From: Bacteroidota bacterium
Lineage (GTDB): Bacteria > Bacteroidota > Bacteroidia > Bacteroidales > Paludibacteraceae
Direction: 5' to 3'
Length of the DNA stretch: 58,397 bases
Assembly (NCBI GenBank): GCA_030706465.1
Contig: JAUZOM010000002.1
Location: 1 to 58,397 of the forward strand
This document shows positions 1 to 58,397 of this stretch, in pieces. Numbering within the stretch: the stretch's first letter is position 1; each line of letters opens with the position of its first letter. The notes beneath the pieces were generated by a model. It was given only the letters and a program-made list of their open reading frames with translations. It was not told the DNA's origin and made no database searches. The position numbers and the translations under genes were made by a program.

Positions 1-1
1 G

Positions 2-460
2 GATGTACACCTGGGTAAACTGGCCCGTTACCTTCGGATGTTGGGGTTTGATACACAGTACCAGAATGATAATGACGATCATGAGATTATCCGGATTTCT
101 CTCGATGAGCATCGGATTATCCTAACGCGGGATGTTGGGCTCTTAAAAGTAAAATCGGTATCCCATGCTTATTTTATACGGGACCAGAACCCAAAAGCTC
201 AGTTAGCCGAAGTTCTGAATCATTTCGATTTGTATCAAGCCATCGATCCCTTTAACCGTTGTGTAAAATGTAATGGAAAAGTAGAGAAAGTAAAAAAAGA
301 AGAAATAATCCTACAACTCGAGCCCCTGACTATAAAGTATTTCAACCACTTTACCCGATGCACCAACTGCCACACTATTTTTTGGGAAGGTTCGCATTTC
401 GATCGTATGCAACGCTTTATCAACACGATCCAGAATCCTGTAGAAAAGACAGAATCCTGA
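2..460 (+). CDS. Mut7-C RNase domain protein, 5' end outside the window
   Basis: The reading frame is open from base 2, so the gene begins upstream of the window. The first visible residues, DVHLGKLARYLRMLGFDT, lie before the first in-frame ATG at 38 and are the conserved opening block of Mut7-C (PIN-like) proteins, so the ATG at 38 is not the true start. The acidic and arginine-rich segment DEHRIILTRDVGLL follows, then a C-terminal zinc-ribbon-like part with two CxxC pairs (CVKC near residue 88 and CTNC near residue 120 of the visible part). The family is predicted to be a nuclease acting on RNA; the substrate is unknown. Many family members carry an N-terminal ubiquitin-like domain, which cannot be checked here. 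Confidence 0.85.
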   Translation, partial: DVHLGKLARYLRMLGFDTQYQNDNDDHEIIRISLDEHRIILTRDVGLLKVKSVSHAYFIRDQNPKAQLAEVLNHFDLYQAIDPFNRCVKCNGKVEKVKKEEIILQLEPLTIKYFNHFTRCTNCHTIFWEGSHFDRMQRFINTIQNPVEKTES

Positions 461-551
461 AAGTTGACAGAACTGTTTCAGGCAGATTTATCCCGCGTAT
501 ACCAGTTCACAGATCCGGGCGAAAACAAATTAATCAGTCAATTACCACGAG

Positions 552-1961
552 TCAATTCTTTTTCAACGATTGATAAATCACTTCTTGTATCTTGGTGCGG
601 ATCCCCATCCTGGCCAGTTTATTTCCTCCGTCGTTGGGATACGTCCGGTTGCTCAGAAAAACATAGACCAAATCATTAACCGGATCGACCCAGCAACAGG
701 TCCCGGTATAACCGGTATGGCCATAGACGGACTTTGGTGCGGAAATGCAACAGGGGCTATGCATTGGATTTGCCGGAACCGGTTTGTCATAGCCCAGTCC
801 GCGTCTTCCGCTGTTCGAAGTGGTGGTTGTGAAGAGCCTGCATGTTTCTTTGCTCAGGTAGCGTTTCCCATCCAATTCACCCTGGTTGAGGATCATCTGA
901 TACACGGCAGCCACATCCCGGGCAGTAGCAAATAAACCGGCATTACCCGAGACTCCACCCAGAAAGGCTGCATCCGGATCGTGCACGTAGCCCTGTATAA
1001 CTCCGTTACGCAGGTAATCGGTTTTTAACGTTGGTGCCACATCTTCCTTTCTATGCGTCCTTAAAGGCAGGTAAACCATGTTGGCCAGCTTCATCGGGGT
1101 ATAATATTCCTTGTCCAGGAAAGCATCCATCGACATACCGCTGATCGTTTCCACGATTTCCTTCAACAAAATAAAGTTTATGCAACTGTACAGATACGTT
1201 TTGCTCTTTAGGGGAGCATTGGCAATCATCTGCATGGCTGCCTGATGGAAACGATTGGTCAGATAAAAGCTGTCCGATACCTGCGAGGTATAGTCAGCAG
1301 TTGGAATTTTGGAGGCCCAGTCTTCTTTGTACAGAAATGTTTTTCCAACCACCCTGTTACCATTCTTTCGAACAGAAGGTGTCGTATTCTTCATTGAGGC
1401 CAGGCTTTTTTCAATTACCAGCCGATAAAATGGGAGGCCTGCCGGCAAGCCCGATTCATGAAACAGCAGTTCCTTTATCGTTATATTTTCCTTGTTCGTA
1501 CCCTGCAGAAAAGTAAGATACCGGGCGGCCTTATCGTTCAGTTTAAGTTTGCCGGCATCATACAGTTTCATGATTCCCAGTAAGGTACCGGTGGTTTTTG
1601 ACAGGGAAGCCAGGTCATACAGGGTGGTTGGTTTCACCTTTTGCGCCTGTTCGTAGGTGTAGTATCCGAAGCATTTGTTATAAACCGGCTTGCCTTCTTT
1701 CATTACCAATACCTGACATCCGGGGAAAGCTCTGGCTTTCAGGCCATCCCTGACAATGGAATCAATGCGGCCCAATGCAACAGCATTCATCCCAACATCC
1801 GCTGGGGAATAAACTGTTGATGCAGATGGAATGAAGGTGTTCCTTTCAGTGACAGGAGAAGCTGTTTCGAATCGAGTACCTGCTAAAAGGTTATTCCCTG
1901 CCTGGTCCGTCATAAAAATGGAAAACAGGAAGGCAAGGATTGTTGCGAGTTGCTTTTTCAT
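552..1961 (-). CDS. secreted serine hydrolase, beta-lactamase/class C esterase family
   Basis: A 469-residue protein with an N-terminal signal peptide (MKKQLATILAFLFSIF). I start it at 1961 rather than at the upstream ATG at 1994 because the signal peptide begins there. The class C beta-lactamase/PBP motif set is visible: SxxK as S119-L-S-K122 in DLASLSK, a tyrosine motif Y258-S-C (YxN in most relatives), and H415-T-G followed by YTGT in place of KTG. This pattern fits esterase- or D-Ala-D-Ala peptidase-like enzymes (EstB/AmpH-type) better than a true beta-lactamase. The export signal places it in the periplasm or envelope. It stands alone, 257 bp downstream of the methyltransferase gene. The substrate is not evident. 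Confidence 0.85.
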   Translation of the reverse strand: MKKQLATILAFLFSIFMTDQAGNNLLAGTRFETASPVTERNTFIPSASTVYSPADVGMNAVALGRIDSIVRDGLKARAFPGCQVLVMKEGKPVYNKCFGYYTYEQAQKVKPTTLYDLASLSKTTGTLLGIMKLYDAGKLKLNDKAARYLTFLQGTNKENITIKELLFHESGLPAGLPFYRLVIEKSLASMKNTTPSVRKNGNRVVGKTFLYKEDWASKIPTADYTSQVSDSFYLTNRFHQAAMQMIANAPLKSKTYLYSCINFILLKEIVETISGMSMDAFLDKEYYTPMKLANMVYLPLRTHRKEDVAPTLKTDYLRNGVIQGYVHDPDAAFLGGVSGNAGLFATARDVAAVYQMILNQGELDGKRYLSKETCRLFTTTTSNSGRRGLGYDKPVPANPMHSPCCISAPKSVYGHTGYTGTCCWVDPVNDLVYVFLSNRTYPNDGGNKLARMGIRTKIQEVIYQSLKKN

Positions 1962-2218
1962 AGTGATGTGTTTTTTGGAAACTTTGCCGGACAATTAAGC
2001 GTTAACTACGCCCAAGAGCTTCCTTTTTCCGCTCTGCAAATATAACATCAACAAAAAGATAATGAACCTGATTCCATATTAAGACAGTATAATTATTGCT
2101 AATTTACCGGCATGCGAAGTTATCTATCCTGAAAATTTGGACAGACAGCCTTTAATCCTGAAATAAAAGCACCAATCCCAAACATTGTAATTATCCTTAA
2201 CGCTATGAACAGGAATTT

Positions 2219-2872
2219 TCATTTTCGTTCCATAAAAACGTAGTTTGCAAGATGAGATCCGGATTTACCACTGATCTCTATGGTTTTTAATTCTTTTATG
2301 TTGAAGCAGGAATCGAAAAGATCCCTCAGTTCTTCCTCAGAGGACAAATACAACGTGGTACCCAGCCGGGTTTCCCTGTATTTCCCGGAACCACTGAACT
2401 GAGTGTCCTTCTCACTAAAACAAACTGAAAGATACTTTCCTCCCGGATGAAGAATGCTGTACACATTCTCAACATATTGTTTCCTTTTCTCCGGGAAAAC
2501 ATGATGCAACACTTCCCAGTCATAGGCAAAGTCAAAAGCTTCGGTCATTTCCTTCAAATCTCCCAGGATATTGGCAATCCGGAAATGGCAGGTAACCCCT
2601 TTTTTCAGTGCGTTTTCCCGGGCCATCTGTATGGCTGTTGGTGAAATGTCAACCCCTGTAACATCAAATCCTAATCCGGCAAAATAAACAGCCTGATTAC
2701 CTGCGCCACAACCCATATCAATTGTCTTGCAAGGTTTCACTTTCCCGCTTTCCACCAGCCCGACTAAAGCCTCCGGCGGAACCTCACAATTCCAGGGAAT
2801 CTCTTCCGGAGGCATATTCCTGTAAATTTCATCCATCTCCCCGGGAGGTATGTGTTTCTGTGGATTATCCAT
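2219..2872 (-). CDS. class I SAM-dependent methyltransferase
   Basis: A 217-residue cytoplasmic protein with a Rossmann methyltransferase fold. Motif I is IDMGCGAGNQ (residues 51-60, D52 G54 G56), followed by an acidic end of strand 2 in VTGVDIS (71-77) and the motif IV-like segment AFDFAYDWEVLHHV. The methyl acceptor is not evident; the closest general type is the thiopurine/TehB-like small-molecule methyltransferases. It is the last gene of a probable four-gene minus-strand unit (thioesterase, HD protein, acetyltransferase, methyltransferase), with 78 bp to the gene before it. Confidence 0.8.
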   Translation of the reverse strand: MDNPQKHIPPGEMDEIYRNMPPEEIPWNCEVPPEALVGLVESGKVKPCKTIDMGCGAGNQAVYFAGLGFDVTGVDISPTAIQMARENALKKGVTCHFRIANILGDLKEMTEAFDFAYDWEVLHHVFPEKRKQYVENVYSILHPGGKYLSVCFSEKDTQFSGSGKYRETRLGTTLYLSSEEELRDLFDSCFNIKELKTIEISGKSGSHLANYVFMERK

Positions 2873-2950
2873 CGAATTATTTGATTGAGTTATTTGATTC
2901 CCGTGCTTTCTTTTGTTGGACTATTTAAACTAATCACAGGCCAACTAAAT

Positions 2951-3400
2951 TCAGATTTTCTTTTCAAAACAGACGCTGTTTTCAACGTTTCCGTACTGCC
3001 CGTAATTTGGAATCCTCTTGTATTGATTCTTTTCATAGAGCCTGATAGCTTCCGGTTGCCTTTTACCTGTTTCCAACACACACTTTTTATAGCCAAGTTC
3101 CCTGCACCAGATTTCCAATTCCTTTAATATCCCGGAAGCAATGCCCTTGCCTCGCATGCCCGGCAGAACGAACATCCGCTTAACTTCCATGGCCTCGTTG
3201 GAATATTCTTTGATGGCACCACAACCTACCGGTTTGTCTTGGTCATAAGCCACAACAACCTGGTTAATCTGATCTGTTTTGTTGAATTGTGCATAAAATA
3301 TATGATCTTCACCATCAAGCATTTTCAATTCGTTATCCAGATCACTCACCAGCTCCTGAAAGTCTTTGTCGGCAGAATCTGTTCTTTTTATACCCATCAT
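2951..3400 (-). CDS. GNAT family N-acetyltransferase
   Basis: A 149-residue protein. The acetyl-CoA binding motif A is clear: VKRMFVLPGMRGKGIASG (residues 73-90) with the R-x-x-G-x-G/A pyrophosphate loop at R83-G-K-G-I-A88. The C-terminal part, ETGKRQPEAIRLYEKNQY, matches the motif B region in which a tyrosine usually assists catalysis. The amine substrate cannot be inferred. There are 32 bp to the upstream HD gene on the same strand, consistent with co-transcription. Confidence 0.85.
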   Translation of the reverse strand: MMGIKRTDSADKDFQELVSDLDNELKMLDGEDHIFYAQFNKTDQINQVVVAYDQDKPVGCGAIKEYSNEAMEVKRMFVLPGMRGKGIASGILKELEIWCRELGYKKCVLETGKRQPEAIRLYEKNQYKRIPNYGQYGNVENSVCFEKKI

Positions 3401-3432
3401 GGTCCGGTCTATTCAGGTTCGTTTTTTGTATA

Positions 3433-4053
3433 TCAAACCATTTTCTTTTTCAGGATACCCTTATCAACACTTTCGTTGATCAGTTTTTCAGCATAATTCC
3501 AAATTGATGCAGAAGCATTTTTAATGATCTTTTTCTTGTTAAAAACCTGTTGGTAATCCACATTATATTCTCTCCAGGTTCCACCGTTATTTGATGTATT
3601 TTGCAGTAGCGGTTCAAACCGATCCATTGACTTTGCAAATTTTGCTTCATTCGTTGCACCTTCTTCAAATTCCTCCCAAATTGCAATTAATTCTTCAGCC
3701 TGTTCCGCCGGTAGGAGTCCGAAAATTCTCTTAGCCGCAGTACGTTCTGCTTCCGTGTTGGTATGATTCTTGAACGTGTCATAAATAAATATGTCGCCGG
3801 CATCAATCTCTACAATGTCGTGTATTAAAACCATCTTTAAAACTCTTAGCACATCTATCGGTTTATCAGCCTGTTCAGCCAGCACGATAGTCATCAAGGC
3901 TAAATGCCAGCAATGCTCGGCATCATTTTCGTGTCGGTCACTGTTGAATAACCTGGTTTTTCGTTCAATATACTTAATTTTGTCAATCTCCTGAATGAAA
4001 TTTATTTGTTTCTGTAAACTGTCATCAAGGCGGATTTTTTCTATACCTCTCAT
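3433..4053 (-). CDS. HD-domain phosphohydrolase (YfbR-like)
   Basis: A 206-residue HD-superfamily metal hydrolase. Metal and catalytic residues appear in order: H41 in RHENDAEH, E46-H47, the H78-D79 doublet in MVLIHDIVEIDAGD (with E82 and D84), and a late acidic residue in AKSMDRFEP. The arrangement matches small stand-alone HD hydrolases related to the 5'-deoxynucleotidase YfbR; a nucleotide monophosphate substrate is an inference from the family. Its start lies 16 bp after the thioesterase stop, so the two genes are probably co-transcribed. Confidence 0.8.
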   Translation of the reverse strand: MRGIEKIRLDDSLQKQINFIQEIDKIKYIERKTRLFNSDRHENDAEHCWHLALMTIVLAEQADKPIDVLRVLKMVLIHDIVEIDAGDIFIYDTFKNHTNTEAERTAAKRIFGLLPAEQAEELIAIWEEFEEGATNEAKFAKSMDRFEPLLQNTSNNGGTWREYNVDYQQVFNKKKIIKNASASIWNYAEKLINESVDKGILKKKMV

Positions 4054-4069
4054 AAATTTTCCATCGTGC

Positions 4070-4519
4070 TTAATTGTTACTTTCTACGTTGCGAAGTTCC
4101 TGATTACCTTCAAAGTCCGCCATAGCCTTTCTCCATTCATCAGAAATGGGACGGGAGGTTTTAGTTTTTGCATCATAGCAAACCATTACCGTCTGACAGA
4201 TACACTTTACTTCGTTTGTATCCACGTCGATCAGTTGCTGCAAGAGTTTAAAGCTTTTATTTCCTATTTTTACCACAGCAGTCTCCACGGCAACATTTTC
4301 TCCCGGGTATACCGGAAGCAGAAAGCTTACCTGAATATTGGCAATTACAACACCGACCTCCTTACTGACACTCACCTCGGGCATTACCTCACTGAAATAG
4401 GAGGTCTTACCCAAATCGTAGAATGAAAAGTATACCGAGTTATTCACATGTCCCAATGCGTCGAAGTCATTAAAACGTAGCTGGATAGGCGTTGTATGAT
4501 TGAATTTAATTTTGTCCAT
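4070..4519 (-). CDS. acyl-CoA thioesterase, hotdog (4HBT) family
   Basis: A 149-residue hotdog-fold protein carrying the thioesterase signature DFDALGHVNN (residues 18-27, with D20 and H24), typical of YbgC/FadM-like acyl-CoA thioesterases. An upstream in-frame ATG at 4588 exists, but the promoter elements at 4542-4573 fall between it and MDKIKF, so I start at 4519. It is the first gene of a probable four-gene minus-strand unit with the HD hydrolase, acetyltransferase and methyltransferase. The acyl substrate is not evident. Confidence 0.85.
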   Translation of the reverse strand: MDKIKFNHTTPIQLRFNDFDALGHVNNSVYFSFYDLGKTSYFSEVMPEVSVSKEVGVVIANIQVSFLLPVYPGENVAVETAVVKIGNKSFKLLQQLIDVDTNEVKCICQTVMVCYDAKTKTSRPISDEWRKAMADFEGNQELRNVESNN

Positions 4520-4541
4520 ATAATGATTGATTTGTTTTATG

Positions 4542-4573
4542 CAAAAATACGCATTTTTAAATCTATTTGCAAA
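4542..4573 (-). promoter_or_regulatory. Bacteroidetes-type promoter of the thioesterase unit
   Basis: On the minus strand, TTTG (4570-4573) and TATTTTTG (4542-4549) are separated by 20 bp. This is the -33/-7 pair TTTG-N19..21-TAnnTTTG used by the primary sigma factor of Bacteroidetes. The predicted transcript starts shortly before the ATG at 4519, so it supports that start over the one at 4588. Confidence 0.65.
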
Positions 4574-4943
4574 AAAATGACCTTTCACTTCTGGTAGTAT
4601 CTTTTTTGTTCGTTGAAAGATTGTAATGGGTAAAGATAGTAGCCCATTAGTTACTCTCGTATGATACAGGCATTAAAAAACTTTACCAGCCTCTCTTTTT
4701 GATCATTTAGTTCTTCTGTTATCCCATGAGAACTACTGCAACAATTATCGTTAACAAAAATAAAAATAGCAGGAAATATATCAATAACTCTTTTTCTTTA
4801 ATTAATTTTACCGGATTCAACCAGGAAGATAATTATCCGGAAGTTGATAAATACAGCTTACACTACAGAGACGCTGTAAATGAGCGATATCGTATTCCCT
4901 TATTTTAATTGAAATTAATAAATTGATATAAAACAGTATTACC
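4574..4943. other. AT-rich intergenic stretch between divergent genes
   Basis: This sequence separates the minus-strand thioesterase promoter from the plus-strand esterase. It contains a 60-codon open frame (4726-4908) without family resemblance that is probably chance. I see no RNA gene or strong hairpin. Confidence 0.4.
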
Positions 4944-5858
4944 ATGAATATTAGAACTAATAGTTTAAGTAAATCCCTACTTGTTATTGCTGCATGTATT
5001 GTTTTTCCCGGAACAAATGTTGGGTTCGCGAATGCACAACAAAGCACAAACCATCCAACTTCATCAGAGACTAAAGCAACAATGCCGGATCCGTCGAAGC
5101 CGGATTATGCTACCAATCCAAAAGAGGAATGGGAAAGACCTTTCGATTCTTTTAAATTCAATGTTTATAAAAAGGGTGATCATCAACTTCCTTACCGTCT
5201 CCATAGCCCGTCCGGATTGGAACGTGGAACGAAGTATCCATTGGTTCTTTTCATGCATGGAAATGGAGAAAGAGGATTAGACAACCGGGGACAATTCCTG
5301 CGTTTTGCCTGTTTTAAGTTCTGGGAAAAATATCCATGTTATGTGCTGGCACCACAATGCCCACCCAAGGCAGACAATATCCCGAACTCCCAACTGGTCT
5401 GGGTGGATACTCCCTACGGTGCTCCGGAGCATACCATGAAAGCCTCACCAACCTGGCCGATGGATTTGACTATTGAATTGCTGAATAAAGTTATCAGGGA
5501 AAATAAAATAGACTGCGATCGTGTCTATGTAACCGGACTCTCCATGGGCGGTTTTGCAACCTGGGAACTTATTCAGCGCTTCCCCGGAAAATTTGCCGCA
5601 GCAATTCCTGTTTGCGGGGGTGGGGATGTAGCCTTTGCCTCCCAATTGACGAATCTTCCCCTGTGGGCCTTTCATGGTGGAGCCGACAGAACTGTCCCGG
5701 TAGAGCGTTCACGAAATATGGTGGAGAAAATAAAACAAGCAGGCGGACATCCACTATACACGGAGTATCCAAACGTTGACCATGATTCCTGGGGACGTAC
5801 CTATGCTAATCCGGAAGTATGGGACTGGTTGTTTAACCAGTCTAAAAGTAAAAAATAG
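4944..5858 (+). CDS. secreted alpha/beta-hydrolase (CE1/feruloyl-esterase-like)
   Basis: A 304-residue exported alpha/beta-hydrolase. Residues 1-31 form a signal peptide ending near FANAQQ. The oxyanion region is LFMHGNGERG (102-111), the nucleophile elbow GLSMGG has S200, and the likely acid and base are D248 (HGGADRTVP) and H280 (VDHDSWG), completing the triad. The order and the D-R-V-Y-V-T-G-L-S-M-G-G strand match the prolyl-oligopeptidase-like 'phospholipase/carboxylesterase' proteins often found with plant polysaccharide enzymes (CE1-like). Removal of acyl or feruloyl groups from hemicellulose is plausible, but no polysaccharide locus is adjacent. Confidence 0.8.
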   Translation: MNIRTNSLSKSLLVIAACIVFPGTNVGFANAQQSTNHPTSSETKATMPDPSKPDYATNPKEEWERPFDSFKFNVYKKGDHQLPYRLHSPSGLERGTKYPLVLFMHGNGERGLDNRGQFLRFACFKFWEKYPCYVLAPQCPPKADNIPNSQLVWVDTPYGAPEHTMKASPTWPMDLTIELLNKVIRENKIDCDRVYVTGLSMGGFATWELIQRFPGKFAAAIPVCGGGDVAFASQLTNLPLWAFHGGADRTVPVERSRNMVEKIKQAGGHPLYTEYPNVDHDSWGRTYANPEVWDWLFNQSKSKK

Positions 5859-6039
5859 TGTGCTTACTGTTTCATTCTTTTTTACAAAGGAAATATCCTT
5901 CTATCGAGAGGATGAATAATTTGCATTTTTCCCCGCAGAATCAATAGCGAGAAGTAAATGTCGCGAAAATCAAATTAACTACTATTGTCAAAGGCGATTA
6001 TTTGTTTTTTCTCTGCGAATAACCTATTAACTACATAAA

Positions 6040-6714
6040 ATGATCGGAACACTTGTCAATGCCGGAGCCGTAATTGCAGGCGGAATCGTCGGTTTACTGC
6101 TTAAAAAGAACATGCCGGGACGTATTACCACTATTTATTTTCAGGCGGTGGGTCTGTTCACTATGGCGATTGGAATCAGCATGGTGTATAAAATGGAACA
6201 TATCCTGATCGTAGTAAGCAGCCTGGCTATCGGGTCGCTGTTGGGCGAATGGTGGAATCTGGAGGGCGGAGCCGGTAAACTAAGCGAATACTTTAAAAAC
6301 AAACTGCACATTGGGAGCGATAAATTCTCCGAAGGGTTGATTACAGCCTTTCTGCTTTTCTGTATCGGCTCCATGACGATACTGGGCGCTATTCAGGAAG
6401 GTACCGGGGGTTCACCCGATTTATTGATGACCAAATCGTTGATGGATGGTTTTTCTTCGATTTTGTTAGCCTCGGCTTTTGGCGTCGGGGTTGTTGTTTC
6501 GGCTATTCCATTGTTGATTTTTCAGGGAGGAATCACCTTGCTGGCCATGTATGCAGGTTCATTCTTTACACCCGCCATTATACAAGGGCTCACCAGTGTG
6601 GGGGGCATCCTGTTGATTGGGTTGGGTATCAATATCCTGGAAATAAAAAAACTACGCATCATGAATATGCTACCGGCGTTAATTATAGTAGCCATCTTGT
6701 TGTGGCTGATTTGA
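6040..6714 (+). CDS. DUF554 family membrane protein
   Basis: A 224-residue integral membrane protein. It opens with MIGTLVNAGAVIAGGIVG, the typical start of DUF554 (YdfK/YqgA) proteins, and contains the conserved FCIGSMTILGAIQEG segment around residue 107. About six or seven hydrophobic segments are visible. The function of the family is unknown, although it is often described as a possible transporter. It appears monocistronic: 181 bp to the esterase before it and 255 bp to the carboxylase genes after it. Confidence 0.85.
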   Translation: MIGTLVNAGAVIAGGIVGLLLKKNMPGRITTIYFQAVGLFTMAIGISMVYKMEHILIVVSSLAIGSLLGEWWNLEGGAGKLSEYFKNKLHIGSDKFSEGLITAFLLFCIGSMTILGAIQEGTGGSPDLLMTKSLMDGFSSILLASAFGVGVVVSAIPLLIFQGGITLLAMYAGSFFTPAIIQGLTSVGGILLIGLGINILEIKKLRIMNMLPALIIVAILLWLI

Positions 6715-6969
6715 GAGCCTCTTTTTATAAAAACCAAACGACTACCCGTTTTTCAGTCATATTCTACTTAAGCTATAGTATTTCAACGTAATATAATTAC
6801 GAAGTGATATAAATATTGTAATTTCAACTTTGCAAAAGGCTTTTACTAGTAATTTTGTTAGAACAAAAAACGTTCAGAATTGTTATTTATTTCTGACTGA
6901 TGCAGGATATTCCAACCTACTTATCCAGTATCCTTACCCCGTCATATTCTAACAACCCCAGTGTAAAAA

Positions 6970-8505
6970 ATGAACAAGAATGAAGTTTTTGAGCAGCGGA
7001 AAAAGGCGTTGCAGCAAATGGAAGCTAATGCAGCCGTCAAACAACATTTAAAAGGAAAACTCACTGCCCGCGAACGTATCACCGTTCTTTTTGATGAAGG
7101 TACATTTTTTGAATTCGATGCTTTTAATGAACCAGCCCAAAGTTCGTTGAGTGGAAAACAGTCTGCCTTTGGCGATGGAGTGGTGGTAGGACGGGGTTTA
7201 ATACAGGGACGGAGTGTGTTTGCCTATGCACAGGATTTTACTGTGTTAGGTGGCTCGTTGGGCTTTACCCATGGCAGTAAAATAGCCAAGGTGCAGGAAA
7301 TGGCGCTTAAACTGGGAGCCCCCATTGTAGGACTGATTGATTCCGGTGGAGCCCGGATACAGGAAGGAATGAAAAGCCTGGCAGCCTATGCAGCTATCTT
7401 TAGAAACAATGTCCGCTCATCGGGCATCATACCGCAAATCAGCATCATACTGGGCCCAGCTGCCGGAGGAGCTGTATACTCCCCGGCTTTGACCGATTTT
7501 ATTTTTATGACCAACCAGACTTCCTATATGTTTGTTACCGGTCCGGATGTAGTAAAAGAAGTTCTAAACCAGGATATCGACATGGAAAGCCTGGGAGGCG
7601 CCAATGTCCATGCCCAAAAAAGCGGGGTAGCTCATTTTGTTTACGATGATGAAGAACATGCCATCATGTATGCGCGCAAATTATTGTCGTATCTTCCTTC
7701 AAACAACTTTGAACCCACACCCATTGCTACTAATATACAATTCTACGAGTCAAGACAAGAATTTCTGAATAAAATTATTCCGGACGATACCAACCGTCCT
7801 TACGACATGAAAGAGATTATCAATATCCTTGTAGATAAAGATACTTTCTTTGAAGTTCACGAAAAATATGCTCAGAATATCTTGGTGGGTTTTGCACGCT
7901 TAGATGGCAAGACAATCGGAATCGTAGCCAACCAGCCTAAAGTAATGGCCGGAACACTGGATATTAACGCCAGTGTAAAAGGAGCCAGGTTTGTGCGCTT
8001 TTGTGATGCATTTAATATCCCATTATTGATTTTAGAAGATGTCCCTGGCTTTTTACCGGGAACCGAGCAGGAACACAGCGGAATAATACGTAATGGTGCT
8101 AAATTATTGTATGCTTTTTGCGAAGCCACAGTCCCTAAAATAACGGTAATTTTACGGAAGGCTTATGGCGGTGCCTATATTGTAATGAGCAGCAAAAATA
8201 CGGGCGGTGACTTTAACTTTGCCTGGCCAACAGCTGAGATTGCTGTTATGGGACCGGCAGGTGCCATTAAAATTGTAAACAGGGCAGAGTTATCGAAGGC
8301 AGAAAATAAGGCTCTGCTGGAGAAGACCCTGATAGAAAAATATAAGAACGATATTGCGAATCCCTATAAATCGGAAGAGCTAGGATTAATCGACGAAGTG
8401 ATTAATCCGTCCGATACCCGGAAGACATTGATTACCGCCTTTGACATCTTGTCCAATAAACAATATTCAAAACCAGAAAGAAAACATGGGAGTATACCGA
8501 TGTAA
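6970..8505 (+). CDS. acyl-CoA carboxylase, carboxyltransferase (beta) subunit, PccB/MmdA-like
   Basis: A 511-residue carboxyltransferase with the double crotonase fold. The N-terminal half carries DSGGARIQEGMKSL and GPAAGGAVYSPALTD; the C-terminal half carries VPGFLPGTEQEHSGIIRNGAKLL-type and KAYGGAYIVMSSK segments that hold the acyl-CoA and biotin sites. Length and motifs match propionyl-CoA carboxylase beta and methylmalonyl-CoA decarboxylase alpha, which sequence alone does not separate. The next two genes on the same strand encode a biotin carboxylase and a biotin carrier, which favours an ATP-dependent carboxylase over the sodium-pumping decarboxylase. The acceptor is probably propionyl-CoA or acetyl-CoA. 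Confidence 0.85.
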   Translation: MNKNEVFEQRKKALQQMEANAAVKQHLKGKLTARERITVLFDEGTFFEFDAFNEPAQSSLSGKQSAFGDGVVVGRGLIQGRSVFAYAQDFTVLGGSLGFTHGSKIAKVQEMALKLGAPIVGLIDSGGARIQEGMKSLAAYAAIFRNNVRSSGIIPQISIILGPAAGGAVYSPALTDFIFMTNQTSYMFVTGPDVVKEVLNQDIDMESLGGANVHAQKSGVAHFVYDDEEHAIMYARKLLSYLPSNNFEPTPIATNIQFYESRQEFLNKIIPDDTNRPYDMKEIINILVDKDTFFEVHEKYAQNILVGFARLDGKTIGIVANQPKVMAGTLDINASVKGARFVRFCDAFNIPLLILEDVPGFLPGTEQEHSGIIRNGAKLLYAFCEATVPKITVILRKAYGGAYIVMSSKNTGGDFNFAWPTAEIAVMGPAGAIKIVNRAELSKAENKALLEKTLIEKYKNDIANPYKSEELGLIDEVINPSDTRKTLITAFDILSNKQYSKPERKHGSIPM

Positions 8506-8522
8506 AACGTTACTTGCTACGC

Positions 8523-8718
8523 GTTATTAATAGTTATTTACCTTCGGTATCATTCATTTTATGTTATTAGCTTCACGAAATTAACTATTGTTCACTTTAA
8601 GCGTTATTTATTAATATATTCGAAGGAGCAAATAAAATGATTGAATGGGGAAGTGGATAACACAAAAGAGATAACAGCACGAAGTAAATAACGCCTAAAG
8701 CAAATAACTATTAATAAC
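8523..8718. repeat. 17-bp perfect inverted repeat flanking the carboxyltransferase-biotin carboxylase spacer
   Basis: GTTATTAATAGTTATTT at 8523-8539 recurs as its exact reverse complement at 8702-8718, with about 160 bp between. The spacer is rich in further GTTATTWA-like words on both strands (for example GCGTTATTTA variants). It could fold as a long weak hairpin in the mRNA, or be remnant repeat sequence. No coding potential is visible. Confidence 0.6.
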
Positions 8719-8741
8719 ACAAGGTAAATAACAATATAAGA

Positions 8742-10238
8742 ATGAATAAACGTCTTTTAATTGCCAACCGGAGTGAAATTGCCATTCGGATTATACGTTC
8801 AGCTCATAAGTTAGGACTAACGGCTGTTGTACTGCAAAGTGACAAGGAACCGGATGCATTGTATTTGCAATACGCAGACGAAATCATACAGGCAAAAGAT
8901 GCCACCAATGATAAGCCTATTTTTCTTGATGCCGAAAGAATCGTACAAATCGCTTTGGATCATCAGATTGACCTGATCCATCCGGGTTATGGATTTTTAT
9001 CTGAAAATCCGGATTTTGCTGCATTGTGCGAGAAGAGCGGGATTAATTTCGTTGGCCCATCGCCCGACCTAATCCGAAACATGGGTATAAAGACAATCGC
9101 AAAAAAAATGGCAATTGAGGCCGGCTTACCCTTGGTTCCGGGGAGTGATGGAGCTGTTGCTGATGTTCAAAAAGCACTGGATTCTGCTAAAAAGATTGGT
9201 TATCCGGTTCTGTTGAAAGCTTCAGCAGGCGGTGGAGGACGCGGTATGCGTATTGTGGAGAAACCGGAAACAATGGAACGTAATTTCAAGTCGGCTTTTG
9301 ATGAAGCAACAGCTGCTTTTGGTAACGGCGATTTGTTCGTTGAAAAGTACCTGGAAAACCCAAAGCATATAGAGTTTCAAATTTTGGGCGATAAATTCGG
9401 GAATGTCATTCAGTTGGGCGAACGCGAATGCTCCTTGCAGCGTAAGCATCAAAAATTACTGGAAGAAGCACCGTCGGCCAGTATTTCTCCTAAAACAAGG
9501 AAGAAAATGGGGAAAATGGCTGTAAAATTTGCCAAATCAATCGGCTATTTCTCTGCCGGTACTATTGAATATATTTTGGATGAAGATGGCACCTTCTATT
9601 TTATGGAGATGAACACCCGTATTCAGGTGGAACATCCGGTAACGGAAATGGTCACCGGAGTCGATTTAGTGGACTGGCAAATTAAAATTGCACTGGGACA
9701 GAAATTGACGCTAACCCAAGCTAAGGTTAAAACTACCGGTTGGGCAATCGAATGTCGCGTTAATACAGAAGATCCACAAAATCGTTTTAGTCCGCAAACA
9801 GGATTTATTGAAAAAATCAGGTTTCCTCAAAATACGAATATTCGTATAGAAACAGGTGTTCAAAACGGCTCGGTAGTAACGCCCTATTTTGATTCCATGA
9901 TTGCCAAAATCATTGTACAGGGAAGTACCCGGCAGGAAGCTATCGACAATACTTTGGAAGCATTGGAAGACTTTAGCCTGATTGGTTTAAAAACTACTGT
10001 TCCGTTTTGCAGGACCGTCTTACAAGATCCGGAGTTTGTTTCTGCGCGGTATACTACCCGGTGGGTAACACAATTTTTCAACCCGAACATGTTGGAGAAT
10101 GAGGATGATGAACTTATCGGAGCCCTGGCTGCAACGATAATTTATGCCGCAGAATACCTACAAATAGCGTCTGATGCGCCGGCTTCCAGAAATGAATCAT
10201 TAAATGTGTGGGTGCTGAATAAAAGGATCAATAAATAA
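8742..10238 (+). CDS. accC: biotin carboxylase subunit (AccC-like)
   Basis: A 498-residue protein containing the full biotin carboxylase architecture. The N-terminal Rossmann part is LLIANRSEIAIRIIRSAHKLG, the ATP-grasp glycine loop is KASAGGGGRGMRIVE (near residue 165), and the metal and bicarbonate site segment MEMNTRIQVEHPVTEMVTG lies around residues 288-306. It carries a C-terminal domain of usual type plus a short extra tail. It makes carboxybiotin from bicarbonate and ATP on the carrier protein encoded just downstream. Spacers of 236 and 235 bp to its neighbours are long for an operon, but order and strand strongly suggest joint function. Confidence 0.9.
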   Translation: MNKRLLIANRSEIAIRIIRSAHKLGLTAVVLQSDKEPDALYLQYADEIIQAKDATNDKPIFLDAERIVQIALDHQIDLIHPGYGFLSENPDFAALCEKSGINFVGPSPDLIRNMGIKTIAKKMAIEAGLPLVPGSDGAVADVQKALDSAKKIGYPVLLKASAGGGGRGMRIVEKPETMERNFKSAFDEATAAFGNGDLFVEKYLENPKHIEFQILGDKFGNVIQLGERECSLQRKHQKLLEEAPSASISPKTRKKMGKMAVKFAKSIGYFSAGTIEYILDEDGTFYFMEMNTRIQVEHPVTEMVTGVDLVDWQIKIALGQKLTLTQAKVKTTGWAIECRVNTEDPQNRFSPQTGFIEKIRFPQNTNIRIETGVQNGSVVTPYFDSMIAKIIVQGSTRQEAIDNTLEALEDFSLIGLKTTVPFCRTVLQDPEFVSARYTTRWVTQFFNPNMLENEDDELIGALAATIIYAAEYLQIASDAPASRNESLNVWVLNKRINK

Positions 10239-10473
10239 TTAACAATTGACAGTTGATAGTTGACAGTTACACCGCTAAGCTCCCATCAAGGGGAATAAAA
10301 GAGTAGATGGGATGATGGATTTAATAGAAATAATAGCTAACCATTTTAATTTAAAATGAACAATTGTTTGACAACAAAATACAAGATTAACTAGTAATCA
10401 ACTAAATAAACAAACCAAGTCTGAAAAAGAATCAGGTTATTAGACCTTTGACATCGGACACTTGATAAAGAAT

Positions 10474-11022
10474 ATGGGAACTTCTTACATATATAAACGG
10501 GACGCTTCAAGGCTTTTTATCGCCATGCGTGAGAATGGGAAACGGTTCAAAATCTATCTTCCTAAAGAATCGATGCCGGTAATTGATAATATGGAGCAGG
10601 ATATTAATTTCATCGAACAATCCGACTTTCAGTATTTATTCGAATGGAAAGGCAAGCGTTACAACTGTGAGCTGGTATCCCGGGATCAAAATAAAACAAC
10701 CGTCAAAGTAAACGGGGTAGAGTATAAATTCAGCCTGGAATCCCTGTTTTCCTATGTACGTCACGGCATGATTGATAAGGACGGAAAGCAAACCGATGAG
10801 AATAATATCAAATCGCCCATGCCGGGCAAGATCGTTGATATCTTTTTGGCTGAAGGCGATTTGGTTAATGTTGGCGAACCGATTTTAAGCCTGGAAGCAA
10901 TGAAAATGCAGAATGAAATAACGGCTCCCTGCAATGGGGTAATCGGGAAAATACATGTGAGCACCGGCCAGTCAGTCATGAAAGATGACCTGTTGGTGGA
11001 AGTAACCTCTATAGATGTTTAA
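10474..11022 (+). CDS. biotin carboxyl carrier protein
   Basis: A 182-residue protein (started at ATG 10474; a TTG at 10462 is the only longer option). The C-terminal 70 residues are a biotinyl domain with KSPMPGKI at 113-120 and the biotinylation motif EAMKM, where K144 is the attachment site. The N-terminal 110 residues resemble the poorly conserved beta-rich region preceding the biotinyl domain in Bacteroidetes acyl-CoA carboxylases. It should carry CO2 from the biotin carboxylase to the carboxyltransferase encoded at 6970-8505. It may also serve the carboxyltransferase at 24432-26189, which lacks its own biotin lysine (inference). Confidence 0.88.
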   Translation: MGTSYIYKRDASRLFIAMRENGKRFKIYLPKESMPVIDNMEQDINFIEQSDFQYLFEWKGKRYNCELVSRDQNKTTVKVNGVEYKFSLESLFSYVRHGMIDKDGKQTDENNIKSPMPGKIVDIFLAEGDLVNVGEPILSLEAMKMQNEITAPCNGVIGKIHVSTGQSVMKDDLLVEVTSIDV

Positions 11023-11051
11023 TGAGCTAAAAGGCATTTAAAACAATAACA

Positions 11052-11086
11052 GGAGTCGGCCGTTGGGGAAATGACTCCATTTTTTG
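11052..11086 (+). terminator. probable terminator after the carboxylase genes
   Basis: GGAGTC (11052-11057) and GACTCC (11073-11078) form a short stem followed by ATTTTTTG, 29 bp after the carrier-protein stop codon. The stem is only six base pairs, so confidence is moderate. Confidence 0.5.
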
Positions 11087-11157
11087 TGTATAGAATTTAT
11101 TTCCAACTTTAGATAAACTTTTAGGGGTGTGAGGTAAAATAATCGTTTTAACTGTTG

Positions 11158-11165
11158 TATCTTTG
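11158..11165 (+). promoter_or_regulatory. possible -7 element before the phosphoesterase gene
   Basis: TATCTTTG matches the TAnnTTTG consensus 60 bp before the ATG at 11225. No good TTTG is found at the expected upstream spacing, so this is tentative. Confidence 0.35.
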
Positions 11166-11224
11166 CCATTCCAAAAATCATACTTACAATTAAGCTTCTA
11201 AGCGCTCTATTTTAAGTCATTCGC

Positions 11225-12013
11225 ATGAAAAAAATTCTATACTTCTTTTTCCTGCTCCTTTTAGAAATACAATTCGCTGCTACTGCCACGGAGCCCTTCC
11301 GGTTTGCCCTTATCACCGATTTACATATTTCACCGGCTGACCGCCAATCATCGGAAGACCTTCAAAATACGGTAATCGATGTAAATGCCTCATCCGGAAT
11401 CGATTTTGTAATTATCGCCGGAGATATAACCAACCGGGGAGATCTGGTTTCATTCAACATGGCGAAGCAAATGCTTCAGAAACTGCACATGCCTTATTAT
11501 ATAATACCGGGAAACCATGATGTAAAATGGTATGAAACGGGTGATACTAATTTCGACTCCGTCTACAGAGATACTAAATTTGTATTTACTCATAAGGGTA
11601 TTGAATTTATTGGTTTTACGACAGCACCAGCGGACAGATCGGGTATAGGAACAGTTCAACCAAAAGATATTAATTGGTTGAAAACTTTTTTGGCAAAAGC
11701 AGGAAAAGGAATGCCGGTCTTTGCTGTAACCCACTATCCCCTCCAATCGGGTGATGTGGATAACTGGAAGGAGTTGGCCGATCTTTTGAAAGAATACAAC
11801 GTTCAAGCCGTATTGGGCGGTCATTATCATCGCAATGCGTTGTTTAACTATAAAGGTATTCCGGGCATTATCAGTAGATCCACATTACGAGGAAAAGATG
11901 CTGTTGGAGGTTACTCCATTTTTTCAGTATCCGATTCTATTAGGGTTTTTGAAAAGAAAACCGGTATGCCGGAAGAAAAATGGTTAACTTTGCCAATGAA
12001 TTCTCTTAGGTAA
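11225..12013 (+). CDS. exported calcineurin-like metallophosphoesterase
   Basis: A 262-residue protein with a signal peptide (residues 1 to about 21) and the complete metallophosphoesterase motif ladder: D32-x-H34 in ITDLHIS, GDITNRGD, GNHDVKW, a late H in THYPLQSGD, and GGHYHRNAL. This predicts a two-metal centre hydrolysing phosphomonoesters or phosphodiesters in the periplasm. It is of minimal length, with no added domain. Substrates of such small exported members are mostly unknown. It stands between the carboxylase genes and murF-alr, with 173 bp to the latter. Confidence 0.87.
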   Translation: MKKILYFFFLLLLEIQFAATATEPFRFALITDLHISPADRQSSEDLQNTVIDVNASSGIDFVIIAGDITNRGDLVSFNMAKQMLQKLHMPYYIIPGNHDVKWYETGDTNFDSVYRDTKFVFTHKGIEFIGFTTAPADRSGIGTVQPKDINWLKTFLAKAGKGMPVFAVTHYPLQSGDVDNWKELADLLKEYNVQAVLGGHYHRNALFNYKGIPGIISRSTLRGKDAVGGYSIFSVSDSIRVFEKKTGMPEEKWLTLPMNSLR

Positions 12014-12186
12014 GTATTTTGACCGGATTAATCTGTTTAGAATATTGACTTCATATAAGTCCTGCCTGCAAAGTTGTTTGCTCCGGGATTGTATTTAATA
12101 TTTTGACGGATTACTATGTACATTATAGACAAGTATTACAATAACACAGTTGAGCGGTCATACGCTTCAACAATTACTCATATTCA

Positions 12187-14646
12187 ATGAAACTAACAAA
12201 AATTGCTCAACTTATTGGAGCAGAAAGAAAGAACATTCCCGATCAACAAATTAGCTGGTTACTGACAGATAGCCGTTCGCTCTCTTTCCCGGATGAAAGT
12301 TTGTTTTTTGCCATTCGTACCCCGCGTAATAACGGACACAATTATATTTCGGAACTTTACCAACAAAATCTGCGCTACTTTGTAGTGAGCGAAATGCGTC
12401 CGGAATTTGAAATGCTTACCAATGCTGTTTTTCTGAAAGTAACGGATACCTTGCAGGCTCTACAGAGTTTGGCGGCAGCCCACAGGGCTTCGTTTAATAT
12501 TCCGGTAATCGGTATCACGGGAAGTAACGGAAAAACAGTGGTCAAAGAATGGTTATACCAGCTATTGCACGATGATTACCGGATTGTCCGTTCACCCCGC
12601 AGCTATAATTCACAGATCGGGGTTCCCTTGTCTGTATGGGCCTTGAATGAAAATACCGAGCTTGGTATTATCGAAGCAGGCATCTCCGAAATGCATGAAA
12701 TGGAGCATTTGCAACCCATTATTCAACCAACTATCGGTATTTTCACAAATCTGGGAGAAGCACACCAGGAAAACTTCACCGGGCTGAAACAAAAATGTGA
12801 AGAGAAATTAAAGCTTTTTACCCAGGCAGAAACCCTGATCTATTGTTCCGACAACAAGCTCGTGGAGATTTGTATCGCACAATCTGGATTTAAGCAAAAA
12901 TTGTTTTCCTGGGGTAAAAGTAAAGATGCTGATATTCAAATCCTGCAGGTCAAGAAATCAACCGATAACACAGACGTATCCTTAAAATACGCCGGATCGG
13001 ACTTTACAATAACTATCCCCTTTACCGATGATGCTTCGGTTGAAAATGCATTACATTGCGTTGCCGTAATGCTGCATTTGGGCATTACCATCAAAAAGAT
13101 TACAAAAAGGATTTTACAGTTGGAAGCTGTTGCTATGCGGCTTGAAGTAAAAGAAGGAGTACGTAGTTGTTTGATTATTAATGATAGTTATAATTCCGAT
13201 TTAAATTCATTAAGTATTGCCCTTGATTTTTTGAATCAACAGGCTACTGCTAAAAACCTATCGAAGACACTGATACTTTCGGATATCCTGCAAAGCGGGC
13301 AAACGGCAGACGAATTGTACAAAACAGTTGCCGAATTGGTAAAAAGCAAAAATATCCAACGTATTGTGGGGATAGGAACTGAAATTTCGAAACAAACAGC
13401 CTTATTTCAGTCAGTTGATAAAACATTTTTCGAACATACGGAAGATTTTCTTAAGTCTTCGTTGATCCGGGAAATGAAGAACGAAATAATACTGCTTAAA
13501 GGTTCCCGGAAATACCATTTTGAGGATATATCCGAGAAACTGGAGCTGATCACACACGAAACTACGCTGGAGGTGAATCTGAATGCTCTTGTTGACAATC
13601 TGAATTATTTTCGTTCAAAGTTACGTCCGGAGACCAAAATGATGTGCATGGTAAAGGCATTTGCTTACGGGAGCGGTGCAGTGGAAGTGGCACGTACCTT
13701 ACAACATCATCGATGTGACTACCTGGCTGTTGCTGTGGCCGATGAAGGAGCGGAATTACGCCACGAAGGTATACGGATTCCGATCATTGTAATGAATCCT
13801 GAAAAAGGCAGTTTTGGAATGATTTTCGATAATAAGCTGGAACCTGAAATATACAGTTTCCGTTTACTCGATTCGTTTATAATTGCTGCAGAGAAATTGG
13901 GTTTGGTCGATTATCCGATACACATTAAAATAGATAGCGGCATGCACCGGTTAGGTTTTGAGCCAAAAGACATGGAACAATTGCTCATACGGCTAAGAAA
14001 TCAAAACCAGGTAAAAGTACGTTCTGTCTTCTCTCATTTGGCAGGTTCGGATGATGCAAAATTTGATGCATTTACCAAACAACAAATAGCAGTTTTCAGT
14101 GCGTGCGCCGATCAATTAGCAACTACTTTTTCGCATCATATCATGCGCCATATTCTTAACTCGGCAGGTATCGAACGTTTTCCTGAGTATCAGTTCGACA
14201 TGGTTCGGTTGGGCATCGGCCATTACGGCATTAGTTCCCTGCCTGAAGTCAGTTTAAAACAAGTTTGCGCATTGAAAACCGTTATCCTGCAGATAAAAGA
14301 TGTAAAAGCAGGTGAAACGGTAGGGTATAGCCGTAAAGGGATAGTTAACACAGATAAACGCATTGCTATCATTCCGATCGGATATGCCGATGGCTTCGAC
14401 CGTAAACTGGGGAATGGAGTAGGAGAGGTGCTTATCAACGGGCAACGCGCCAAAGTGATTGGTAATGTCTGCATGGATCTGGTTATCATCGATGTAACGA
14501 ATATTGAAGCCAGGGAAGGTGATCAAGTAGAAATTTTCGGTGATCATCTAATGGTTTCGGAAGTGGCCGATTGGCTGAAAACCATTCCTTATGAAGTACT
14601 TTCCAGTGTTTCGAGACGGGTGAAAAGAATTTATTTTCAGGAATAG
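12187..14646 (+). CDS. murF-alr: bifunctional MurF ligase / alanine racemase
   Basis: An 819-residue fusion. The N-terminal part (about residues 1-455) is UDP-N-acetylmuramoyl-tripeptide:D-Ala-D-Ala ligase, with the ATP loop GITGSNGKT (109-117, K116), NDSYNSD in the middle domain and a conserved C-terminal Mur domain. The second half (about 460-819) is a fold-type III alanine racemase: the PLP lysine is K490 in MVKAFAYGSG, HIKIDSGMHRLGF follows, and RVKRIYF ends the protein. The racemase makes D-alanine that, once dimerised by Ddl, is the substrate of the ligase half. This fusion is a known arrangement in Bacteroidetes. Both halves appear intact. Confidence 0.95.
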   Translation: MKLTKIAQLIGAERKNIPDQQISWLLTDSRSLSFPDESLFFAIRTPRNNGHNYISELYQQNLRYFVVSEMRPEFEMLTNAVFLKVTDTLQALQSLAAAHRASFNIPVIGITGSNGKTVVKEWLYQLLHDDYRIVRSPRSYNSQIGVPLSVWALNENTELGIIEAGISEMHEMEHLQPIIQPTIGIFTNLGEAHQENFTGLKQKCEEKLKLFTQAETLIYCSDNKLVEICIAQSGFKQKLFSWGKSKDADIQILQVKKSTDNTDVSLKYAGSDFTITIPFTDDASVENALHCVAVMLHLGITIKKITKRILQLEAVAMRLEVKEGVRSCLIINDSYNSDLNSLSIALDFLNQQATAKNLSKTLILSDILQSGQTADELYKTVAELVKSKNIQRIVGIGTEISKQTALFQSVDKTFFEHTEDFLKSSLIREMKNEIILLKGSRKYHFEDISEKLELITHETTLEVNLNALVDNLNYFRSKLRPETKMMCMVKAFAYGSGAVEVARTLQHHRCDYLAVAVADEGAELRHEGIRIPIIVMNPEKGSFGMIFDNKLEPEIYSFRLLDSFIIAAEKLGLVDYPIHIKIDSGMHRLGFEPKDMEQLLIRLRNQNQVKVRSVFSHLAGSDDAKFDAFTKQQIAVFSACADQLATTFSHHIMRHILNSAGIERFPEYQFDMVRLGIGHYGISSLPEVSLKQVCALKTVILQIKDVKAGETVGYSRKGIVNTDKRIAIIPIGYADGFDRKLGNGVGEVLINGQRAKVIGNVCMDLVIIDVTNIEAREGDQVEIFGDHLMVSEVADWLKTIPYEVLSSVSRRVKRIYFQE

Positions 14647-14732
14647 AATCGGAAAGAAGTTGATTCATTAAATTGCATCAGTTTTATACAGCATTAACTA
14701 ATCGACTATTACCCTCATTTAACCAATCAGCA

Positions 14733-15506
14733 ATGATTCTAGTACAAATTCAGCAAATTAACACAGGACAAATTCTGTTACAGAGTGCATTAACCCTGGC
14801 AGCTCAACTAAAAAAAACATTGGGGGTTTTTAGTTTTGTTGATGCAAATGAGCATGTTGCTGCAAAGGAAGATGAATTGAATGCACTTTTGGCAGGACAA
14901 CATAATACGGTTGAGACCCAGATACTTGTTCGGGACTCTAAAACTTATACCTTACCGGCAATTTGTGAAGAAATGGAAGCCTCGTTTTTGTTTATTCAGT
15001 TACCGGATGGACATAGTAAATTCATACGTACGCTGCTGAATGACTGCCGTGATTTGCGGATTCCTTATTTATTTTACAAGGATTCGTTTAAAGAATTGAA
15101 CCTGGCAAAAGTAATATTGCCAATTGGTTTTCTCGAAGAGGAGCTGGAAAAGGCCCAATTTGCAACTGCATTTGGCAGGTTTTGCGGTTCGGAGGTGAAA
15201 ATGTTGCTGGCAAACGATTACGGTTCAAAAGCTGCTACCAATGCAGATAAAATGAAGCTTTTGTTCGATAAGTTTGCATTTCGGTATACGCTCGAAAAAG
15301 CACAAAAGGATAGTTTTAAAGTAGAAGCTGAATCCATACAGCTCGCCGAGAAGGAACAGGCCGGGATCATTATTGTATCTGCTTCGCGGGATTACGGATT
15401 GGACGACATCCTCTTTGGCCCAAAAGAATATCATATCCTGAAAAAGTCTCCTATACCGGTTCTTCTGGTGAATCCCCGTGGAGACTTATACGCCTTATGC
15501 GATTAA
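14733..15506 (+). CDS. universal stress protein family protein
   Basis: A 257-residue cytoplasmic protein, started at ATG 14733; an upstream TTG at 14673 is a weaker option. The pattern of beta strands, DANEHV in the N-terminal part and a C-terminal segment AGIIIVSASRDYG...KKSPIPVLLVNP resembles the last strands of UspA-like proteins, where SPIPVLLV is typical. The ATP-binding G-x2-G-x9-G loop of canonical UspA is not clear, so it is probably a non-nucleotide-binding or divergent tandem member. It is 86 bp after murF-alr and may be expressed with it. Role unknown. Confidence 0.65.
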   Translation: MILVQIQQINTGQILLQSALTLAAQLKKTLGVFSFVDANEHVAAKEDELNALLAGQHNTVETQILVRDSKTYTLPAICEEMEASFLFIQLPDGHSKFIRTLLNDCRDLRIPYLFYKDSFKELNLAKVILPIGFLEEELEKAQFATAFGRFCGSEVKMLLANDYGSKAATNADKMKLLFDKFAFRYTLEKAQKDSFKVEAESIQLAEKEQAGIIIVSASRDYGLDDILFGPKEYHILKKSPIPVLLVNPRGDLYALCD

Positions 15507-15654
15507 GGCCTGTTGATAAATTAACGCGAGTTTGATAGAAACAAACAATTAAGAATCAATCACTAACGTATTTTCGAATTCTGAAAGAATAGTTGAAACA
15601 CTACAGCTAGTGTAAAGACAAACTATTAAAGTTTGAAACAAGAGGACTGAAGTT

Positions 15655-16227
15655 TTAATTAACCGGACTTAGTTCAGCGCTTGCATTAATGGTAACTTCA
15701 TCACCCACCATGGCTGCCGCGAATTTACTTCCGATACCAAAATCCGATCTTTTCAAAAGTCCTTTAACCGTAAATACTGCGATATCTTTTTTATTCATCT
15801 GGTTCTTCACTTTTCCTTCGAATGTAACATCCAACACTACCGGTTTTGTAATCCCGTGCATAGTCAGGTTGCCTGACAGTTTATATTCATTGGTTTTGAT
15901 ATTCACCAGGGAAGTACTTTTAAAAATTAATGTAGGGTATTTTTGTGCATCAAAAAAGTCTGCACTTTTTAGATGGGTATCACGCTGTTCTACATCGGTA
16001 TTAATGCTTGCAATTTGAGCTATAACTTCAACCTTGGCATCGGAATAATCCGCTTTAGTGGTGACTGCTTTTATTTCAAATTGTTTAAAATTACCGGTCA
16101 CATGCGAGATAGCGAGATGTGTAATAGTAAATCCCAAGCGGGAATGAGCGGCATCAGAAACCCATGTTTGTGAAAATGTTGTGAATGCTAATAGTATAAA
16201 TACTATTGAAAGACTAATTTTTTTCAT
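15655..16227 (-). CDS. YceI family periplasmic protein
   Basis: A 190-residue protein with a signal peptide (MKKISLSIVFILLAFTTFSQ) followed directly by the YceI lipocalin-like barrel: TWVSDAAHSRLGFTITHLAISHVTGNFKQF, then KSADFFDAQKYPTLIFKSTS and LTMHGITKPVVLDV, all diagnostic blocks. YceI proteins bind polyisoprenoid or other amphiphilic molecules; the ligand here is unknown. Complete and of usual length. Confidence 0.92.
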   Translation of the reverse strand: MKKISLSIVFILLAFTTFSQTWVSDAAHSRLGFTITHLAISHVTGNFKQFEIKAVTTKADYSDAKVEVIAQIASINTDVEQRDTHLKSADFFDAQKYPTLIFKSTSLVNIKTNEYKLSGNLTMHGITKPVVLDVTFEGKVKNQMNKKDIAVFTVKGLLKRSDFGIGSKFAAAMVGDEVTINASAELSPVN

Positions 16228-16499
16228 AATACATTCTTTTGAATTTATGTTTGTAATAATTATTTTTATTGATGTCCAATATAAATTACCTTTATAAACA
16301 TTCCGATCTGTTTTTCAATGGAACGATATATTCCTGCTTCACAATCTGAAGTTCAATCAATGTCTCCTTTTTTTAAACAGTTTTACACCTATTTTGTTCT
16401 GTAAAAGATAGTTCTTTTCAATTTAGTTTTTTTCTACTCAGCAAAATCATCAACTGTTAATGAAATTCTCTGTTATCATTTCTTTGAACTAAAACCTAT
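16228..16499. other. intergenic sequence upstream of yceI
   Basis: AT-rich, with no open frame of convincing length; a 29-codon frame starting at 16318 is not supported. It should contain the YceI promoter, but I could not find a good TTTG/TAnnTTTG pair. Confidence 0.3.
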
Positions 16500-16557
16500 A
16501 AAAAGACAAATCGTCAAGCTATCCCTGTGAATGGATAACTTGACGATTTGTCTTTTT
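16500..16557 (-). terminator. strong bidirectional hairpin terminator
   Basis: A 25-bp stem with a single mismatch: AAAAAGACAAATCGTCAAG (16500-16518, continuing to 16524) pairs with the run 16533-16557 that ends in GATTTGTCTTTTT. The loop is about eight bases. It lies 86 bp downstream of the CBM9-like gene on the minus strand and has a T-run at both ends, so it could stop transcription from either side. Confidence 0.8.
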
Positions 16558-16642
16558 GAACAATGATTTATTTTCCAATTTCCTTGTATTGCTTTAACAA
16601 CATAAAAACTGGAAACTCCAACTTGCTTTATGAAATATAATT

Positions 16643-17290
16643 TTAGAAATACAACTCCCCAAAAAATTCAGTCCGGTGAAAATCGGGTTTATCTGTTTTA
16701 ACCGGACTCCAGGTTACAAAATGTCGGGAATCCGTTCCATCGGCGCACTTGTAAAAGTTTCCCAATATTTTTTCAGGTAGGTTTACAGGATCTATACCCA
16801 TTATACGCATCGGAATTTTAACCGTCAATTCCCAGTTAAACATACCTTCCAGTTCATTAAAAGCGCGACGTCCCAATGTCGAGAAGCGTTTTATCATAGA
16901 TAATTCTTCCTTACTGTATGGAGTTACCTCTTTATTGCGTTCCACCCGCTTTGCGGCCTTGCAGGTCCCGATACAATTGAATTCAAAATTCATGTATTTG
17001 TCATTCCCGGGAAGTTTACAAAAGAACTCAACACAACTATCTTCATTAACAGGTTCCTGGTCATTCAGATAAATGGCCCTTAACATACTTCCCCGAACGG
17101 AGAATTTAATAAAAAGGCTATCATATGAACGGGCAATATTAAACTGTGTAATTGGCCGGTAAGGATATTCTTTCGCCCAATTTAAGATCTCAATTGTATC
17201 AAGTACTCCAAAGTTTTCGAGTATTTCGCCTGCCGATTCTACGTCTGTATCATTTAAGGCTTCAATATATCGTATAATTAAATTTTTCAT
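16643..17290 (-). CDS. CBM9-like (carbohydrate-binding family 9-like) protein
   Basis: A 215-residue protein without a signal peptide. The beta-sandwich pattern of CBM9/DOMON-like modules is recognisable: FNIARSYDSLFIKFSV, DSCVEFFCKL, YMNFEFNCIG, WELTVKIPMRIMGI and the closing DFHRTEFFGELYF, which is typical of Bacteroidetes 'carbohydrate-binding family 9-like' proteins. In larger enzymes such modules bind sugar chain ends; as a single-domain protein its role is unknown, and the absence of an export signal is odd for a carbohydrate-binding module. It is flanked by strong terminators on both sides and so is probably monocistronic. Confidence 0.7.
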   Translation of the reverse strand: MKNLIIRYIEALNDTDVESAGEILENFGVLDTIEILNWAKEYPYRPITQFNIARSYDSLFIKFSVRGSMLRAIYLNDQEPVNEDSCVEFFCKLPGNDKYMNFEFNCIGTCKAAKRVERNKEVTPYSKEELSMIKRFSTLGRRAFNELEGMFNWELTVKIPMRIMGIDPVNLPEKILGNFYKCADGTDSRHFVTWSPVKTDKPDFHRTEFFGELYF

Positions 17291-17468
17291 ATTTTTCTTT
17301 ATTCGTAATTACCTGCAATATTAACTAATAATTCTGACAATTTGTAATTTTAATCAGGAATAAATTGTTAAATGTAAATTTAGAACAACCAATTATGTCT
17401 TTTTATCATTGTTTGAATTGATGATAAACTTGTTATAACCCAAATTTAAGTAGAACAATTTAAAAACA

Positions 17469-17509
17469 GAAGGAGGTCGTGAATAAGAAATTATTCCACG
17501 ACCTCCTTC
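17469..17509 (-). terminator. terminator after the nitronate-monooxygenase-like gene
   Basis: GAAGGAGGTCGTG (17469-17481) and its complement CACGACCTCCTTC (17497-17509) form a 13-bp stem extended by AATAA/TTATT with one bulged base. On the minus strand it is followed by TGTTTTTAAA. It lies 28 bp after the gene's stop codon. Confidence 0.75.
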
Positions 17510-17536
17510 ACTATTATGGCAAAATAAAGGATAGAA

Positions 17537-18658
17537 TTACGCGCTTGCTTTTCCGGCAGCCAACTGTCTCTTTATTTTCGCAAGTGTATTTTTCTGAGCT
17601 TTATCAAAATGAGTTTTCAAATCGTCAATAACTTCTTTTACAGAGAATATCCGGGGTGCCAAATAGGCATTGCTGCCGGCAAATGCATACCCTTTATCCA
17701 GATTGCCTTTGTAAGCATTGTATAAGGCCAGGATTATGCAATAGGGCACTTTTTTATAATCGCAAGTACGTAAACAATCGTAAGCGCATATTTTAGGACG
17801 TGTCAGCCCTTGCTTTACTTTATCCAGAAAAGCATTATTCAGTGCACGTCCGGGCATTCCAACCGGGCTTTGAATAATTTCAACATCGTTGACTTTCGCA
17901 TTCACATAGGATTGTTTAAACCGGTCATCAGCATCACATTCGTACGTTGTAACGAACCGGCTGGCGATTTGAACTCCTTTTGCACCCAACTGCATGAATT
18001 TATACATATCTTCGCCTGTATATATTCCTCCGGCTGCCACTACAGGTATTTCCTGATTATATTTCTCTTCGAATAATGAAACTTGCTGAATCACTTCGGG
18101 AAGTATTTTCTCAAGGGAAAAATTAGGATCGGCTATTTGGTCATTCTTAAAACCTAGATGCCCACCGGCCTTTGGACCTTCGACAACCACTAAATCGGGG
18201 AGGTAATCATAAAGAGTTTTCCATTTTTCGCATATAATCTTTGCTGCCCTGGCAGAAGAAACAATCGGCACTAGCTTTGTAGTACATCCTTCCGTTCTGA
18301 ATTTAGGTAAGTCCAGAGGTAGCCCTGCACCGGCAAAAATCACATCAGCTTTCTCTGCAATGGCCGTTTTCACCATTTCACTGAAATTGGTTAAAGCCAT
18401 CATAATATTGACTCCAATAATACCTGAAGATTTTTCTTTGGCTTTTCTAATTTCTTCTTTTAAACCGCAAATACAAGCCTCCATATAATCTTTAGCCGTA
18501 TTACGATAAATCAATCCGAGTCCCGCACAAGAAATAACGCCTACACCCCCCTCATTTGCAACAGCAGACGCTAAACCAGATAAAGAAATTCCAACACCCA
18601 TTCCACCCTGAATAATAGGTAGTCTTGCCGTCAAATTTCCGATTTTTAAATTATTCAT
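17537..18658 (-). CDS. nitronate monooxygenase / FabK-like flavoprotein
   Basis: A 373-residue FMN-dependent TIM-barrel protein of the 2-nitropropane dioxygenase family. Visible segments are the N-terminal PIIQGGMGVGISLSGLA, VVVEGPKAGGHLGF (the catalytic-region GGHLG) and the FMN phosphate site AAGGIYTGEDMYKFMQLGAKGVQIASRF. The longer reading from 18706 is unlikely because the -7 element at 18684-18691 lies inside it; I start at MNNLKIG. Members oxidise alkyl nitronates or act as enoyl-ACP reductases (FabK), and the motifs do not settle which. A C-terminal cysteine-containing stretch (CAYDCLRTCDYKKVPYC) is notable and suggests an extra metal or redox element. Confidence 0.8.
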   Translation of the reverse strand: MNNLKIGNLTARLPIIQGGMGVGISLSGLASAVANEGGVGVISCAGLGLIYRNTAKDYMEACICGLKEEIRKAKEKSSGIIGVNIMMALTNFSEMVKTAIAEKADVIFAGAGLPLDLPKFRTEGCTTKLVPIVSSARAAKIICEKWKTLYDYLPDLVVVEGPKAGGHLGFKNDQIADPNFSLEKILPEVIQQVSLFEEKYNQEIPVVAAGGIYTGEDMYKFMQLGAKGVQIASRFVTTYECDADDRFKQSYVNAKVNDVEIIQSPVGMPGRALNNAFLDKVKQGLTRPKICAYDCLRTCDYKKVPYCIILALYNAYKGNLDKGYAFAGSNAYLAPRIFSVKEVIDDLKTHFDKAQKNTLAKIKRQLAAGKASA

Positions 18659-18683
18659 ATTGCACATTTTGATATTAATTGTG

Positions 18684-18691
18684 CAAAGATA
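18684..18691 (-). promoter_or_regulatory. -7 element for the nitronate-monooxygenase-like gene
   Basis: The minus strand reads TATCTTTG, a match to TAnnTTTG, 26 bp before the ATG at 18658. The -33 TTTG is poor. The position favours the start at 18658 over 18706. Confidence 0.45.
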
Positions 18692-18851
18692 CATCATATT
18701 AAGCATACAATAGGAATAGTTTAAAATATCAAACCTATATTTAACAGTATCTATCTAATTATTGTTCTATTTTTGAGTAATTTATGAAAGATCGGAACAC
18801 GTCTCGCAAAAAGAAATCAAGTCCGGCTCCCGATTATAAAAATTAATGGGA

Positions 18852-18883
18852 TTCGGAATTTAGCCCAAAACATCGTATCTTTG
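18852..18883 (+). promoter_or_regulatory. promoter of the exonuclease gene
   Basis: TTCG (18852-18855), 20 bp, then TATCTTTG (18876-18883): one mismatch to the TTTG-N20-TAnnTTTG pattern. The ATG at 18900 follows 16 bp later, giving a very short leader. Confidence 0.5.
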
Positions 18884-18899
18884 AAACTATTAATCGAAA

Positions 18900-19463
18900 A
18901 TGGTTCTAAAAAATATGACTTTTACTGCAATTGATTTTGAAACGGCCCATGCAAATTTTCCCTGTGAAATAGGCCTGACACGCGTCGAAGATGGCGAAAT
19001 TTGCGAATCCAAATCCTGGCTGATTAAACCCGCTTGTTTTCCCTATATGAACCCGTGGAACCAGCGGGTACACGGCATTTCATCAAGCGATGTATCAACA
19101 GCACAAACATTCGAGGAATTATGGGGAGAACTGAAGCCCTGGATGGAAGATCGTATCTTGGTTGCTCACAATGCGGCATTCGACATGCGGGTATTACGTG
19201 CAACCTTAGCCTGTTATGACCTGGCAATCCCAAGGGTTGAATATTTCTGCAGTGTGATCGTTTCAAGAAAAGCATGGAAAGAACTGCCACGTCACACCCT
19301 GGATGCCGTTAGCAATTACCATCATATCCAATTTAATCACCACCGGGCCGGAGATGATGCGGAAGCCTGCGCCAAGATTGCTCTTAAGGCCTTTGAAACG
19401 GTAGCAGCATGCAGTGTCGAGGATGGACTGAAAAAGTTTGGTATGCAGCTAAAAAAACTATAA
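18900..19463 (+). CDS. 3'-5' exonuclease, DEDDh (DnaQ/RNase T) family
   Basis: A 187-residue single-domain exonuclease. Exo I is FTAIDFETAH (D12 and E14), Exo II is LVAHNAAFDMRVL and Exo III is HHRAGDDAEACAKIA with the DEDDh histidine and final aspartate. The HGISSSDV segment is also typical of DnaQ-like proofreading domains. There is no BRCT or GIY-YIG addition, so the role may be proofreading, repair or RNA trimming. A second in-frame ATG five codons downstream is possible. The stop codon is almost immediately followed by a copy of the dispersed repeat. Confidence 0.85.
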   Translation: MVLKNMTFTAIDFETAHANFPCEIGLTRVEDGEICESKSWLIKPACFPYMNPWNQRVHGISSSDVSTAQTFEELWGELKPWMEDRILVAHNAAFDMRVLRATLACYDLAIPRVEYFCSVIVSRKAWKELPRHTLDAVSNYHHIQFNHHRAGDDAEACAKIALKAFETVAACSVEDGLKKFGMQLKKL

Positions 19464-19470
19464 CTTCCAC

Positions 19471-19827
19471 AGAGAGTCTTCTTAGTCTGGACGTAGTCTT
19501 ATTTCAGTTTAGGTATAGAGGGGGTTCAGTTAGGGTTCAGTTAGGGTTCAGTTAGGGTTCGGATAGGGTTCGGATAGGGTTTGGATAGGGTTTGGATAGG
19601 TAGACCTAATTGAACCCCCTCGAAACCCTTTCTATACTCCCGTTGAACTGTCTCTATACCTAACATGAGCTCCGGCTGAAGTAAGACTGAACTAAGAGGA
19701 TACACCCCAGAGAGTAAGGATCGACTTCAACACCCTCCAACTTCGTCAGATGGCCGGGTTCCGGATCAATCATCGACAGAGATTTCCCGGGTGTATAAAA
19801 CAGAACTGGCAGCTATTCCACCTACTT
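19471..19827 (-). repeat. dispersed hairpin repeat, copy A (inverted, short form)
   Basis: About 357 bp of non-coding sequence that aligns, as reverse complement, with copies at 37057-37795 and 51336-52010. Shared blocks on the minus strand include GTAGGTGGAATAGCTG, ATTGATCCGGAACCCGGCCATC, GTTGAAGTCGATCCTTA, CTTCAGCCGGAGCTCATG, AGGTATAGAG and GAAATAAGACT. It lacks the roughly 50-bp block after CCTTA that the other two copies have (CCGGATTCCAAC to GGGGAGT), and the outer flanks. It starts only eight bases after the exonuclease stop. It has the same inverted tandem 11-mer core, with seven units on the long arm. Confidence 0.85.
19522..19598 (+). repeat. seven tandem 11-bp units in copy A
   Basis: Three GGGTTCAGTTA units, two GGGTTCGGATA and two GGGTTTGGATA follow each other without interruption. 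GGTAGACC (19599-19606) is the near-palindromic centre, and TAATTGAACCC then starts the short opposite arm of about two degenerate units. Confidence 0.95.
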
Positions 19828-19852
19828 AGTTTGGCCGAACCGGATTTATTAT

Positions 19853-19889
19853 AAAAAAACCTCTCCGGGCTTCACAGTCCAAAGAGGTT
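19853..19889 (-). terminator. terminator after tpx
   Basis: AACCTCT (19858-19864) pairs with AGAGGTT (19883-19889). On the minus strand the stem is followed by TTTTT. It lies about 70 bp downstream of the tpx stop codon. Confidence 0.6.
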
Positions 19890-19957
19890 ACCGAGTTACA
19901 TAAAAATTTATTTACTCACACTTATAAGCGCTTGCCCAAAGAGCAAGGCACCTATAG

Positions 19958-20449
19958 TCAAAATACAGTTATCTCATAATTTGGTTCATTCGTAATTTCA
20001 GCTACTTGTTCCGTATAAAGCACCTTCCCGTTTTCATCCAAAGCAACAACAGCCCGGGACATTAATCCCTTTAACGGGCCATCGGTTAACAGAACACCGT
20101 AATCGTTTGCAAAAGTATGGTAGCGAAAATCGGAAGCTGTGATGACATTGTCCAACCCCTCGGCTCCACAAAAACGGCTTTGTGCAAAGGGTAAATCTTT
20201 AGAGACACAAATGACCACTACATTTTCTTTTTCGGATACCCATTTATTGAACTTTCGGACAGACGTGGCACACGTTCCTGTGTCCAGGCTTGGAAAGATA
20301 TTCAGCAAAACACGCTTCCCTTTATAATCGCTTAAATGAAATTCCTGAAGACCAGCATTTACTAACGTAAAATCGGGTGCCAAAGACCCAATTTCGGGCA
20401 GTTTTCCGATTGTATGCACGTCATTCCCTTTAAATTTTACTGTTGCCAT
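19958..20449 (-). CDS. tpx: thiol peroxidase (atypical 2-Cys peroxiredoxin)
   Basis: A 163-residue protein co-linear with E. coli Tpx. The peroxidatic cysteine is C60 in [17 protein letters not shown], and the resolving cysteine is C94 in SRFCGAEGL; the [10 protein letters not shown] block is at 21-30. It reduces hydrogen and alkyl peroxides using thioredoxin. It is divergent from the lipoprotein gene at 20557, with 107 bp between them that contain a perfect CCGCATGCGG palindrome (20504-20513). Confidence 0.95.
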
Positions 20450-20503
20450 AAACGTTTTTTATTATTTTGTTTAAAAAAATATATGTTAATACGACAATAA
20501 CAC

Positions 20504-20530
20504 CCGCATGCGGTTTTTTGTTTATATTTG
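20504..20530 (+). promoter_or_regulatory. palindrome and -7 element before the metzincin-like lipoprotein gene
   Basis: CCGCATGCGG (20504-20513) is a perfect 10-bp palindrome directly upstream of TATATTTG (20523-20530), a TAnnTTTG match 26 bp before the ATG at 20557. The palindrome could be an operator shared with divergent tpx. No good -33 element was found. Confidence 0.35.
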
Positions 20531-20556
20531 CGTGTATTTATTTAAAATATTATTGA

Positions 20557-21753
20557 ATGGGGAGTACCAACTATTATCTAATTTTCTTTTATAGTATATT
20601 CTTCTTTTTAACATCGTGTAAAGATTCCAAAGAGTATCGAATTGACAGTTCATTTACTGATTATTTACAACGCTTTGAAAATGAAGGTTCGGCACGTGGC
20701 CGTACCTTTAACCCACAAGCTAACGGGTTGATTATCGAGTTTGGAAATCTAAGCAATGGAGATGCCGGTTTAACCCATTATGAGACTCCGATTCGGATAC
20801 AGATAGACAAGACATATTGGGACGCTATTTCGAAAACAAAAGGGGCAGATTGGATGAAAGAAGATTTGATTTTTCATGAACTCGGCCATGGATTATTGGG
20901 GCGTAAGCACTTAAATGCCACGCTTGAAAACGGAGACTGGAAATCAATCATGTGTGGAGGTACCAAGGTGGATAACCGTTCCTGGAACATCAATTACCGA
21001 GGTATAAGGCGCAGCTATTACCTGGATGAATTATTCGACGAAAGTACGCCTTCCCCCGGGTTTGCAAGTATGCAATTACCGGTTGATACAACAGGCTATG
21101 CAGAAAAACTCTTTTTATCGTTTGACACAGAAGCAAAGGTAAATGCCGGCTGGCCTATTACCGAAGATGCCAAACATAAAACCAGTATTGACAATGGACG
21201 ATTGTGCTTCCAATCGAAGATTGACTCTGTATTTATGGTACTTGCCAGTACATCACTCGATGTACTGAGCAATTTTTCATACCAGTTAACCCTGCAATAC
21301 CCTTCAGGCAACTCAACTGATCAATACGGTATTATTTTCGGTTCGGTCCCCTCGGGCAGTGATGTCGGCACCGACCCGGTAGAGTATTTTACTGTGAACA
21401 ACAATCAAAAGATGTACATGGGAAACCGCACCTGGTATAGTTTCTTTACTGAATTAACGATTCCTGCAATTGTGGCAGGTAGTAAAAACACCCTTAAAGT
21501 TGTGAAAATCGGCACTATGCTATACTATTTTATCAACGGCATCTACTGTTATTGTTCTGAGATAGAAGTAACAAGTTCGGGAAGTCAGTTCGGATTTCTG
21601 GTACCACCAAAAGGAACCGTGTGGGTAGATAATTTACAGATTTCAGTAAAAGGCAGCAGCCCTGCAATTTTCAGAATGCAACAAACTAAACAACTTGAAT
21701 TCAGCATACAAACGACTGACCAATTCAAACATAACCAGGTAAAGAACCAATAA
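20557..21753 (+). CDS. lipoprotein with metzincin-like zinc site and C-terminal lectin-like domain
   Basis: A 398-residue protein with a lipoprotein signal (FFLTS-C21). A zinc-protease-type motif H107-E-L-G-H111-GLLGRK-H118 is followed by SIMCGG (130-135), which resembles the Met-turn of metzincins. The third histidine is one residue further away than in the classical HExxHxxGxxH. About residues 165-370 form a beta-rich region with LFLSFDTEAKVNAGWPI, YQLTLQYPSG and GTVWVDNLQISVKG that resembles a concanavalin/LamG-type jelly roll. I infer a surface-anchored peptidase acting on proteins or glycoproteins. The family is not one I recognise, and activity is unproven. Confidence 0.6.
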   Translation: MGSTNYYLIFFYSIFFFLTSCKDSKEYRIDSSFTDYLQRFENEGSARGRTFNPQANGLIIEFGNLSNGDAGLTHYETPIRIQIDKTYWDAISKTKGADWMKEDLIFHELGHGLLGRKHLNATLENGDWKSIMCGGTKVDNRSWNINYRGIRRSYYLDELFDESTPSPGFASMQLPVDTTGYAEKLFLSFDTEAKVNAGWPITEDAKHKTSIDNGRLCFQSKIDSVFMVLASTSLDVLSNFSYQLTLQYPSGNSTDQYGIIFGSVPSGSDVGTDPVEYFTVNNNQKMYMGNRTWYSFFTELTIPAIVAGSKNTLKVVKIGTMLYYFINGIYCYCSEIEVTSSGSQFGFLVPPKGTVWVDNLQISVKGSSPAIFRMQQTKQLEFSIQTTDQFKHNQVKNQ

Positions 21754-21783
21754 ACAAACCGATTAACTATAAATTTAAAAAAC

Positions 21784-23466
21784 ATGTATAAATTTGTTAT
21801 ATATCAGACACTTCCACGTCTTTTTGGCAATTATAATTCAACCAACGTACATAATGGAAGCATTGAAGAAAACGGCTGTGGAAAGTTTAATCATTTTACG
21901 GCCAAAGCCCTCTCCGAAATAAAATCACTCGGTATAACCCATATCTGGTACACCGGTGTTATCGAACACGCCACCCAGACTGATTATACTACCTTCCGGA
22001 TTGAGAAAGATCATCCGGCTGTTGTAAAGGGTAAAGCTGGCTCTGCCTATGCTATCAAAGACTATTACGACGTTGACCCGGATCTTGCCGATCATGTTGA
22101 GGACCGGATGAAAGAATTTGAAGATCTGATAAAACGGACACACGAAGCCGGAATGAAAGTTATTATTGATTTTGTTCCAAATCATGTGGCCAGGCAATAT
22201 CACTCCGATGCCAAACCGGCAAATGTGGTTGATTTAGGAGAAAACGATCATTCCAATTGGGCATTCTCACCATTAAATAACTTTTACTACTTGCCAAACC
22301 AGGCTTTTAGCCCTCAGTTCGACATACAGGGATATAAAGAATTTCCTGCCAAAGTAACCGGGAATGACCAATTTACGGCTTATCCCACCAAAAATGACTG
22401 GTACGAAACTGTCAAATTGAATTACGGCGTTAACTACGTGGAAGGTCATCAAAAACAATTTGATCCGATTCCGGATACCTGGTTCAAAATGCGGGATATA
22501 CTCCTTTTTTGGGCCTCAAAGCAGATAGATGGCTTCAGGTGCGATATGGCCGAAATGGTTCCGGTCGAATTCTGGGGATGGGCTATATCCCAGGTAAAGG
22601 CCCAGTACCCGGCTATTATCTTTATTGCTGAAGTTTATCATCCTGCAGAATACCGTAATTACATATGTAACGGGAAATTTGATTATTTATATGATAAGGT
22701 GGGTATGTACGAAATGCTTCGCAATATAACAAGCCGGGACTATCCGGCCCGGGAAATTACGAATTCGTGGCAATCGTTAGGAGGCATTGAGAGCCAAATG
22801 CTGAATTTTATGGAGAACCATGACGAACAACGGATTGGTTCCGGTTTCTTCTGCGGAAACGGCCTGTATGCCCAGACGGCAATGATAGTTGCGGCAACTC
22901 TGACACAGGCTCCTGTTATGATCTATTTTGGCCAGGAGCTGGGGGAACAGGGGATGGACAGCGAAGGTTTCAGCGGCATTGACGGCCGGACCAGTATTTT
23001 TGATTATTGGGGAGTAAAATCGATCCAAGACTGGGCAAATGGCGGAAAATTTGATGGTAAAAATTTATCGCCCGAACAGAAAGAACTGCGTGGCTTCTAC
23101 CAAAAGCTATTGAATATAACCCTCACTGAAAAAGCGATCACTGATGGGCTCATGTACGACCTGGAATTTGCTAATTTTGACAATCCAAGATTCAACACAC
23201 ACAGGCAATATGCGTATTTCCGAAAATATAAAGATGAAATTTTGTTATTTGTGTTGAACTTCGACGATAAATATCTGGATACCGAAGTTCGTTTGCCCTA
23301 CGAAGTATTTCAATTTTTTAAATTAAAAGAAGGACAAAATTATAAGGTTACCAACTTATTGCAGGAAACGGATAAATTTCCATTGTTTACTCTGAGTTCC
23401 AACGAACCATTTAGGGCCTACATGCCTCCCTGGAAGGGATTGATTTTAAAACTAACTCGAATGTAA
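21784..23466 (+). CDS. cytoplasmic GH13 (alpha-amylase family) glycoside hydrolase
   Basis: A 560-residue GH13 protein without a signal peptide. Conserved region I is DFVPNH (129-134), region II is GFRCDMAEM with nucleophile D254, region III is IFIAEVYHP with acid/base E283 and region IV is FMENHDEQR with D347, so the catalytic triad is complete. A C-terminal beta domain follows, from about residue 455. The absence of a signal peptide suggests action on imported or stored alpha-glucan or a disaccharide. The insertion after HATQTDY with a KGKAGSAYAIKDYYDVDPDLADH block is typical of bacterial alpha-amylases. It starts 30 bp after the lipoprotein gene and is probably co-transcribed with it; why these two are linked is unclear. 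Confidence 0.88.
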   Translation: MYKFVIYQTLPRLFGNYNSTNVHNGSIEENGCGKFNHFTAKALSEIKSLGITHIWYTGVIEHATQTDYTTFRIEKDHPAVVKGKAGSAYAIKDYYDVDPDLADHVEDRMKEFEDLIKRTHEAGMKVIIDFVPNHVARQYHSDAKPANVVDLGENDHSNWAFSPLNNFYYLPNQAFSPQFDIQGYKEFPAKVTGNDQFTAYPTKNDWYETVKLNYGVNYVEGHQKQFDPIPDTWFKMRDILLFWASKQIDGFRCDMAEMVPVEFWGWAISQVKAQYPAIIFIAEVYHPAEYRNYICNGKFDYLYDKVGMYEMLRNITSRDYPAREITNSWQSLGGIESQMLNFMENHDEQRIGSGFFCGNGLYAQTAMIVAATLTQAPVMIYFGQELGEQGMDSEGFSGIDGRTSIFDYWGVKSIQDWANGGKFDGKNLSPEQKELRGFYQKLLNITLTEKAITDGLMYDLEFANFDNPRFNTHRQYAYFRKYKDEILLFVLNFDDKYLDTEVRLPYEVFQFFKLKEGQNYKVTNLLQETDKFPLFTLSSNEPFRAYMPPWKGLILKLTRM

Positions 23467-23560
23467 AAAATCATAAAACATCTTGAAAATCAGCTTAAAT
23501 TTTGAACGAATCCTGAAGCTTTAGCATTATATGGAGTAAAACCTATTTAAAGAAGACATT

Positions 23561-24037
23561 ATGAGATCACACTTTATTCAGGCGGCTTTTGGAGCTTTAT
23601 TTTTTATCGTATCGTGCTCTTCATTGAAAACGACACCTGAAACCATAGAAGAACTTACTCAAAAGATTCAAGCAAAAGATTATACGATTTCAGTCAGGTA
23701 TGCTAATCCTTTGAGAGGCAAGCAAATTTACCTGAGTAGCGAATATGATTTACGAATAAAGAATGATTCGGCTTTTGCTTATCTTCCTTATTTTGGAGTT
23801 GCCTATTCGGCACCTTATGGCGGTGGGGAAGGAGGAATTAAATTTGCGGAACCAATAATTGGATATTCAATGAAACCTAATAAGAAATCCGATGGGTGGG
23901 ATATTCATTTTAGAATAAATGCAAAAGAGTCCGATTACGAAATATCCATGAATATCTTCCAGAACGGCAGTACTATTTTCACTGTCAGTTCATTTAACCG
24001 GGATATAATAACATTTAGGGGTGAGGTTAAGAAATAG
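23561..24037 (+). CDS. DUF4251 lipoprotein
   Basis: A 158-residue protein with a lipoprotein signal (LFFIVSC at about residue 19). The body matches the DUF4251 pattern common in Bacteroidetes: SVRYANPLRGKQIYLSSEYDLRIKNDSAFAYLPYFGVAYSAPYGGGEGGIKF, then a YSMKPNKKSDGWDIHF block. The function is unknown; it is presumably anchored in the outer membrane facing the periplasm. It is 94 bp after the GH13 gene. Confidence 0.85.
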   Translation: MRSHFIQAAFGALFFIVSCSSLKTTPETIEELTQKIQAKDYTISVRYANPLRGKQIYLSSEYDLRIKNDSAFAYLPYFGVAYSAPYGGGEGGIKFAEPIIGYSMKPNKKSDGWDIHFRINAKESDYEISMNIFQNGSTIFTVSSFNRDIITFRGEVKK

Positions 24038-24431
24038 TTTCTATGACTCAACATCACTGATCAGAAAAATTTGTAATAAGCCTGCTTGCTATCCAACCTT
24101 CAATTAATTTCTTCCTTTAACTCCCGAATCAACTTACAGTTTAATGTAAAATACTGGCATATTGTATATAATATATACATAATAGCGATTATGATTTTAA
24201 TGTTTAACTTTTTCAGACTAATTGCTTTCATACTGAATAAACAGGAGGAAAAGCAGACAAAATAATTAAAGAAATAATTCCTTAATCTTTTTGTCAATTG
24301 AAAAAAAAAACCGATATTTACAGTCGTTTTCAGGAGATTTCTATCTGGTTTTATGTGCTTGAAAATGAATTTATTTTATGTTGTAGAACTTGACAGCCAA
24401 CAAGAATTTTAAAGAAAATATCAAATAGATT
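24038..24431. other. AT-rich intergenic stretch before the carboxyltransferase gene
   Basis: No convincing gene. It holds a GTATATAATATATAC near-palindrome (24165-24179) and a run of ten adenines near 24301. No clear promoter pair or riboswitch was recognised. Confidence 0.35.
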
Positions 24432-26189
24432 ATGAAAGAAATTAAATTCAGTCTTGTTTACCGCGATATGTGGCAAGCGTCTGGCAAATATGTGCCTCGT
24501 AAAGACCAATTAGCAAAAATTGCTCCCGTACTTATTGAAATGGGATGTTTTGCCCGTGTTGAAACCAATGGTGGAGCCTCAGAACAAGTAAACCTGTTGT
24601 ATGGCGAGAATCCGAACGATGCTGTTCGTACATTTACCAAACCATTTAATGATGCCGGTATTCAGACTCACATGCTGGACCGCGGATTGAACGGTTTACG
24701 TATGAACCCGGTTCCGGCTGATGTACGTGAATTGATGTATAAGGTAAAAAAAGCACAAGGCGTTGATATAACCCGTATTTTCTGCGGATTAAATGATGTC
24801 CGCAACATTATACCTTCCATTCATTATGCCAAGGCTGCAGGAATGATTGCCCAGGCTACCATGTGTATCACCTATTCTGAAATTCACACAGTAGAATACT
24901 ATGTGAATATGTCGGAGAAACTGATTGAAGCAGGAGCAGACGAAATCTGCCTGAAAGATATGGCCGGTATCGGCCGTCCTGAAATGTTGGGTAAAATAGT
25001 AAAAGCAATTAAGACGGCTCATCCTGATACAATTATTCAATATCACGGCCATTCTGGTCCCGGTTTCTCAGTTGCTTCCATGCTTGAAGTGGCTAAAGCC
25101 GGCGTAGATTATCTGGATGTTGCCATGGAACCGCTTTCGTGGGGAATGGTTCATCCGGATGTGATTACTATTCAAGCCATGCTAAAAGATGCCGGTTTTA
25201 AGGTTCCAGAAATTAATATGACCGCCTATATGGAAGCACGCCGCCTGACACAAAGTTTCATAGACGACTTCTTGGGATACTTTATTGACGAGCGCAACAA
25301 ATTCATGACCTCTTTACTTATCGGATGCGGACTTCCGGGTGGTATGATGGGTTCACTCATGGCTGACCTGAAAGGTGTTCATGCCGGTATTAACTCGTAC
25401 CTGAAAGGTGCAAACAAAAAAGAGCTCAGCACAGACGAATTGCTGGTTATGTTGTTCGACGAAGTAAAATATATCTGGCCTAAATTGGGTAATCCGCCAT
25501 TAGTAACCCCATTCAGCCAATATGTAAAGAATATCGCTTTGATGAACGTTATGTTCCTGGTTAAAGGTCAACCGAGATGGAGCATGATTGATAAAAACAG
25601 CTGGGATATGATTTTAGGTAAAGCTGGAAAATTACCAGGAAAACTTGATCCTGAAATCATTGCATTGGCCGAAAAAAACAAATACGTTTTCTTCGAGGGA
25701 AATCCACAGGACAATTATCCAAATGAATTGCCGAGATTTATTGAAGAAATGAAAGCAAATGCCTGGGATAGGGGCAAAGATGATGAAGAATTGTTCGAAT
25801 TCGCTATGCACGAAAAACAATATCGTGATTTCAAATCGGGAGAAGCTAAAAAACGCTTTGAAGGAGAACTTGAAGCTGCCATCAAAGCAAAATATGCAAC
25901 AAGCACTATTGAATTACCCGATTTACGCGCATTAAAATACCCGAATGCCGAACCAGTGGTTTCTAATGCAACCGGTCGAGTAATCTGGGAACTTGACTTT
26001 AACGAAGTTTCCGTAGAACCTGTTCATGGAAAAGAAGTGAAAGAATATGAAACTCTTTGCACCATTCAAACAAATTATGGATTGGAACATATCGGAAGTT
26101 TCTGCGACGGACGAATTGTAGGCGTCGAAAAGAAGCAGGGTGAAGTTGTACGCAAGGGCGAGGTATTAGCTTATATTGAAAAGAAGTAA
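24432..26189 (+). CDS. PycB/OadA-type carboxyltransferase with a biotinyl-like domain lacking the biotin lysine
   Basis: A 585-residue protein. Residues 1-300 form an HMGL-like TIM barrel as in pyruvate carboxylase and oxaloacetate decarboxylase alpha: YRDMWQAS (cf. LRDAHQSL), FARVETNGGAS, the carbamylated-lysine segment CLKDMAGIG, and the metal histidines in QYHGHSG. A PYC/OADA-type middle domain (LIGCGLPGGMMGSL) and a C-terminal barrel-sandwich domain follow. In the last 60 residues, where EAMKM should be, the sequence reads TIQTNYGLEHIGSF, so no biotinylatable lysine is present. The carboxyl group may therefore come from a separate carrier, perhaps the one at 10474-11022. Pyruvate/oxaloacetate is the likely substrate. 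Confidence 0.8.
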   Translation: MKEIKFSLVYRDMWQASGKYVPRKDQLAKIAPVLIEMGCFARVETNGGASEQVNLLYGENPNDAVRTFTKPFNDAGIQTHMLDRGLNGLRMNPVPADVRELMYKVKKAQGVDITRIFCGLNDVRNIIPSIHYAKAAGMIAQATMCITYSEIHTVEYYVNMSEKLIEAGADEICLKDMAGIGRPEMLGKIVKAIKTAHPDTIIQYHGHSGPGFSVASMLEVAKAGVDYLDVAMEPLSWGMVHPDVITIQAMLKDAGFKVPEINMTAYMEARRLTQSFIDDFLGYFIDERNKFMTSLLIGCGLPGGMMGSLMADLKGVHAGINSYLKGANKKELSTDELLVMLFDEVKYIWPKLGNPPLVTPFSQYVKNIALMNVMFLVKGQPRWSMIDKNSWDMILGKAGKLPGKLDPEIIALAEKNKYVFFEGNPQDNYPNELPRFIEEMKANAWDRGKDDEELFEFAMHEKQYRDFKSGEAKKRFEGELEAAIKAKYATSTIELPDLRALKYPNAEPVVSNATGRVIWELDFNEVSVEPVHGKEVKEYETLCTIQTNYGLEHIGSFCDGRIVGVEKKQGEVVRKGEVLAYIEKK

Positions 26190-26226
26190 AATTCACACAC
26201 ACTTCATAAGCTTTTAAAACTATTTA

Positions 26227-26262
26227 AATAGAGACGTTGATTACAGCGTCTCTATTTTTTTA
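26227..26262 (+). terminator. terminator after the carboxyltransferase gene
   Basis: AATAGAGACG (26227-26236) pairs perfectly with CGTCTCTATT (26247-26256) around a 10-base loop, followed by six T. It lies 38 bp after the stop codon. Confidence 0.85.
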
Positions 26263-26323
26263 TACTCTATTTGTGGAAAATAAAAAGATTCTATTAAATA
26301 GCGGAAAAACCAATTGAAATCGC

Positions 26324-26331
26324 TATTTTTG
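26324..26331 (+). promoter_or_regulatory. possible -7 element of the permease gene
   Basis: TATTTTTG matches TAnnTTTG, 82 bp before the permease ATG. It is downstream of the terminator at 26227-26262. The -33 partner is weak. Confidence 0.4.
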
Positions 26332-26413
26332 CAACAAAAACATACCATTTATAAAGTAGAATGGGATTTATTCTATCAAACTGGCTTTTTAGCCTACCTG
26401 AAATTAATTATTT

Positions 26414-27883
26414 ATGATAAAAGATTTATTTATTAAAAAAACATTGGCTCAGCTCGATGAGCAAGCCGATAGCAATCACAACACGTTAAAACGTCATCTC
26501 AGCGCTTTAAACCTCACGTTGCTGGGAGTTGGCTGTGTGATCGGAGCAGGCATTTTTGTACTTACAGGAACAGCTGCTGCCTTACACGCAGGGCCTGCAA
26601 TTGCCATATCTTTTATCATCTCTGCTTTGGGTTGTTTGTTGGCAGGCCTTTGTTATGCTGAGTTTGCTTCCATGATTCCAGTTTCAGGTAGCGCTTATAC
26701 CTATGGTTACGCCACTATGGGCGAATTTGTAGCCTGGATTATCGGTTGGGATTTAATTTTAGAATACCTATTTGGTTCGGCAACGGTCGCTGTGGGTTGG
26801 TCGGGCTATGTTTCCAGTTTATTAGCAGATTTTGGGCTTGCCTTACCATCGGCCATGTGTCAAAGTCCATTTATTTATGATTCAGCCGGATGGCATTTAT
26901 CGGGTGCCATCATCAATTTCCCGGCAGTATTCATTGTTGGAGTTATGACTACTTTGTTAGTTATCGGAATAAAAGAATCAGCCAAGTTTAATAACATTAT
27001 TGTTCTAATTAAAGTAACGGTTATCTTGTTATTTATTGGTTTTGGTATTTCTCACATTCATTTAGCCAACTGGACTCCATTCATTCCGGCTAATACCGGA
27101 GAATTCGGTCATTTCGGATGGTCAGGTGTTTTGACAGGTGCTGCAGTTGTATTTTTTGCCTATGTCGGATTTGATGCCGTCTCAACAACATCCCAGGAAG
27201 CCATCAATCCTAAACGCGATGTACCGAGAGGAATTCTTTTCTCTCTCTTAATTTGTACGATTTTGTATATTGCAGTAAGCTTGGTATTAACAGGAATACT
27301 TAATTATAAGTATTTAAATGTTGAAGCACCTATTGCGTTGGCTATAAATAGCGCCGGACCCGGATTAATGTGGTTACGCCCAATCATAAAAATAGGAGCC
27401 ATTGCTGGTCTCAGTTCAGTAGTATTAGTGTTGTTACTGGGTCAGTCCCGCGTATTTTTTACAATGGCCAGTGATGGATTGTTATGGAAAAGCTTTGCCA
27501 AAACTCATTCCAAGTTCAAGACGCCTCATATTACAACCATTGTAACAGGATGCGTTGCCGCTTTTTTTGCAGGTCTATTTCCTATTGGTTTATTAGGCGA
27601 AATGGTCTCTATAGGAACGCTATTAGCATTTGTAATTGTTTCTGTGGGAATCGTTCTACTGCGTAAGTCCGAACCAAATGCTGTTCGCGGATTTAGAACA
27701 CCATGGGTACCTTTTGTTCCAATACTCGGAGCTCTGGTATGTTTTGCCCAAATGGCTTCATTGCCTCGCGACACTTGGATTCGTCTCTTTGGATGGATGG
27801 CTATTGGCTTTGTGATCTATTTTACCTATGGAATCAAACATAGTCATGCAAGACAGAATAGAAAGGACAACAAAAAGAGTTAG
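26414..27883 (+). CDS. APC family amino acid permease (CAT type)
   Basis: A 489-residue inner-membrane transporter with about 12-13 hydrophobic helices. TM1 has the unwound substrate loop VIGAGIFVLTG, TM2-3 has CYAEFASMIPVSGSAYTYGYATMGE, and the middle has FFAYVGFDAVSTTSQEAINPKRDVPRGI. These blocks are characteristic of the cationic amino acid transporter branch of the APC superfamily (YfnA-like). Import of an amino acid coupled to protons is likely; the specific substrate is not evident. It appears monocistronic, closed by the hairpin at 27891-27938. Confidence 0.92.
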   Translation: MIKDLFIKKTLAQLDEQADSNHNTLKRHLSALNLTLLGVGCVIGAGIFVLTGTAAALHAGPAIAISFIISALGCLLAGLCYAEFASMIPVSGSAYTYGYATMGEFVAWIIGWDLILEYLFGSATVAVGWSGYVSSLLADFGLALPSAMCQSPFIYDSAGWHLSGAIINFPAVFIVGVMTTLLVIGIKESAKFNNIIVLIKVTVILLFIGFGISHIHLANWTPFIPANTGEFGHFGWSGVLTGAAVVFFAYVGFDAVSTTSQEAINPKRDVPRGILFSLLICTILYIAVSLVLTGILNYKYLNVEAPIALAINSAGPGLMWLRPIIKIGAIAGLSSVVLVLLLGQSRVFFTMASDGLLWKSFAKTHSKFKTPHITTIVTGCVAAFFAGLFPIGLLGEMVSIGTLLAFVIVSVGIVLLRKSEPNAVRGFRTPWVPFVPILGALVCFAQMASLPRDTWIRLFGWMAIGFVIYFTYGIKHSHARQNRKDNKKS

Positions 27884-27890
27884 AAATCTA

Positions 27891-27938
27891 TATTTCAATA
27901 AAAAAGCCTCACAAATGTGAGGCTTTTTTATTGAAATA
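27891..27938. terminator. bidirectional terminator between the permease and the regulator
   Basis: A perfect inverted repeat: TATTTCAATAAAAAAGCCTCAC (from 27891) against its complement ending at 27938, with a core stem GCCTCACA...TGTGAGGC and T-runs on both strands. It serves the two converging genes. Confidence 0.9.
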
Positions 27939-27985
27939 TAGCTAAAAACGCATATAAAAGCGCTTTTCCTATGAATATTTGCTAC

Positions 27986-28369
27986 CTAGCTTAACCTTTG
28001 ACTGACGGAAGCTACCATTCGATATCCTTTACCGTGAATATTGATAATCATGACGTCTGGATCTCCACTAAGCAACTTACGCAGTTTACAAATATAGACA
28101 TCCATACTTCTTGCATTATAATAGCTGTCATCTTTCCAAATAGTCTTAAGAGTATACTTCCGGTCCAAGAAACTGTTTGTATTGGATGCAAACAAAATAA
28201 GTAAATGCATTTCTTTTTTTGTGAGCTTCTTAGTCTCTCCTTTGAAAGTAAGCAGTCGTTTTTGAACATCTACTTCATAGCCACCGATAGTGTAAAAAGG
28301 CACTTGCAAAAGCTTGTAAAGCACATCATCGTCTTCAATTAACGTGATTTTGTCATTTTCGTTTTCCAT
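27986..28369 (-). CDS. OmpR/PhoB winged-helix regulator lacking a receiver domain (RprY-like)
   Basis: A 127-residue protein (start at MENENDK, 28369; an ATG at 28453 is possible but the extra residues look like untranslated leader). Residues about 25-127 are a complete winged-helix DNA-binding domain: KLTKKEMHLLILFASNTNSFLDRKYTLKTIW, then ARSMDVYICKLRKLL and INIHGKGYRMV. Residues 7-18 (ITLIEDDDVLYK) look like the first strand and acidic pocket of a receiver domain, after which the rest of the receiver is missing. The DNA-binding part is closest to RprY-type regulators of Bacteroides. It may bind DNA without phosphorylation control. No histidine kinase is adjacent. Confidence 0.78.
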   Translation of the reverse strand: MENENDKITLIEDDDVLYKLLQVPFYTIGGYEVDVQKRLLTFKGETKKLTKKEMHLLILFASNTNSFLDRKYTLKTIWKDDSYYNARSMDVYICKLRKLLSGDPDVMIINIHGKGYRMVASVSQRLS

Positions 28370-29106
28370 TTTCGTAATTTTTTGAGTTTGTATAGTGATA
28401 GCGATAGTGAATTCAGTACTTAAATAATTAATCGTCAATTTTAATTTTTCCAAATCAAAAAGAGCACCTGAAGACTAATTTTAAATTGTTTATACAACTT
28501 GTTTAAGTTTACAACTTGTTTTGTGATTTATTTGTTTAAAATTTATGTCAAAGATATATATTATTTTATTTTATTACATCATTTTGAGGAAATATTTATT
28601 AACAACTTAGTATTTCATCCAACTATATATACGGTTTAAAAAAGTATCAATTGAAAAATACATTATTGTAATTTTCTCTTTCGAGTTTTGTAAACGAAAA
28701 GGGAATCGAACTTTTATTGGGAAAAGTCAATCGTAAGATTTTTTGTCAGATAAACCAGGCTTCTAATATTATTATCATAAATTATTCCTTATTGTAAGGC
28801 GCAGGTTGCTCTAGAGTAATTCAAAAAAGTTATTTTTGTGTTCAAACATAAAAACAATGCAAATATAAAAATAATTATTTGCATTGTTAACTATTTATCT
28901 ATATTTTATTAATAATATTTTCATAAAATTGTGATGGGTCAATTTAAGGAAGAAATAGGAATCCTGACTTAGATTTTAGTTTATAGTTTTAATAAAAAGG
29001 GAACTATGCAGAATGAAAATAAAATTGAAAAAATGATGTCAAAAATGAACCAGATGTCTTTTTATGTGTTTTTAATACAATATTAAACATTAAATTAATA
29101 TATGTT
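28370..29106. other. long AT-rich intergenic region upstream of the receiver-less regulator
   Basis: No gene is supported. A 13-bp perfect inverted repeat, AACAATGCAAATA (28853-28865) and TATTTGCATTGTT (28876-28888), separated by 10 bases, is the only clear structure. It could be a regulator binding site or hairpin. The short T-loop-like word GGGAATCGAAC near 28691 is not part of a tRNA. Confidence 0.45.
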
Positions 29107-30036
29107 ATGAAACATACAATTTTAGGTGCAGGTGGTTCTATCGGAAACGCACTGACAAACGAGTTACTGAAGACAAACGAGAGCATTCGTCTTGTTTCGC
29201 GAAGTAATTATTCCGTAACCGGCACAGAATCATTCAGAGCAGATATTACTTCATACGAGGAGACCTTAAATAGTATCAAAGGATCAGACATTGTATACTT
29301 ATTAGCCGGATTGCCTTACGACAGAAAAGTATGGATCAAATGGTGGCCAAAAATTATGAAGAATGTCATTGATGCCTGTAAGAATTATGATGCAAAATTA
29401 ATTTTCTTTGATAACGTGTATATGTATGGCAAAGTGGATGGAAAAATGACAGAAACAACCTCATATTCACCCTGCAGTGTCAAGGGTGAAGTCAGAGCTA
29501 TTGTTGCCAACATGTTACATACAGAAATGGAGCATGATAATATACAGGCCATTATAGCTCGGTCCGCTGATTTTTATGGGCCTTATGCATCAAATTCAAG
29601 TGTATTATATTTCTTAGTACTGGATAAAATGATGAAAAATAAAAAAGCACAATGGATAGCCGATGAGACGAAGTTGCACTCATTTACCTACACACAGGAT
29701 TGTGCTAAGGCTTTAAATTTACTTAGGAAAAAATCTGACTGCTACCAACAAGTATGGCATTTACCAACTTATAGTCCCGCGATAACCGGAAAATCATTTA
29801 TTGACTTAATCGCTGAGGAACTTGAAGTAGTGCCTAATTATACCGTGCTAAAAAAATGGATGCTAAGTCCGATGGGATTATTTAACAGGACTGTATTTGA
29901 ATCATTGGAGATGATTTATCAAAGTGAATATGACTATCTGTTTGATTCTACAAAATTTAATGAGTACTTTAATTTTAAGCCTACCACATATAAAACCGGA
30001 ATACATGAAACAATTGAGTTCTATAGAGGAAAATAA
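29107..30036 (+). CDS. NAD-dependent epimerase/dehydratase family protein (extended SDR)
   Basis: A 309-residue protein. The nucleotide-binding loop GAGGSIG is at residues 7-13. The catalytic-type segment is DNVYMYGKVDG, where YMYGK stands at the YxxxK position of extended or atypical SDRs, and SFTYTQDCAKAL is also typical. It is probably an NAD(P)-dependent nucleotide-sugar or small-molecule modifying enzyme; the substrate is unknown. It is followed after 176 bp by the Nramp gene on the same strand with no clear terminator between. Confidence 0.78.
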   Translation: MKHTILGAGGSIGNALTNELLKTNESIRLVSRSNYSVTGTESFRADITSYEETLNSIKGSDIVYLLAGLPYDRKVWIKWWPKIMKNVIDACKNYDAKLIFFDNVYMYGKVDGKMTETTSYSPCSVKGEVRAIVANMLHTEMEHDNIQAIIARSADFYGPYASNSSVLYFLVLDKMMKNKKAQWIADETKLHSFTYTQDCAKALNLLRKKSDCYQQVWHLPTYSPAITGKSFIDLIAEELEVVPNYTVLKKWMLSPMGLFNRTVFESLEMIYQSEYDYLFDSTKFNEYFNFKPTTYKTGIHETIEFYRGK

Positions 30037-30212
30037 AAGAACATCAAAACACACTCTAACTAAACCATTGTAAGCAAATAATATATCATAATTTTATTGA
30101 TGATGCAAACATTCAGATTGTTTCATTAATTCTATTCTCCGAATATAACACTTCTCTAAAATCAGATGCAATATAAATCATTGATTCGTAATTCAAAAAT
30201 ATTAAAACATAG

Positions 30213-31472
30213 ATGTTCAAATTATTCAACAATATAGACCGAAAGGGTTATAAACCCAGATATGGAGGATTAGACATTTTAAAATTTATTGGCCCGGGAT
30301 TATTGGTGACAGTCGGTTTTATTGACCCGGGAAATTGGGCCTCAAATCTTGCTGCCGGAGCTGAGTATGGTTACTCCCTGTTATGGATGGTGACTCTATC
30401 AACTATCATGCTTATTTTTCTCCAACATAACGTAGCGCATTTAGGCATAGCAACCGGACTTTGTCTTTCGGAGGCAGCAACAATCTATTTAAAGCCACGA
30501 TATTCCAAACTGCTTTTGATATCAGCTATGTTCGCATCCATTTCCACTTCATTAGCAGAAATACTTGGTGGTGCTATTGCATTGAATATGCTTTTTCAGA
30601 TGCCTATCAGAGCAGGAGCATTATTTGTTACCATATTTGTGGTCATAATGCTTTTCACTAATTCATACAAAATAATTGAAAAATGGATTATTGCTTTTGT
30701 TTCTGTCATAGGGCTGTCATTTTTATATGAACTATCGTTAATTAATATTGATTGGAACAGTGCTGCTACGGGTTGGGTTACACCATCAATTCCTCCCGGG
30801 TCGATGTTGATTATAATGAGTGTCTTGGGAGCCGTCGTGATGCCTCATAATCTGTTTTTACATTCTGAGATTATTCAAAGTCGTCAATGGAACCTTAGAG
30901 ATGACAAGATTATAAAGAAACAACTGCGATTTGAATTTACAGATACTTTGGTTTCCATGATAATTGGGTGGGCTATCAATAGTGCCATGATTTTACTGGC
31001 AGCCGCAACCTTCTATAAAACAAAAGCTCCTGTTTCTGAACTTCAGCAAGCTAAAGAGCTACTGACCCCATTACTCGGAATGCATGCATCCAATGTATTT
31101 GCTGTCGCGTTATTATTTTCAGGAGTTGCTTCTACCATTACTTCAGGGATGGCAGCAGGCTCCATATTTGCAGGGATGTATAAAGAACCTTACGATATTA
31201 AAGATAATCACACCAGATTAGGAATTGCCATTTCGTTGATTATAGCCTTGATTATCGTTCTTATGATTACGAATCCATTTCAGGGGCTAATTATTTCTCA
31301 AATGATTTTAAGTATTCAATTGCCGTTTACAATCTTCTTCCAAGTGTATTTAACTTCATCTGAAAAAGTTATGGGAAAATATAAGAATTCTACTATGTCT
31401 AAGATTTTACTTAACCTGCTTGGAGTAATTGTTACAGTACTCAATATTGCTTTGTTCATTAGTTTGTTTTAA
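30213..31472 (+). CDS. Nramp family divalent metal transporter
   Basis: A 419-residue membrane protein with about 11 helices. The two metal-site motifs of the family are present: DPGN at residues 38-41 in GFIDPGNWASNLAAG (TM1) and M210-P-H212 in GAVVMPHNLFLHS (TM6). The DPGN/MPH pair predicts transport of Mn2+ or Fe2+ driven by protons (MntH-like). No MntR-type regulator or known metal-sensing RNA was seen in the 176-bp upstream gap. Confidence 0.92.
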   Translation: MFKLFNNIDRKGYKPRYGGLDILKFIGPGLLVTVGFIDPGNWASNLAAGAEYGYSLLWMVTLSTIMLIFLQHNVAHLGIATGLCLSEAATIYLKPRYSKLLLISAMFASISTSLAEILGGAIALNMLFQMPIRAGALFVTIFVVIMLFTNSYKIIEKWIIAFVSVIGLSFLYELSLINIDWNSAATGWVTPSIPPGSMLIIMSVLGAVVMPHNLFLHSEIIQSRQWNLRDDKIIKKQLRFEFTDTLVSMIIGWAINSAMILLAAATFYKTKAPVSELQQAKELLTPLLGMHASNVFAVALLFSGVASTITSGMAAGSIFAGMYKEPYDIKDNHTRLGIAISLIIALIIVLMITNPFQGLIISQMILSIQLPFTIFFQVYLTSSEKVMGKYKNSTMSKILLNLLGVIVTVLNIALFISLF

Positions 31473-31521
31473 AAGAACAATAAAAAACTGAAATAAAGAA
31501 TCTGTGCTAATAATAATTTAT

Positions 31522-31529
31522 TATATTTG
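31522..31529 (+). promoter_or_regulatory. possible -7 element of queD-queE
   Basis: TATATTTG matches TAnnTTTG, 41 bp before the queD ATG. No matching TTTG is found at the right spacing. Confidence 0.35.
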
Positions 31530-31570
31530 TTGAAATATATAAATTTCCAATAATCGTTGAAGGAAAAAGT

Positions 31571-31921
31571 ATGTACACTATAAGTAAAGAATTTTATTTT
31601 TCGGCAAGTCATCAATTACATGGTTTAATCAAAGATCATCCCTGTGGACGAATTCACGGGCATAATTATACGTTGAGAGTATTTCTGAGAGGGGATCTCA
31701 ACAGAGAAGGTTTTGTTCAGGATTACAGCGATTTGAAACCAATTTCTGACTGGGTAGATCAAACTCTTGATCACAAACATTTGAATGATGTTTTTGATTT
31801 CCAGACATCAGTTGAAAATATATGCAAATATGTTTATGACTTGTTTAAACCACAGTTCCCATTATTAACCGCAATAGAAATGAGTGAGACTCCAAAGACC
31901 AACTGTCGTTATGAAGAATAA
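31571..31921 (+). CDS. queD: 6-carboxytetrahydropterin synthase
   Basis: A 116-residue PTPS-family protein. Zinc ligands H14 (SASHQL), H29 and H31 (GRIHGHNY) and the catalytic C25 are in place; DHKHLND and EMSETPKTNCRY complete the family pattern. C25 with this spacing fits QueD of queuosine synthesis, converting dihydroneopterin triphosphate to 6-carboxytetrahydropterin. Its stop overlaps the queE start by 11 bp (ATGAAGAATAA), indicating translational coupling and confirming the pathway. Confidence 0.93.
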   Translation: MYTISKEFYFSASHQLHGLIKDHPCGRIHGHNYTLRVFLRGDLNREGFVQDYSDLKPISDWVDQTLDHKHLNDVFDFQTSVENICKYVYDLFKPQFPLLTAIEMSETPKTNCRYEE

Positions 31922-32540
31922 TGTTTCTGGAATTATTCTTAATGTTGTTGAGATTTTTAAATCAATTCAAGGAGAAGGTGCCAATACAGGTAAAGCAGCT
32001 GTTTTTGTGAGACTGGCCAATTGCAATATGTCTTGTTGGTTTTGTGATACAGATTGGAGTCAAAGTCATAAAATGACCGTAATGGAAGTATTGGAAGAAG
32101 TAAAAAAACTTTCAAATCCGAACGCATACCCGGATAACCTGCTCATTTGGACAGGAGGTGAACCGACATTACAATTGACAGATGAAATTCTTGAGCTTTT
32201 TCAGGATTATTATAATTGTATTGAAACAAATGGAACAAATCCTGTTCCAAAAAGAATAGAATATATTTCGTGTAGTCCGAAGGTTAGTCCGGCTGAATTG
32301 AAAAAGAATTTTACTCGCGTAAATGAATTTCGATACCCGATAAAAGTAGGGGACAGGTTACCGGATATTTCGGAATTACCAAAAGCAGATAACTATTTCG
32401 TAAGTCCTATATTTTTAGGGGAAGAAAAAAAACGGTTTCAACAAATTGATGAAAATATAATCTATTCTATAAATTATATAAAAGACAATCCACAATGGAG
32501 ATTATCATTACAACTTCATAAACTATTGAATATCCCATAG
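31911..32540 (+). CDS. queE: 7-carboxy-7-deazaguanine synthase (radical SAM)
   Basis: A 209-residue radical SAM enzyme. The cluster-binding cysteines are in NCNMSCWFCDTDW (CxxxCxxC), preceded by VEIFKSIQGEG, the hallmark opening of QueE. LIWTGGEPTLQ is the SAM-binding GGE motif. It converts the QueD product to 7-carboxy-7-deazaguanine on the way to preQ0 and queuosine. I start at 31911 (MKNNVSG) rather than 31884 because of the tight overlap with queD and the position of the first conserved residues. queC and queF are not in the window. Confidence 0.93.
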   Translation: MKNNVSGIILNVVEIFKSIQGEGANTGKAAVFVRLANCNMSCWFCDTDWSQSHKMTVMEVLEEVKKLSNPNAYPDNLLIWTGGEPTLQLTDEILELFQDYYNCIETNGTNPVPKRIEYISCSPKVSPAELKKNFTRVNEFRYPIKVGDRLPDISELPKADNYFVSPIFLGEEKKRFQQIDENIIYSINYIKDNPQWRLSLQLHKLLNIP

Positions 32541-32554
32541 AATAAAGATTATCC

Positions 32555-33139
32555 CTATTTTTTCCAGCGCTTTAACTCCGTATAAAGCCTTTGAATAGGC
32601 AGTCCCATAACATTGAAGTACGACCCTTCAATATATTCGACACCAATATAACCAATCCATTCCTGAACTCCATATGCTCCCGCTTTATCATAAGGCTGGA
32701 AATTTTGAAGATAATACTCAATTTCTTCTGGGCTAAGCCTTGAAAAACGGACTTCTGAAATTACATGAAAAGTTTTACGTTTTAACAATGTGCTTATACA
32801 AACTCCTGTAATAACCTGATGTGTTTTGCCGGACAACGCTTTAAGCATCCTTGTCGCATCTGCTTTGTCGACGGGTTTTCCAAAGACATTCCCTTCATGC
32901 CAGACAATAGTATCAGCAGTAATGAGTAATGTATTCTCGTCCATTTTATCAACAAATGCATCAGCCTTTTTTTCTGCTAAATACATCGGTATATCAACGC
33001 CAACCAGTTGAGATGGATAACTTTCCTCTACTTCAACATTCTGAACTTCAAACGGAATATTGAGTCCGCGTAAAAGTTCTTCACGTCGTGGAGACTGTGA
33101 TGCAAGAATTATATTATAATTATTAAGGTGTGATAGCAT
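32555..33139 (-). CDS. maf: Maf family nucleoside triphosphate pyrophosphatase
   Basis: A 194-residue protein. The signature LASQSPRREELL opens the domain at about residues 12-23, ITADTIV holds the catalytic aspartate, and KAGAYGVQEWIGYIGVEYIEGSYFNVMGLP is the typical C-terminal block. Maf proteins hydrolyse non-canonical or selected NTPs (dTTP/UTP type) and are linked to septum control. It is the last gene of the six-gene minus-strand run, 24 bp after the UbiA gene and ending 14 bp from the converging queE. Confidence 0.93.
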   Translation of the reverse strand: MLSHLNNYNIILASQSPRREELLRGLNIPFEVQNVEVEESYPSQLVGVDIPMYLAEKKADAFVDKMDENTLLITADTIVWHEGNVFGKPVDKADATRMLKALSGKTHQVITGVCISTLLKRKTFHVISEVRFSRLSPEEIEYYLQNFQPYDKAGAYGVQEWIGYIGVEYIEGSYFNVMGLPIQRLYTELKRWKK

Positions 33140-33163
33140 ATCTTGTAGTTTGAACAGATTAAT

Positions 33164-34150
33164 CTATTTTAAAACAAACACATTAAACAAGCTTATTCCA
33201 AATGTTTTTGCTTGCAAATAATAAAAAACAAAGCTATACAAAACCCCTATGAGCATTATAACTTTTGATAAATTCGAAACCTGGTGAAAATCGGACTGCG
33301 ATTTTGCTTTCTGAATTAAATAACAAAGAGCAGCAAATGGCAATACCAACCCGAAAATAATATAACGTATAGTTAACGTTCCGGCAAAATGAATTAAGAA
33401 TTCATTTGCTAAAAACAATCCGGTTACAGTTATAACAACCAAACCATATAAAAACATTTTTGTTTTATTTATACCCCACTTTATTGGCAAGGTGCGACAT
33501 TCCATCTCCCGATCCCCTTTTTCATCTTCCATGTCTTTGATTATTTCCCGAATCAGAGTGCACAAAAAAGCAAATAAAGCGAAACCACCTATCCAGCCAT
33601 AAAATTGAGTAGGAATAGGAGTTTCGAAAACCAAATTGCCAAATTCCTTTTTCAGAAAAGCTAGTTGGGTTATACCAACTACCAATACAGCCATCGCTGA
33701 AACAAAAGCAACTACCAAATTTCCGATTAAAAAAAGTCGTTTATAGCTTGCTGAATAAAACCACAATAAGCCAGGAACAACAATAAAAATAAAAGCAAGT
33801 GTAAAGCTTCGGGCAAAGAACGCCAACAATAATCCGCAAACGACCCCCAAACCGGTTAAAACCTGATGTAAAAACATTGCAAATTGTCTGGATAATCTAT
33901 TTCCCACAATCTGTCTATCAGGTCTATTTATTGCATCTATTTTCACATCAAAATAATCATTCAACACATATCCGCCGGCTGCAATTAAAACAGTTGCCAT
34001 AATCAATAAAAACAACATATTAGTCTCCATCGAAGCATCAAATCCAAAAGTTTGCAGAATTGGCACAAGCACAACCTGTCGCATAACAAATTGCATGACT
34101 GCGATAAAAATCAAATTTTGATAACGGATAAGTCTTAAATAGGCAAACAT
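33164..34150 (-). CDS. UbiA-type prenyltransferase (geranylgeranylglycerol-phosphate synthase-like annotation)
   Basis: A 328-residue membrane protein with about nine helices. The first aspartate-rich motif is N64-D-YF-D68-VKI-D72 in GYVLNDYFDVKIDAINRPDR, and the second is DMEDEKGDREMECRTLP at about 206-222, which coordinate Mg-pyrophosphate. Bacteroidetes members at this genomic position are usually annotated as geranylgeranylglycerol-phosphate geranylgeranyltransferase, but the actual acceptor in bacteria is not settled. It sits between DUF2520 and maf, a conserved neighbourhood in the phylum. Confidence 0.85.
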   Translation of the reverse strand: MFAYLRLIRYQNLIFIAVMQFVMRQVVLVPILQTFGFDASMETNMLFLLIMATVLIAAGGYVLNDYFDVKIDAINRPDRQIVGNRLSRQFAMFLHQVLTGLGVVCGLLLAFFARSFTLAFIFIVVPGLLWFYSASYKRLFLIGNLVVAFVSAMAVLVVGITQLAFLKKEFGNLVFETPIPTQFYGWIGGFALFAFLCTLIREIIKDMEDEKGDREMECRTLPIKWGINKTKMFLYGLVVITVTGLFLANEFLIHFAGTLTIRYIIFGLVLPFAALCYLIQKAKSQSDFHQVSNLSKVIMLIGVLYSFVFYYLQAKTFGISLFNVFVLK

Positions 34151-34207
34151 ATAATATAATTATGTAGTAAATTTTGTTTTAACATCCGTATTGAATTGTT
34201 TCCTTTT

Positions 34208-34978
34208 TCATTGTTTTTTATGCCGGATATAAATATTTTTGGTCAAAATCTTATATATCTTCTTTAGATCTGGTCTTTTATTCAACATTGAAAGATGTTT
34301 TGATATTGTTTTTTTGTCCATCCTTACAGCCGGTCCCGTTTGGGCTTCATAAGGATTCATTGTTTTTATTTTTTCAGCAGTCTCTGCAATGAGAGGCTGA
34401 ATAATTTCAAACAAGAATCCTGAATCTTCCAAAATTTTAGAAGCAACATCGTACATATAGTTGGTAAAATTGCACGCAAAAACTGCAGCCAAATGAATCT
34501 TTTTACGTTGTTCTGAATTAATTATATATGTTTTATTGGATAATAAATTTCCTATTTCAAGCAATTTCTTTTGAACTTCCAGATCGCTGGCCTCAATACA
34601 AATAGGAATTTGACTAAAATCAACCTGTTTGTCCTTTGAAAAAGTTTGCAGCGGATATAAAACACCAAATTTTGTAGTGAATCCTTCGAATTCACCCATC
34701 GGAATACAACCGGCAGTGTGTACTTGTATACCCTCCGGCATTTCTATCTTTCTTAATATACTTTTAAAAGCATTATCTGTCAAGGCATAAAAATAGATAT
34801 CTGCATCCTTATAAATATCTGAAATATCTGTAATAAAGGAAGTATTCAGCTTTTCAGATAAAGTCTCGGCATTTTTAATATTTCTACTATAAACCTGACT
34901 TATTATAACTCCCTTTGCCTGTAATGCTAATCCTAAATGCGTAGCAACACTGCCTGAACCTATTAAAACAACTTTCAT
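34208..34978 (-). CDS. DUF2520 (Rossmann-like NAD(P)-binding) protein
   Basis: A 256-residue protein. The N-terminal KVVLIGSGSVATHLGLAL is a dinucleotide-binding loop, followed by the family block VHTAGCIPM and LYPLQTFSKDKQVDF. The C-terminal helical domain, with IHLAAVFACNFTNYMYDVA, is characteristic of DUF2520. The reaction is unknown; the fold resembles ProC/NAD-dependent reductases. It lies in the conserved DUF2520-UbiA-Maf group. Confidence 0.87.
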   Translation of the reverse strand: MKVVLIGSGSVATHLGLALQAKGVIISQVYSRNIKNAETLSEKLNTSFITDISDIYKDADIYFYALTDNAFKSILRKIEMPEGIQVHTAGCIPMGEFEGFTTKFGVLYPLQTFSKDKQVDFSQIPICIEASDLEVQKKLLEIGNLLSNKTYIINSEQRKKIHLAAVFACNFTNYMYDVASKILEDSGFLFEIIQPLIAETAEKIKTMNPYEAQTGPAVRMDKKTISKHLSMLNKRPDLKKIYKILTKNIYIRHKKQ

Positions 34979-35027
34979 ATATTAATTGAAATAGTTTATC
35001 AATATTAACTAATAATGGCAAACGACA

Positions 35028-35351
35028 TTATTTCTTCTTAATTCCGAAAACCATGATTGCTCCGGCCAAAATAAGCAATAAGGGCCAAATAAAGTCGGAG
35101 ATATTCCTTGTCAACTGAATAATGTCTGACAAACGAAAAAGAAGTCCGACAACAATAAGCACAATACCTATATTTTTATTTGAATGAAAAAGTAAGAAAA
35201 TCACACCCATTATAAGTGGATAATTTTTAAAATCAAAAATATAAGGTACAATTTCAGACGGTAAAATCTGAAGTTGCCGTAGTAGAAATAAGCATCCAAA
35301 AACCAACAAGGTAATTCCCCAAGCTAAGCGATTATCTTTTTTGTTTGACAT
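35028..35351 (-). CDS. small four-helix membrane protein (DUF5668-like)
   Basis: A 107-residue protein that starts with a short charged stretch (MSNKKDNRLAWG) followed by four hydrophobic segments and ends in GIKKK. The WGITLLVFGCLFLLRQLQILP and IWPLLLILAGAIMVFG segments resemble the LiaI/DUF5668 membrane modules. Function unknown; it could be an envelope stress component. It is 23 bp from the nitroreductase gene and 49 bp before the DUF2520 gene. Confidence 0.7.
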   Translation of the reverse strand: MSNKKDNRLAWGITLLVFGCLFLLRQLQILPSEIVPYIFDFKNYPLIMGVIFLLFHSNKNIGIVLIVVGLLFRLSDIIQLTRNISDFIWPLLLILAGAIMVFGIKKK

Positions 35352-35374
35352 ATTTTCAGTTGAAGTTATTGAAG

Positions 35375-35902
35375 TTAAAACTTTTCGGAATGTATTTTAT
35401 GAGTTGCCAGTTTTATCGTTTCATAAGGCTTCCGTTCTTCATTTGGATATCCAATTGATAATATACACAAAACACCAAATTGTTCTGGTATAGCAAATAA
35501 TTCCCGAATATATGCTTCTGCTGTTGTATTTTCATCCTTGTCCCGATCATAAACCTGTACCCAGCAACTGCCCAACTCCAGATCGTGCGCCTCTAGTTGC
35601 ATGATAATTGCAGCAATAGAAGCATCTTCAATCCATACATCACTTTTTGTTTTGTCTGCAATAACGACAATTGCAAGAGGAGAATCGGATAACATTTGAG
35701 AACCATGTATACGGCATTCAGACAATTTCAGGAGCATTTGTTTATCTTCAACCACAATAAATTCCCACGGATTACTTCTTTTTGAAGCCGGAGACATCAA
35801 AGCAGCACAAGTGATTTTATCTATTTTATCTTGTTCAACAGCTTTGGGTAAATATTTCCGTATGCTACGTCGGGTTCTTAATAGTTCAAATAACGATATC
35901 AT
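35375..35902 (-). CDS. nitroreductase family protein
   Basis: A 175-residue FMN-binding nitroreductase. It opens with the FMN phosphate segment RTRRSIRKYLPKAV, then ALMSPASKRSNPWEFIVVED, and IAAIIMQLEAHDLELGSCWVQVYD in the middle, all standard for the family. Probable NAD(P)H-dependent reduction of an unknown acceptor. It is the second gene of the operon, 27 bp after the DUF3298 lipoprotein. Confidence 0.88.
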   Translation of the reverse strand: MISLFELLRTRRSIRKYLPKAVEQDKIDKITCAALMSPASKRSNPWEFIVVEDKQMLLKLSECRIHGSQMLSDSPLAIVVIADKTKSDVWIEDASIAAIIMQLEAHDLELGSCWVQVYDRDKDENTTAEAYIRELFAIPEQFGVLCILSIGYPNEERKPYETIKLATHKIHSEKF

Positions 35903-35929
35903 AAACAGTTCTTTCTCAATTAGATTAAT

Positions 35930-36769
35930 TTATTGTTGTTTTTCAACCAGATAAGCTATTATCGAGTTAGGTTTTAATACGTTTTTAAGCCGGTTGAAAG
36001 GTAAGGTTACTTCGGTTTGTCCCATATAATACGGTGCAATTTCGTACGGGTTAAAAACATAATTAATGCCTTCGTCGGTTATATAAAAATTTCCATTCGG
36101 TTTGATTGAATCCTCCCAAAAGTCAGTATCTTCTAAACTTAGGATCGGTTCAGTATCCTTTGTTTCCTTCATTTCTTTGCTCTCTTCAACAATTCTTTTT
36201 TTAATAAGCTCGGAAAGTTCAGTTTCATAATTTGGCTTAAATAAATCCTTTTCCGATATAGTTTTTCCTGTTTTTAAATCAAAATTATAATAATTTCGAG
36301 TTTCAAGGCCATGAGCTCCTCCCATATAAACATAGCGCTCAATTCCATAAACATATATTTTCTTATCACTTAATAAGCTAAAGCCGGAAACCACATGTTC
36401 ATTATTAAAACTATATCTGTTCGTACTATCCACTTCACTTAGTAATGGACTGTTATTTTCTTTATAATCGGCAACCAGATCTTTCGTAAATAATAACACC
36501 AGTGAATCGTTTGAATGGGAAATATACTCGTCTCCAAATAAGTTTGCAATGATAGTAGAACGAATTGATTTTAAGACTTCCTTATCTGTAAATGCAACCG
36601 GAATTTCTGCTTCAATATCAACACTTAAAGCTCCCTTGGTAGTATCCTTTGATAAAAAGTATCTTTTTGCAAAGTCTTTTTCATCCGTTTTTATTGTTTT
36701 CTGCGTACAGGAAAAAAATAATGTCGTTACTAAGATACTCAGCAATAATATAATAGCTTGTTTTTTCAT
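35930..36769 (-). CDS. DUF3298 (RsiV-like) lipoprotein
   Basis: A 279-residue protein started at MKKQAII (36769; an ATG four codons upstream is also possible). Its lipoprotein signal ends at C21 (TLFFSC). The body has a DUF4163-like region and then the DUF3298 block with GGAHGLETRNYYNFDLKTGKTISEKDLF and YVFNPYEIAPYYMGQTEVTLP, as in RsiV and PdaC-associated modules. It is probably an outer- or inner-membrane lipoprotein facing the periplasm. It is the first gene of the six-gene minus-strand unit; function unknown. Confidence 0.85.
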   Translation of the reverse strand: MKKQAIILLLSILVTTLFFSCTQKTIKTDEKDFAKRYFLSKDTTKGALSVDIEAEIPVAFTDKEVLKSIRSTIIANLFGDEYISHSNDSLVLLFTKDLVADYKENNSPLLSEVDSTNRYSFNNEHVVSGFSLLSDKKIYVYGIERYVYMGGAHGLETRNYYNFDLKTGKTISEKDLFKPNYETELSELIKKRIVEESKEMKETKDTEPILSLEDTDFWEDSIKPNGNFYITDEGINYVFNPYEIAPYYMGQTEVTLPFNRLKNVLKPNSIIAYLVEKQQ

Positions 36770-37056
36770 AATCAAATCCATTTTATAATTTTCGGAACAA
36801 ATTTACAATATTTAAAACAGATAATATCTAAAAGTTCTCAAATAAATTTTTAAAATTATCTTCGAGACTCATTACGTAGCCAGAACAATTTGATGTCGTA
36901 TTCTTGAATCAGGAATCAGGCGTCGCCGGTATATGGCTTATAGATCGTTTTTTTTATTTTGAATGCCTGCTTTAAGCCGCCAGGTGAATTGGCTAAGGTG
37001 CATAGCACCGCCGGTTTGGTACTGAAATTAGTATCTGATACTCAAAAGCCATATTG
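36770..37056. other. upstream region of the DUF3298 operon, no gene seen
   Basis: This leads from the operon start into the repeat copy B. A small GGTGCATAGCACC hairpin is visible near 36997-37009. I could not find a good TTTG/TAnnTTTG promoter pair. Confidence 0.3.
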
Positions 37057-37795
37057 CGGCGATACTTGATTTGAAAATCTCTCTTGGAATCTTCTCCGAT
37101 AAGTCTAATTTCACAGAATTACCAGCCTCTGAAAAAGTGTTCTGTCCTTTCTATAAAATACGATAATATATTATGTAGTGGAATAACCGAATGATCTATT
37201 TTAAGCACCTGAACAATCTCTGTTGGCTATTGATCCGGCACCCGGCCATCTCACAAAGTTGAAGGGGTGTTGAAGTCGATCCTTACCCGGATTCCAACCC
37301 CTTGACGGATGTTGTTTCCTTTCTGGTCCTTCCTCGCCGGGGAGTCTCCTCTTACTTCAGCCGGGGTTCATGTTAGGTGTAGAGGTATTTCAACAGGAGT
37401 ATAGATAGGGTTCGGATAGGGTTCGGTTAGGTCTACCTATCCGAACCCTATCTGAACCCTAACTGAACCCTATCTGAACCCCTTCTATACCTAAACTAAA
37501 ATAAGACTGGAATAAGACTGCGTAAAAGACCGAAATAAGGTTGCCCCCCAGATTGAGAAAATTCCTTCTTTTGAAAAAGAAAACCTTATTTTTCTTTTTC
37601 TTTTCCCTTCGTAGTCTCTCAAAAGAATACTGAAAGCCCCAATATAAAAGTAACTTAATAAAATGCTGATATTATGTAAATTAAAATTTAGTTACATAAG
37701 AGAGAAAATTGAACACCCTACGAATCTTCCTTTATTACCGTCTATGAAAAAGTAAAAATAACAGAGGGCAATATCTATTTCCAATTACTTATGAC
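37057..37795 (+). repeat. dispersed hairpin repeat, copy B (long form)
   Basis: About 740 bp, no gene. It aligns along its length with copy C (51336-52010) and, over the core, with inverted copy A (19471-19827). Shared landmarks in order are CGGCGATACTTGAT, GTGGAATAAC, ACAATCTCTGTTG, ATTGATCCGGCACCCGG, GGATTCCAACCCCTTGACGG, CTTACTTCAGCCGGGG, the 11-mer hairpin, CTATACCTAAACTAAAATAAGA, CACCCTACGAATCTT and CTATTTCCAATTACTTAT. It lies in a 2.3-kb gap between the DUF3298 operon and the T9SS protein gene. Confidence 0.85.
37408..37481 (+). repeat. inverted tandem 11-bp array in copy B
   Basis: The left arm has GGGTTCGGATA and GGGTTCGGTTA (37408-37429), the centre is GGTCTACC (37430-37437), and the right arm has four complement-strand units TATCCGAACCC, TATCTGAACCC, TAACTGAACCC and TATCTGAACCC (37438-37481). 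The 2 + 4 units can fold back on each other. Confidence 0.95.
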
Positions 37796-38835
37796 CACCA
37801 CTTATCGCAAATAAACTGAGTAATAGTCAAAAGGTTCTACTGGTCATATTATGAAAGCAAGTCTGAATTACAATGAAAAAGCAGATTAGCTATGCAGGTT
37901 GTTTAGTTAAGGATTTTGATTGAAAGAACCAATACTCCACCTAAACGACCTTGATTCATGAAACAAAAATTAATTTCAATAAAAGAAGGAGTGTATTATG
38001 ATCTTATTTTTTTGTTTTTATAATTCCACTTCCACGGAGCATACAGTACTTCTGTTTTAGGTATAAAGTGGAATCGGGGACTTCAGAGCGCGTTGGCAGA
38101 TGGCTCAGAGAGGCATGTCCCTCTGAATCCTCAATAAAGTCTCTCAATACGGAGAAAACATTACATCGTTGTTTAGATGAAGCCGTAAGCTGAATTAAAA
38201 AAATACTTGCAGAGAACCCGGCAAAAAAGAGTTTACGACTCGTTCAAAATAGAAGCCCCATGTGGTATTTGCCCGAAAGAGACTGCTGGCAATTAAAATT
38301 CAATTTCATTGACTTTTAATTGTGATATTATAGATCTTCTGCAACATATCCTGCATCCCCCCAAAAATAAGTCCATGACTGGATCCACTTGAAACGCTAT
38401 TTGTGCATATGTTATGAACCATCAATCGAAGATAAACAATAACTTTTAAATTCATTATTTACATTTTAATTAACACATAAATGCAAATACAAGTTAATTA
38501 AATTCCATTATTATTACTACCTTTGTCGCTTGATTAAAAAAAATACTACATTGCGTAGTAAAAAATACACAACTATTATACGATAACCTGCTTAGTCGTG
38601 ATTTAAGCACTTGGGGTTAAATAATGTAGTATAATTTTCATCGTTACACTTCCGTGAAGGAGGATGTCTAAAATTGGCTAGAATTCAAAATATGGAAATG
38701 AAGATAAATTCACACAAATATTTGAATTTCTATTATTTAGTATATTAATAAAAATTCTTATTCGCGAAGATTTGCGTCATTTACATTCAAAAAAAAATTC
38801 CTGACAGCCTCTTTTGGGAGAGATCGGAATTTAAA
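37796..38835. other. non-coding leader-side region before the T9SS protein gene
   Basis: About 1 kb without a supported gene. A hairpin of AATTCCACTT/AAGTGGAATC lies near 38022-38075, and a TACTACattgcGTAGTA palindrome near 38551-38567 follows the -7-like element at 38518. A GAAGGAGG motif before a five-codon frame near 38664 looks like a ribosome binding site, but such sites are rarely used in this phylum. Confidence 0.4.
38518..38525 (+). promoter_or_regulatory. possible -7 element far upstream of the T9SS protein gene
   Basis: TACCTTTG matches TAnnTTTG. If used, the leader to the ATG at 39092 would be about 560 bases long and would contain the TACTACattgcGTAGTA hairpin. No -33 partner is convincing. 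Confidence 0.3.
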
Positions 38836-39087
38836 ATGCTACAATATATTTTTCCTACTACTTATATAAAACAGTCCAACCTGTTTTATAATCGGACAGT
38901 GGTTAATGCCGTTGCGAAACAAATAAATAGACAAATGAGACGAAGTCGAAATTGGACTACATTATTTGTGCAAACGGTATTATTATACTTATACATTTTT
39001 TTACAGTTAAAGCCTTTCATATCATTGGTTTTGTGGTATATTATACTTAAAATATTAACAAAAAGCTATACATACAAATCTTTATAA
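38836..39087 (+). CDS. possible 83-residue membrane peptide, doubtful
   Basis: An open frame ending four bases before the T9SS gene start. It has a hydrophobic C-terminal half (TLFVQTVLLYLYIF) and a basic middle. No family resemblance is recognised. It could be a real small gene coupled to the next, or chance in AT-rich sequence. Confidence 0.25.
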   Translation: MLQYIFPTTYIKQSNLFYNRTVVNAVAKQINRQMRRSRNWTTLFVQTVLLYLYIFLQLKPFISLVLWYIILKILTKSYTYKSL

Positions 39088-39091
39088 AAAA

Positions 39092-42000
39092 ATGACACTG
39101 GCATTATTCTTATCTAAAAAATCAAAGGCCGTTTCCTATTACAGCTTTTCTGTTCCTGGGAAAACCGTTTATTCTTTCAAACTTTCAAAGAGTTTAATCA
39201 TCTGCTTGCTGCTTTTGGTGGGGAGCGTTGAGAAAACATTTGCAATTGATTATTACCAAAGACAATCTGGCAATTGGAATAACCCAGGCACTTGGACAAC
39301 AGACACTAACTATCCATATACAGCAAATACAGGTACTTATCCGCAAGTTGGTGATAATGCACATTTAGCTAATAATGGAATTACTGCTACAATTACACTT
39401 AATTCTGATGCTCAATGTACTAACTTGATTTTTGATAATTCGTGTACAGAAAGTGTAATTGCAATGGGTGATTATAATCTTACTGTTAGTGGTTCATGGA
39501 AATCTGACGAAGGCAATAAAGGAAAAATAACACAAGGTACAGGATATTTACAAATAAATGGAGGAGTTGGAATAAACAATCTAGAATTTAAAATAGCCAA
39601 AACAATTAATAACCTAAGAGTGGGTTCAAGTGCTTTTACTTTGGTTAAATATTATCCAACATCAATTCTAACTGTAGTTTCTAATTATGATTATAACTGC
39701 TTCGAATCTTCTATTCCTTCCGGGATTGATGCAAGTACTGCAAGTAAATCTAATAGTTCCAAAACTTGTAGTCCTTCATTAATGACAACCGCATTGACTA
39801 GTTTTGGACCCGTCTGCACAGGAACAACAGCAGGACCAAATTCATTCACTATTTCTGCTTTAGCACTTACGTCTGATAATGTAACCGTTGCTGCGTTAAA
39901 CGGTTTTAGCTATTCTACAACAGCAGAAGGACCTTATACAAGTACATTATCCCTTCCCCATCCTAGTGGACATTATTCGCAAGTAATTTATGTCCGGTTT
40001 ATCCCCACCTCTACAGCAGCCTATGATGGTAGTATTATTGTTAGCGGCGGCGGGGCGTCTGCTGTCAATGTGGCGGCAGTGGGCAGTGGTGCAGGTTCTG
40101 TGGCTCCTACTGTTACAACACCTACAGCTGTAAATGTAAATTCTTATTCTGCCACTTTAGGAGGTAATATTACTATTGATGGATGTTCATCGCAAAGTAT
40201 AACCGAAAGAGGAATTTATTACAGTACAACCAATGGTTTTGACATTGGATCTGCTACAAAGGTATCTGAAACAGGAACCTTCGGAACCGGTAGTTTCACA
40301 GAGAACATCACCGGACTTTCTCCTGCAATTTACTATTATAAAGCATTTGCCACGAATAGTAACGGTACGGGATATTCAACACAAGGTACCCTTAATAACA
40401 TACCGAAGGATTTGTATTATGTTACTGGAGGTGGTTCCTGGAGTACAATTGAAAATTGGAAAGTTGGAAGTAGCACTGGAGCCGCTGCCACAGCACTACC
40501 TACGGCAATCGATAATGTTTATTTTACAACAACCAACTGGGGAGGAACTGTAACTGCCGACATTACTGCTAATTGCAGGAATCTAACAATAGATCGAAAT
40601 GTTGAATTAAAATTAAATGGCAACATATTAAATGTTTACGGCAATGCTGTTGTTGCTTCCTCTGACCATGGTATTTTAACGGTTGGTACCGGTACGTTAA
40701 ATATCAATGGAGATCTTACTTTCAATGGTGGTAACTGTGCCAGTTTAACCTGGGCTACTGGTTCTATTTTCGTCGGAGGCAATTTAAATATTACACTAAA
40801 TTGTGGCCCTTTTACACCAGGTACCGGCTTATTTACTTTTAATGGTTCAACTGCAACTATTAATTCCGACATAACTATCCCTAATTTCAAACAATCAGTC
40901 ACCGGGTTTACAAAAGCAGGATCAGGCGCCTTAACTATTTCAACTAAGTTTGACCGAGATTGCGGCCCGGCACCAACTGTATCAGCAGGCGCTTTTACCG
41001 TAACTGGTTCAACAATAAATGCCTCCTGTAGTACCCCGACGATTACAGGGACACCCATTTCAGGATCTCCGTTTTGTGCCGGAAGTGCTGTGTCTGTTCC
41101 TTATGCCATCTCCGGAACCTATGCTTCAGGGAATGTATTTACAGCGCAGTTATCAAGTTCAACAGGTAGTTTTGCCTCACCTGTCACTATCGGTACAGTA
41201 AGCTCTACTACCTCAGGAACTATTTCAGCAGTAATTCCGACAGAAACAGCTCCAGGAAGCGGTTATAGAATACGCGTTGTGAGTAATACCCCTGTCATTA
41301 CAGGAAAGGATAATGGAAGTAATTTAACGGTAAATCCAAACAATACAATAGCTTTGAGTTCGGTAGCAGGCACAGATGCACAAATCGTATGTATAAATAC
41401 CTCAATTACGAATATAACCTATAAAACAACGGGGGCTACAGGTGCTTCGGTAACAGGTTTACCGGCAGGTGTAACGGGCAATTGGAAAGGCAATGTAGTT
41501 ACCATAAGCGGAACACCGACTGTATCGGGTCCGTTTACCTACACTGTTACTCTAACGGGAGGATGCAACACAGTAAAAGCCATAGGTACCGTGACAGTGA
41601 ACCCTAATCTGCCAGTATCCTTATTAATAACTCCTTCAGCAAATCCAATTTATGCAGGGACCTCGGTTATTTTCACGGCTACTCCAACCAATGGTGGAAC
41701 AACCCCCATCTATCAGTGGAAACTAAATGGAACCCTTGTTGGAACAAACAATTCTACATATACTTATACTCCCATCGATAATGATATTGTTACCTGTGTA
41801 TTAAACTCAAATGCTTCACCTTGTGCAATAGGCAGTCCAGCTAATTCCAATGCAGTGGTCATGACTGTTTATTCAAACAAGTGGAAAGGTACTTCCGGGA
41901 CAAATTGGAACACGGGTGGAAACTGGTTAGGAGGATATGTCCCTAGCAGTGGATCTGATATTGAATTTGATTCAAATGCAATCAATGACCTGTATTTGGA

Positions 42001-43522
42001 CCAGGATCGAACAATTGGTAATCTGATTAACAACTCCGGCAAACGTTTGGTGATACCACCTGCCCACTGTTTGACGGTCAACGATTCAATCCTTTCGAAT
42101 GATGTAACAGGTGATAAAATCTATATCCAATCGAGTTCTTCAGCTGCTAACGGTTCTTTAATATTTCATAACAAGACTACAAAAGTTTATGGAACCGTAG
42201 AAATGTACTCAAAAGCATATTATGATCCAGATGGTCCAACTGGTTCTAAATACAAATGGCAGTATTTTGGAATTCCGGTACACTCTGTTGTTGCCAATCC
42301 TGTTTTCGCTGGTTCCTATGTTCGCCAGTACAATGAACCGGGGACAAAGGGTAATACGTGGATTCCACTAACAAATTCATCAATTCTTTCTCCTTTAAAT
42401 GGGTATGAAATTACCCAGACAATGCCTGAAACCTATACTATTCAAGGTGAATTAGAAAATGTCGATTTAACCAGAAGTTTGACCAATACATCAGGAGCCT
42501 TTTATCCCGGACTTCACATCCTCAGTAATCCATACACAGCGGCTATCGATATTACTCAATTAAATTTTACAAATATGCAAGCTTCAGTCTATTTGTTTAA
42601 TACCGGAAGTTCCAGTGATTGGCAAGCTAATTCAGGGTCGACCGGTCCCGGAAACAATCCAGGCCAATACATTGTTGTGCCTCAATATGCAGTTGGGGCA
42701 CCCGGCATACCTAGTCAGATACCTTCCATGCAGGGATTCATGGTACAAGTTAACTCCGGTGGAGGAATTTTAAAGATTCCCTATAGCTCAGTAGTGACAA
42801 AAAATACCGAAATGCAACGTGTATCGTCATTTAATCAGATAGAACAGAAAGAAAGAGTATGTACGGTTATCGAAGTGAAAGGCACACGATATTCAGATAT
42901 AATGTGGATTATTTCCGATCCTGCATGTACGCATAATTTCGACAATGGCTGGGATGGTTATAAAATGTTTGGATCAACCTTAACTCCTCAAATTTATGCT
43001 ATGGAATCAGATGGAAACTATCAGGTAAATTCTGTCGATGATATTAATAATACTGATATTGGATTCCAAGCCGGTGAAGACGACATGTACACGCTGGTTT
43101 TCAATCATCAAAACCTGTCAAGTCGTTACAAAGCGGTTTATTTGGTGGATCTGTTGAAAAATGAAACAATTGATATTTCGCAAAATGGATCTACTTACAC
43201 GTTTACTACCAATTCGGGAGTTTCTTCACAAAAACGTTTCAAAATAATTACAAGTCCCGATGTCTGTACAAAATCACAGGAGACCGACCCATCAAAGCTA
43301 TCCGACTTGTCTGTTTATAGCTCTAAACAAACCATATATATTCAGAACAGAACGATGCAAAGTGGTGATTTAGTGCTATATGATACATTGGGGAGATTCG
43401 TTGAGAAATTTCCATTTGAAGCTAATAAAAAAACCGTAATATCAACGAAACTTTTAAGTGGATTTTATATTGCAAAAGCTTGTACCACAAAAAGAACCTT
43501 TAGTATAAATATTGTACTTTAA
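39092..43522 (+). CDS. large surface protein with a T9SS C-terminal sorting domain
   Basis: A 1476-residue secreted protein. A long leader (hydrophobic LIICLLLLVGSVEKTFA, about residues 35-51) precedes several beta-rich modules: two regions of the SGNWNNPGTW / GGSWSTIENWKVG type (about 57 and 448) and a third, TNWNTGGNWLGG (about 938); a fibronectin III-like module at about 340-430; and Ig-like stretches such as VTISGTPTVSGPFTYTVT. The last 80 residues (LSVYSSKQTIYIQNR to the end) form a type A T9SS sorting domain with LYDTLGR and LLSGFYIAKA. It should be secreted across the outer membrane, cleaved and anchored or released. A binding or adhesin role is likely; no catalytic motif is seen. Confidence 0.85.
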   Translation: MTLALFLSKKSKAVSYYSFSVPGKTVYSFKLSKSLIICLLLLVGSVEKTFAIDYYQRQSGNWNNPGTWTTDTNYPYTANTGTYPQVGDNAHLANNGITATITLNSDAQCTNLIFDNSCTESVIAMGDYNLTVSGSWKSDEGNKGKITQGTGYLQINGGVGINNLEFKIAKTINNLRVGSSAFTLVKYYPTSILTVVSNYDYNCFESSIPSGIDASTASKSNSSKTCSPSLMTTALTSFGPVCTGTTAGPNSFTISALALTSDNVTVAALNGFSYSTTAEGPYTSTLSLPHPSGHYSQVIYVRFIPTSTAAYDGSIIVSGGGASAVNVAAVGSGAGSVAPTVTTPTAVNVNSYSATLGGNITIDGCSSQSITERGIYYSTTNGFDIGSATKVSETGTFGTGSFTENITGLSPAIYYYKAFATNSNGTGYSTQGTLNNIPKDLYYVTGGGSWSTIENWKVGSSTGAAATALPTAIDNVYFTTTNWGGTVTADITANCRNLTIDRNVELKLNGNILNVYGNAVVASSDHGILTVGTGTLNINGDLTFNGGNCASLTWATGSIFVGGNLNITLNCGPFTPGTGLFTFNGSTATINSDITIPNFKQSVTGFTKAGSGALTISTKFDRDCGPAPTVSAGAFTVTGSTINASCSTPTITGTPISGSPFCAGSAVSVPYAISGTYASGNVFTAQLSSSTGSFASPVTIGTVSSTTSGTISAVIPTETAPGSGYRIRVVSNTPVITGKDNGSNLTVNPNNTIALSSVAGTDAQIVCINTSITNITYKTTGATGASVTGLPAGVTGNWKGNVVTISGTPTVSGPFTYTVTLTGGCNTVKAIGTVTVNPNLPVSLLITPSANPIYAGTSVIFTATPTNGGTTPIYQWKLNGTLVGTNNSTYTYTPIDNDIVTCVLNSNASPCAIGSPANSNAVVMTVYSNKWKGTSGTNWNTGGNWLGGYVPSSGSDIEFDSNAINDLYLDQDRTIGNLINNSGKRLVIPPAHCLTVNDSILSNDVTGDKIYIQSSSSAANGSLIFHNKTTKVYGTVEMYSKAYYDPDGPTGSKYKWQYFGIPVHSVVANPVFAGSYVRQYNEPGTKGNTWIPLTNSSILSPLNGYEITQTMPETYTIQGELENVDLTRSLTNTSGAFYPGLHILSNPYTAAIDITQLNFTNMQASVYLFNTGSSSDWQANSGSTGPGNNPGQYIVVPQYAVGAPGIPSQIPSMQGFMVQVNSGGGILKIPYSSVVTKNTEMQRVSSFNQIEQKERVCTVIEVKGTRYSDIMWIISDPACTHNFDNGWDGYKMFGSTLTPQIYAMESDGNYQVNSVDDINNTDIGFQAGEDDMYTLVFNHQNLSSRYKAVYLVDLLKNETIDISQNGSTYTFTTNSGVSSQKRFKIITSPDVCTKSQETDPSKLSDLSVYSSKQTIYIQNRTMQSGDLVLYDTLGRFVEKFPFEANKKTVISTKLLSGFYIAKACTTKRTFSINIVL

Positions 43523-43563
43523 AATAAATTTGAGTACGTTTTGTCAAATTTATTTTAAAGTAC
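43514..43563. repeat. 20-bp perfect inverted repeat at the end of the T9SS gene
   Basis: The 20 bases at 43514-43533 (starting GTACTTTAAAAT) are repeated as exact reverse complement at 43544-43563, with a 10-base loop. It covers the T9SS gene's stop codon. There is no U-run after it, so it may be a mRNA 3'-end or partial terminator, letting the next gene be expressed at another level. Confidence 0.85.
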
Positions 43564-43589
43564 TAATTAATTTATTGAAATAAAAAATT

Positions 43590-44297
43590 GTGAATAATAT
43601 AATAAAGAAAAACCCAAACCTGTTCAGTTTTTTTAAGTTAGTTCTTTTAGTTATTGTAGTTACTTATTTTGCTTCGAATTTTTTTATGGATAAAAGCAAG
43701 GCATCAATGGTTGAAGTTTTTTTTGACAACAAACCGAACTATAATTTTATATCAAATTTAAAAGGTAATACTTTCAATTCCGTAAATTTATTGTCATCCT
43801 ATCAGGTAAATTCCGGAAGTAACGATTACAGTAATACATCAAATAATTTTAAGAACCTAAACTCAAGGACTTATACTTACAGTAAAGCATATAAAAAACT
43901 ATGCAGAGAAACACAACAAAATAATATTCAAGTAGTTAATTTCTCGGATTTAACTAAAATAAGTCCTACCAGTCACCAAAATGATAATTCAAATCAACCT
44001 GTTTCCACATTTCCCAATTTAGCGATAAATACCAATGTTAGAAAAGTGTTTTCAAGTACAACTAAACAAGATAATACAGGCGAAAAAAAAAATCCAAATG
44101 ATGTGATTAGTTTAAATTCAGACTTGTTAATTGCGAACAACAATTCAGAAGTAAATATATCAGATAATGTTACTTACCAGCAAATAGGTGTTGATCCAAG
44201 TGGGGATCCAACAACTGATCCTATACCTATTGGAGATGGTTATTCTTTTTTATTAATGCTAGTAATTGGTTATACTTTGTTTAAAGTTAAAAAGTAA
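43590..44297 (+). CDS. small membrane-anchored protein with PID-CTERM-like C-terminal tail
   Basis: A 235-residue protein starting at a GTG (43590). It has one N-terminal hydrophobic segment (about 13-32), a long Asn/Ser-rich, low-complexity middle with no recognisable domain, and a C-terminal DPIPIGDGYSFLLMLVIGYTLFKVKK-type tail: a Pro-Ile-Gly-Asp-Gly motif, a hydrophobic helix and basic residues. This tripartite tail resembles the PID-CTERM sorting signals found in Bacteroidetes. It lies 67 bp after the T9SS gene on the same strand. The pairing may reflect joint assembly at the cell surface (inference). Confidence 0.6.
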   Translation: MNNIIKKNPNLFSFFKLVLLVIVVTYFASNFFMDKSKASMVEVFFDNKPNYNFISNLKGNTFNSVNLLSSYQVNSGSNDYSNTSNNFKNLNSRTYTYSKAYKKLCRETQQNNIQVVNFSDLTKISPTSHQNDNSNQPVSTFPNLAINTNVRKVFSSTTKQDNTGEKKNPNDVISLNSDLLIANNNSEVNISDNVTYQQIGVDPSGDPTTDPIPIGDGYSFLLMLVIGYTLFKVKK

Positions 44298-44402
44298 ATA
44301 ATATAGGCATGTTATTAGCAATCTAAAGCGTATTAAAGATTATCGATCGGTTTAGTGTTCAAAAAAATAATGAACTGCAAATCTGTAATTGTGTAGATTT
44401 AC
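44298..44402. other. spacer after the PID-CTERM-like gene, nothing recognised
   Basis: This leads to a terminator at 44403. From 44451 to 44666 the sequence is AT-rich with TATCTTTA at 44590-44597 as the only promoter-like word for the next gene. Confidence 0.3.
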
Positions 44403-44450
44403 AAACAACTATAAAAGAGTACCTTAATGCTTTTTTATAGTTGTTTTTTT
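44403..44450 (+). terminator. terminator after the T9SS/PID-CTERM pair
   Basis: AAACAACTATAAAA (44403-44416) pairs with TTTTATAGTTGTTT (44433-44446) and continues into a T-run to 44450. It is about 105 bp after the stop codon of the small protein gene. Confidence 0.75.
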
Positions 44451-44666
44451 AGGAAAAATTAATTGCACAATTGAGAGAATAATGGTTCAACGTTTTGTTT
44501 CTCTTTTTTGATTAGATCTTTTAGAAGTTTTTAAATTTAATAAATGTAAAAATAATAACAAAACAATTCTTACGTTTCTTTTTTAATAATATCTTTACAA
44601 AAAAAATCCCAATTGAATAATGGGGTTGGATATGTTGTTAATTTTGTTTATTAAAAATCAATCTAA

Positions 44667-44945
44667 ATGAAAAAGAAAATTGTTATTTTATCGCTAATTG
44701 CTGTTTTTGTGTCTCTAAGTTCATTAAATGCCCAAACAAAAACAGTTACAAAATCTACTGCGGCAGTGAAAGAAGTAAAAGCAGGAACTTCAACGTCAGC
44801 TTGTTGTAAAGGTAAAACTGCCGAGTGTTGCAAAGGGAAGACCGAAACAGAAAAAGCCAAATGCATGGATAAATGTAAGAAGGAAACTGAAAAGGCATGT
44901 ACTCAAAAAGCTGCAACAAAAAAGACGGCAAGTGAAAAAAAATAA
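44667..44945 (+). CDS. small secreted Lys/Cys-rich protein
   Basis: A 92-residue protein with a clear signal peptide (MKKKIVILSLIAVFVSLSSLNAQ). The mature part of about 70 residues is highly basic, with repeated cysteine clusters: ACCKGKTAECCKGKTE, then KCMDKCKKE and KACTQK. Spaced C-C-K-G-K units suggest metal binding or disulfide formation. Not a family I recognise. It is closed by its own terminator at 44963. Confidence 0.7.
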   Translation: MKKKIVILSLIAVFVSLSSLNAQTKTVTKSTAAVKEVKAGTSTSACCKGKTAECCKGKTETEKAKCMDKCKKETEKACTQKAATKKTASEKK

Positions 44946-44962
44946 CTGTCAACTTTAAATCA

Positions 44963-44998
44963 CAAAAAGCCTTGAGCATTCTCAGGGCTTTTTGTTTG
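44963..44998 (+). terminator. terminator after the Lys/Cys-rich gene
   Basis: CAAAAAGCCTTGAG (44963-44976) pairs with CTCAGGGCTTTTTG (44981-44994), with one non-Watson-Crick position and a four-base loop, followed by T-rich sequence. Its end overlaps the -33 element of the next gene. Confidence 0.85.
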
Positions 44999-45021
44999 TC
45001 TGTTTATTTTCTCTATTTTTG
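44991..45021 (+). promoter_or_regulatory. Bacteroidetes-type promoter of the GSCFA gene
   Basis: TTTG (44991-44994), 19 bp, TATTTTTG (45014-45021): a perfect match to the phylum's consensus. The ATG at 45055 follows 33 bp later, which argues against the alternative start at 44992. Confidence 0.65.
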
Positions 45022-45054
45022 TTTGAGTGTATAAGATCTAAACGATTCAATGTT

Positions 45055-46008
45055 ATGTTTCAAACCCAGGTTGAAATTCCGATTTCCTCGCTAAAAATCG
45101 GCTACGAAGATAATATAATGTCATTGGGCTCTTGCTTTGCTGATAATATGGGCAAAAAAATGTCTACTGCTTATTTTATGTCGGATGTTAATCCTTTTGG
45201 GGCATTATATAATCCAATTTCGATTAGCAATAGCCTTGAATTATTACTTCAAAAGAAATTATTTACCGAAGAAGATCTTTTTGAAAATCGTTCCTTATGG
45301 CAAAGCTTCTCTCACAGCACGTTATTTTCAGATTCAACAAAGGAAGACTGTTTGAAAAGGATAAATTCCCGTTTAGAGTTTTCCAATAGGTTTTTGCGAC
45401 AAACGAATGTTCTGATTATTACCTTTGGAACAGCCTGGGTATTCCAAAAGAGGGGAGATGGTAAAGTAGTCTCTAATTGTCACAAATTGCCTGCAAATGA
45501 ATTTATTAGAAGACGATTGACTATTGATGAAATCGTTACTGAATATAAAATACTTATTCAGAAATTAAAGTCACAAATCCCCGGTCTAAGTATCATTTTT
45601 AGCGTCAGCCCCATTCGTCATTGGAAAGATGGAGCACATGAAAACAATGTTAGTAAAAGTATTTTGCTTATTGCTATCGATGAACTGATCAAACAGTTTT
45701 CTCAGGTTTATTACTTCCCGGCTTATGAAATACAACTTGATGAATTGCGCGATTACCGGTTTTATGCCTCCGATATGCTACACCCATCTGATGTAGCAGT
45801 AGATTATATCTGGAAGCGTTTCTCCGATACCTATTTTACAGAACTTACCGGACAAATATATAGAAAGCTGGAACAACTGGCAACGGATTTAGCGCACCGT
45901 CCGATACATCCCGGTTCTGATGAATACCGTACTTTTCTGAATAAAATAAATGAGCGAAAAGACAAAATTATATCAGCATATCCATTCTTATCCAATCGGA
46001 TTAAATAA
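45055..46008 (+). CDS. GSCFA domain protein
   Basis: A 317-residue protein started at MFQTQVEIP (45055), because the promoter lies inside the longer reading from 44992. The name-giving motif is LGSCFADNMG (near residue 23), followed by NPFGALYNPISI, FGTAWVFQKR and SVSPIRHWKDGAHENN, then YFPAYEIQLDELRDYRFYASDMLHPSDVAVDYIW. The pattern is SGNH/GDSL-hydrolase-like: the GSCF serine, and D and H in the MLHPSDVAV block, make an esterase or acyltransferase plausible. The function of the family is unknown. Confidence 0.9.
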   Translation: MFQTQVEIPISSLKIGYEDNIMSLGSCFADNMGKKMSTAYFMSDVNPFGALYNPISISNSLELLLQKKLFTEEDLFENRSLWQSFSHSTLFSDSTKEDCLKRINSRLEFSNRFLRQTNVLIITFGTAWVFQKRGDGKVVSNCHKLPANEFIRRRLTIDEIVTEYKILIQKLKSQIPGLSIIFSVSPIRHWKDGAHENNVSKSILLIAIDELIKQFSQVYYFPAYEIQLDELRDYRFYASDMLHPSDVAVDYIWKRFSDTYFTELTGQIYRKLEQLATDLAHRPIHPGSDEYRTFLNKINERKDKIISAYPFLSNRIK

Positions 46009-46048
46009 TAAAAACCTCTCTGCTTAAAGCAGAGAGGTTTTTATTATT
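46004..46048. terminator. bidirectional terminator between GSCFA and the uronate transporter genes
   Basis: AATAATAAAAACCTCTCTGC (46004-46023) pairs exactly with its complement ending at 46048, with T-runs in both directions. The two genes converge here. Confidence 0.9.
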
Positions 46049-46071
46049 TATCTATCTTACTAATCAATCTA

Positions 46072-47502
46072 TTATAAATCGGTAATGGGTTTGTGTTTCG
46101 GAACTAATACTTTCATAACCACCCATGCTATTAAATAAGCGGAAGCACAAATTCCAAACATAATTCCATAGGCCCTCTGGACATGACACTGAACCAATGC
46201 TTCTGCAGACTTTCCTACGAGATGTTGAGCTGCTACTGCAGTTTCCCCTATTCCTTTAAAATGGTCGGTTAACCTACCGGCAATCTGTTGTACCAAAACT
46301 CCGCCAATTCCTCCTGCTAGTCCGCCAATTCCGGTTACTGAACCAACCGTTTTTTTTGGAAACATATCGGAAACGGTTGTAAATAAATTAGCTGACCAGG
46401 CCTGATGGGCAGCAGCACCGATACAAATTACAATTAAAGCTAATACAGAAGCGTTATTTCCAAAATGTTGTACATTCCCAAAATAAGGAGTTAGCACTAA
46501 GGCAAGCGGTAGTATGGCAATCAGCAGCATAGCGGTCATACGTGCTTTATAAACTTCCATACCTTTATTCATGAAAAACATAGGGAATCCACCCCCTGAA
46601 ACGCTACCAATAATAGCTACCCCGTAAACAACAAACAAGGGAATCATTATAGCATGGCCTTCCATATTAAATTGTTGTTTCATAAAATCGGGCAACCAGA
46701 ACAATAAAAACCACCAAATTCCATCCGTCATAAACTTACCAAAGACGAATGCCCAGGTTTGTTTGTAAGCAAACAACCGATACCAGGGAACTTTGGTAGC
46801 TATTTCTTCATCGGAAGAAACTATAGCTGCTTCATCAGCATGAATATAATCGTATTCAGCTTTCGAAAGGTGCTTTTGTTTAGCTGGTGTTTCATATAAC
46901 CAGATCCAGAAAATCAACCACAGTAACCCAACAGCTCCGGTCAGTATAAATGCCATTTGCCACCCCTTAATAGCGCCATTGAACCAAACAGTATAAGCAA
47001 TAGCAGGTACAGCCAGCGAAGCTATCATGGCGCCAACATTGGCTCCCGAATTAAAAATACCGGTTGCCAAAGCCCTCTCTTTTTTAGGAAACCAATTGGC
47101 TATCGTTTTTATTGATGCCGGGAAGTTACCGGCTTCCCCAATTCCAAACAATGATCGCACAGCCGCATGAACCATTGCAACACTCCCGGCAAATGCATTT
47201 AAAATGCCAAATACAGACCAAATGATGAGCGATAAAGCCAGTCCCAATTTTGTGCCTATTTTGTCGATAACAAATCCCGCAAAGAAAGTCATTAAGGCAT
47301 AGAAACCTGTAAACAATGAAGTCACCAATGCAAAATCCGTATTAGTCCAGGCTAAGCCTCCTTCAGTCAGTGGTCTTGAAAACAGCGGCTTCAGGTAACC
47401 TATTACCTGGCGATCCATGTAGTTAATGGTAGTTGCAAAGAAAAGTAAAGCGACGATTGTCCAGCGATAATTACCGATTTTCTCTGCTGTCGATTTATTC
47501 AT
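46072..47502 (-). CDS. MFS transporter, hexuronate (ExuT-like) family
   Basis: A 476-residue 12-helix major facilitator of the anion:cation symporter branch. TM1 is WTIVALLFFATTINYMDRQVIGYLKP, as in ExuT/GudP. The family's inter-helix segment DKIGTKLGLAL and FGIGEAGNFPASIKTIANWFPKKERALATGIFNSG follow. An extra block (HLVGKSAEALVQCH) precedes the last helix. It should import galacturonate and glucuronate with protons. It is the last gene of the minus-strand uronate unit, 31 bp after the aldolase gene. Confidence 0.87.
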   Translation of the reverse strand: MNKSTAEKIGNYRWTIVALLFFATTINYMDRQVIGYLKPLFSRPLTEGGLAWTNTDFALVTSLFTGFYALMTFFAGFVIDKIGTKLGLALSLIIWSVFGILNAFAGSVAMVHAAVRSLFGIGEAGNFPASIKTIANWFPKKERALATGIFNSGANVGAMIASLAVPAIAYTVWFNGAIKGWQMAFILTGAVGLLWLIFWIWLYETPAKQKHLSKAEYDYIHADEAAIVSSDEEIATKVPWYRLFAYKQTWAFVFGKFMTDGIWWFLLFWLPDFMKQQFNMEGHAIMIPLFVVYGVAIIGSVSGGGFPMFFMNKGMEVYKARMTAMLLIAILPLALVLTPYFGNVQHFGNNASVLALIVICIGAAAHQAWSANLFTTVSDMFPKKTVGSVTGIGGLAGGIGGVLVQQIAGRLTDHFKGIGETAVAAQHLVGKSAEALVQCHVQRAYGIMFGICASAYLIAWVVMKVLVPKHKPITDL

Positions 47503-47533
47503 ATAAAGCTATTTAAGGCAGTTTGTTCTAGAA

Positions 47534-48199
47534 TTAGTTGCGTATTTTTTTGATGATTGCCAATGCATCACTGCATAATCTGGTGATTCCGGTCCAATCT
47601 TCTGCCTTAATCATGCTGGCAGGAAAAAGGTTAGAGCCCATTCCAACACAGGTAGCACCGGCGTCAAACCAAGTTTTTAAGTTTGCTTCTTCTGGTTTTA
47701 CACCACCGGTTACCATGATATTCGACCAGGGCATAGGTGCTTTCAGACCCTTTACAAATCCGGCACCTAATACATCACCCGGAAATACTTTGCATACATC
47801 GCAGCCCATTTCCTGTGCAAAACCAACTTCAGAGACCGAACCACAACCGGGTGCATAAGGAACTAACCGGCGATTGGCCACTTTTGCCACATCGGGATTG
47901 AATAAGGGACCTACAATAAAATTAGCTCCCAATTGGATATACAAAGCTGCCGTTGGAGCATCTACAATTGATCCAATGCCCAGAATCAGTTCAGGACACT
48001 GATTGGCAGCAAATTTCACCAGTTCTCCAAAGACTTCATGGGCAAATTCACCCCGGTTTGTAAATTCGAATGCCCGTACGCCACCATCAAAACAGGCTTT
48101 TAGGACTTTCTTGGAGACTTCAATATCGCTGTTATAAAATACCGGAACCATACCGGTTTCCTTCATCGCTGTGAGAACTTGAATTTTATTGAATTTCAT
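47534..48199 (-). CDS. eda: KDPG/KHG aldolase
   Basis: A 221-residue class I aldolase. The general acid/base glutamate is in [41 protein letters not shown] follows, and the Schiff-base lysine is in [15 protein letters not shown]. It cleaves 2-keto-3-deoxy-6-phosphogluconate into pyruvate and glyceraldehyde 3-phosphate, the last step of the uronate route. It is 138 bp after the KDG kinase gene and 31 bp before the transporter gene on the same strand. Confidence 0.93.
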
Positions 48200-48337
48200 A
48201 TTATTTTATGAATGACCCGAAGGGTAGTAAAAATGTTAGTATTATTTTGTTAATATCGTATTAAAAATAAAATATCTGTTAGGGGTAATTTAATAGTCGG
48301 GGCTAATTTAATCCCCTTTTAGAGGGCTAAGGATTCT

Positions 48338-49381
48338 TTATCTGGAAACCCGGCCGCTTCCATCACCACCCATCAGTGCTTCAACTTCGGACACCGTTGC
48401 CAGATTATAATCCCCGTAAATAGTATGTTTCAGGCATGAAGCAGCCACGGCAAATTCCAGTGCTTTTTGATCGTTGTTCGTATAAGTTAATAGACCGTAT
48501 ATTAAACCACCCATAAAAGAGTCACCGCCGCCTACACGATCGACAATATGGGTAATATCATAACGCTTTGACTGGTATAATAGACCTTCACTGTATAAAA
48601 CTCCACCCCAGGTATTGTGATTGGCATTGATGGAGCCCCGTAATGTAATGATCACTTTTTTGGCCCGGGGAAATTTTGCCATCATCTGGGTACATACCGA
48701 TTCAAATTCCACCGCATCCACTTCACCTCCCGTACGAGAAACATCAAAACCTTCCGGCTTTATTCCAAATACTTTCTCCGCATCTTCTTCATTTCCCAGG
48801 ATTATATCGCAACCTGCCACCAATTCCGGCATTACTTCGGATGCGGATTTGCCATACTTCCATAGATTTTTACGATAATTCAGATCGGTCGAAACAGTAA
48901 CTCCCATCTCATTGGCAATTCGGATTGCTTCCAGGCAGGCATCAGCCGCTCCCTGTGAGAGAGCCGGTGTAATACCGGTCCAATGGAACCAATCAGCTTC
49001 CTTAAATACTTCGCGCCAGTTAACCATGCCCGGTTTTATATCGGCAATCGAAGAATTTGCACGATCGTACACGACTTTACTGGCACGGGCAACAGCACCT
49101 GTTTCAAGAAAATAAATACCAACACGCTCACCACCGCGTAAAATCTCCTTCGTGCCAACACCGTATTTACGTAAATTCATAATGCATGAATCGGCAATAT
49201 CGTTTTTCGGCAACCGGGTTACAAACTCTGTTTCCATACCGTAGTTTGACAGCGATACTGCTACATTGGCTTCACCGCCACCAAATGTAGCATTAAATTG
49301 TGTTGACTGACTGAAGCGTTCGTATCCGGGCGTGGCCAAACGAAGCATTATCTCTCCAAAAGTTACAATCTTTTTACTCAT
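48338..49381 (-). CDS. kdgK: 2-keto-3-deoxygluconate kinase (PfkB family)
   Basis: A 347-residue ribokinase-fold kinase started at MSKKIVTFGEIMLRLA (49381); the longer reading from 49432 includes the promoter and the palindrome. NATFGGGEANVAVSLSNYG is the sugar-binding N-terminal signature, and VDRVGGGDSFMGGLIYGLL contains the catalytic aspartate. It phosphorylates KDG to KDPG, feeding the aldolase encoded next. Its upstream region holds a perfect TTGGTCGACCAA palindrome and a -7 element, so it can be transcribed independently of uxaC. Confidence 0.9.
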   Translation of the reverse strand: MSKKIVTFGEIMLRLATPGYERFSQSTQFNATFGGGEANVAVSLSNYGMETEFVTRLPKNDIADSCIMNLRKYGVGTKEILRGGERVGIYFLETGAVARASKVVYDRANSSIADIKPGMVNWREVFKEADWFHWTGITPALSQGAADACLEAIRIANEMGVTVSTDLNYRKNLWKYGKSASEVMPELVAGCDIILGNEEDAEKVFGIKPEGFDVSRTGGEVDAVEFESVCTQMMAKFPRAKKVIITLRGSINANHNTWGGVLYSEGLLYQSKRYDITHIVDRVGGGDSFMGGLIYGLLTYTNNDQKALEFAVAASCLKHTIYGDYNLATVSEVEALMGGDGSGRVSR

Positions 49382-49420
49382 CGTTTTTTTATTTTGTACT
49401 AAGTATTTTTGTCCGGCTAA

Positions 49421-49437
49421 TTGGTCGACCAAAAGTA
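49421..49437 (-). promoter_or_regulatory. promoter element and TTGGTCGACCAA operator before kdgK
   Basis: On the minus strand TACTTTTG (49430-49437, TAnnTTTG match) runs directly into TTGGTCGACCAA (49421-49432), a perfect 12-bp palindrome. Overlap of the palindrome with the -7 element is where a repressor would act. The form TTGGT-NN-ACCAA is the type recognised by FadR-subfamily GntR regulators such as ExuR/UxuR, not the CCGTGTYCG form seen elsewhere in this locus. Confidence 0.55.
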
Positions 49438-49528
49438 CATCATTTTTTTTAATTTAAAATGAAATGTTATTTAATTTTTATCCTGATCATCGAATTAAGA
49501 ACAAACTTGTATGTAAAATGAATATATA

Positions 49529-50932
49529 TTAAAATTTAAAATATCTTTTTGCATTATTATAACTGATGTCTTCTACCATTCTTCCCAAAAACGCTATCTC
49601 CTGGTTAGGTAATAATCCGTTCTCAACATCATTGCCAATCAAATTACAGAGTGTACGCCTGAAGTATTCGTGACGGGGGTAGGAGAGGAAGCTACGTGAG
49701 TCTGTCAGCATCCCCACAAAACGGCTCAATAATCCCAACAGGGAAAGTGAATTCATCTGTTTTTCCATCCCATCTTTCTGATCCATGAACCACCAACCCG
49801 AACCAAATTGAATTTTCCCGGCTACTGTACCATCCTGAAAATTACCAATCATGGTTGCAATCATCTCGTTATCAGAAGGATTTAAATTATACAGGATTGT
49901 TTTGGTTAGTTTGTTTTGTGAATCCAATCTGTTTAAGAATTTTGATAAGGCTTTAGCGGTATTAAATGTTCCAATGGAATCAAATCCTGTATCGGGACCC
50001 AGTTGATTGAATAAGCGGGTATTGTTGTTCCGGATCGTTCCATAATGAAATTGCTGGGTCCATCCTTTTTCCCAATCCATTTCTGCGAAAATAACCATCA
50101 TAGCCGATTTGAACTTCAAGACTTCGCCGTGAGTCAATTCATGTCCGCCATATACTTTATTGAATATTGCTTTGATTTCCAATTCCGTATAATCTTCCGC
50201 GTAGAATTCTTCAATGCCATGGTCGGAAAGTTTACAACCAACTTCGACAAAGAAATCCTGACGTATGCGTAAAGCGCTTATCATGTCGTCAAAAGAAGAA
50301 ATACTCACTCCGGCAACTTTAGAAAGCTGTTCTACGTATTTCCGGTAATCAGCCGCATTTTCCACTGCCATCGCTTTGTCTGGCCGCCAGGTAGGCAACA
50401 TTTTCACCTCAAACCCATCCTGTCTGGTCTTGATATGGTGTTCGAGTGAGTCGATAGGATCATCGGTTGTACAAACCACCTCTACGTTATAGTGGCGCAT
50501 GATATTGCGGGCAGAATATTCGGGAGTCTGCAACTTAGCATTACATTCTTCATATATTTCACGGGCAGTGGCAGGTGACAAAAGCTTTTCCACCCCAAAT
50601 CCTGTCTTCAATTCCAAATGGGTCCAGTGATAAAGTGGATTCCGCATGGTATAGGGAACTGTTTCTGCCCATTTTTCAAATTTTTCCCAATCTGAGGCAT
50701 TTCCTGTACAATATTTTTCGTCGATGCCATTAGTACGCATGGCACGCCATTTATAATGATCTCCTCCCAGCCATATTTCTGTCAAGGTCTTAAATTGGTG
50801 ATCTGTAGCTACCAGTGAAGGTATCAGGTGACAATGGTAGTCAATGACAGGCATTTTTGATGCATGTTCGTGATAGAGTTTCCTGGCCGTTTCGGTTTGT
50901 AAAAGAAAATTTTCATCTAAGAAGTTTTTCAT
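49529..50932 (-). CDS. uxaC: uronate isomerase
   Basis: A 467-residue amidohydrolase-superfamily protein, close to the usual length (470 in E. coli). MPVIDYHCHLIPS carries the HxH metal ligands, and TEIWLGGDHYKWRAMRTNG, NVEVVCTTDDPIDSLEHH and LTDSRSFLSYPRHEYFRR are characteristic UxaC blocks. It converts galacturonate to tagaturonate and glucuronate to fructuronate. It is divergent from the LacI gene across 1.6 kb that contains two operator regions and the repeat copy C. It is 147 bp before kdgK on the same strand. Confidence 0.95.
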   Translation of the reverse strand: MKNFLDENFLLQTETARKLYHEHASKMPVIDYHCHLIPSLVATDHQFKTLTEIWLGGDHYKWRAMRTNGIDEKYCTGNASDWEKFEKWAETVPYTMRNPLYHWTHLELKTGFGVEKLLSPATAREIYEECNAKLQTPEYSARNIMRHYNVEVVCTTDDPIDSLEHHIKTRQDGFEVKMLPTWRPDKAMAVENAADYRKYVEQLSKVAGVSISSFDDMISALRIRQDFFVEVGCKLSDHGIEEFYAEDYTELEIKAIFNKVYGGHELTHGEVLKFKSAMMVIFAEMDWEKGWTQQFHYGTIRNNNTRLFNQLGPDTGFDSIGTFNTAKALSKFLNRLDSQNKLTKTILYNLNPSDNEMIATMIGNFQDGTVAGKIQFGSGWWFMDQKDGMEKQMNSLSLLGLLSRFVGMLTDSRSFLSYPRHEYFRRTLCNLIGNDVENGLLPNQEIAFLGRMVEDISYNNAKRYFKF

Positions 50933-51165
50933 AATACGTCGTTTCTAATTTTGTGAGTTATTTATTTAACATTATTACTTCCGGTATAATAAAAAATCAG
51001 GCTCTATTTTCAGTAAAAAACAGTCATAAGTAGACGTTTCTTATTTAAAATATTGGTTTAGGATGATGCGTTTTGTAGAATTTCATTACATCTAAACGAA
51101 TTTTAAAATAATAACTAAATGTAAACTAGCATAATATATAGTTATTTCGGTTGAAAAACAGTTTC

Positions 51166-51181
51166 CCGTGTTCGCACACGA
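51166..51181. promoter_or_regulatory. operator-like site 1 (uxaC promoter)
   Basis: CCGTGTTCGCACACGA, an imperfect palindrome (CGTGT-N4-ACACG with CG inside). It shares the form of sites 2 and 3 at the lacI promoter, suggesting binding by the LacI-family protein encoded at 52542. It covers the predicted uxaC transcription start. Confidence 0.6.
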
Positions 51182-51209
51182 AGATACAAATAATTTTATA
51201 TTTATGAAA
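51179..51209 (-). promoter_or_regulatory. probable uxaC promoter
   Basis: On the minus strand TTTC (51206-51209), 19 bp, TATCTTCG (51179-51186): one mismatch in each element of the consensus. The -7 element abuts operator site 1. It implies a leader of about 240 bases before uxaC. Confidence 0.4.
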
Positions 51210-51335
51210 CATATCCTGCTTTTTCGAAATCAATTTACATGAATCTTACCGATGGCCGGATTAGGGCCTGAGTAAATAAAACCTCTCATCTAAATTGAAA
51301 AGGGCAGGAGACAATTGCTCCGACTCACCGTATAA

Positions 51336-52010
51336 CGGCGATACTTGATTGTTAACTTTCTTCTCATTTCCTGCTTGATTCACCCTGCATTCGCTATCGA
51401 TTTTAGGTATTGATACGATTTTACTTGGTTTACTTTATCCTATCATATAGATAAGCAGGTGGAATAACTGCAAGTCTCATTTTATACATCCAGACAATCT
51501 CTGTTGAGTATTGATCCGGAACCCGGTCATCGGACGAAGTTGGAGTGATGTTGAAGTCAATCCTTAACCGGATTCCAACTTGTTGACGGATGTTGTTTCC
51601 TTTCCGGTCCTTCCTCCCCGGGGAGTATCCTCTTACTTCAGTCTCACTTCAGCCGGGGCTCATATTAGGTATAGAGACATTTTTAAGGGAGTATAGAGAG
51701 AGTTTCGAGGGGGTTCAGTTAGGTTTACCTATCCGAACCCTATCCGAACCCTATCCGAACCCTAACTGAACCCTAACTGAACCCTAACTGAACCCTATCT
51801 ATACCTAAACTAAAATAAGATTGAAATAAGAGACTGGACTCAGACTGAGTAAAGACTAAGAAGACTCCCTCTTTTGGAAAAGAAAACCTAATTTTTCTCT
51901 TACCTTCCCACTGGTAGAAAATTTGACACCCTACGAATCTTTCCTCATTTCCTTCCGGTAAGAAGTAAAAATAACAGCAGGCACTGTATATTTCCAATTA
52001 CTTATCACAA
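51336..52010 (+). repeat. dispersed hairpin repeat, copy C (long form)
   Basis: About 675 bp, no supported gene. It is co-linear with copy B from CGGCGATACTTGATT through GTGGAATAACTGC, ATTGATCCGGAACCCGG, the GGATTCCAACTTGTTGACGG block, CTTCAGCCGGGGCTCAT, the 11-mer hairpin and CACCCTACGAATC to TATTTCCAATTACTTATCAC. The strongest part is a roughly 200-bp hairpin (51630-51832): CTCTTACTTCAG on the left faces TGAAATAAGAG on the right. It lies between operator site 1 and sites 2-3 of the uronate locus. Confidence 0.85.
51730..51795 (+). repeat. six tandem 11-bp units in copy C
   Basis: Three TATCCGAACCC units followed by three TAACTGAACCC units. The facing left arm, GAGTTTCGAGG then GGGTTCAGTTA, and the centre GGTTTACC (51722-51729) precede them. 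Confidence 0.95.
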
Positions 52011-52434
52011 CCTATTAATGATAGATAACATCTATGAATAAACCGTGAATAAACCCAAAGCCAACAGTGAATGAAGCGTATAGCAAAAAAAGGATAATGT
52101 CCGTATAACAGGTAGCCGGCAGTATGATAACAAAATTAGTAGCCGGCAGACGAAAGTCGTATAGCTGAACCAACCGATTTGAAAAAATCTATCTTTGTCA
52201 CGTTAAATACAACATTAGTTGGATACCTGGCTGCAAAACAGGTTTGATCTGACCATAAATAACCATTTAGTTGGCTAACCGATTAAAACAGGTATCCGGA
52301 AGTTAAAACAGTCTCGGAATAATGATTATCTAAAAAAAATTATCGACAATTTTACATCTGCCAAGACTGAAAGAAAGAAAGCAGGTAATTGAAAGTGAGA
52401 TAAATAATAAATTATTGAAAAGTAAATGGGGTAT
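52011..52434. other. upstream region of the lacI operator sites
   Basis: No gene seen. Loosely repeated words such as GGTAGCCGGCAGTATGATAA / GTAGCCGGCAGACG (52110-52155) and ACAGGT are present. Nothing of known type is recognised. Confidence 0.3.
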
Positions 52435-52450
52435 CCGTGTCCGCCCACAG
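52435..52450. promoter_or_regulatory. operator-like site 2 (upstream of lacI)
   Basis: CCGTGTCCGCCCACAG, aligned with sites 1 and 3. It lies about 35-50 bp upstream of the lacI -7 element. Confidence 0.5.
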
Positions 52451-52460
52451 AAGCAAAATC

Positions 52461-52492
52461 TTTTTATTAATTCAAAATAAGTAGTATTTTTG
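52461..52492 (+). promoter_or_regulatory. promoter of the lacI-family gene
   Basis: TTTT (52461-52464), 20 bp, TATTTTTG (52485-52492): a full -7 match with one mismatch at -33. The predicted transcript begins just after 52494, so the ATG at 52494 cannot be the start; the ATG at 52542 is used. Confidence 0.5.
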
Positions 52493-52505
52493 TGTGGAAA
52501 TTATA

Positions 52506-52521
52506 TTGTGTACGGACACGG
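52506..52521. promoter_or_regulatory. operator-like site 3 (lacI leader, autoregulation)
   Basis: TTGTGTACGGACACGG, whose reverse complement CCGTGTCCGTACACAA matches sites 1 and 2. It lies directly downstream of the predicted transcription start of lacI, a position suited to autorepression. Confidence 0.6.
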
Positions 52522-52541
52522 AATACAACTTTTCAACCCCT

Positions 52542-53615
52542 ATGACAGAACAAAATAATAAAATACGTATTAAGGATATCGCCATTTTGGCCGGCGTGTC
52601 GGAAGGAACCGTAGACCGGGTATTGCATGACCGGGGAGATGTTTCGGAAAAGAGCCGGGAAGCCGTTAAGAAAGTCTTGACGGAAATAAATTATTCGCCC
52701 AACCTGTTTGCACGCTCCCTGGCTTCCAAAAAACAATACAAGTTTATTTGCCTTTTTCCGGCCCATCAGACGGGCAGTTATTGGGAAAAAGTTGATAAAG
52801 GTTTCGACTTGGCAGCGGACGATTTTTCACTGCATAATGTCCTGATAGAAAAGACGTATTTTGATCAATACGATTCACAGTCGTTTCGGAATGCTTCGAA
52901 TATCATCTTGCTGAAAGAGCCCGATGCCGTTTTTATTGCACCTATTTTCAGGGAAGAAGCATTGAGACTCACAACAGAATTGACCCGATTACATATTCCA
53001 TTCTCTTTTATCGATTCATTGATTGAAGAAGCGGATTACGTGACCTATTATGGCCAGAATTCTTTCCAGAGCGGTTACATAGCGGCCAAATTGTTGTTAA
53101 GCTCTTTGCCGGAAGGTTCACAAATACTTGTGGCAAGAACCCGGCGTAAAGGGTCGGTGTCAAACCAGACGCTTGCACGCTATAATGGATTTATTCAATA
53201 TATTCAGGAGCATCATCTCAATGATCAGATAGAATTAATTAATGTGGAATTTAAAAACGATGATGAAAACGCAAACCGGGAAATTTTACAGAATACCTTT
53301 TCCACTCATTCGGAGATAAAGGCCGCCATCACCTTCAATTCAAAGGTTTATAGACTGGCCATGCATCTGGCTGAATTAAACCATACAAATATCCGATTAA
53401 TCGGCTACGACTTGCTGGAACAGAATGTTACTTACCTGCAGCAAGGAGTTATTAATTATCTGATTGGACAACGTCCTGATAAACAAGCTTATTTTTCAAT
53501 CAGGGATATGTGCCGGCAGCTTATTTTCAGACAGGAAATAAAAAAAATAAATTTTGTTCCCATCGATATTTTAATGAAAGACAATATCGAGGATTATTTA
53601 AACTTTACGGAATAA
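52542..53615 (+). CDS. LacI family transcriptional regulator of the uronate locus
   Basis: A 357-residue protein started at MTEQNNKIRI (52542). Residues 9-30 are the LacI helix-turn-helix (IRIKDIAILAGVSEGTVDRVLHD), the hinge follows at about 50-62, and the rest is a periplasmic-binding-protein-like effector domain (FICLFPAHQTGSYWEKVDKGF). Position at the head of the uronate genes, and three shared palindromes at its own and the uxaC promoters, make it the probable local regulator. The effector is likely a uronate pathway intermediate (inference). Confidence 0.88.
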   Translation: MTEQNNKIRIKDIAILAGVSEGTVDRVLHDRGDVSEKSREAVKKVLTEINYSPNLFARSLASKKQYKFICLFPAHQTGSYWEKVDKGFDLAADDFSLHNVLIEKTYFDQYDSQSFRNASNIILLKEPDAVFIAPIFREEALRLTTELTRLHIPFSFIDSLIEEADYVTYYGQNSFQSGYIAAKLLLSSLPEGSQILVARTRRKGSVSNQTLARYNGFIQYIQEHHLNDQIELINVEFKNDDENANREILQNTFSTHSEIKAAITFNSKVYRLAMHLAELNHTNIRLIGYDLLEQNVTYLQQGVINYLIGQRPDKQAYFSIRDMCRQLIFRQEIKKINFVPIDILMKDNIEDYLNFTE

Positions 53616-53669
53616 AATGGTTCGAGCATGAGGTGTTGAGTCAAGTGTACGGAAATTATTCACTCAATC

Positions 53670-53693
53670 AACCAATTAACCAATTAACTAATT
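53670..53693 (+). repeat. short tandem octamer between lacI and uxaE
   Basis: AACCAATT, AACCAATT, AACTAATT in succession. It precedes the uxaE start by 20 bp. A half operator-like word GTGTACGGA lies at 53645-53653. Confidence 0.7.
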
Positions 53694-53712
53694 AACAAAT
53701 CACAGAATACAA

Positions 53713-54984
53713 ATGAAATTAGGCAAATACAGTATCGGTACGGGTGACCGGTTTTCGCATCAGGGAGTTGCACAACTGCGGGCGATTATGAACGCAAATC
53801 AATCGGGTTTGGACATAACCCCGGTTTGGAATAAGTCGAACCGGGAGCATCAGTATGTTCATTCCCAACCGTCCGATGTACGGAACGAAGCGGATGCAGC
53901 TGTCAAAGCGCTGGGATTTACCGGAAGATACTTTGTGGATGCCGATCATATCAATTTAGGAAATGTAGCTCCTTTTGTTGAGACTGCCGATTTCTTTACA
54001 CTCGATGTCGCTTCTTTCATTGGTAAAAAATGCAAGAAAGAAGATATTATCGCCTTTGTTGCTTCCTGTGAAAATTATGTCGGTAAATTAGAAATTCCGG
54101 GCATTAAGTATCCCCTGATTGTGACAGTGGATTTATTGAAACATATTGCTTTGAAATTTCTGGTTGCCACCCAACATGCCGCTGAACTCTACAACTTTTT
54201 GAAGACGGCCAAAGGGGAAGGTAATTTTATTACCGAAGTATCGATGGACGAAGTGGAAAGCCCGCAAACACCCATTGAATTGTTATTTATACTGAAAATG
54301 CTTGCCGACAGAGGGGTTCCGGCACAAACCATAGCTCCCAAGTTTACAGGACGATTCAATAAAGGGGTCGATTATACGGGTAATATCCAACAGTTTGCGA
54401 AAGAATTTGAAGAAGATGTTTTAGTGATCGATTATGCGGTGAAAGAATTCGGACTTCCGGAAGAATTGAAGCTGAGTATCCATTCCGGGAGCGACAAATT
54501 TTCCATTTACCCGGTTATGGCACAGGTTATCCGGAAATACGACAAGGGAATTCATCTTAAAACAGCCGGTACCACCTGGCTCGAAGAAGTGACCGGCCTG
54601 GCTGTTGCCGACGGCGAAGGACTAAAGGCTGCCAAAATGATTTATGCCCATTCGCTGGGTCGCAAAAACGAATTATGTGCTCCCTATGCCGATGTGATTG
54701 ACATAGACGTTTCAAGGCTTCCATCGGTGGAAGAAGTAAATACCTGGACCAGTGAGAAATTTGCCAATACACTCCGCCATATACCCGGGCATCCTGATTA
54801 TAATCCTGATTTCCGCCAACTGATACATGTGGCTTATAAAGTAGCTTCCGAAATGGGGAGAGAATATACCAACCTGTTGGAAAAATACTCTGAAATAATC
54901 GGTGCCTGTGTGGAAGAGAATATTTACGAGCGCCATTTAAAACGGTTGTTCAATTTACAGGCAAATACAATAGAAACAGAATAG
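53713..54984 (+). CDS. uxaE: tagaturonate epimerase (UxaE family)
   Basis: A 423-residue protein. The family blocks are YSIGTGDRFSHQGVAQL at the start, RYFVDADHINLGNV, APKFTGRFNKGVDYTGN and LKLSIHSGSDKFSIYPVM; conserved His, Asp and Lys residues in these probably bind metal and sugar. UxaE interconverts tagaturonate and fructuronate at C-3, as described in Thermotoga. Here it would replace the separate altronate branch (UxaB, UxaA), neither of which is in the window. It is 97 bp after lacI and 73 bp before the reductase gene. Confidence 0.82.
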   Translation: MKLGKYSIGTGDRFSHQGVAQLRAIMNANQSGLDITPVWNKSNREHQYVHSQPSDVRNEADAAVKALGFTGRYFVDADHINLGNVAPFVETADFFTLDVASFIGKKCKKEDIIAFVASCENYVGKLEIPGIKYPLIVTVDLLKHIALKFLVATQHAAELYNFLKTAKGEGNFITEVSMDEVESPQTPIELLFILKMLADRGVPAQTIAPKFTGRFNKGVDYTGNIQQFAKEFEEDVLVIDYAVKEFGLPEELKLSIHSGSDKFSIYPVMAQVIRKYDKGIHLKTAGTTWLEEVTGLAVADGEGLKAAKMIYAHSLGRKNELCAPYADVIDIDVSRLPSVEEVNTWTSEKFANTLRHIPGHPDYNPDFRQLIHVAYKVASEMGREYTNLLEKYSEIIGACVEENIYERHLKRLFNLQANTIETE

Positions 54985-55057
54985 ATATACAATTGAAATA
55001 TAAAAGTTACTAACCAAATTCGTAAGATTCGCTTTAATTCGTGTAATTTATAAAAAT

Positions 55058-55870
55058 ATGAAAGACTTATTTAATATCAAAAATAAAGTGGTAGTCATCA
55101 CCGGCGGAACAGGGGTACTGGGAAGTTGCATGGTCGAATATCTGGCGGAACAGGGTGCAAAAGTGGTTGTTTTGGCAAGGAATAAAGCAACTGGTGATAA
55201 ATTGATACACGGAATACTTGCAAAAGGATTCGAAGCCCTGTTTTTACAATCGGATGTGAACGATAAAGAACTATTGGAACAAAATTCAAAAGATATAGTT
55301 GCAAAATATGGCCGCATCGATGTGCTGATTAATGGGGCAGGTGGAAATATGCCCGGGGCAACGATCGGACCGGATAATTCTATTTTTGATTTGGATGTAG
55401 ATGCATTTAAGAAAGTGGTGGACCTGAACTTGTTTGGCACTGTACTGCCCACCCTGGTTTTTGCTAAAGTAATGATTAAACAAAAACAGGGAAACATCAT
55501 CAACATTTCATCGGAATCGGCACTTCGTCCGTTGACACGCGTGGTTGGTTATGGGGCTGCTAAAGCTGCTGTAACAAATTTTACCAAATACCTAGCCATT
55601 GAACTGGCAACCAAATACGGTGAAGGATTACGAGTAAATGCCATGGCACCAGGTTTTTTTATATCGGAACAAAACCGGAGCCTGTTGACAAATCCTGACG
55701 GTACCTATACCGACAGAGGAAATACAATTATTGCCCACACTCCGTTTAAACGTTTTGGTGAACCAGAAGAATTACTTGGCACCCTGCATTGGCTGGCCAG
55801 TGACGCTTCTAAATTTGTAAACGGTACCGTAACAGTTGTTGATGGGGGTTTTGATGTGTTCTGTATTTAA
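55058..55870 (+). CDS. SDR family oxidoreductase, probable fructuronate reductase
   Basis: A 270-residue classical short-chain dehydrogenase. The cofactor loop is TGGTGVLG (15-22), NGAGG marks the central sheet, and the catalytic site is serine in NISSESAL with Y165-GAA-K169. SAPGFF-type C-terminal MAPGFFISEQNR follows. Position between uxaE and uxuA makes fructuronate to mannonate reduction (the UxuB step, but by an SDR rather than the long-chain mannitol dehydrogenase family) the likely role; specificity is inferred from context only. Confidence 0.82.
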   Translation: MKDLFNIKNKVVVITGGTGVLGSCMVEYLAEQGAKVVVLARNKATGDKLIHGILAKGFEALFLQSDVNDKELLEQNSKDIVAKYGRIDVLINGAGGNMPGATIGPDNSIFDLDVDAFKKVVDLNLFGTVLPTLVFAKVMIKQKQGNIINISSESALRPLTRVVGYGAAKAAVTNFTKYLAIELATKYGEGLRVNAMAPGFFISEQNRSLLTNPDGTYTDRGNTIIAHTPFKRFGEPEELLGTLHWLASDASKFVNGTVTVVDGGFDVFCI

Positions 55871-56244
55871 GAAAAAACCTATCGTTCCTAACCCGAATAA
55901 GACAGAACGCAAATGAAACTAAGATTTTTTGTGTCAATTTAAATAGCCTTTATTTTAATTATCTAAATACCAAACCAGACAAACACATAAATTTTAAATA
56001 TAACATATTCTTATAAAATAAGTTATCCTATTGTTTCTAAATTTATACTGAAAGTATTATTTTATTTAGTACGACAGATTAATGTTCCTATTTACCTCTA
56101 TAAAAAAGGTAGAAGACGACAATTTTGTCTTTGTGTGATAGGGATATATTAATAAAAAAGATTTGCGATTAATTAACCAGCGTGTTGATTTACATTTCTC
56201 TTTTGGTATGGAGAGGCGTAAACACACTTCAAATTCAATTCAAC
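55871..56244. other. 374-bp spacer before uxuA
   Basis: AT-rich, with no gene. A GACAGAACGCAAATGAAA word near 55902 resembles GACAGAACACAAAGAAAA near 57450 in the next spacer, so these could be decayed copies of a short repeat. No operator of the CCGTGTYCG type was found here. Confidence 0.3.
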
Positions 56245-57414
56245 ATGTATTTATGTAAACAATCCTGGAGATGGTACGGTCCAAATGATCCCGTATCGCT
56301 CTCAGATATTCGTCAGGCAGGTGCCACCGATATAGTAACAGCCTTGCATCAAATACCCAACGGGGACGTGTGGCCTGTAGAAGCAATTTTAGAACGTAAA
56401 AAAATAGTAGCAGACGCCGGACTTGTCTGGTCGGTGGTGGAAAGTGTTCCGGTACACGAAGACATAAAAAAACAGACCGGAAACTTCAAAACATACATTG
56501 AAAATTATAAACAAACCATCCTGAATCTGGCTGAATGCGATATCCGGATAGTAACCTATAACTTCATGCCGGTATTGGACTGGACCCGGACCGATTTAGC
56601 CTATACATTACCCGACGGATCAAAAGCATTACGCTTCGAGATGGCTGCTTTTGTGGCATTCGATCTGTTTATCCTGAAACGTCCGAATGCTGAAAAAGAC
56701 TATACTCCGGAACAAATTAGCAAAGCAAGACTCCGCTTTGAAGGGATGAGTGAAGTCGAGAAGGAAACACTTACCCGAAATATGATAGCCGGTCTACCGG
56801 GCGCAGAAGAGAGTTTCACCATAGAACAATTTCAGGCAGCATTGGATACCTATGCCTGTGTGAATGAAGACCAATTACGGAATAACCTGTTTTATTTTAT
56901 CAATGAAATAGCTTTTGTTGCCGATCAGGTTGGAGTAAAGATGGCCATTCATCCGGACGATCCTCCCCGTTCAATTTTAGGGTTACCCCGCATTTTAAGT
57001 ACGGCACAAGATGTCAGGAAGCTTTTTGCTGCCGTACCCAGCCTGGCAAACGGGATTTGTTTATGTACCGGTTCTTTTGGAGTGTCATCAGTCAATGATT
57101 TAACCTCCATGTTACATGAATTTGGCGAACGATTGTATTATGTCCATTTCCGGAGCACAAGACGCAATGCGGAAGGAGATTTTTATGAAGATAACCACCT
57201 GGAAGGGGATGTGGATATGTATGAAGCGATGAAAGCCTTGTTGATGGTAGAGTATACCTATAAACGGAATATTCCCATGCGCCCGGATCACGGACATCAA
57301 ATGATCGATGATTTACATAAAAAGACGAATCCGGGGTATTCCTGCATTGGCATGCTCCGTGGGATGGCTGAATTACGTGGACTGGAGATGGGAATTTCGA
57401 GGACACTATTTTAA
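56245..57414 (+). CDS. uxuA: mannonate dehydratase
   Basis: A 389-residue protein (E. coli UxuA has 394), started at [15 protein letters not shown], the usual UxuA opening; the ATG 21 codons upstream gives an unsupported extension. [46 protein letters not shown] and RPDHGHQM are the metal-site and substrate blocks. It dehydrates mannonate to KDG, the substrate of KdgK. Confidence 0.95.
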
Positions 57415-57723
57415 ATGCCCCTAACCTGAACTTATCGGAACCAAAAAGACAGAACACAAAGAAAATTTGCACAAATCGAAGCTGCCTGTTTGTCGGTAGA
57501 AAGATTGACGTTTTTTTGATTTTCTTATATGACTTTAAATAGCTGATAATTTGATATACAGTTAAATGCCATGTCAAAAAACACACGAATTTGCAAGTTA
57601 AAGTACTAAGGAAGAAGTATAAAACTGTCATTTCCAATGATAAATCAGACTTTTCAATTATTAAACAAAACAATACTGACTTCAATTCCCTAAAAGAAAA
57701 TTGAAGCCTAAAAATCCGATATT
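57415..57723. other. spacer before the second PfkB kinase
   Basis: About 309 bp, AT-rich. No terminator, RNA gene or operator of the locus type is recognised. Confidence 0.3.
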
Positions 57724-58397
57724 ATGAGTTTAGAACTAAAGAAAAATTATACTTATTCTTTGCTAGTGGCTACCAGCATGGGAATCCGCATCACTCCGGT
57801 AAACGGACAACCCGTACATAGCAGCCATTTATTTGAAATGCAGGCTACCAGCGCTGAAACCAATGTGGCCAGTATAGCTTCCATTTTAGGTCTACCTGTG
57901 AAAATATTGACTACTTTTGTAAAGGACAGCCCGATTGCACAATTCATAAAAAGTGATTTAAAAAGCCGTCACATGGATTATGAGGGGCCTGAATTGGCAC
58001 AAGGTGGTCCATGGGGTTACCGTCATCAGTTTAATATAGCCGACAGTGGTTTCGGGTTGAGAGGACCACGTGTCTTGAATGATCGGGCAGGGGAAGTGGG
58101 TTGTACGCTAAATGTAAAGGATTTTGACCTGGAACGTATTTTTGCAAAAGAAGGAGTACAGATATTACACTTATCCGGATTGATTGGGGCCCTATCAACC
58201 GAAACAAGTGAATTTTGCCTGCAACTGGCACGTTTTGCCAAAAAGAACGGTACCCGCATTTCGTTTGATCTGAATTACCGGGAGTCGTTTTGGAAAGGCC
58301 GTAATCAGGAATTGCGCGATATTTTCACTGAAATAGCTTCAATTGCCGATATCCTGATAGGAAATGAAGAAGATTTTCAACTATGTTTGGGTATTGA
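57724..58397 (+). CDS. PfkB family sugar kinase, 3' end outside the window
   Basis: An open frame from ATG 57724 to the window end (about 224 residues visible). The N-terminal beta strands, QATSAETNVASIASILGL sugar-binding block, GPRVLNDRAGE and ILHLSGLIGAL match PfkB/2-keto-3-deoxygluconate kinase proteins, and SFDLNYRESFWKG is the conserved acceptor-side segment. It is not a close copy of KdgK at 48338. As the last gene of the plus-strand uronate run it is likely a second KDG kinase or a kinase for a related keto-sugar acid. Confidence 0.85.
   Translation, partial: MSLELKKNYTYSLLVATSMGIRITPVNGQPVHSSHLFEMQATSAETNVASIASILGLPVKILTTFVKDSPIAQFIKSDLKSRHMDYEGPELAQGGPWGYRHQFNIADSGFGLRGPRVLNDRAGEVGCTLNVKDFDLERIFAKEGVQILHLSGLIGALSTETSEFCLQLARFAKKNGTRISFDLNYRESFWKGRNQELRDIFTEIASIADILIGNEEDFQLCLGI

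Follow-up and report, generated by a model that had tools for sequence, protein, structure and literature searches.

What is the long, repetitive, non-coding hairpin that recurs between genes of this Paludibacteraceae genome, and how did it come to be there? The window (the whole 58,397-nucleotide stretch of DNA that was analysed) had been predicted to hold three copies of such an element. All three are present, and Tandem Repeats Finder reports the predicted tandem 11-bp arrays in each. The borders, however, had to be redrawn (Table 1), because the starts originally placed at 37057 and 51336 rested on a 15-bp word, CGGCGATACTTGATT, which lies ~115 bp outside the element and had no further occurrence in the DNA searched. 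Relative to copy 3, copy 1 lacks the final ~140 bp, right end included, and has an internal deletion; copy 2 has an extra stretch of ~80–100 bp in its 3′ third, as judged by eye. A fourth, decayed relative of a second subfamily, A2, had escaped the original prediction. It has the same 5′ hairpin arm, GGTATAAAGTGGAATCGG, on a different backbone, and TAAGTA ends were not seen in it.

Table 1. Elements of the window and their parts.
Feature	Position	Strand	Remarks
Copy 1, A1 element, right end truncated	19472–19828 (approx.)	−	Adjoins stop codon of ORF 18900–19463
Left terminal repeat of copy 1	19803–19828	−	Intact left end
Hairpin module of copy 1	19515–19660	−	Array 19522–19600 (Tandem Repeats Finder); RNA fold z −1.9
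Copy 2, A1 element, 621 bp, both ends	37171–37791	+	Left end degraded (TTATGTAGTGGAATAACC)
Hairpin module of copy 2	37373–37495	+	Best-paired of the three; RNA fold z −9.6; array 37436–37481 (Tandem Repeats Finder)
Decayed subfamily A2 copy	~37840–38320 (borders approximate)	+	Read by eye against other A2 copies
Copy 3, A1 element, 553 bp, both ends	51452–52004	+	Left TAAGCAGGTGGAATAAC..., right ...TATTTCCAATTACTTA
Left terminal inverted repeat of copy 3, with flanking TA	51452–51487	+	Consensus of copies
Right terminal inverted repeat of copy 3, with flanking TA	51969–52004	−	Consensus of copies
Hairpin module of copy 3 (5′ arm, loop, 3′ arm of 11-bp units)	51665–51810	+	Array 51728–51799 (Tandem Repeats Finder)

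The expectation that these copies belong to a large genomic family was borne out by a whole-genome search with the loop pattern, which gave 94 forward and 91 reverse matches in the host genome, whereas the reversed control gave 2 and 1. A single copy can give up to two matches; de-duplication left at least 74 loci, or at least 72 once two had been removed by hand. The family is dispersed, with ~70 copies located in this genome, whose genus is shared with a Paludibacter MAG. Contig ends hold several copies, and a few pairs of contig-end loci look by eye like a single copy assembled twice. The A1 elements are mostly 485–621 bp long (460–730 bp among the 21 copies with both ends located) and are ~83% alike. 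The family was also found in 2 of the 47 other genomes of the genus that were searched, the hairpin pattern being absent from the remaining 45. Across 300 genomes of the bacterial family, the pattern occurred in three, with one lone two-mismatch match besides, and was absent from 296. One genome, G013, gave a single 25-base match to the element (E 5e-4) and none in the hairpin-pattern search of these family genomes. Such a multi-copy, dispersed, and lineage-restricted spread is that of a MITE. A phage or plasmid origin was rejected, as copy 3 had no match in phages or plasmids, and viral contigs held no exact match to the loop pattern. Matches in Xanthovirga (L057) and Phaeodactylibacter (L062) were taken as chance because both lie, by eye, within apparent coding sequence. 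In the literature collection searched, neither repeat strings nor similar elements led to a description of the family.

Alignment of the copies shows that the elements are bounded by an imperfect terminal inverted repeat of ~35 bp that starts TAAGTA. Both ends were located in 21 of 46 A1 copies, which thus have the terminal inverted repeats of a MITE; in the remainder, one or both were not found. The end pattern is present in 32 of the 48 genomes of the genus. To look at the insertion itself, the flanks of 13 copies with TA at both ends (by a stricter match) were joined and searched in these 48 genomes, and four junctions that matched across the join were aligned in 15 chosen targets. The junction of one copy (C286) aligned in five of five targets with a single TA, running through a MITE of other content; that of window copy 3 aligned in five of five, these being five loci in two relatives where the repeat runs on unbroken; and that of a third copy (C79) aligned in four of four, with TA in two and TG in two. 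A fourth (C39) aligned weakly in its one target, with GA. In the three good junctions, the short side was the left for C286 (8–16 of 9–19 bases) and copy 3 (7–15 of 9–20), and the right for C79 (9 of 9 to 17 of 20). These empty sites lie within other repeats and in other species and are not orthologous sites. Nevertheless, in three copies the joined flanks recreate uninterrupted repeats with a single TA, and insertion thus duplicates TA. For the other nine of the 13 joined sites, the 48 genomes gave no counted empty site; at one of them (L013), the matches listed included a simple CATAATGCATAATTC-like repeat extending at most nine bases past the join, which was left uncounted. BLAST of the 150-bp flanks of 21 copies against the retrieved DNA returned many other repeats, among which no empty site was found by eye.

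The ends also point to a likely partner. In the host genome, an IS630-type transposase remnant (C31; Pfam DDE_3, 30.6 bits where the cut-off is 28.6) has ends, TAAGTAATGGTCAAAATAGAATGTCGTATTTT, that rank in the top 2.6e-6 of 784,520 background positions under a matrix built from 78 element ends, each score being the best position in a 60–100 bp stretch. IS630-type elements in three related genomes likewise have ends in the top 5e-5 or better (both ends in G072, the right end in G165, and G016), so that in all these cases the ends are common to our element and an IS630-group element. Matches were poor at the left end in G165 (6.5e-4) and on other IS630-type elements (G150, G001, and the right end in G069; z 2.2–2.7). 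An intact IS630 transposase with these ends was not found in the host genome. Nor were such ends found for two other host transposases, C89 (near-full DDE_3, cut by the contig start) and C305, whose best matches were weak and not placed as ends; in G005, there was no DDE_3 match.

Could the copies then be the decayed ends of an ordinary IS or of a group II intron, instead of a family amplified as a short element? The original prediction had named such an origin as what would count against it. The IS630-group ends agree with the first of these, and one A1 fragment does abut the C31 remnant. But the three window copies contain no ORF of at least 100 aa, and hence no transposase coding capacity; dozens of copies share one common non-coding interior, uniform borders, and a uniform length; and DDE_3 has just five matches in the whole host genome, of which only C31 lies beside an A1 fragment. 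Group II introns were rejected because the window has no match to any Rfam intron family. We therefore regard decay of ordinary elements as extremely unlikely.

Thus, of the possibilities first raised, a non-autonomous mobile element agrees best with the terminal inverted repeats, the TA duplication, the IS630-type remnant with very similar ends, and the patchy spread. We put the probability at roughly 90% that the family is a MITE, a non-autonomous transposon on whose ends an IS630-group transposase acted in trans to insert it at TA. In the mechanism we propose, such a transposase (Tc1/mariner-like) would act on the imperfect repeats (TA-AGTAGGTGGAATAA... / ...TTTCCAATTACT-TA), insert the element at TA, and duplicate the TA; that it is this enzyme that moved the element we infer from the shared ends. 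The family is probably now largely inactive in the host genome, because its copies are ~83% alike and that genome yielded no intact transposase that has these ends.

The hairpin invites a different account, in which the element is a structured non-coding RNA gene or a cis-acting RNA and the hairpin is its functional fold. Copy 2 folds far better than its shuffles, as this account would have it. Copy 3, however, folds moderately (z −3.2, or −3.0 for the opposite strand) and copy 1 weakly, so that the “giant hairpin” first described is fully true of one copy in three; the 5′ domain is no better folded than its shuffles (z −0.2). Conservation is highest in the 20 loop-proximal columns (94.5% mean pairwise identity versus 78–84% in segments outside the loop region). 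In the inner 14-pair helix of 37 copies, paired cells make up 86.7% (versus 85.7%; 13 of 500 shuffles as high) and the covariation score is 0.056 (versus 0.045; 20 of 500 as high); both values exceed those of all slid versions, and T-A has changed to G-C together in four copies. Yet covariation above shuffles can arise in related copies without structure, and the co-varying stem that had been looked for did not emerge: two of the 14 pairs have changed on both sides, where shuffles average 2.3 and 420 of 500 reach as many, two positions are mispaired in 24 and 25 of the 37 copies, and the RNAalifold consensus (−3.75 kcal/mol) has none of its 17 pairs compensated. The window has no Rfam match at the gathering threshold, and in each of the four groups A-C mismatches are commoner than G-T, giving no G-U excess on the strand, although the units are repeated and these counts are not independent. 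(Such a mismatch excess would be compatible with G-U pairing on the opposite strand.) An RNA gene or cis-acting RNA is thus very unlikely.

Gene context bears on this question and on another. Copies lie between divergent genes in 27 of 47 cases, against 24% expected from intergenic TA content (p = 1e-6), and between convergent genes in two; relative to co-directional genes, their orientation is 9:9. The even orientation argues further against an RNA function and led us to reject a leader RNA. A REP-like 3′-end element or terminator was rejected from the rarity of convergent sites and from the lack of a terminator-like site in 51400–52060. The divergent excess would, in principle, suit a DNA-level site, with helically phased protein-binding units or a cruciform serving nucleoid organisation or acting as an insulator between divergent promoters. 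The nearly invariant loop region would suit it too, as would the strict register: in 37 of 37 aligned copies, the 3′ arm measures 34+11k bp. But tandem slippage alone already predicts whole-unit steps, unit number varies freely, and any insertion that disturbs operons is expected to avoid co-directional gaps. A conserved chromosome-organising function, as once suggested, is also hard to square with the absence of the hairpin pattern from nearly all of the family genomes, most other members of the genus included. We consider a DNA-level site improbable. For a MITE, the position between divergent genes may best be read as survival where no transcript is interrupted, and the hairpin as an inverted minisatellite whose length changes by entire 11-bp units, with replication slippage and unequal exchange as the simplest cause. 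In all but one of the 37 aligned copies, the 5′ arm measures 59 or 48 bp, and the segment ahead of it is 30 bp in nine copies and 41 bp in 28.

Related elements suggest that the hairpin is not tied to one vehicle, since A2 shares the hairpin plan but has no TAAGTA ends that could be recognised, and since among the copies in G005 only three of 13 showed a clear left end, and among those in G008 none of three. Conversely, sister elements have the same ends and other contents; one of type B reads as inserted into one of type D (G005 C65), flanked by TA at either side. The 3′ third of A1 has a suggestive sequence resemblance to the type-B interior: with two of three B copies, a single shuffle in 300 was as good, and with the third, 57 of 300 were. 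Motifs in types C and D are spaced ~10 bp apart and not strictly 11, and we thus do not claim a common 11-bp rule. It is conceivable, though we think it unlikely, that the inverted 11-bp minisatellite forms a module that can be transferred, that two or more unrelated elements (A1 and the differently ended A2) have captured it, and that it is retained in three species because a host or transposase protein binds its phased units, so that it aids its vehicle. As one set of ends carries several different palindromic contents, the use of the hairpin to the element can be tested by comparing the sister elements. More broadly, the family contributes a large amount of intergenic DNA to a Paludibacter-type genome and, with several copies at contig ends, is a likely cause of its contig breaks.

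Among published systems, the closest analogue we found is BrickBuilt of Porphyromonas gingivalis, a species that also belongs to Bacteroidales. BrickBuilt too is an intergenic MITE with a varying repeat number and no Rfam match (PMC4596501). But its repeats are direct, of 23 nt, its ends are like GAGACCTTTGCA and those of ISPg1/ISPg9, and its target duplications differ in length, whereas our family has an inverted pair of 11-bp arrays, IS630-type TAAGTA... ends, and a TA duplication; it is thus not a BrickBuilt member, and joins the bacterial MITEs with minisatellites as an IS630-type example. Foldback/Galileo of Drosophila share long, internally repetitive inverted repeats with it, but are eukaryotic and have these repeats at their termini, whereas the inverted array here is internal (PMC3573991, PMC4079207). 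The string TAACTGA occurs in our 11-mer, and Paludibacter propionicigenes is named as having two sets of TAACTGA heptamer repeats in PMC4679880; as those are 7-bp direct repeats and ours an 11-bp inverted array, kinship was rejected. Correia/NEMIS (~107–155 bp) and ERIC (127 bp), likened here by description, are similarly (nearly) non-coding, with TA at their ends and a long stem-loop in the transcript (PMC2229807). Effects on mRNA processing have been proposed in that source; for our hairpin, an effect on its host would be a candidate role. RUP of Streptococcus pneumoniae, as the same source portrays it with IS630-Spn1, is likewise short, intergenic, non-coding, and present in ~100 copies, with ends like those of an IS630-group element and insertion at TA (PMC2229807). 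RUP is 107 bp and highly conserved, whereas the element here is ~5 times longer, shows ~83% conservation between copies, and contains a hairpin made from an 11-bp minisatellite. Ours is a new family, though of a known kind, and no new RNA gene.

The three copies that the original prediction had placed in the window are all present where it reported them, with corrected borders (see the table), and their 11-bp arrays were detected independently. The word common to positions 37057 and 51336, which had been taken as part of the element, falls outside it.

Repeat features in the window
Feature	Position	Strand	Remarks
Copy 1	about 19472-19828	minus	right end missing
Copy 2	37171-37791		borders corrected
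Copy 3	51452-52004		borders corrected
Decayed A2-type element	37840-38320		beside copy 2; same 5' hairpin arm, degraded array
TAAGTAGTAGGAAAAATATATTG end	38839-38864	minus	same 2.3-kb intergenic gap as copy 2 and the A2-type element; possibly marks another MITE

An alignment of 29 oriented copies has sharp borders (left TAAGTAGGTGGAATAACTGAATGTCCTGTTTTATA, right TAAAAATAACAGAGGGCACTGTATATTTCCAATTACTTA), and the termini of A1, the subfamily with TAAGTA ends, form an imperfect inverted repeat with TA at its end. Between them lie a 5' domain, the hairpin module of 11-bp units and a 3' third, in that order. Both ends were located in 21 of 46 A1 copies, which measure 460-730 bp (17 of the 21 fall within 485-621), and the median pairwise identity of 37 copies, taken across the 5' domain together with the 5' arm, is 83% (best pair 98%, lowest 74%).

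Across the genome of the window (4.34 Mb, 337 contigs), BLAST gave at least 64 matches, with 40 of 145 candidates scored, and the loop pattern, a search motif from the hairpin, gave 94 forward and 91 reverse matches versus 2 and 1 in the control. Among the loop-pattern places listed there are at least 74 de-duplicated loci, two of which were removed by hand; the 72 kept comprise 46 A1 copies (the subfamily originally reported), 22 of a second type, A2, and 4 without assignment. We have seen about 70 distinct copies, a few contig-end pairs looking, by eye, like one copy counted twice. Because copies or pieces lie no more than about 150 bases from the start of seven contigs (C14, C36, C43, C54, C57, C179 and C315), the family probably breaks the assembly. 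In the 16 of 22 A2 copies that were aligned, A1's hairpin plan stands on a different backbone and no TAAGTA ends are recognisable; in two related genomes of the same genus, a clear left end was found in 3 of 13 copies (G005) and in none of the 3 examined (G008). Either an old shared element has diverged everywhere except in its hairpin, or the module was captured more than once.

For 13 A1 copies bordered by TA on either side, the flanks were fused through one TA and used as queries in 48 genomes of the genus. Among the matches listed, at least four junctions found counterparts (15 target stretches aligned); a fifth, which crosses a simple repeat, was excluded from the count. First, the copy on contig C286 sits within an apparent MITE of another content (type C), and all five uninterrupted relatives cross the join with one TA and without a gap there; to its left, up to where the type C MITE itself ends, 8-16 of 9-19 bases agree, and to its right 49-52 of 56-60. 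Second, window copy 3 is inserted inside a palindromic repeat, and its five targets, of which G005 holds four and G008 one, likewise cross with one TA (left 7-15 of 9-20, right 26-28 of 29-33). Third, all four targets of the C79 junction match (left 38-41 of 51-58, right 9 of 9 or 17 of 20), two with TA and two with TG. Fourth, the C39 junction has one weakly matching target, with GA in place of TA. In G005, a type B sister element reads as nested within a type D one, TA flanking both sides.

The hairpin varies in register with its unit: the 3' arm measures 34+11k bp (34, 45, 56, 67, 78, 89 or 100) in every one of the 37 A1 copies aligned. Thirty-four copies have a 5' arm of 59 bp, two have one of 48 bp and one has one of 58 bp; the segment preceding it spans 41 bp in 28 copies and 30 bp in nine, whereas most gaps in the 5' domain span a single column. 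Thirteen kinds of 11-mer occupy 172 unit slots.

Base pairing in this hairpin is without careful upkeep. Copy 2 folds far better than shuffles (z -9.6), copy 3 modestly (z -3.2 and -3.0, one per strand; -0.2 for its 5' domain stretch) and copy 1 weakly (z -1.9), and two loop-proximal positions mispair in 24 and 25 of 37 copies. RNAalifold returned 17 pairs, none compensated, at -3.75 kcal/mol. In the inner helix of 14 pairs, 13 of 500 shuffles reach the observed share of paired cells, 20 of 500 reach the observed covariation score, and no slid version reaches either; kinship of the copies can yield such excesses without structure. Two-sided pair changes do not exceed shuffles (420/500 as high). 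G-T mismatches are not in excess of A-C in A1 (207/285, 46 copies), A2 (70/103, 18 copies), G005 (35/48, 13 copies) or G008 (8/16, 3 copies), non-independent counts that stem from repeated units. At the gathering threshold, the window matched no Rfam family.

Among 300 family genomes, the hairpin pattern occurs in the window's own (85 and 80 matches), G005 (45 and 45) and G008 (10 and 11), with a lone two-mismatch hit in G296 and zero in controls. Of 48 genus genomes, 32 have the end pattern, several of them with just one or two matches (its reversed control matched once in each of seven genomes). The vehicle is therefore widespread in the genus and its content patchy. Viral contigs held no exact loop-pattern match, and copy 3 matched no plasmid or phage. 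Eight G005 loci (L094, L095, L097, L103, L104, L106, L107 and L109) carry several unrelated palindromic contents, of GGGAATAAGGG, GCGGAT and CACATAG types, with the same kind of terminal repeats; both ends are present in the 148-bp L095.

The family's likely transposase is of the IS630 type. Contig C31 carries part of a transposase (Pfam DDE_3 at E 3.6e-7) next to an A1 fragment; the outer end of this transposase piece is TAAGTAATGGTCAAAATAGAATGTCGTATTTT. When IS630-type ends are scored with a matrix built from 78 element ends (A1 left 32, A1 right 24, others 22), each at its highest-scoring position within 60-100 bp and hence slightly flattered, the C31 end ranks among the top 2.6e-6 of 784,520 background positions; ends in G072 (both), G165 (right) and G016 reach the top 5e-5 or better, G069 left (7.5e-5) and G165 left (6.5e-4) are weaker, and G069 right, G150 and G001 score poorly. 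In G165, a 134-aa frame without a Pfam match precedes a frame of 205 residues that holds a full DDE_3 domain. The window's genome has five DDE_3 matches (C89, near-full and cut by the contig start; C305, in two parts; fragments on C46 and C31), with A1-type ends found at neither C89 nor C305, and G005 has none. The family looks inactive in the window's genome, where incomplete assembly could conceal an intact partner. In G021, nine identical ends (TAAGTAATTGGCAAAATATAATGTA) lie at nine places; this sequence identity suggests that an IS or MITE of the IS630-type-end group was active recently, and G021 is a good place to look for an intact transposase.

With genes called by a simple ORF rule, 47 of the 68 assigned copies are flanked by one on either side; 27 of these gaps are divergent, 18 co-directional (9 copies in each orientation) and 2 convergent. 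Relative to intergenic TA in 451 kb of background (the window and 20 regions chosen to avoid known copies; 24% divergent, 66% co-directional, 10% convergent), divergent gaps are enriched (p = 1e-6), co-directional ones depleted (p = 1.4e-4) and convergent ones no different (p = 0.32). In the window, copy 1 occupies a convergent gap and copies 2 and 3 divergent gaps. The right flank of locus L162 (contig C39) is a roughly 117-bp repeat, unrelated to the element and 69-92% alike at many other places in the retrieved DNA, mostly in the same genome.

Related cases are known. RUP has been linked to IS630-Spn1 through its ends and TA targets (PMC2229807), and the present family resembles it in how the element works. 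In build the family resembles BrickBuilt of P. gingivalis (PMC4596501), a MITE whose ends are IS-like and which contains a minisatellite of 23-nt units and long predicted stem-loops; a Cardinium MITE is a further IS-derived case (PMC9769881). The family's sequence and its 11-bp inverted array are its own, and its ends are of the IS630 type: it is a new family among MITE-type mobile elements, a kind already known.
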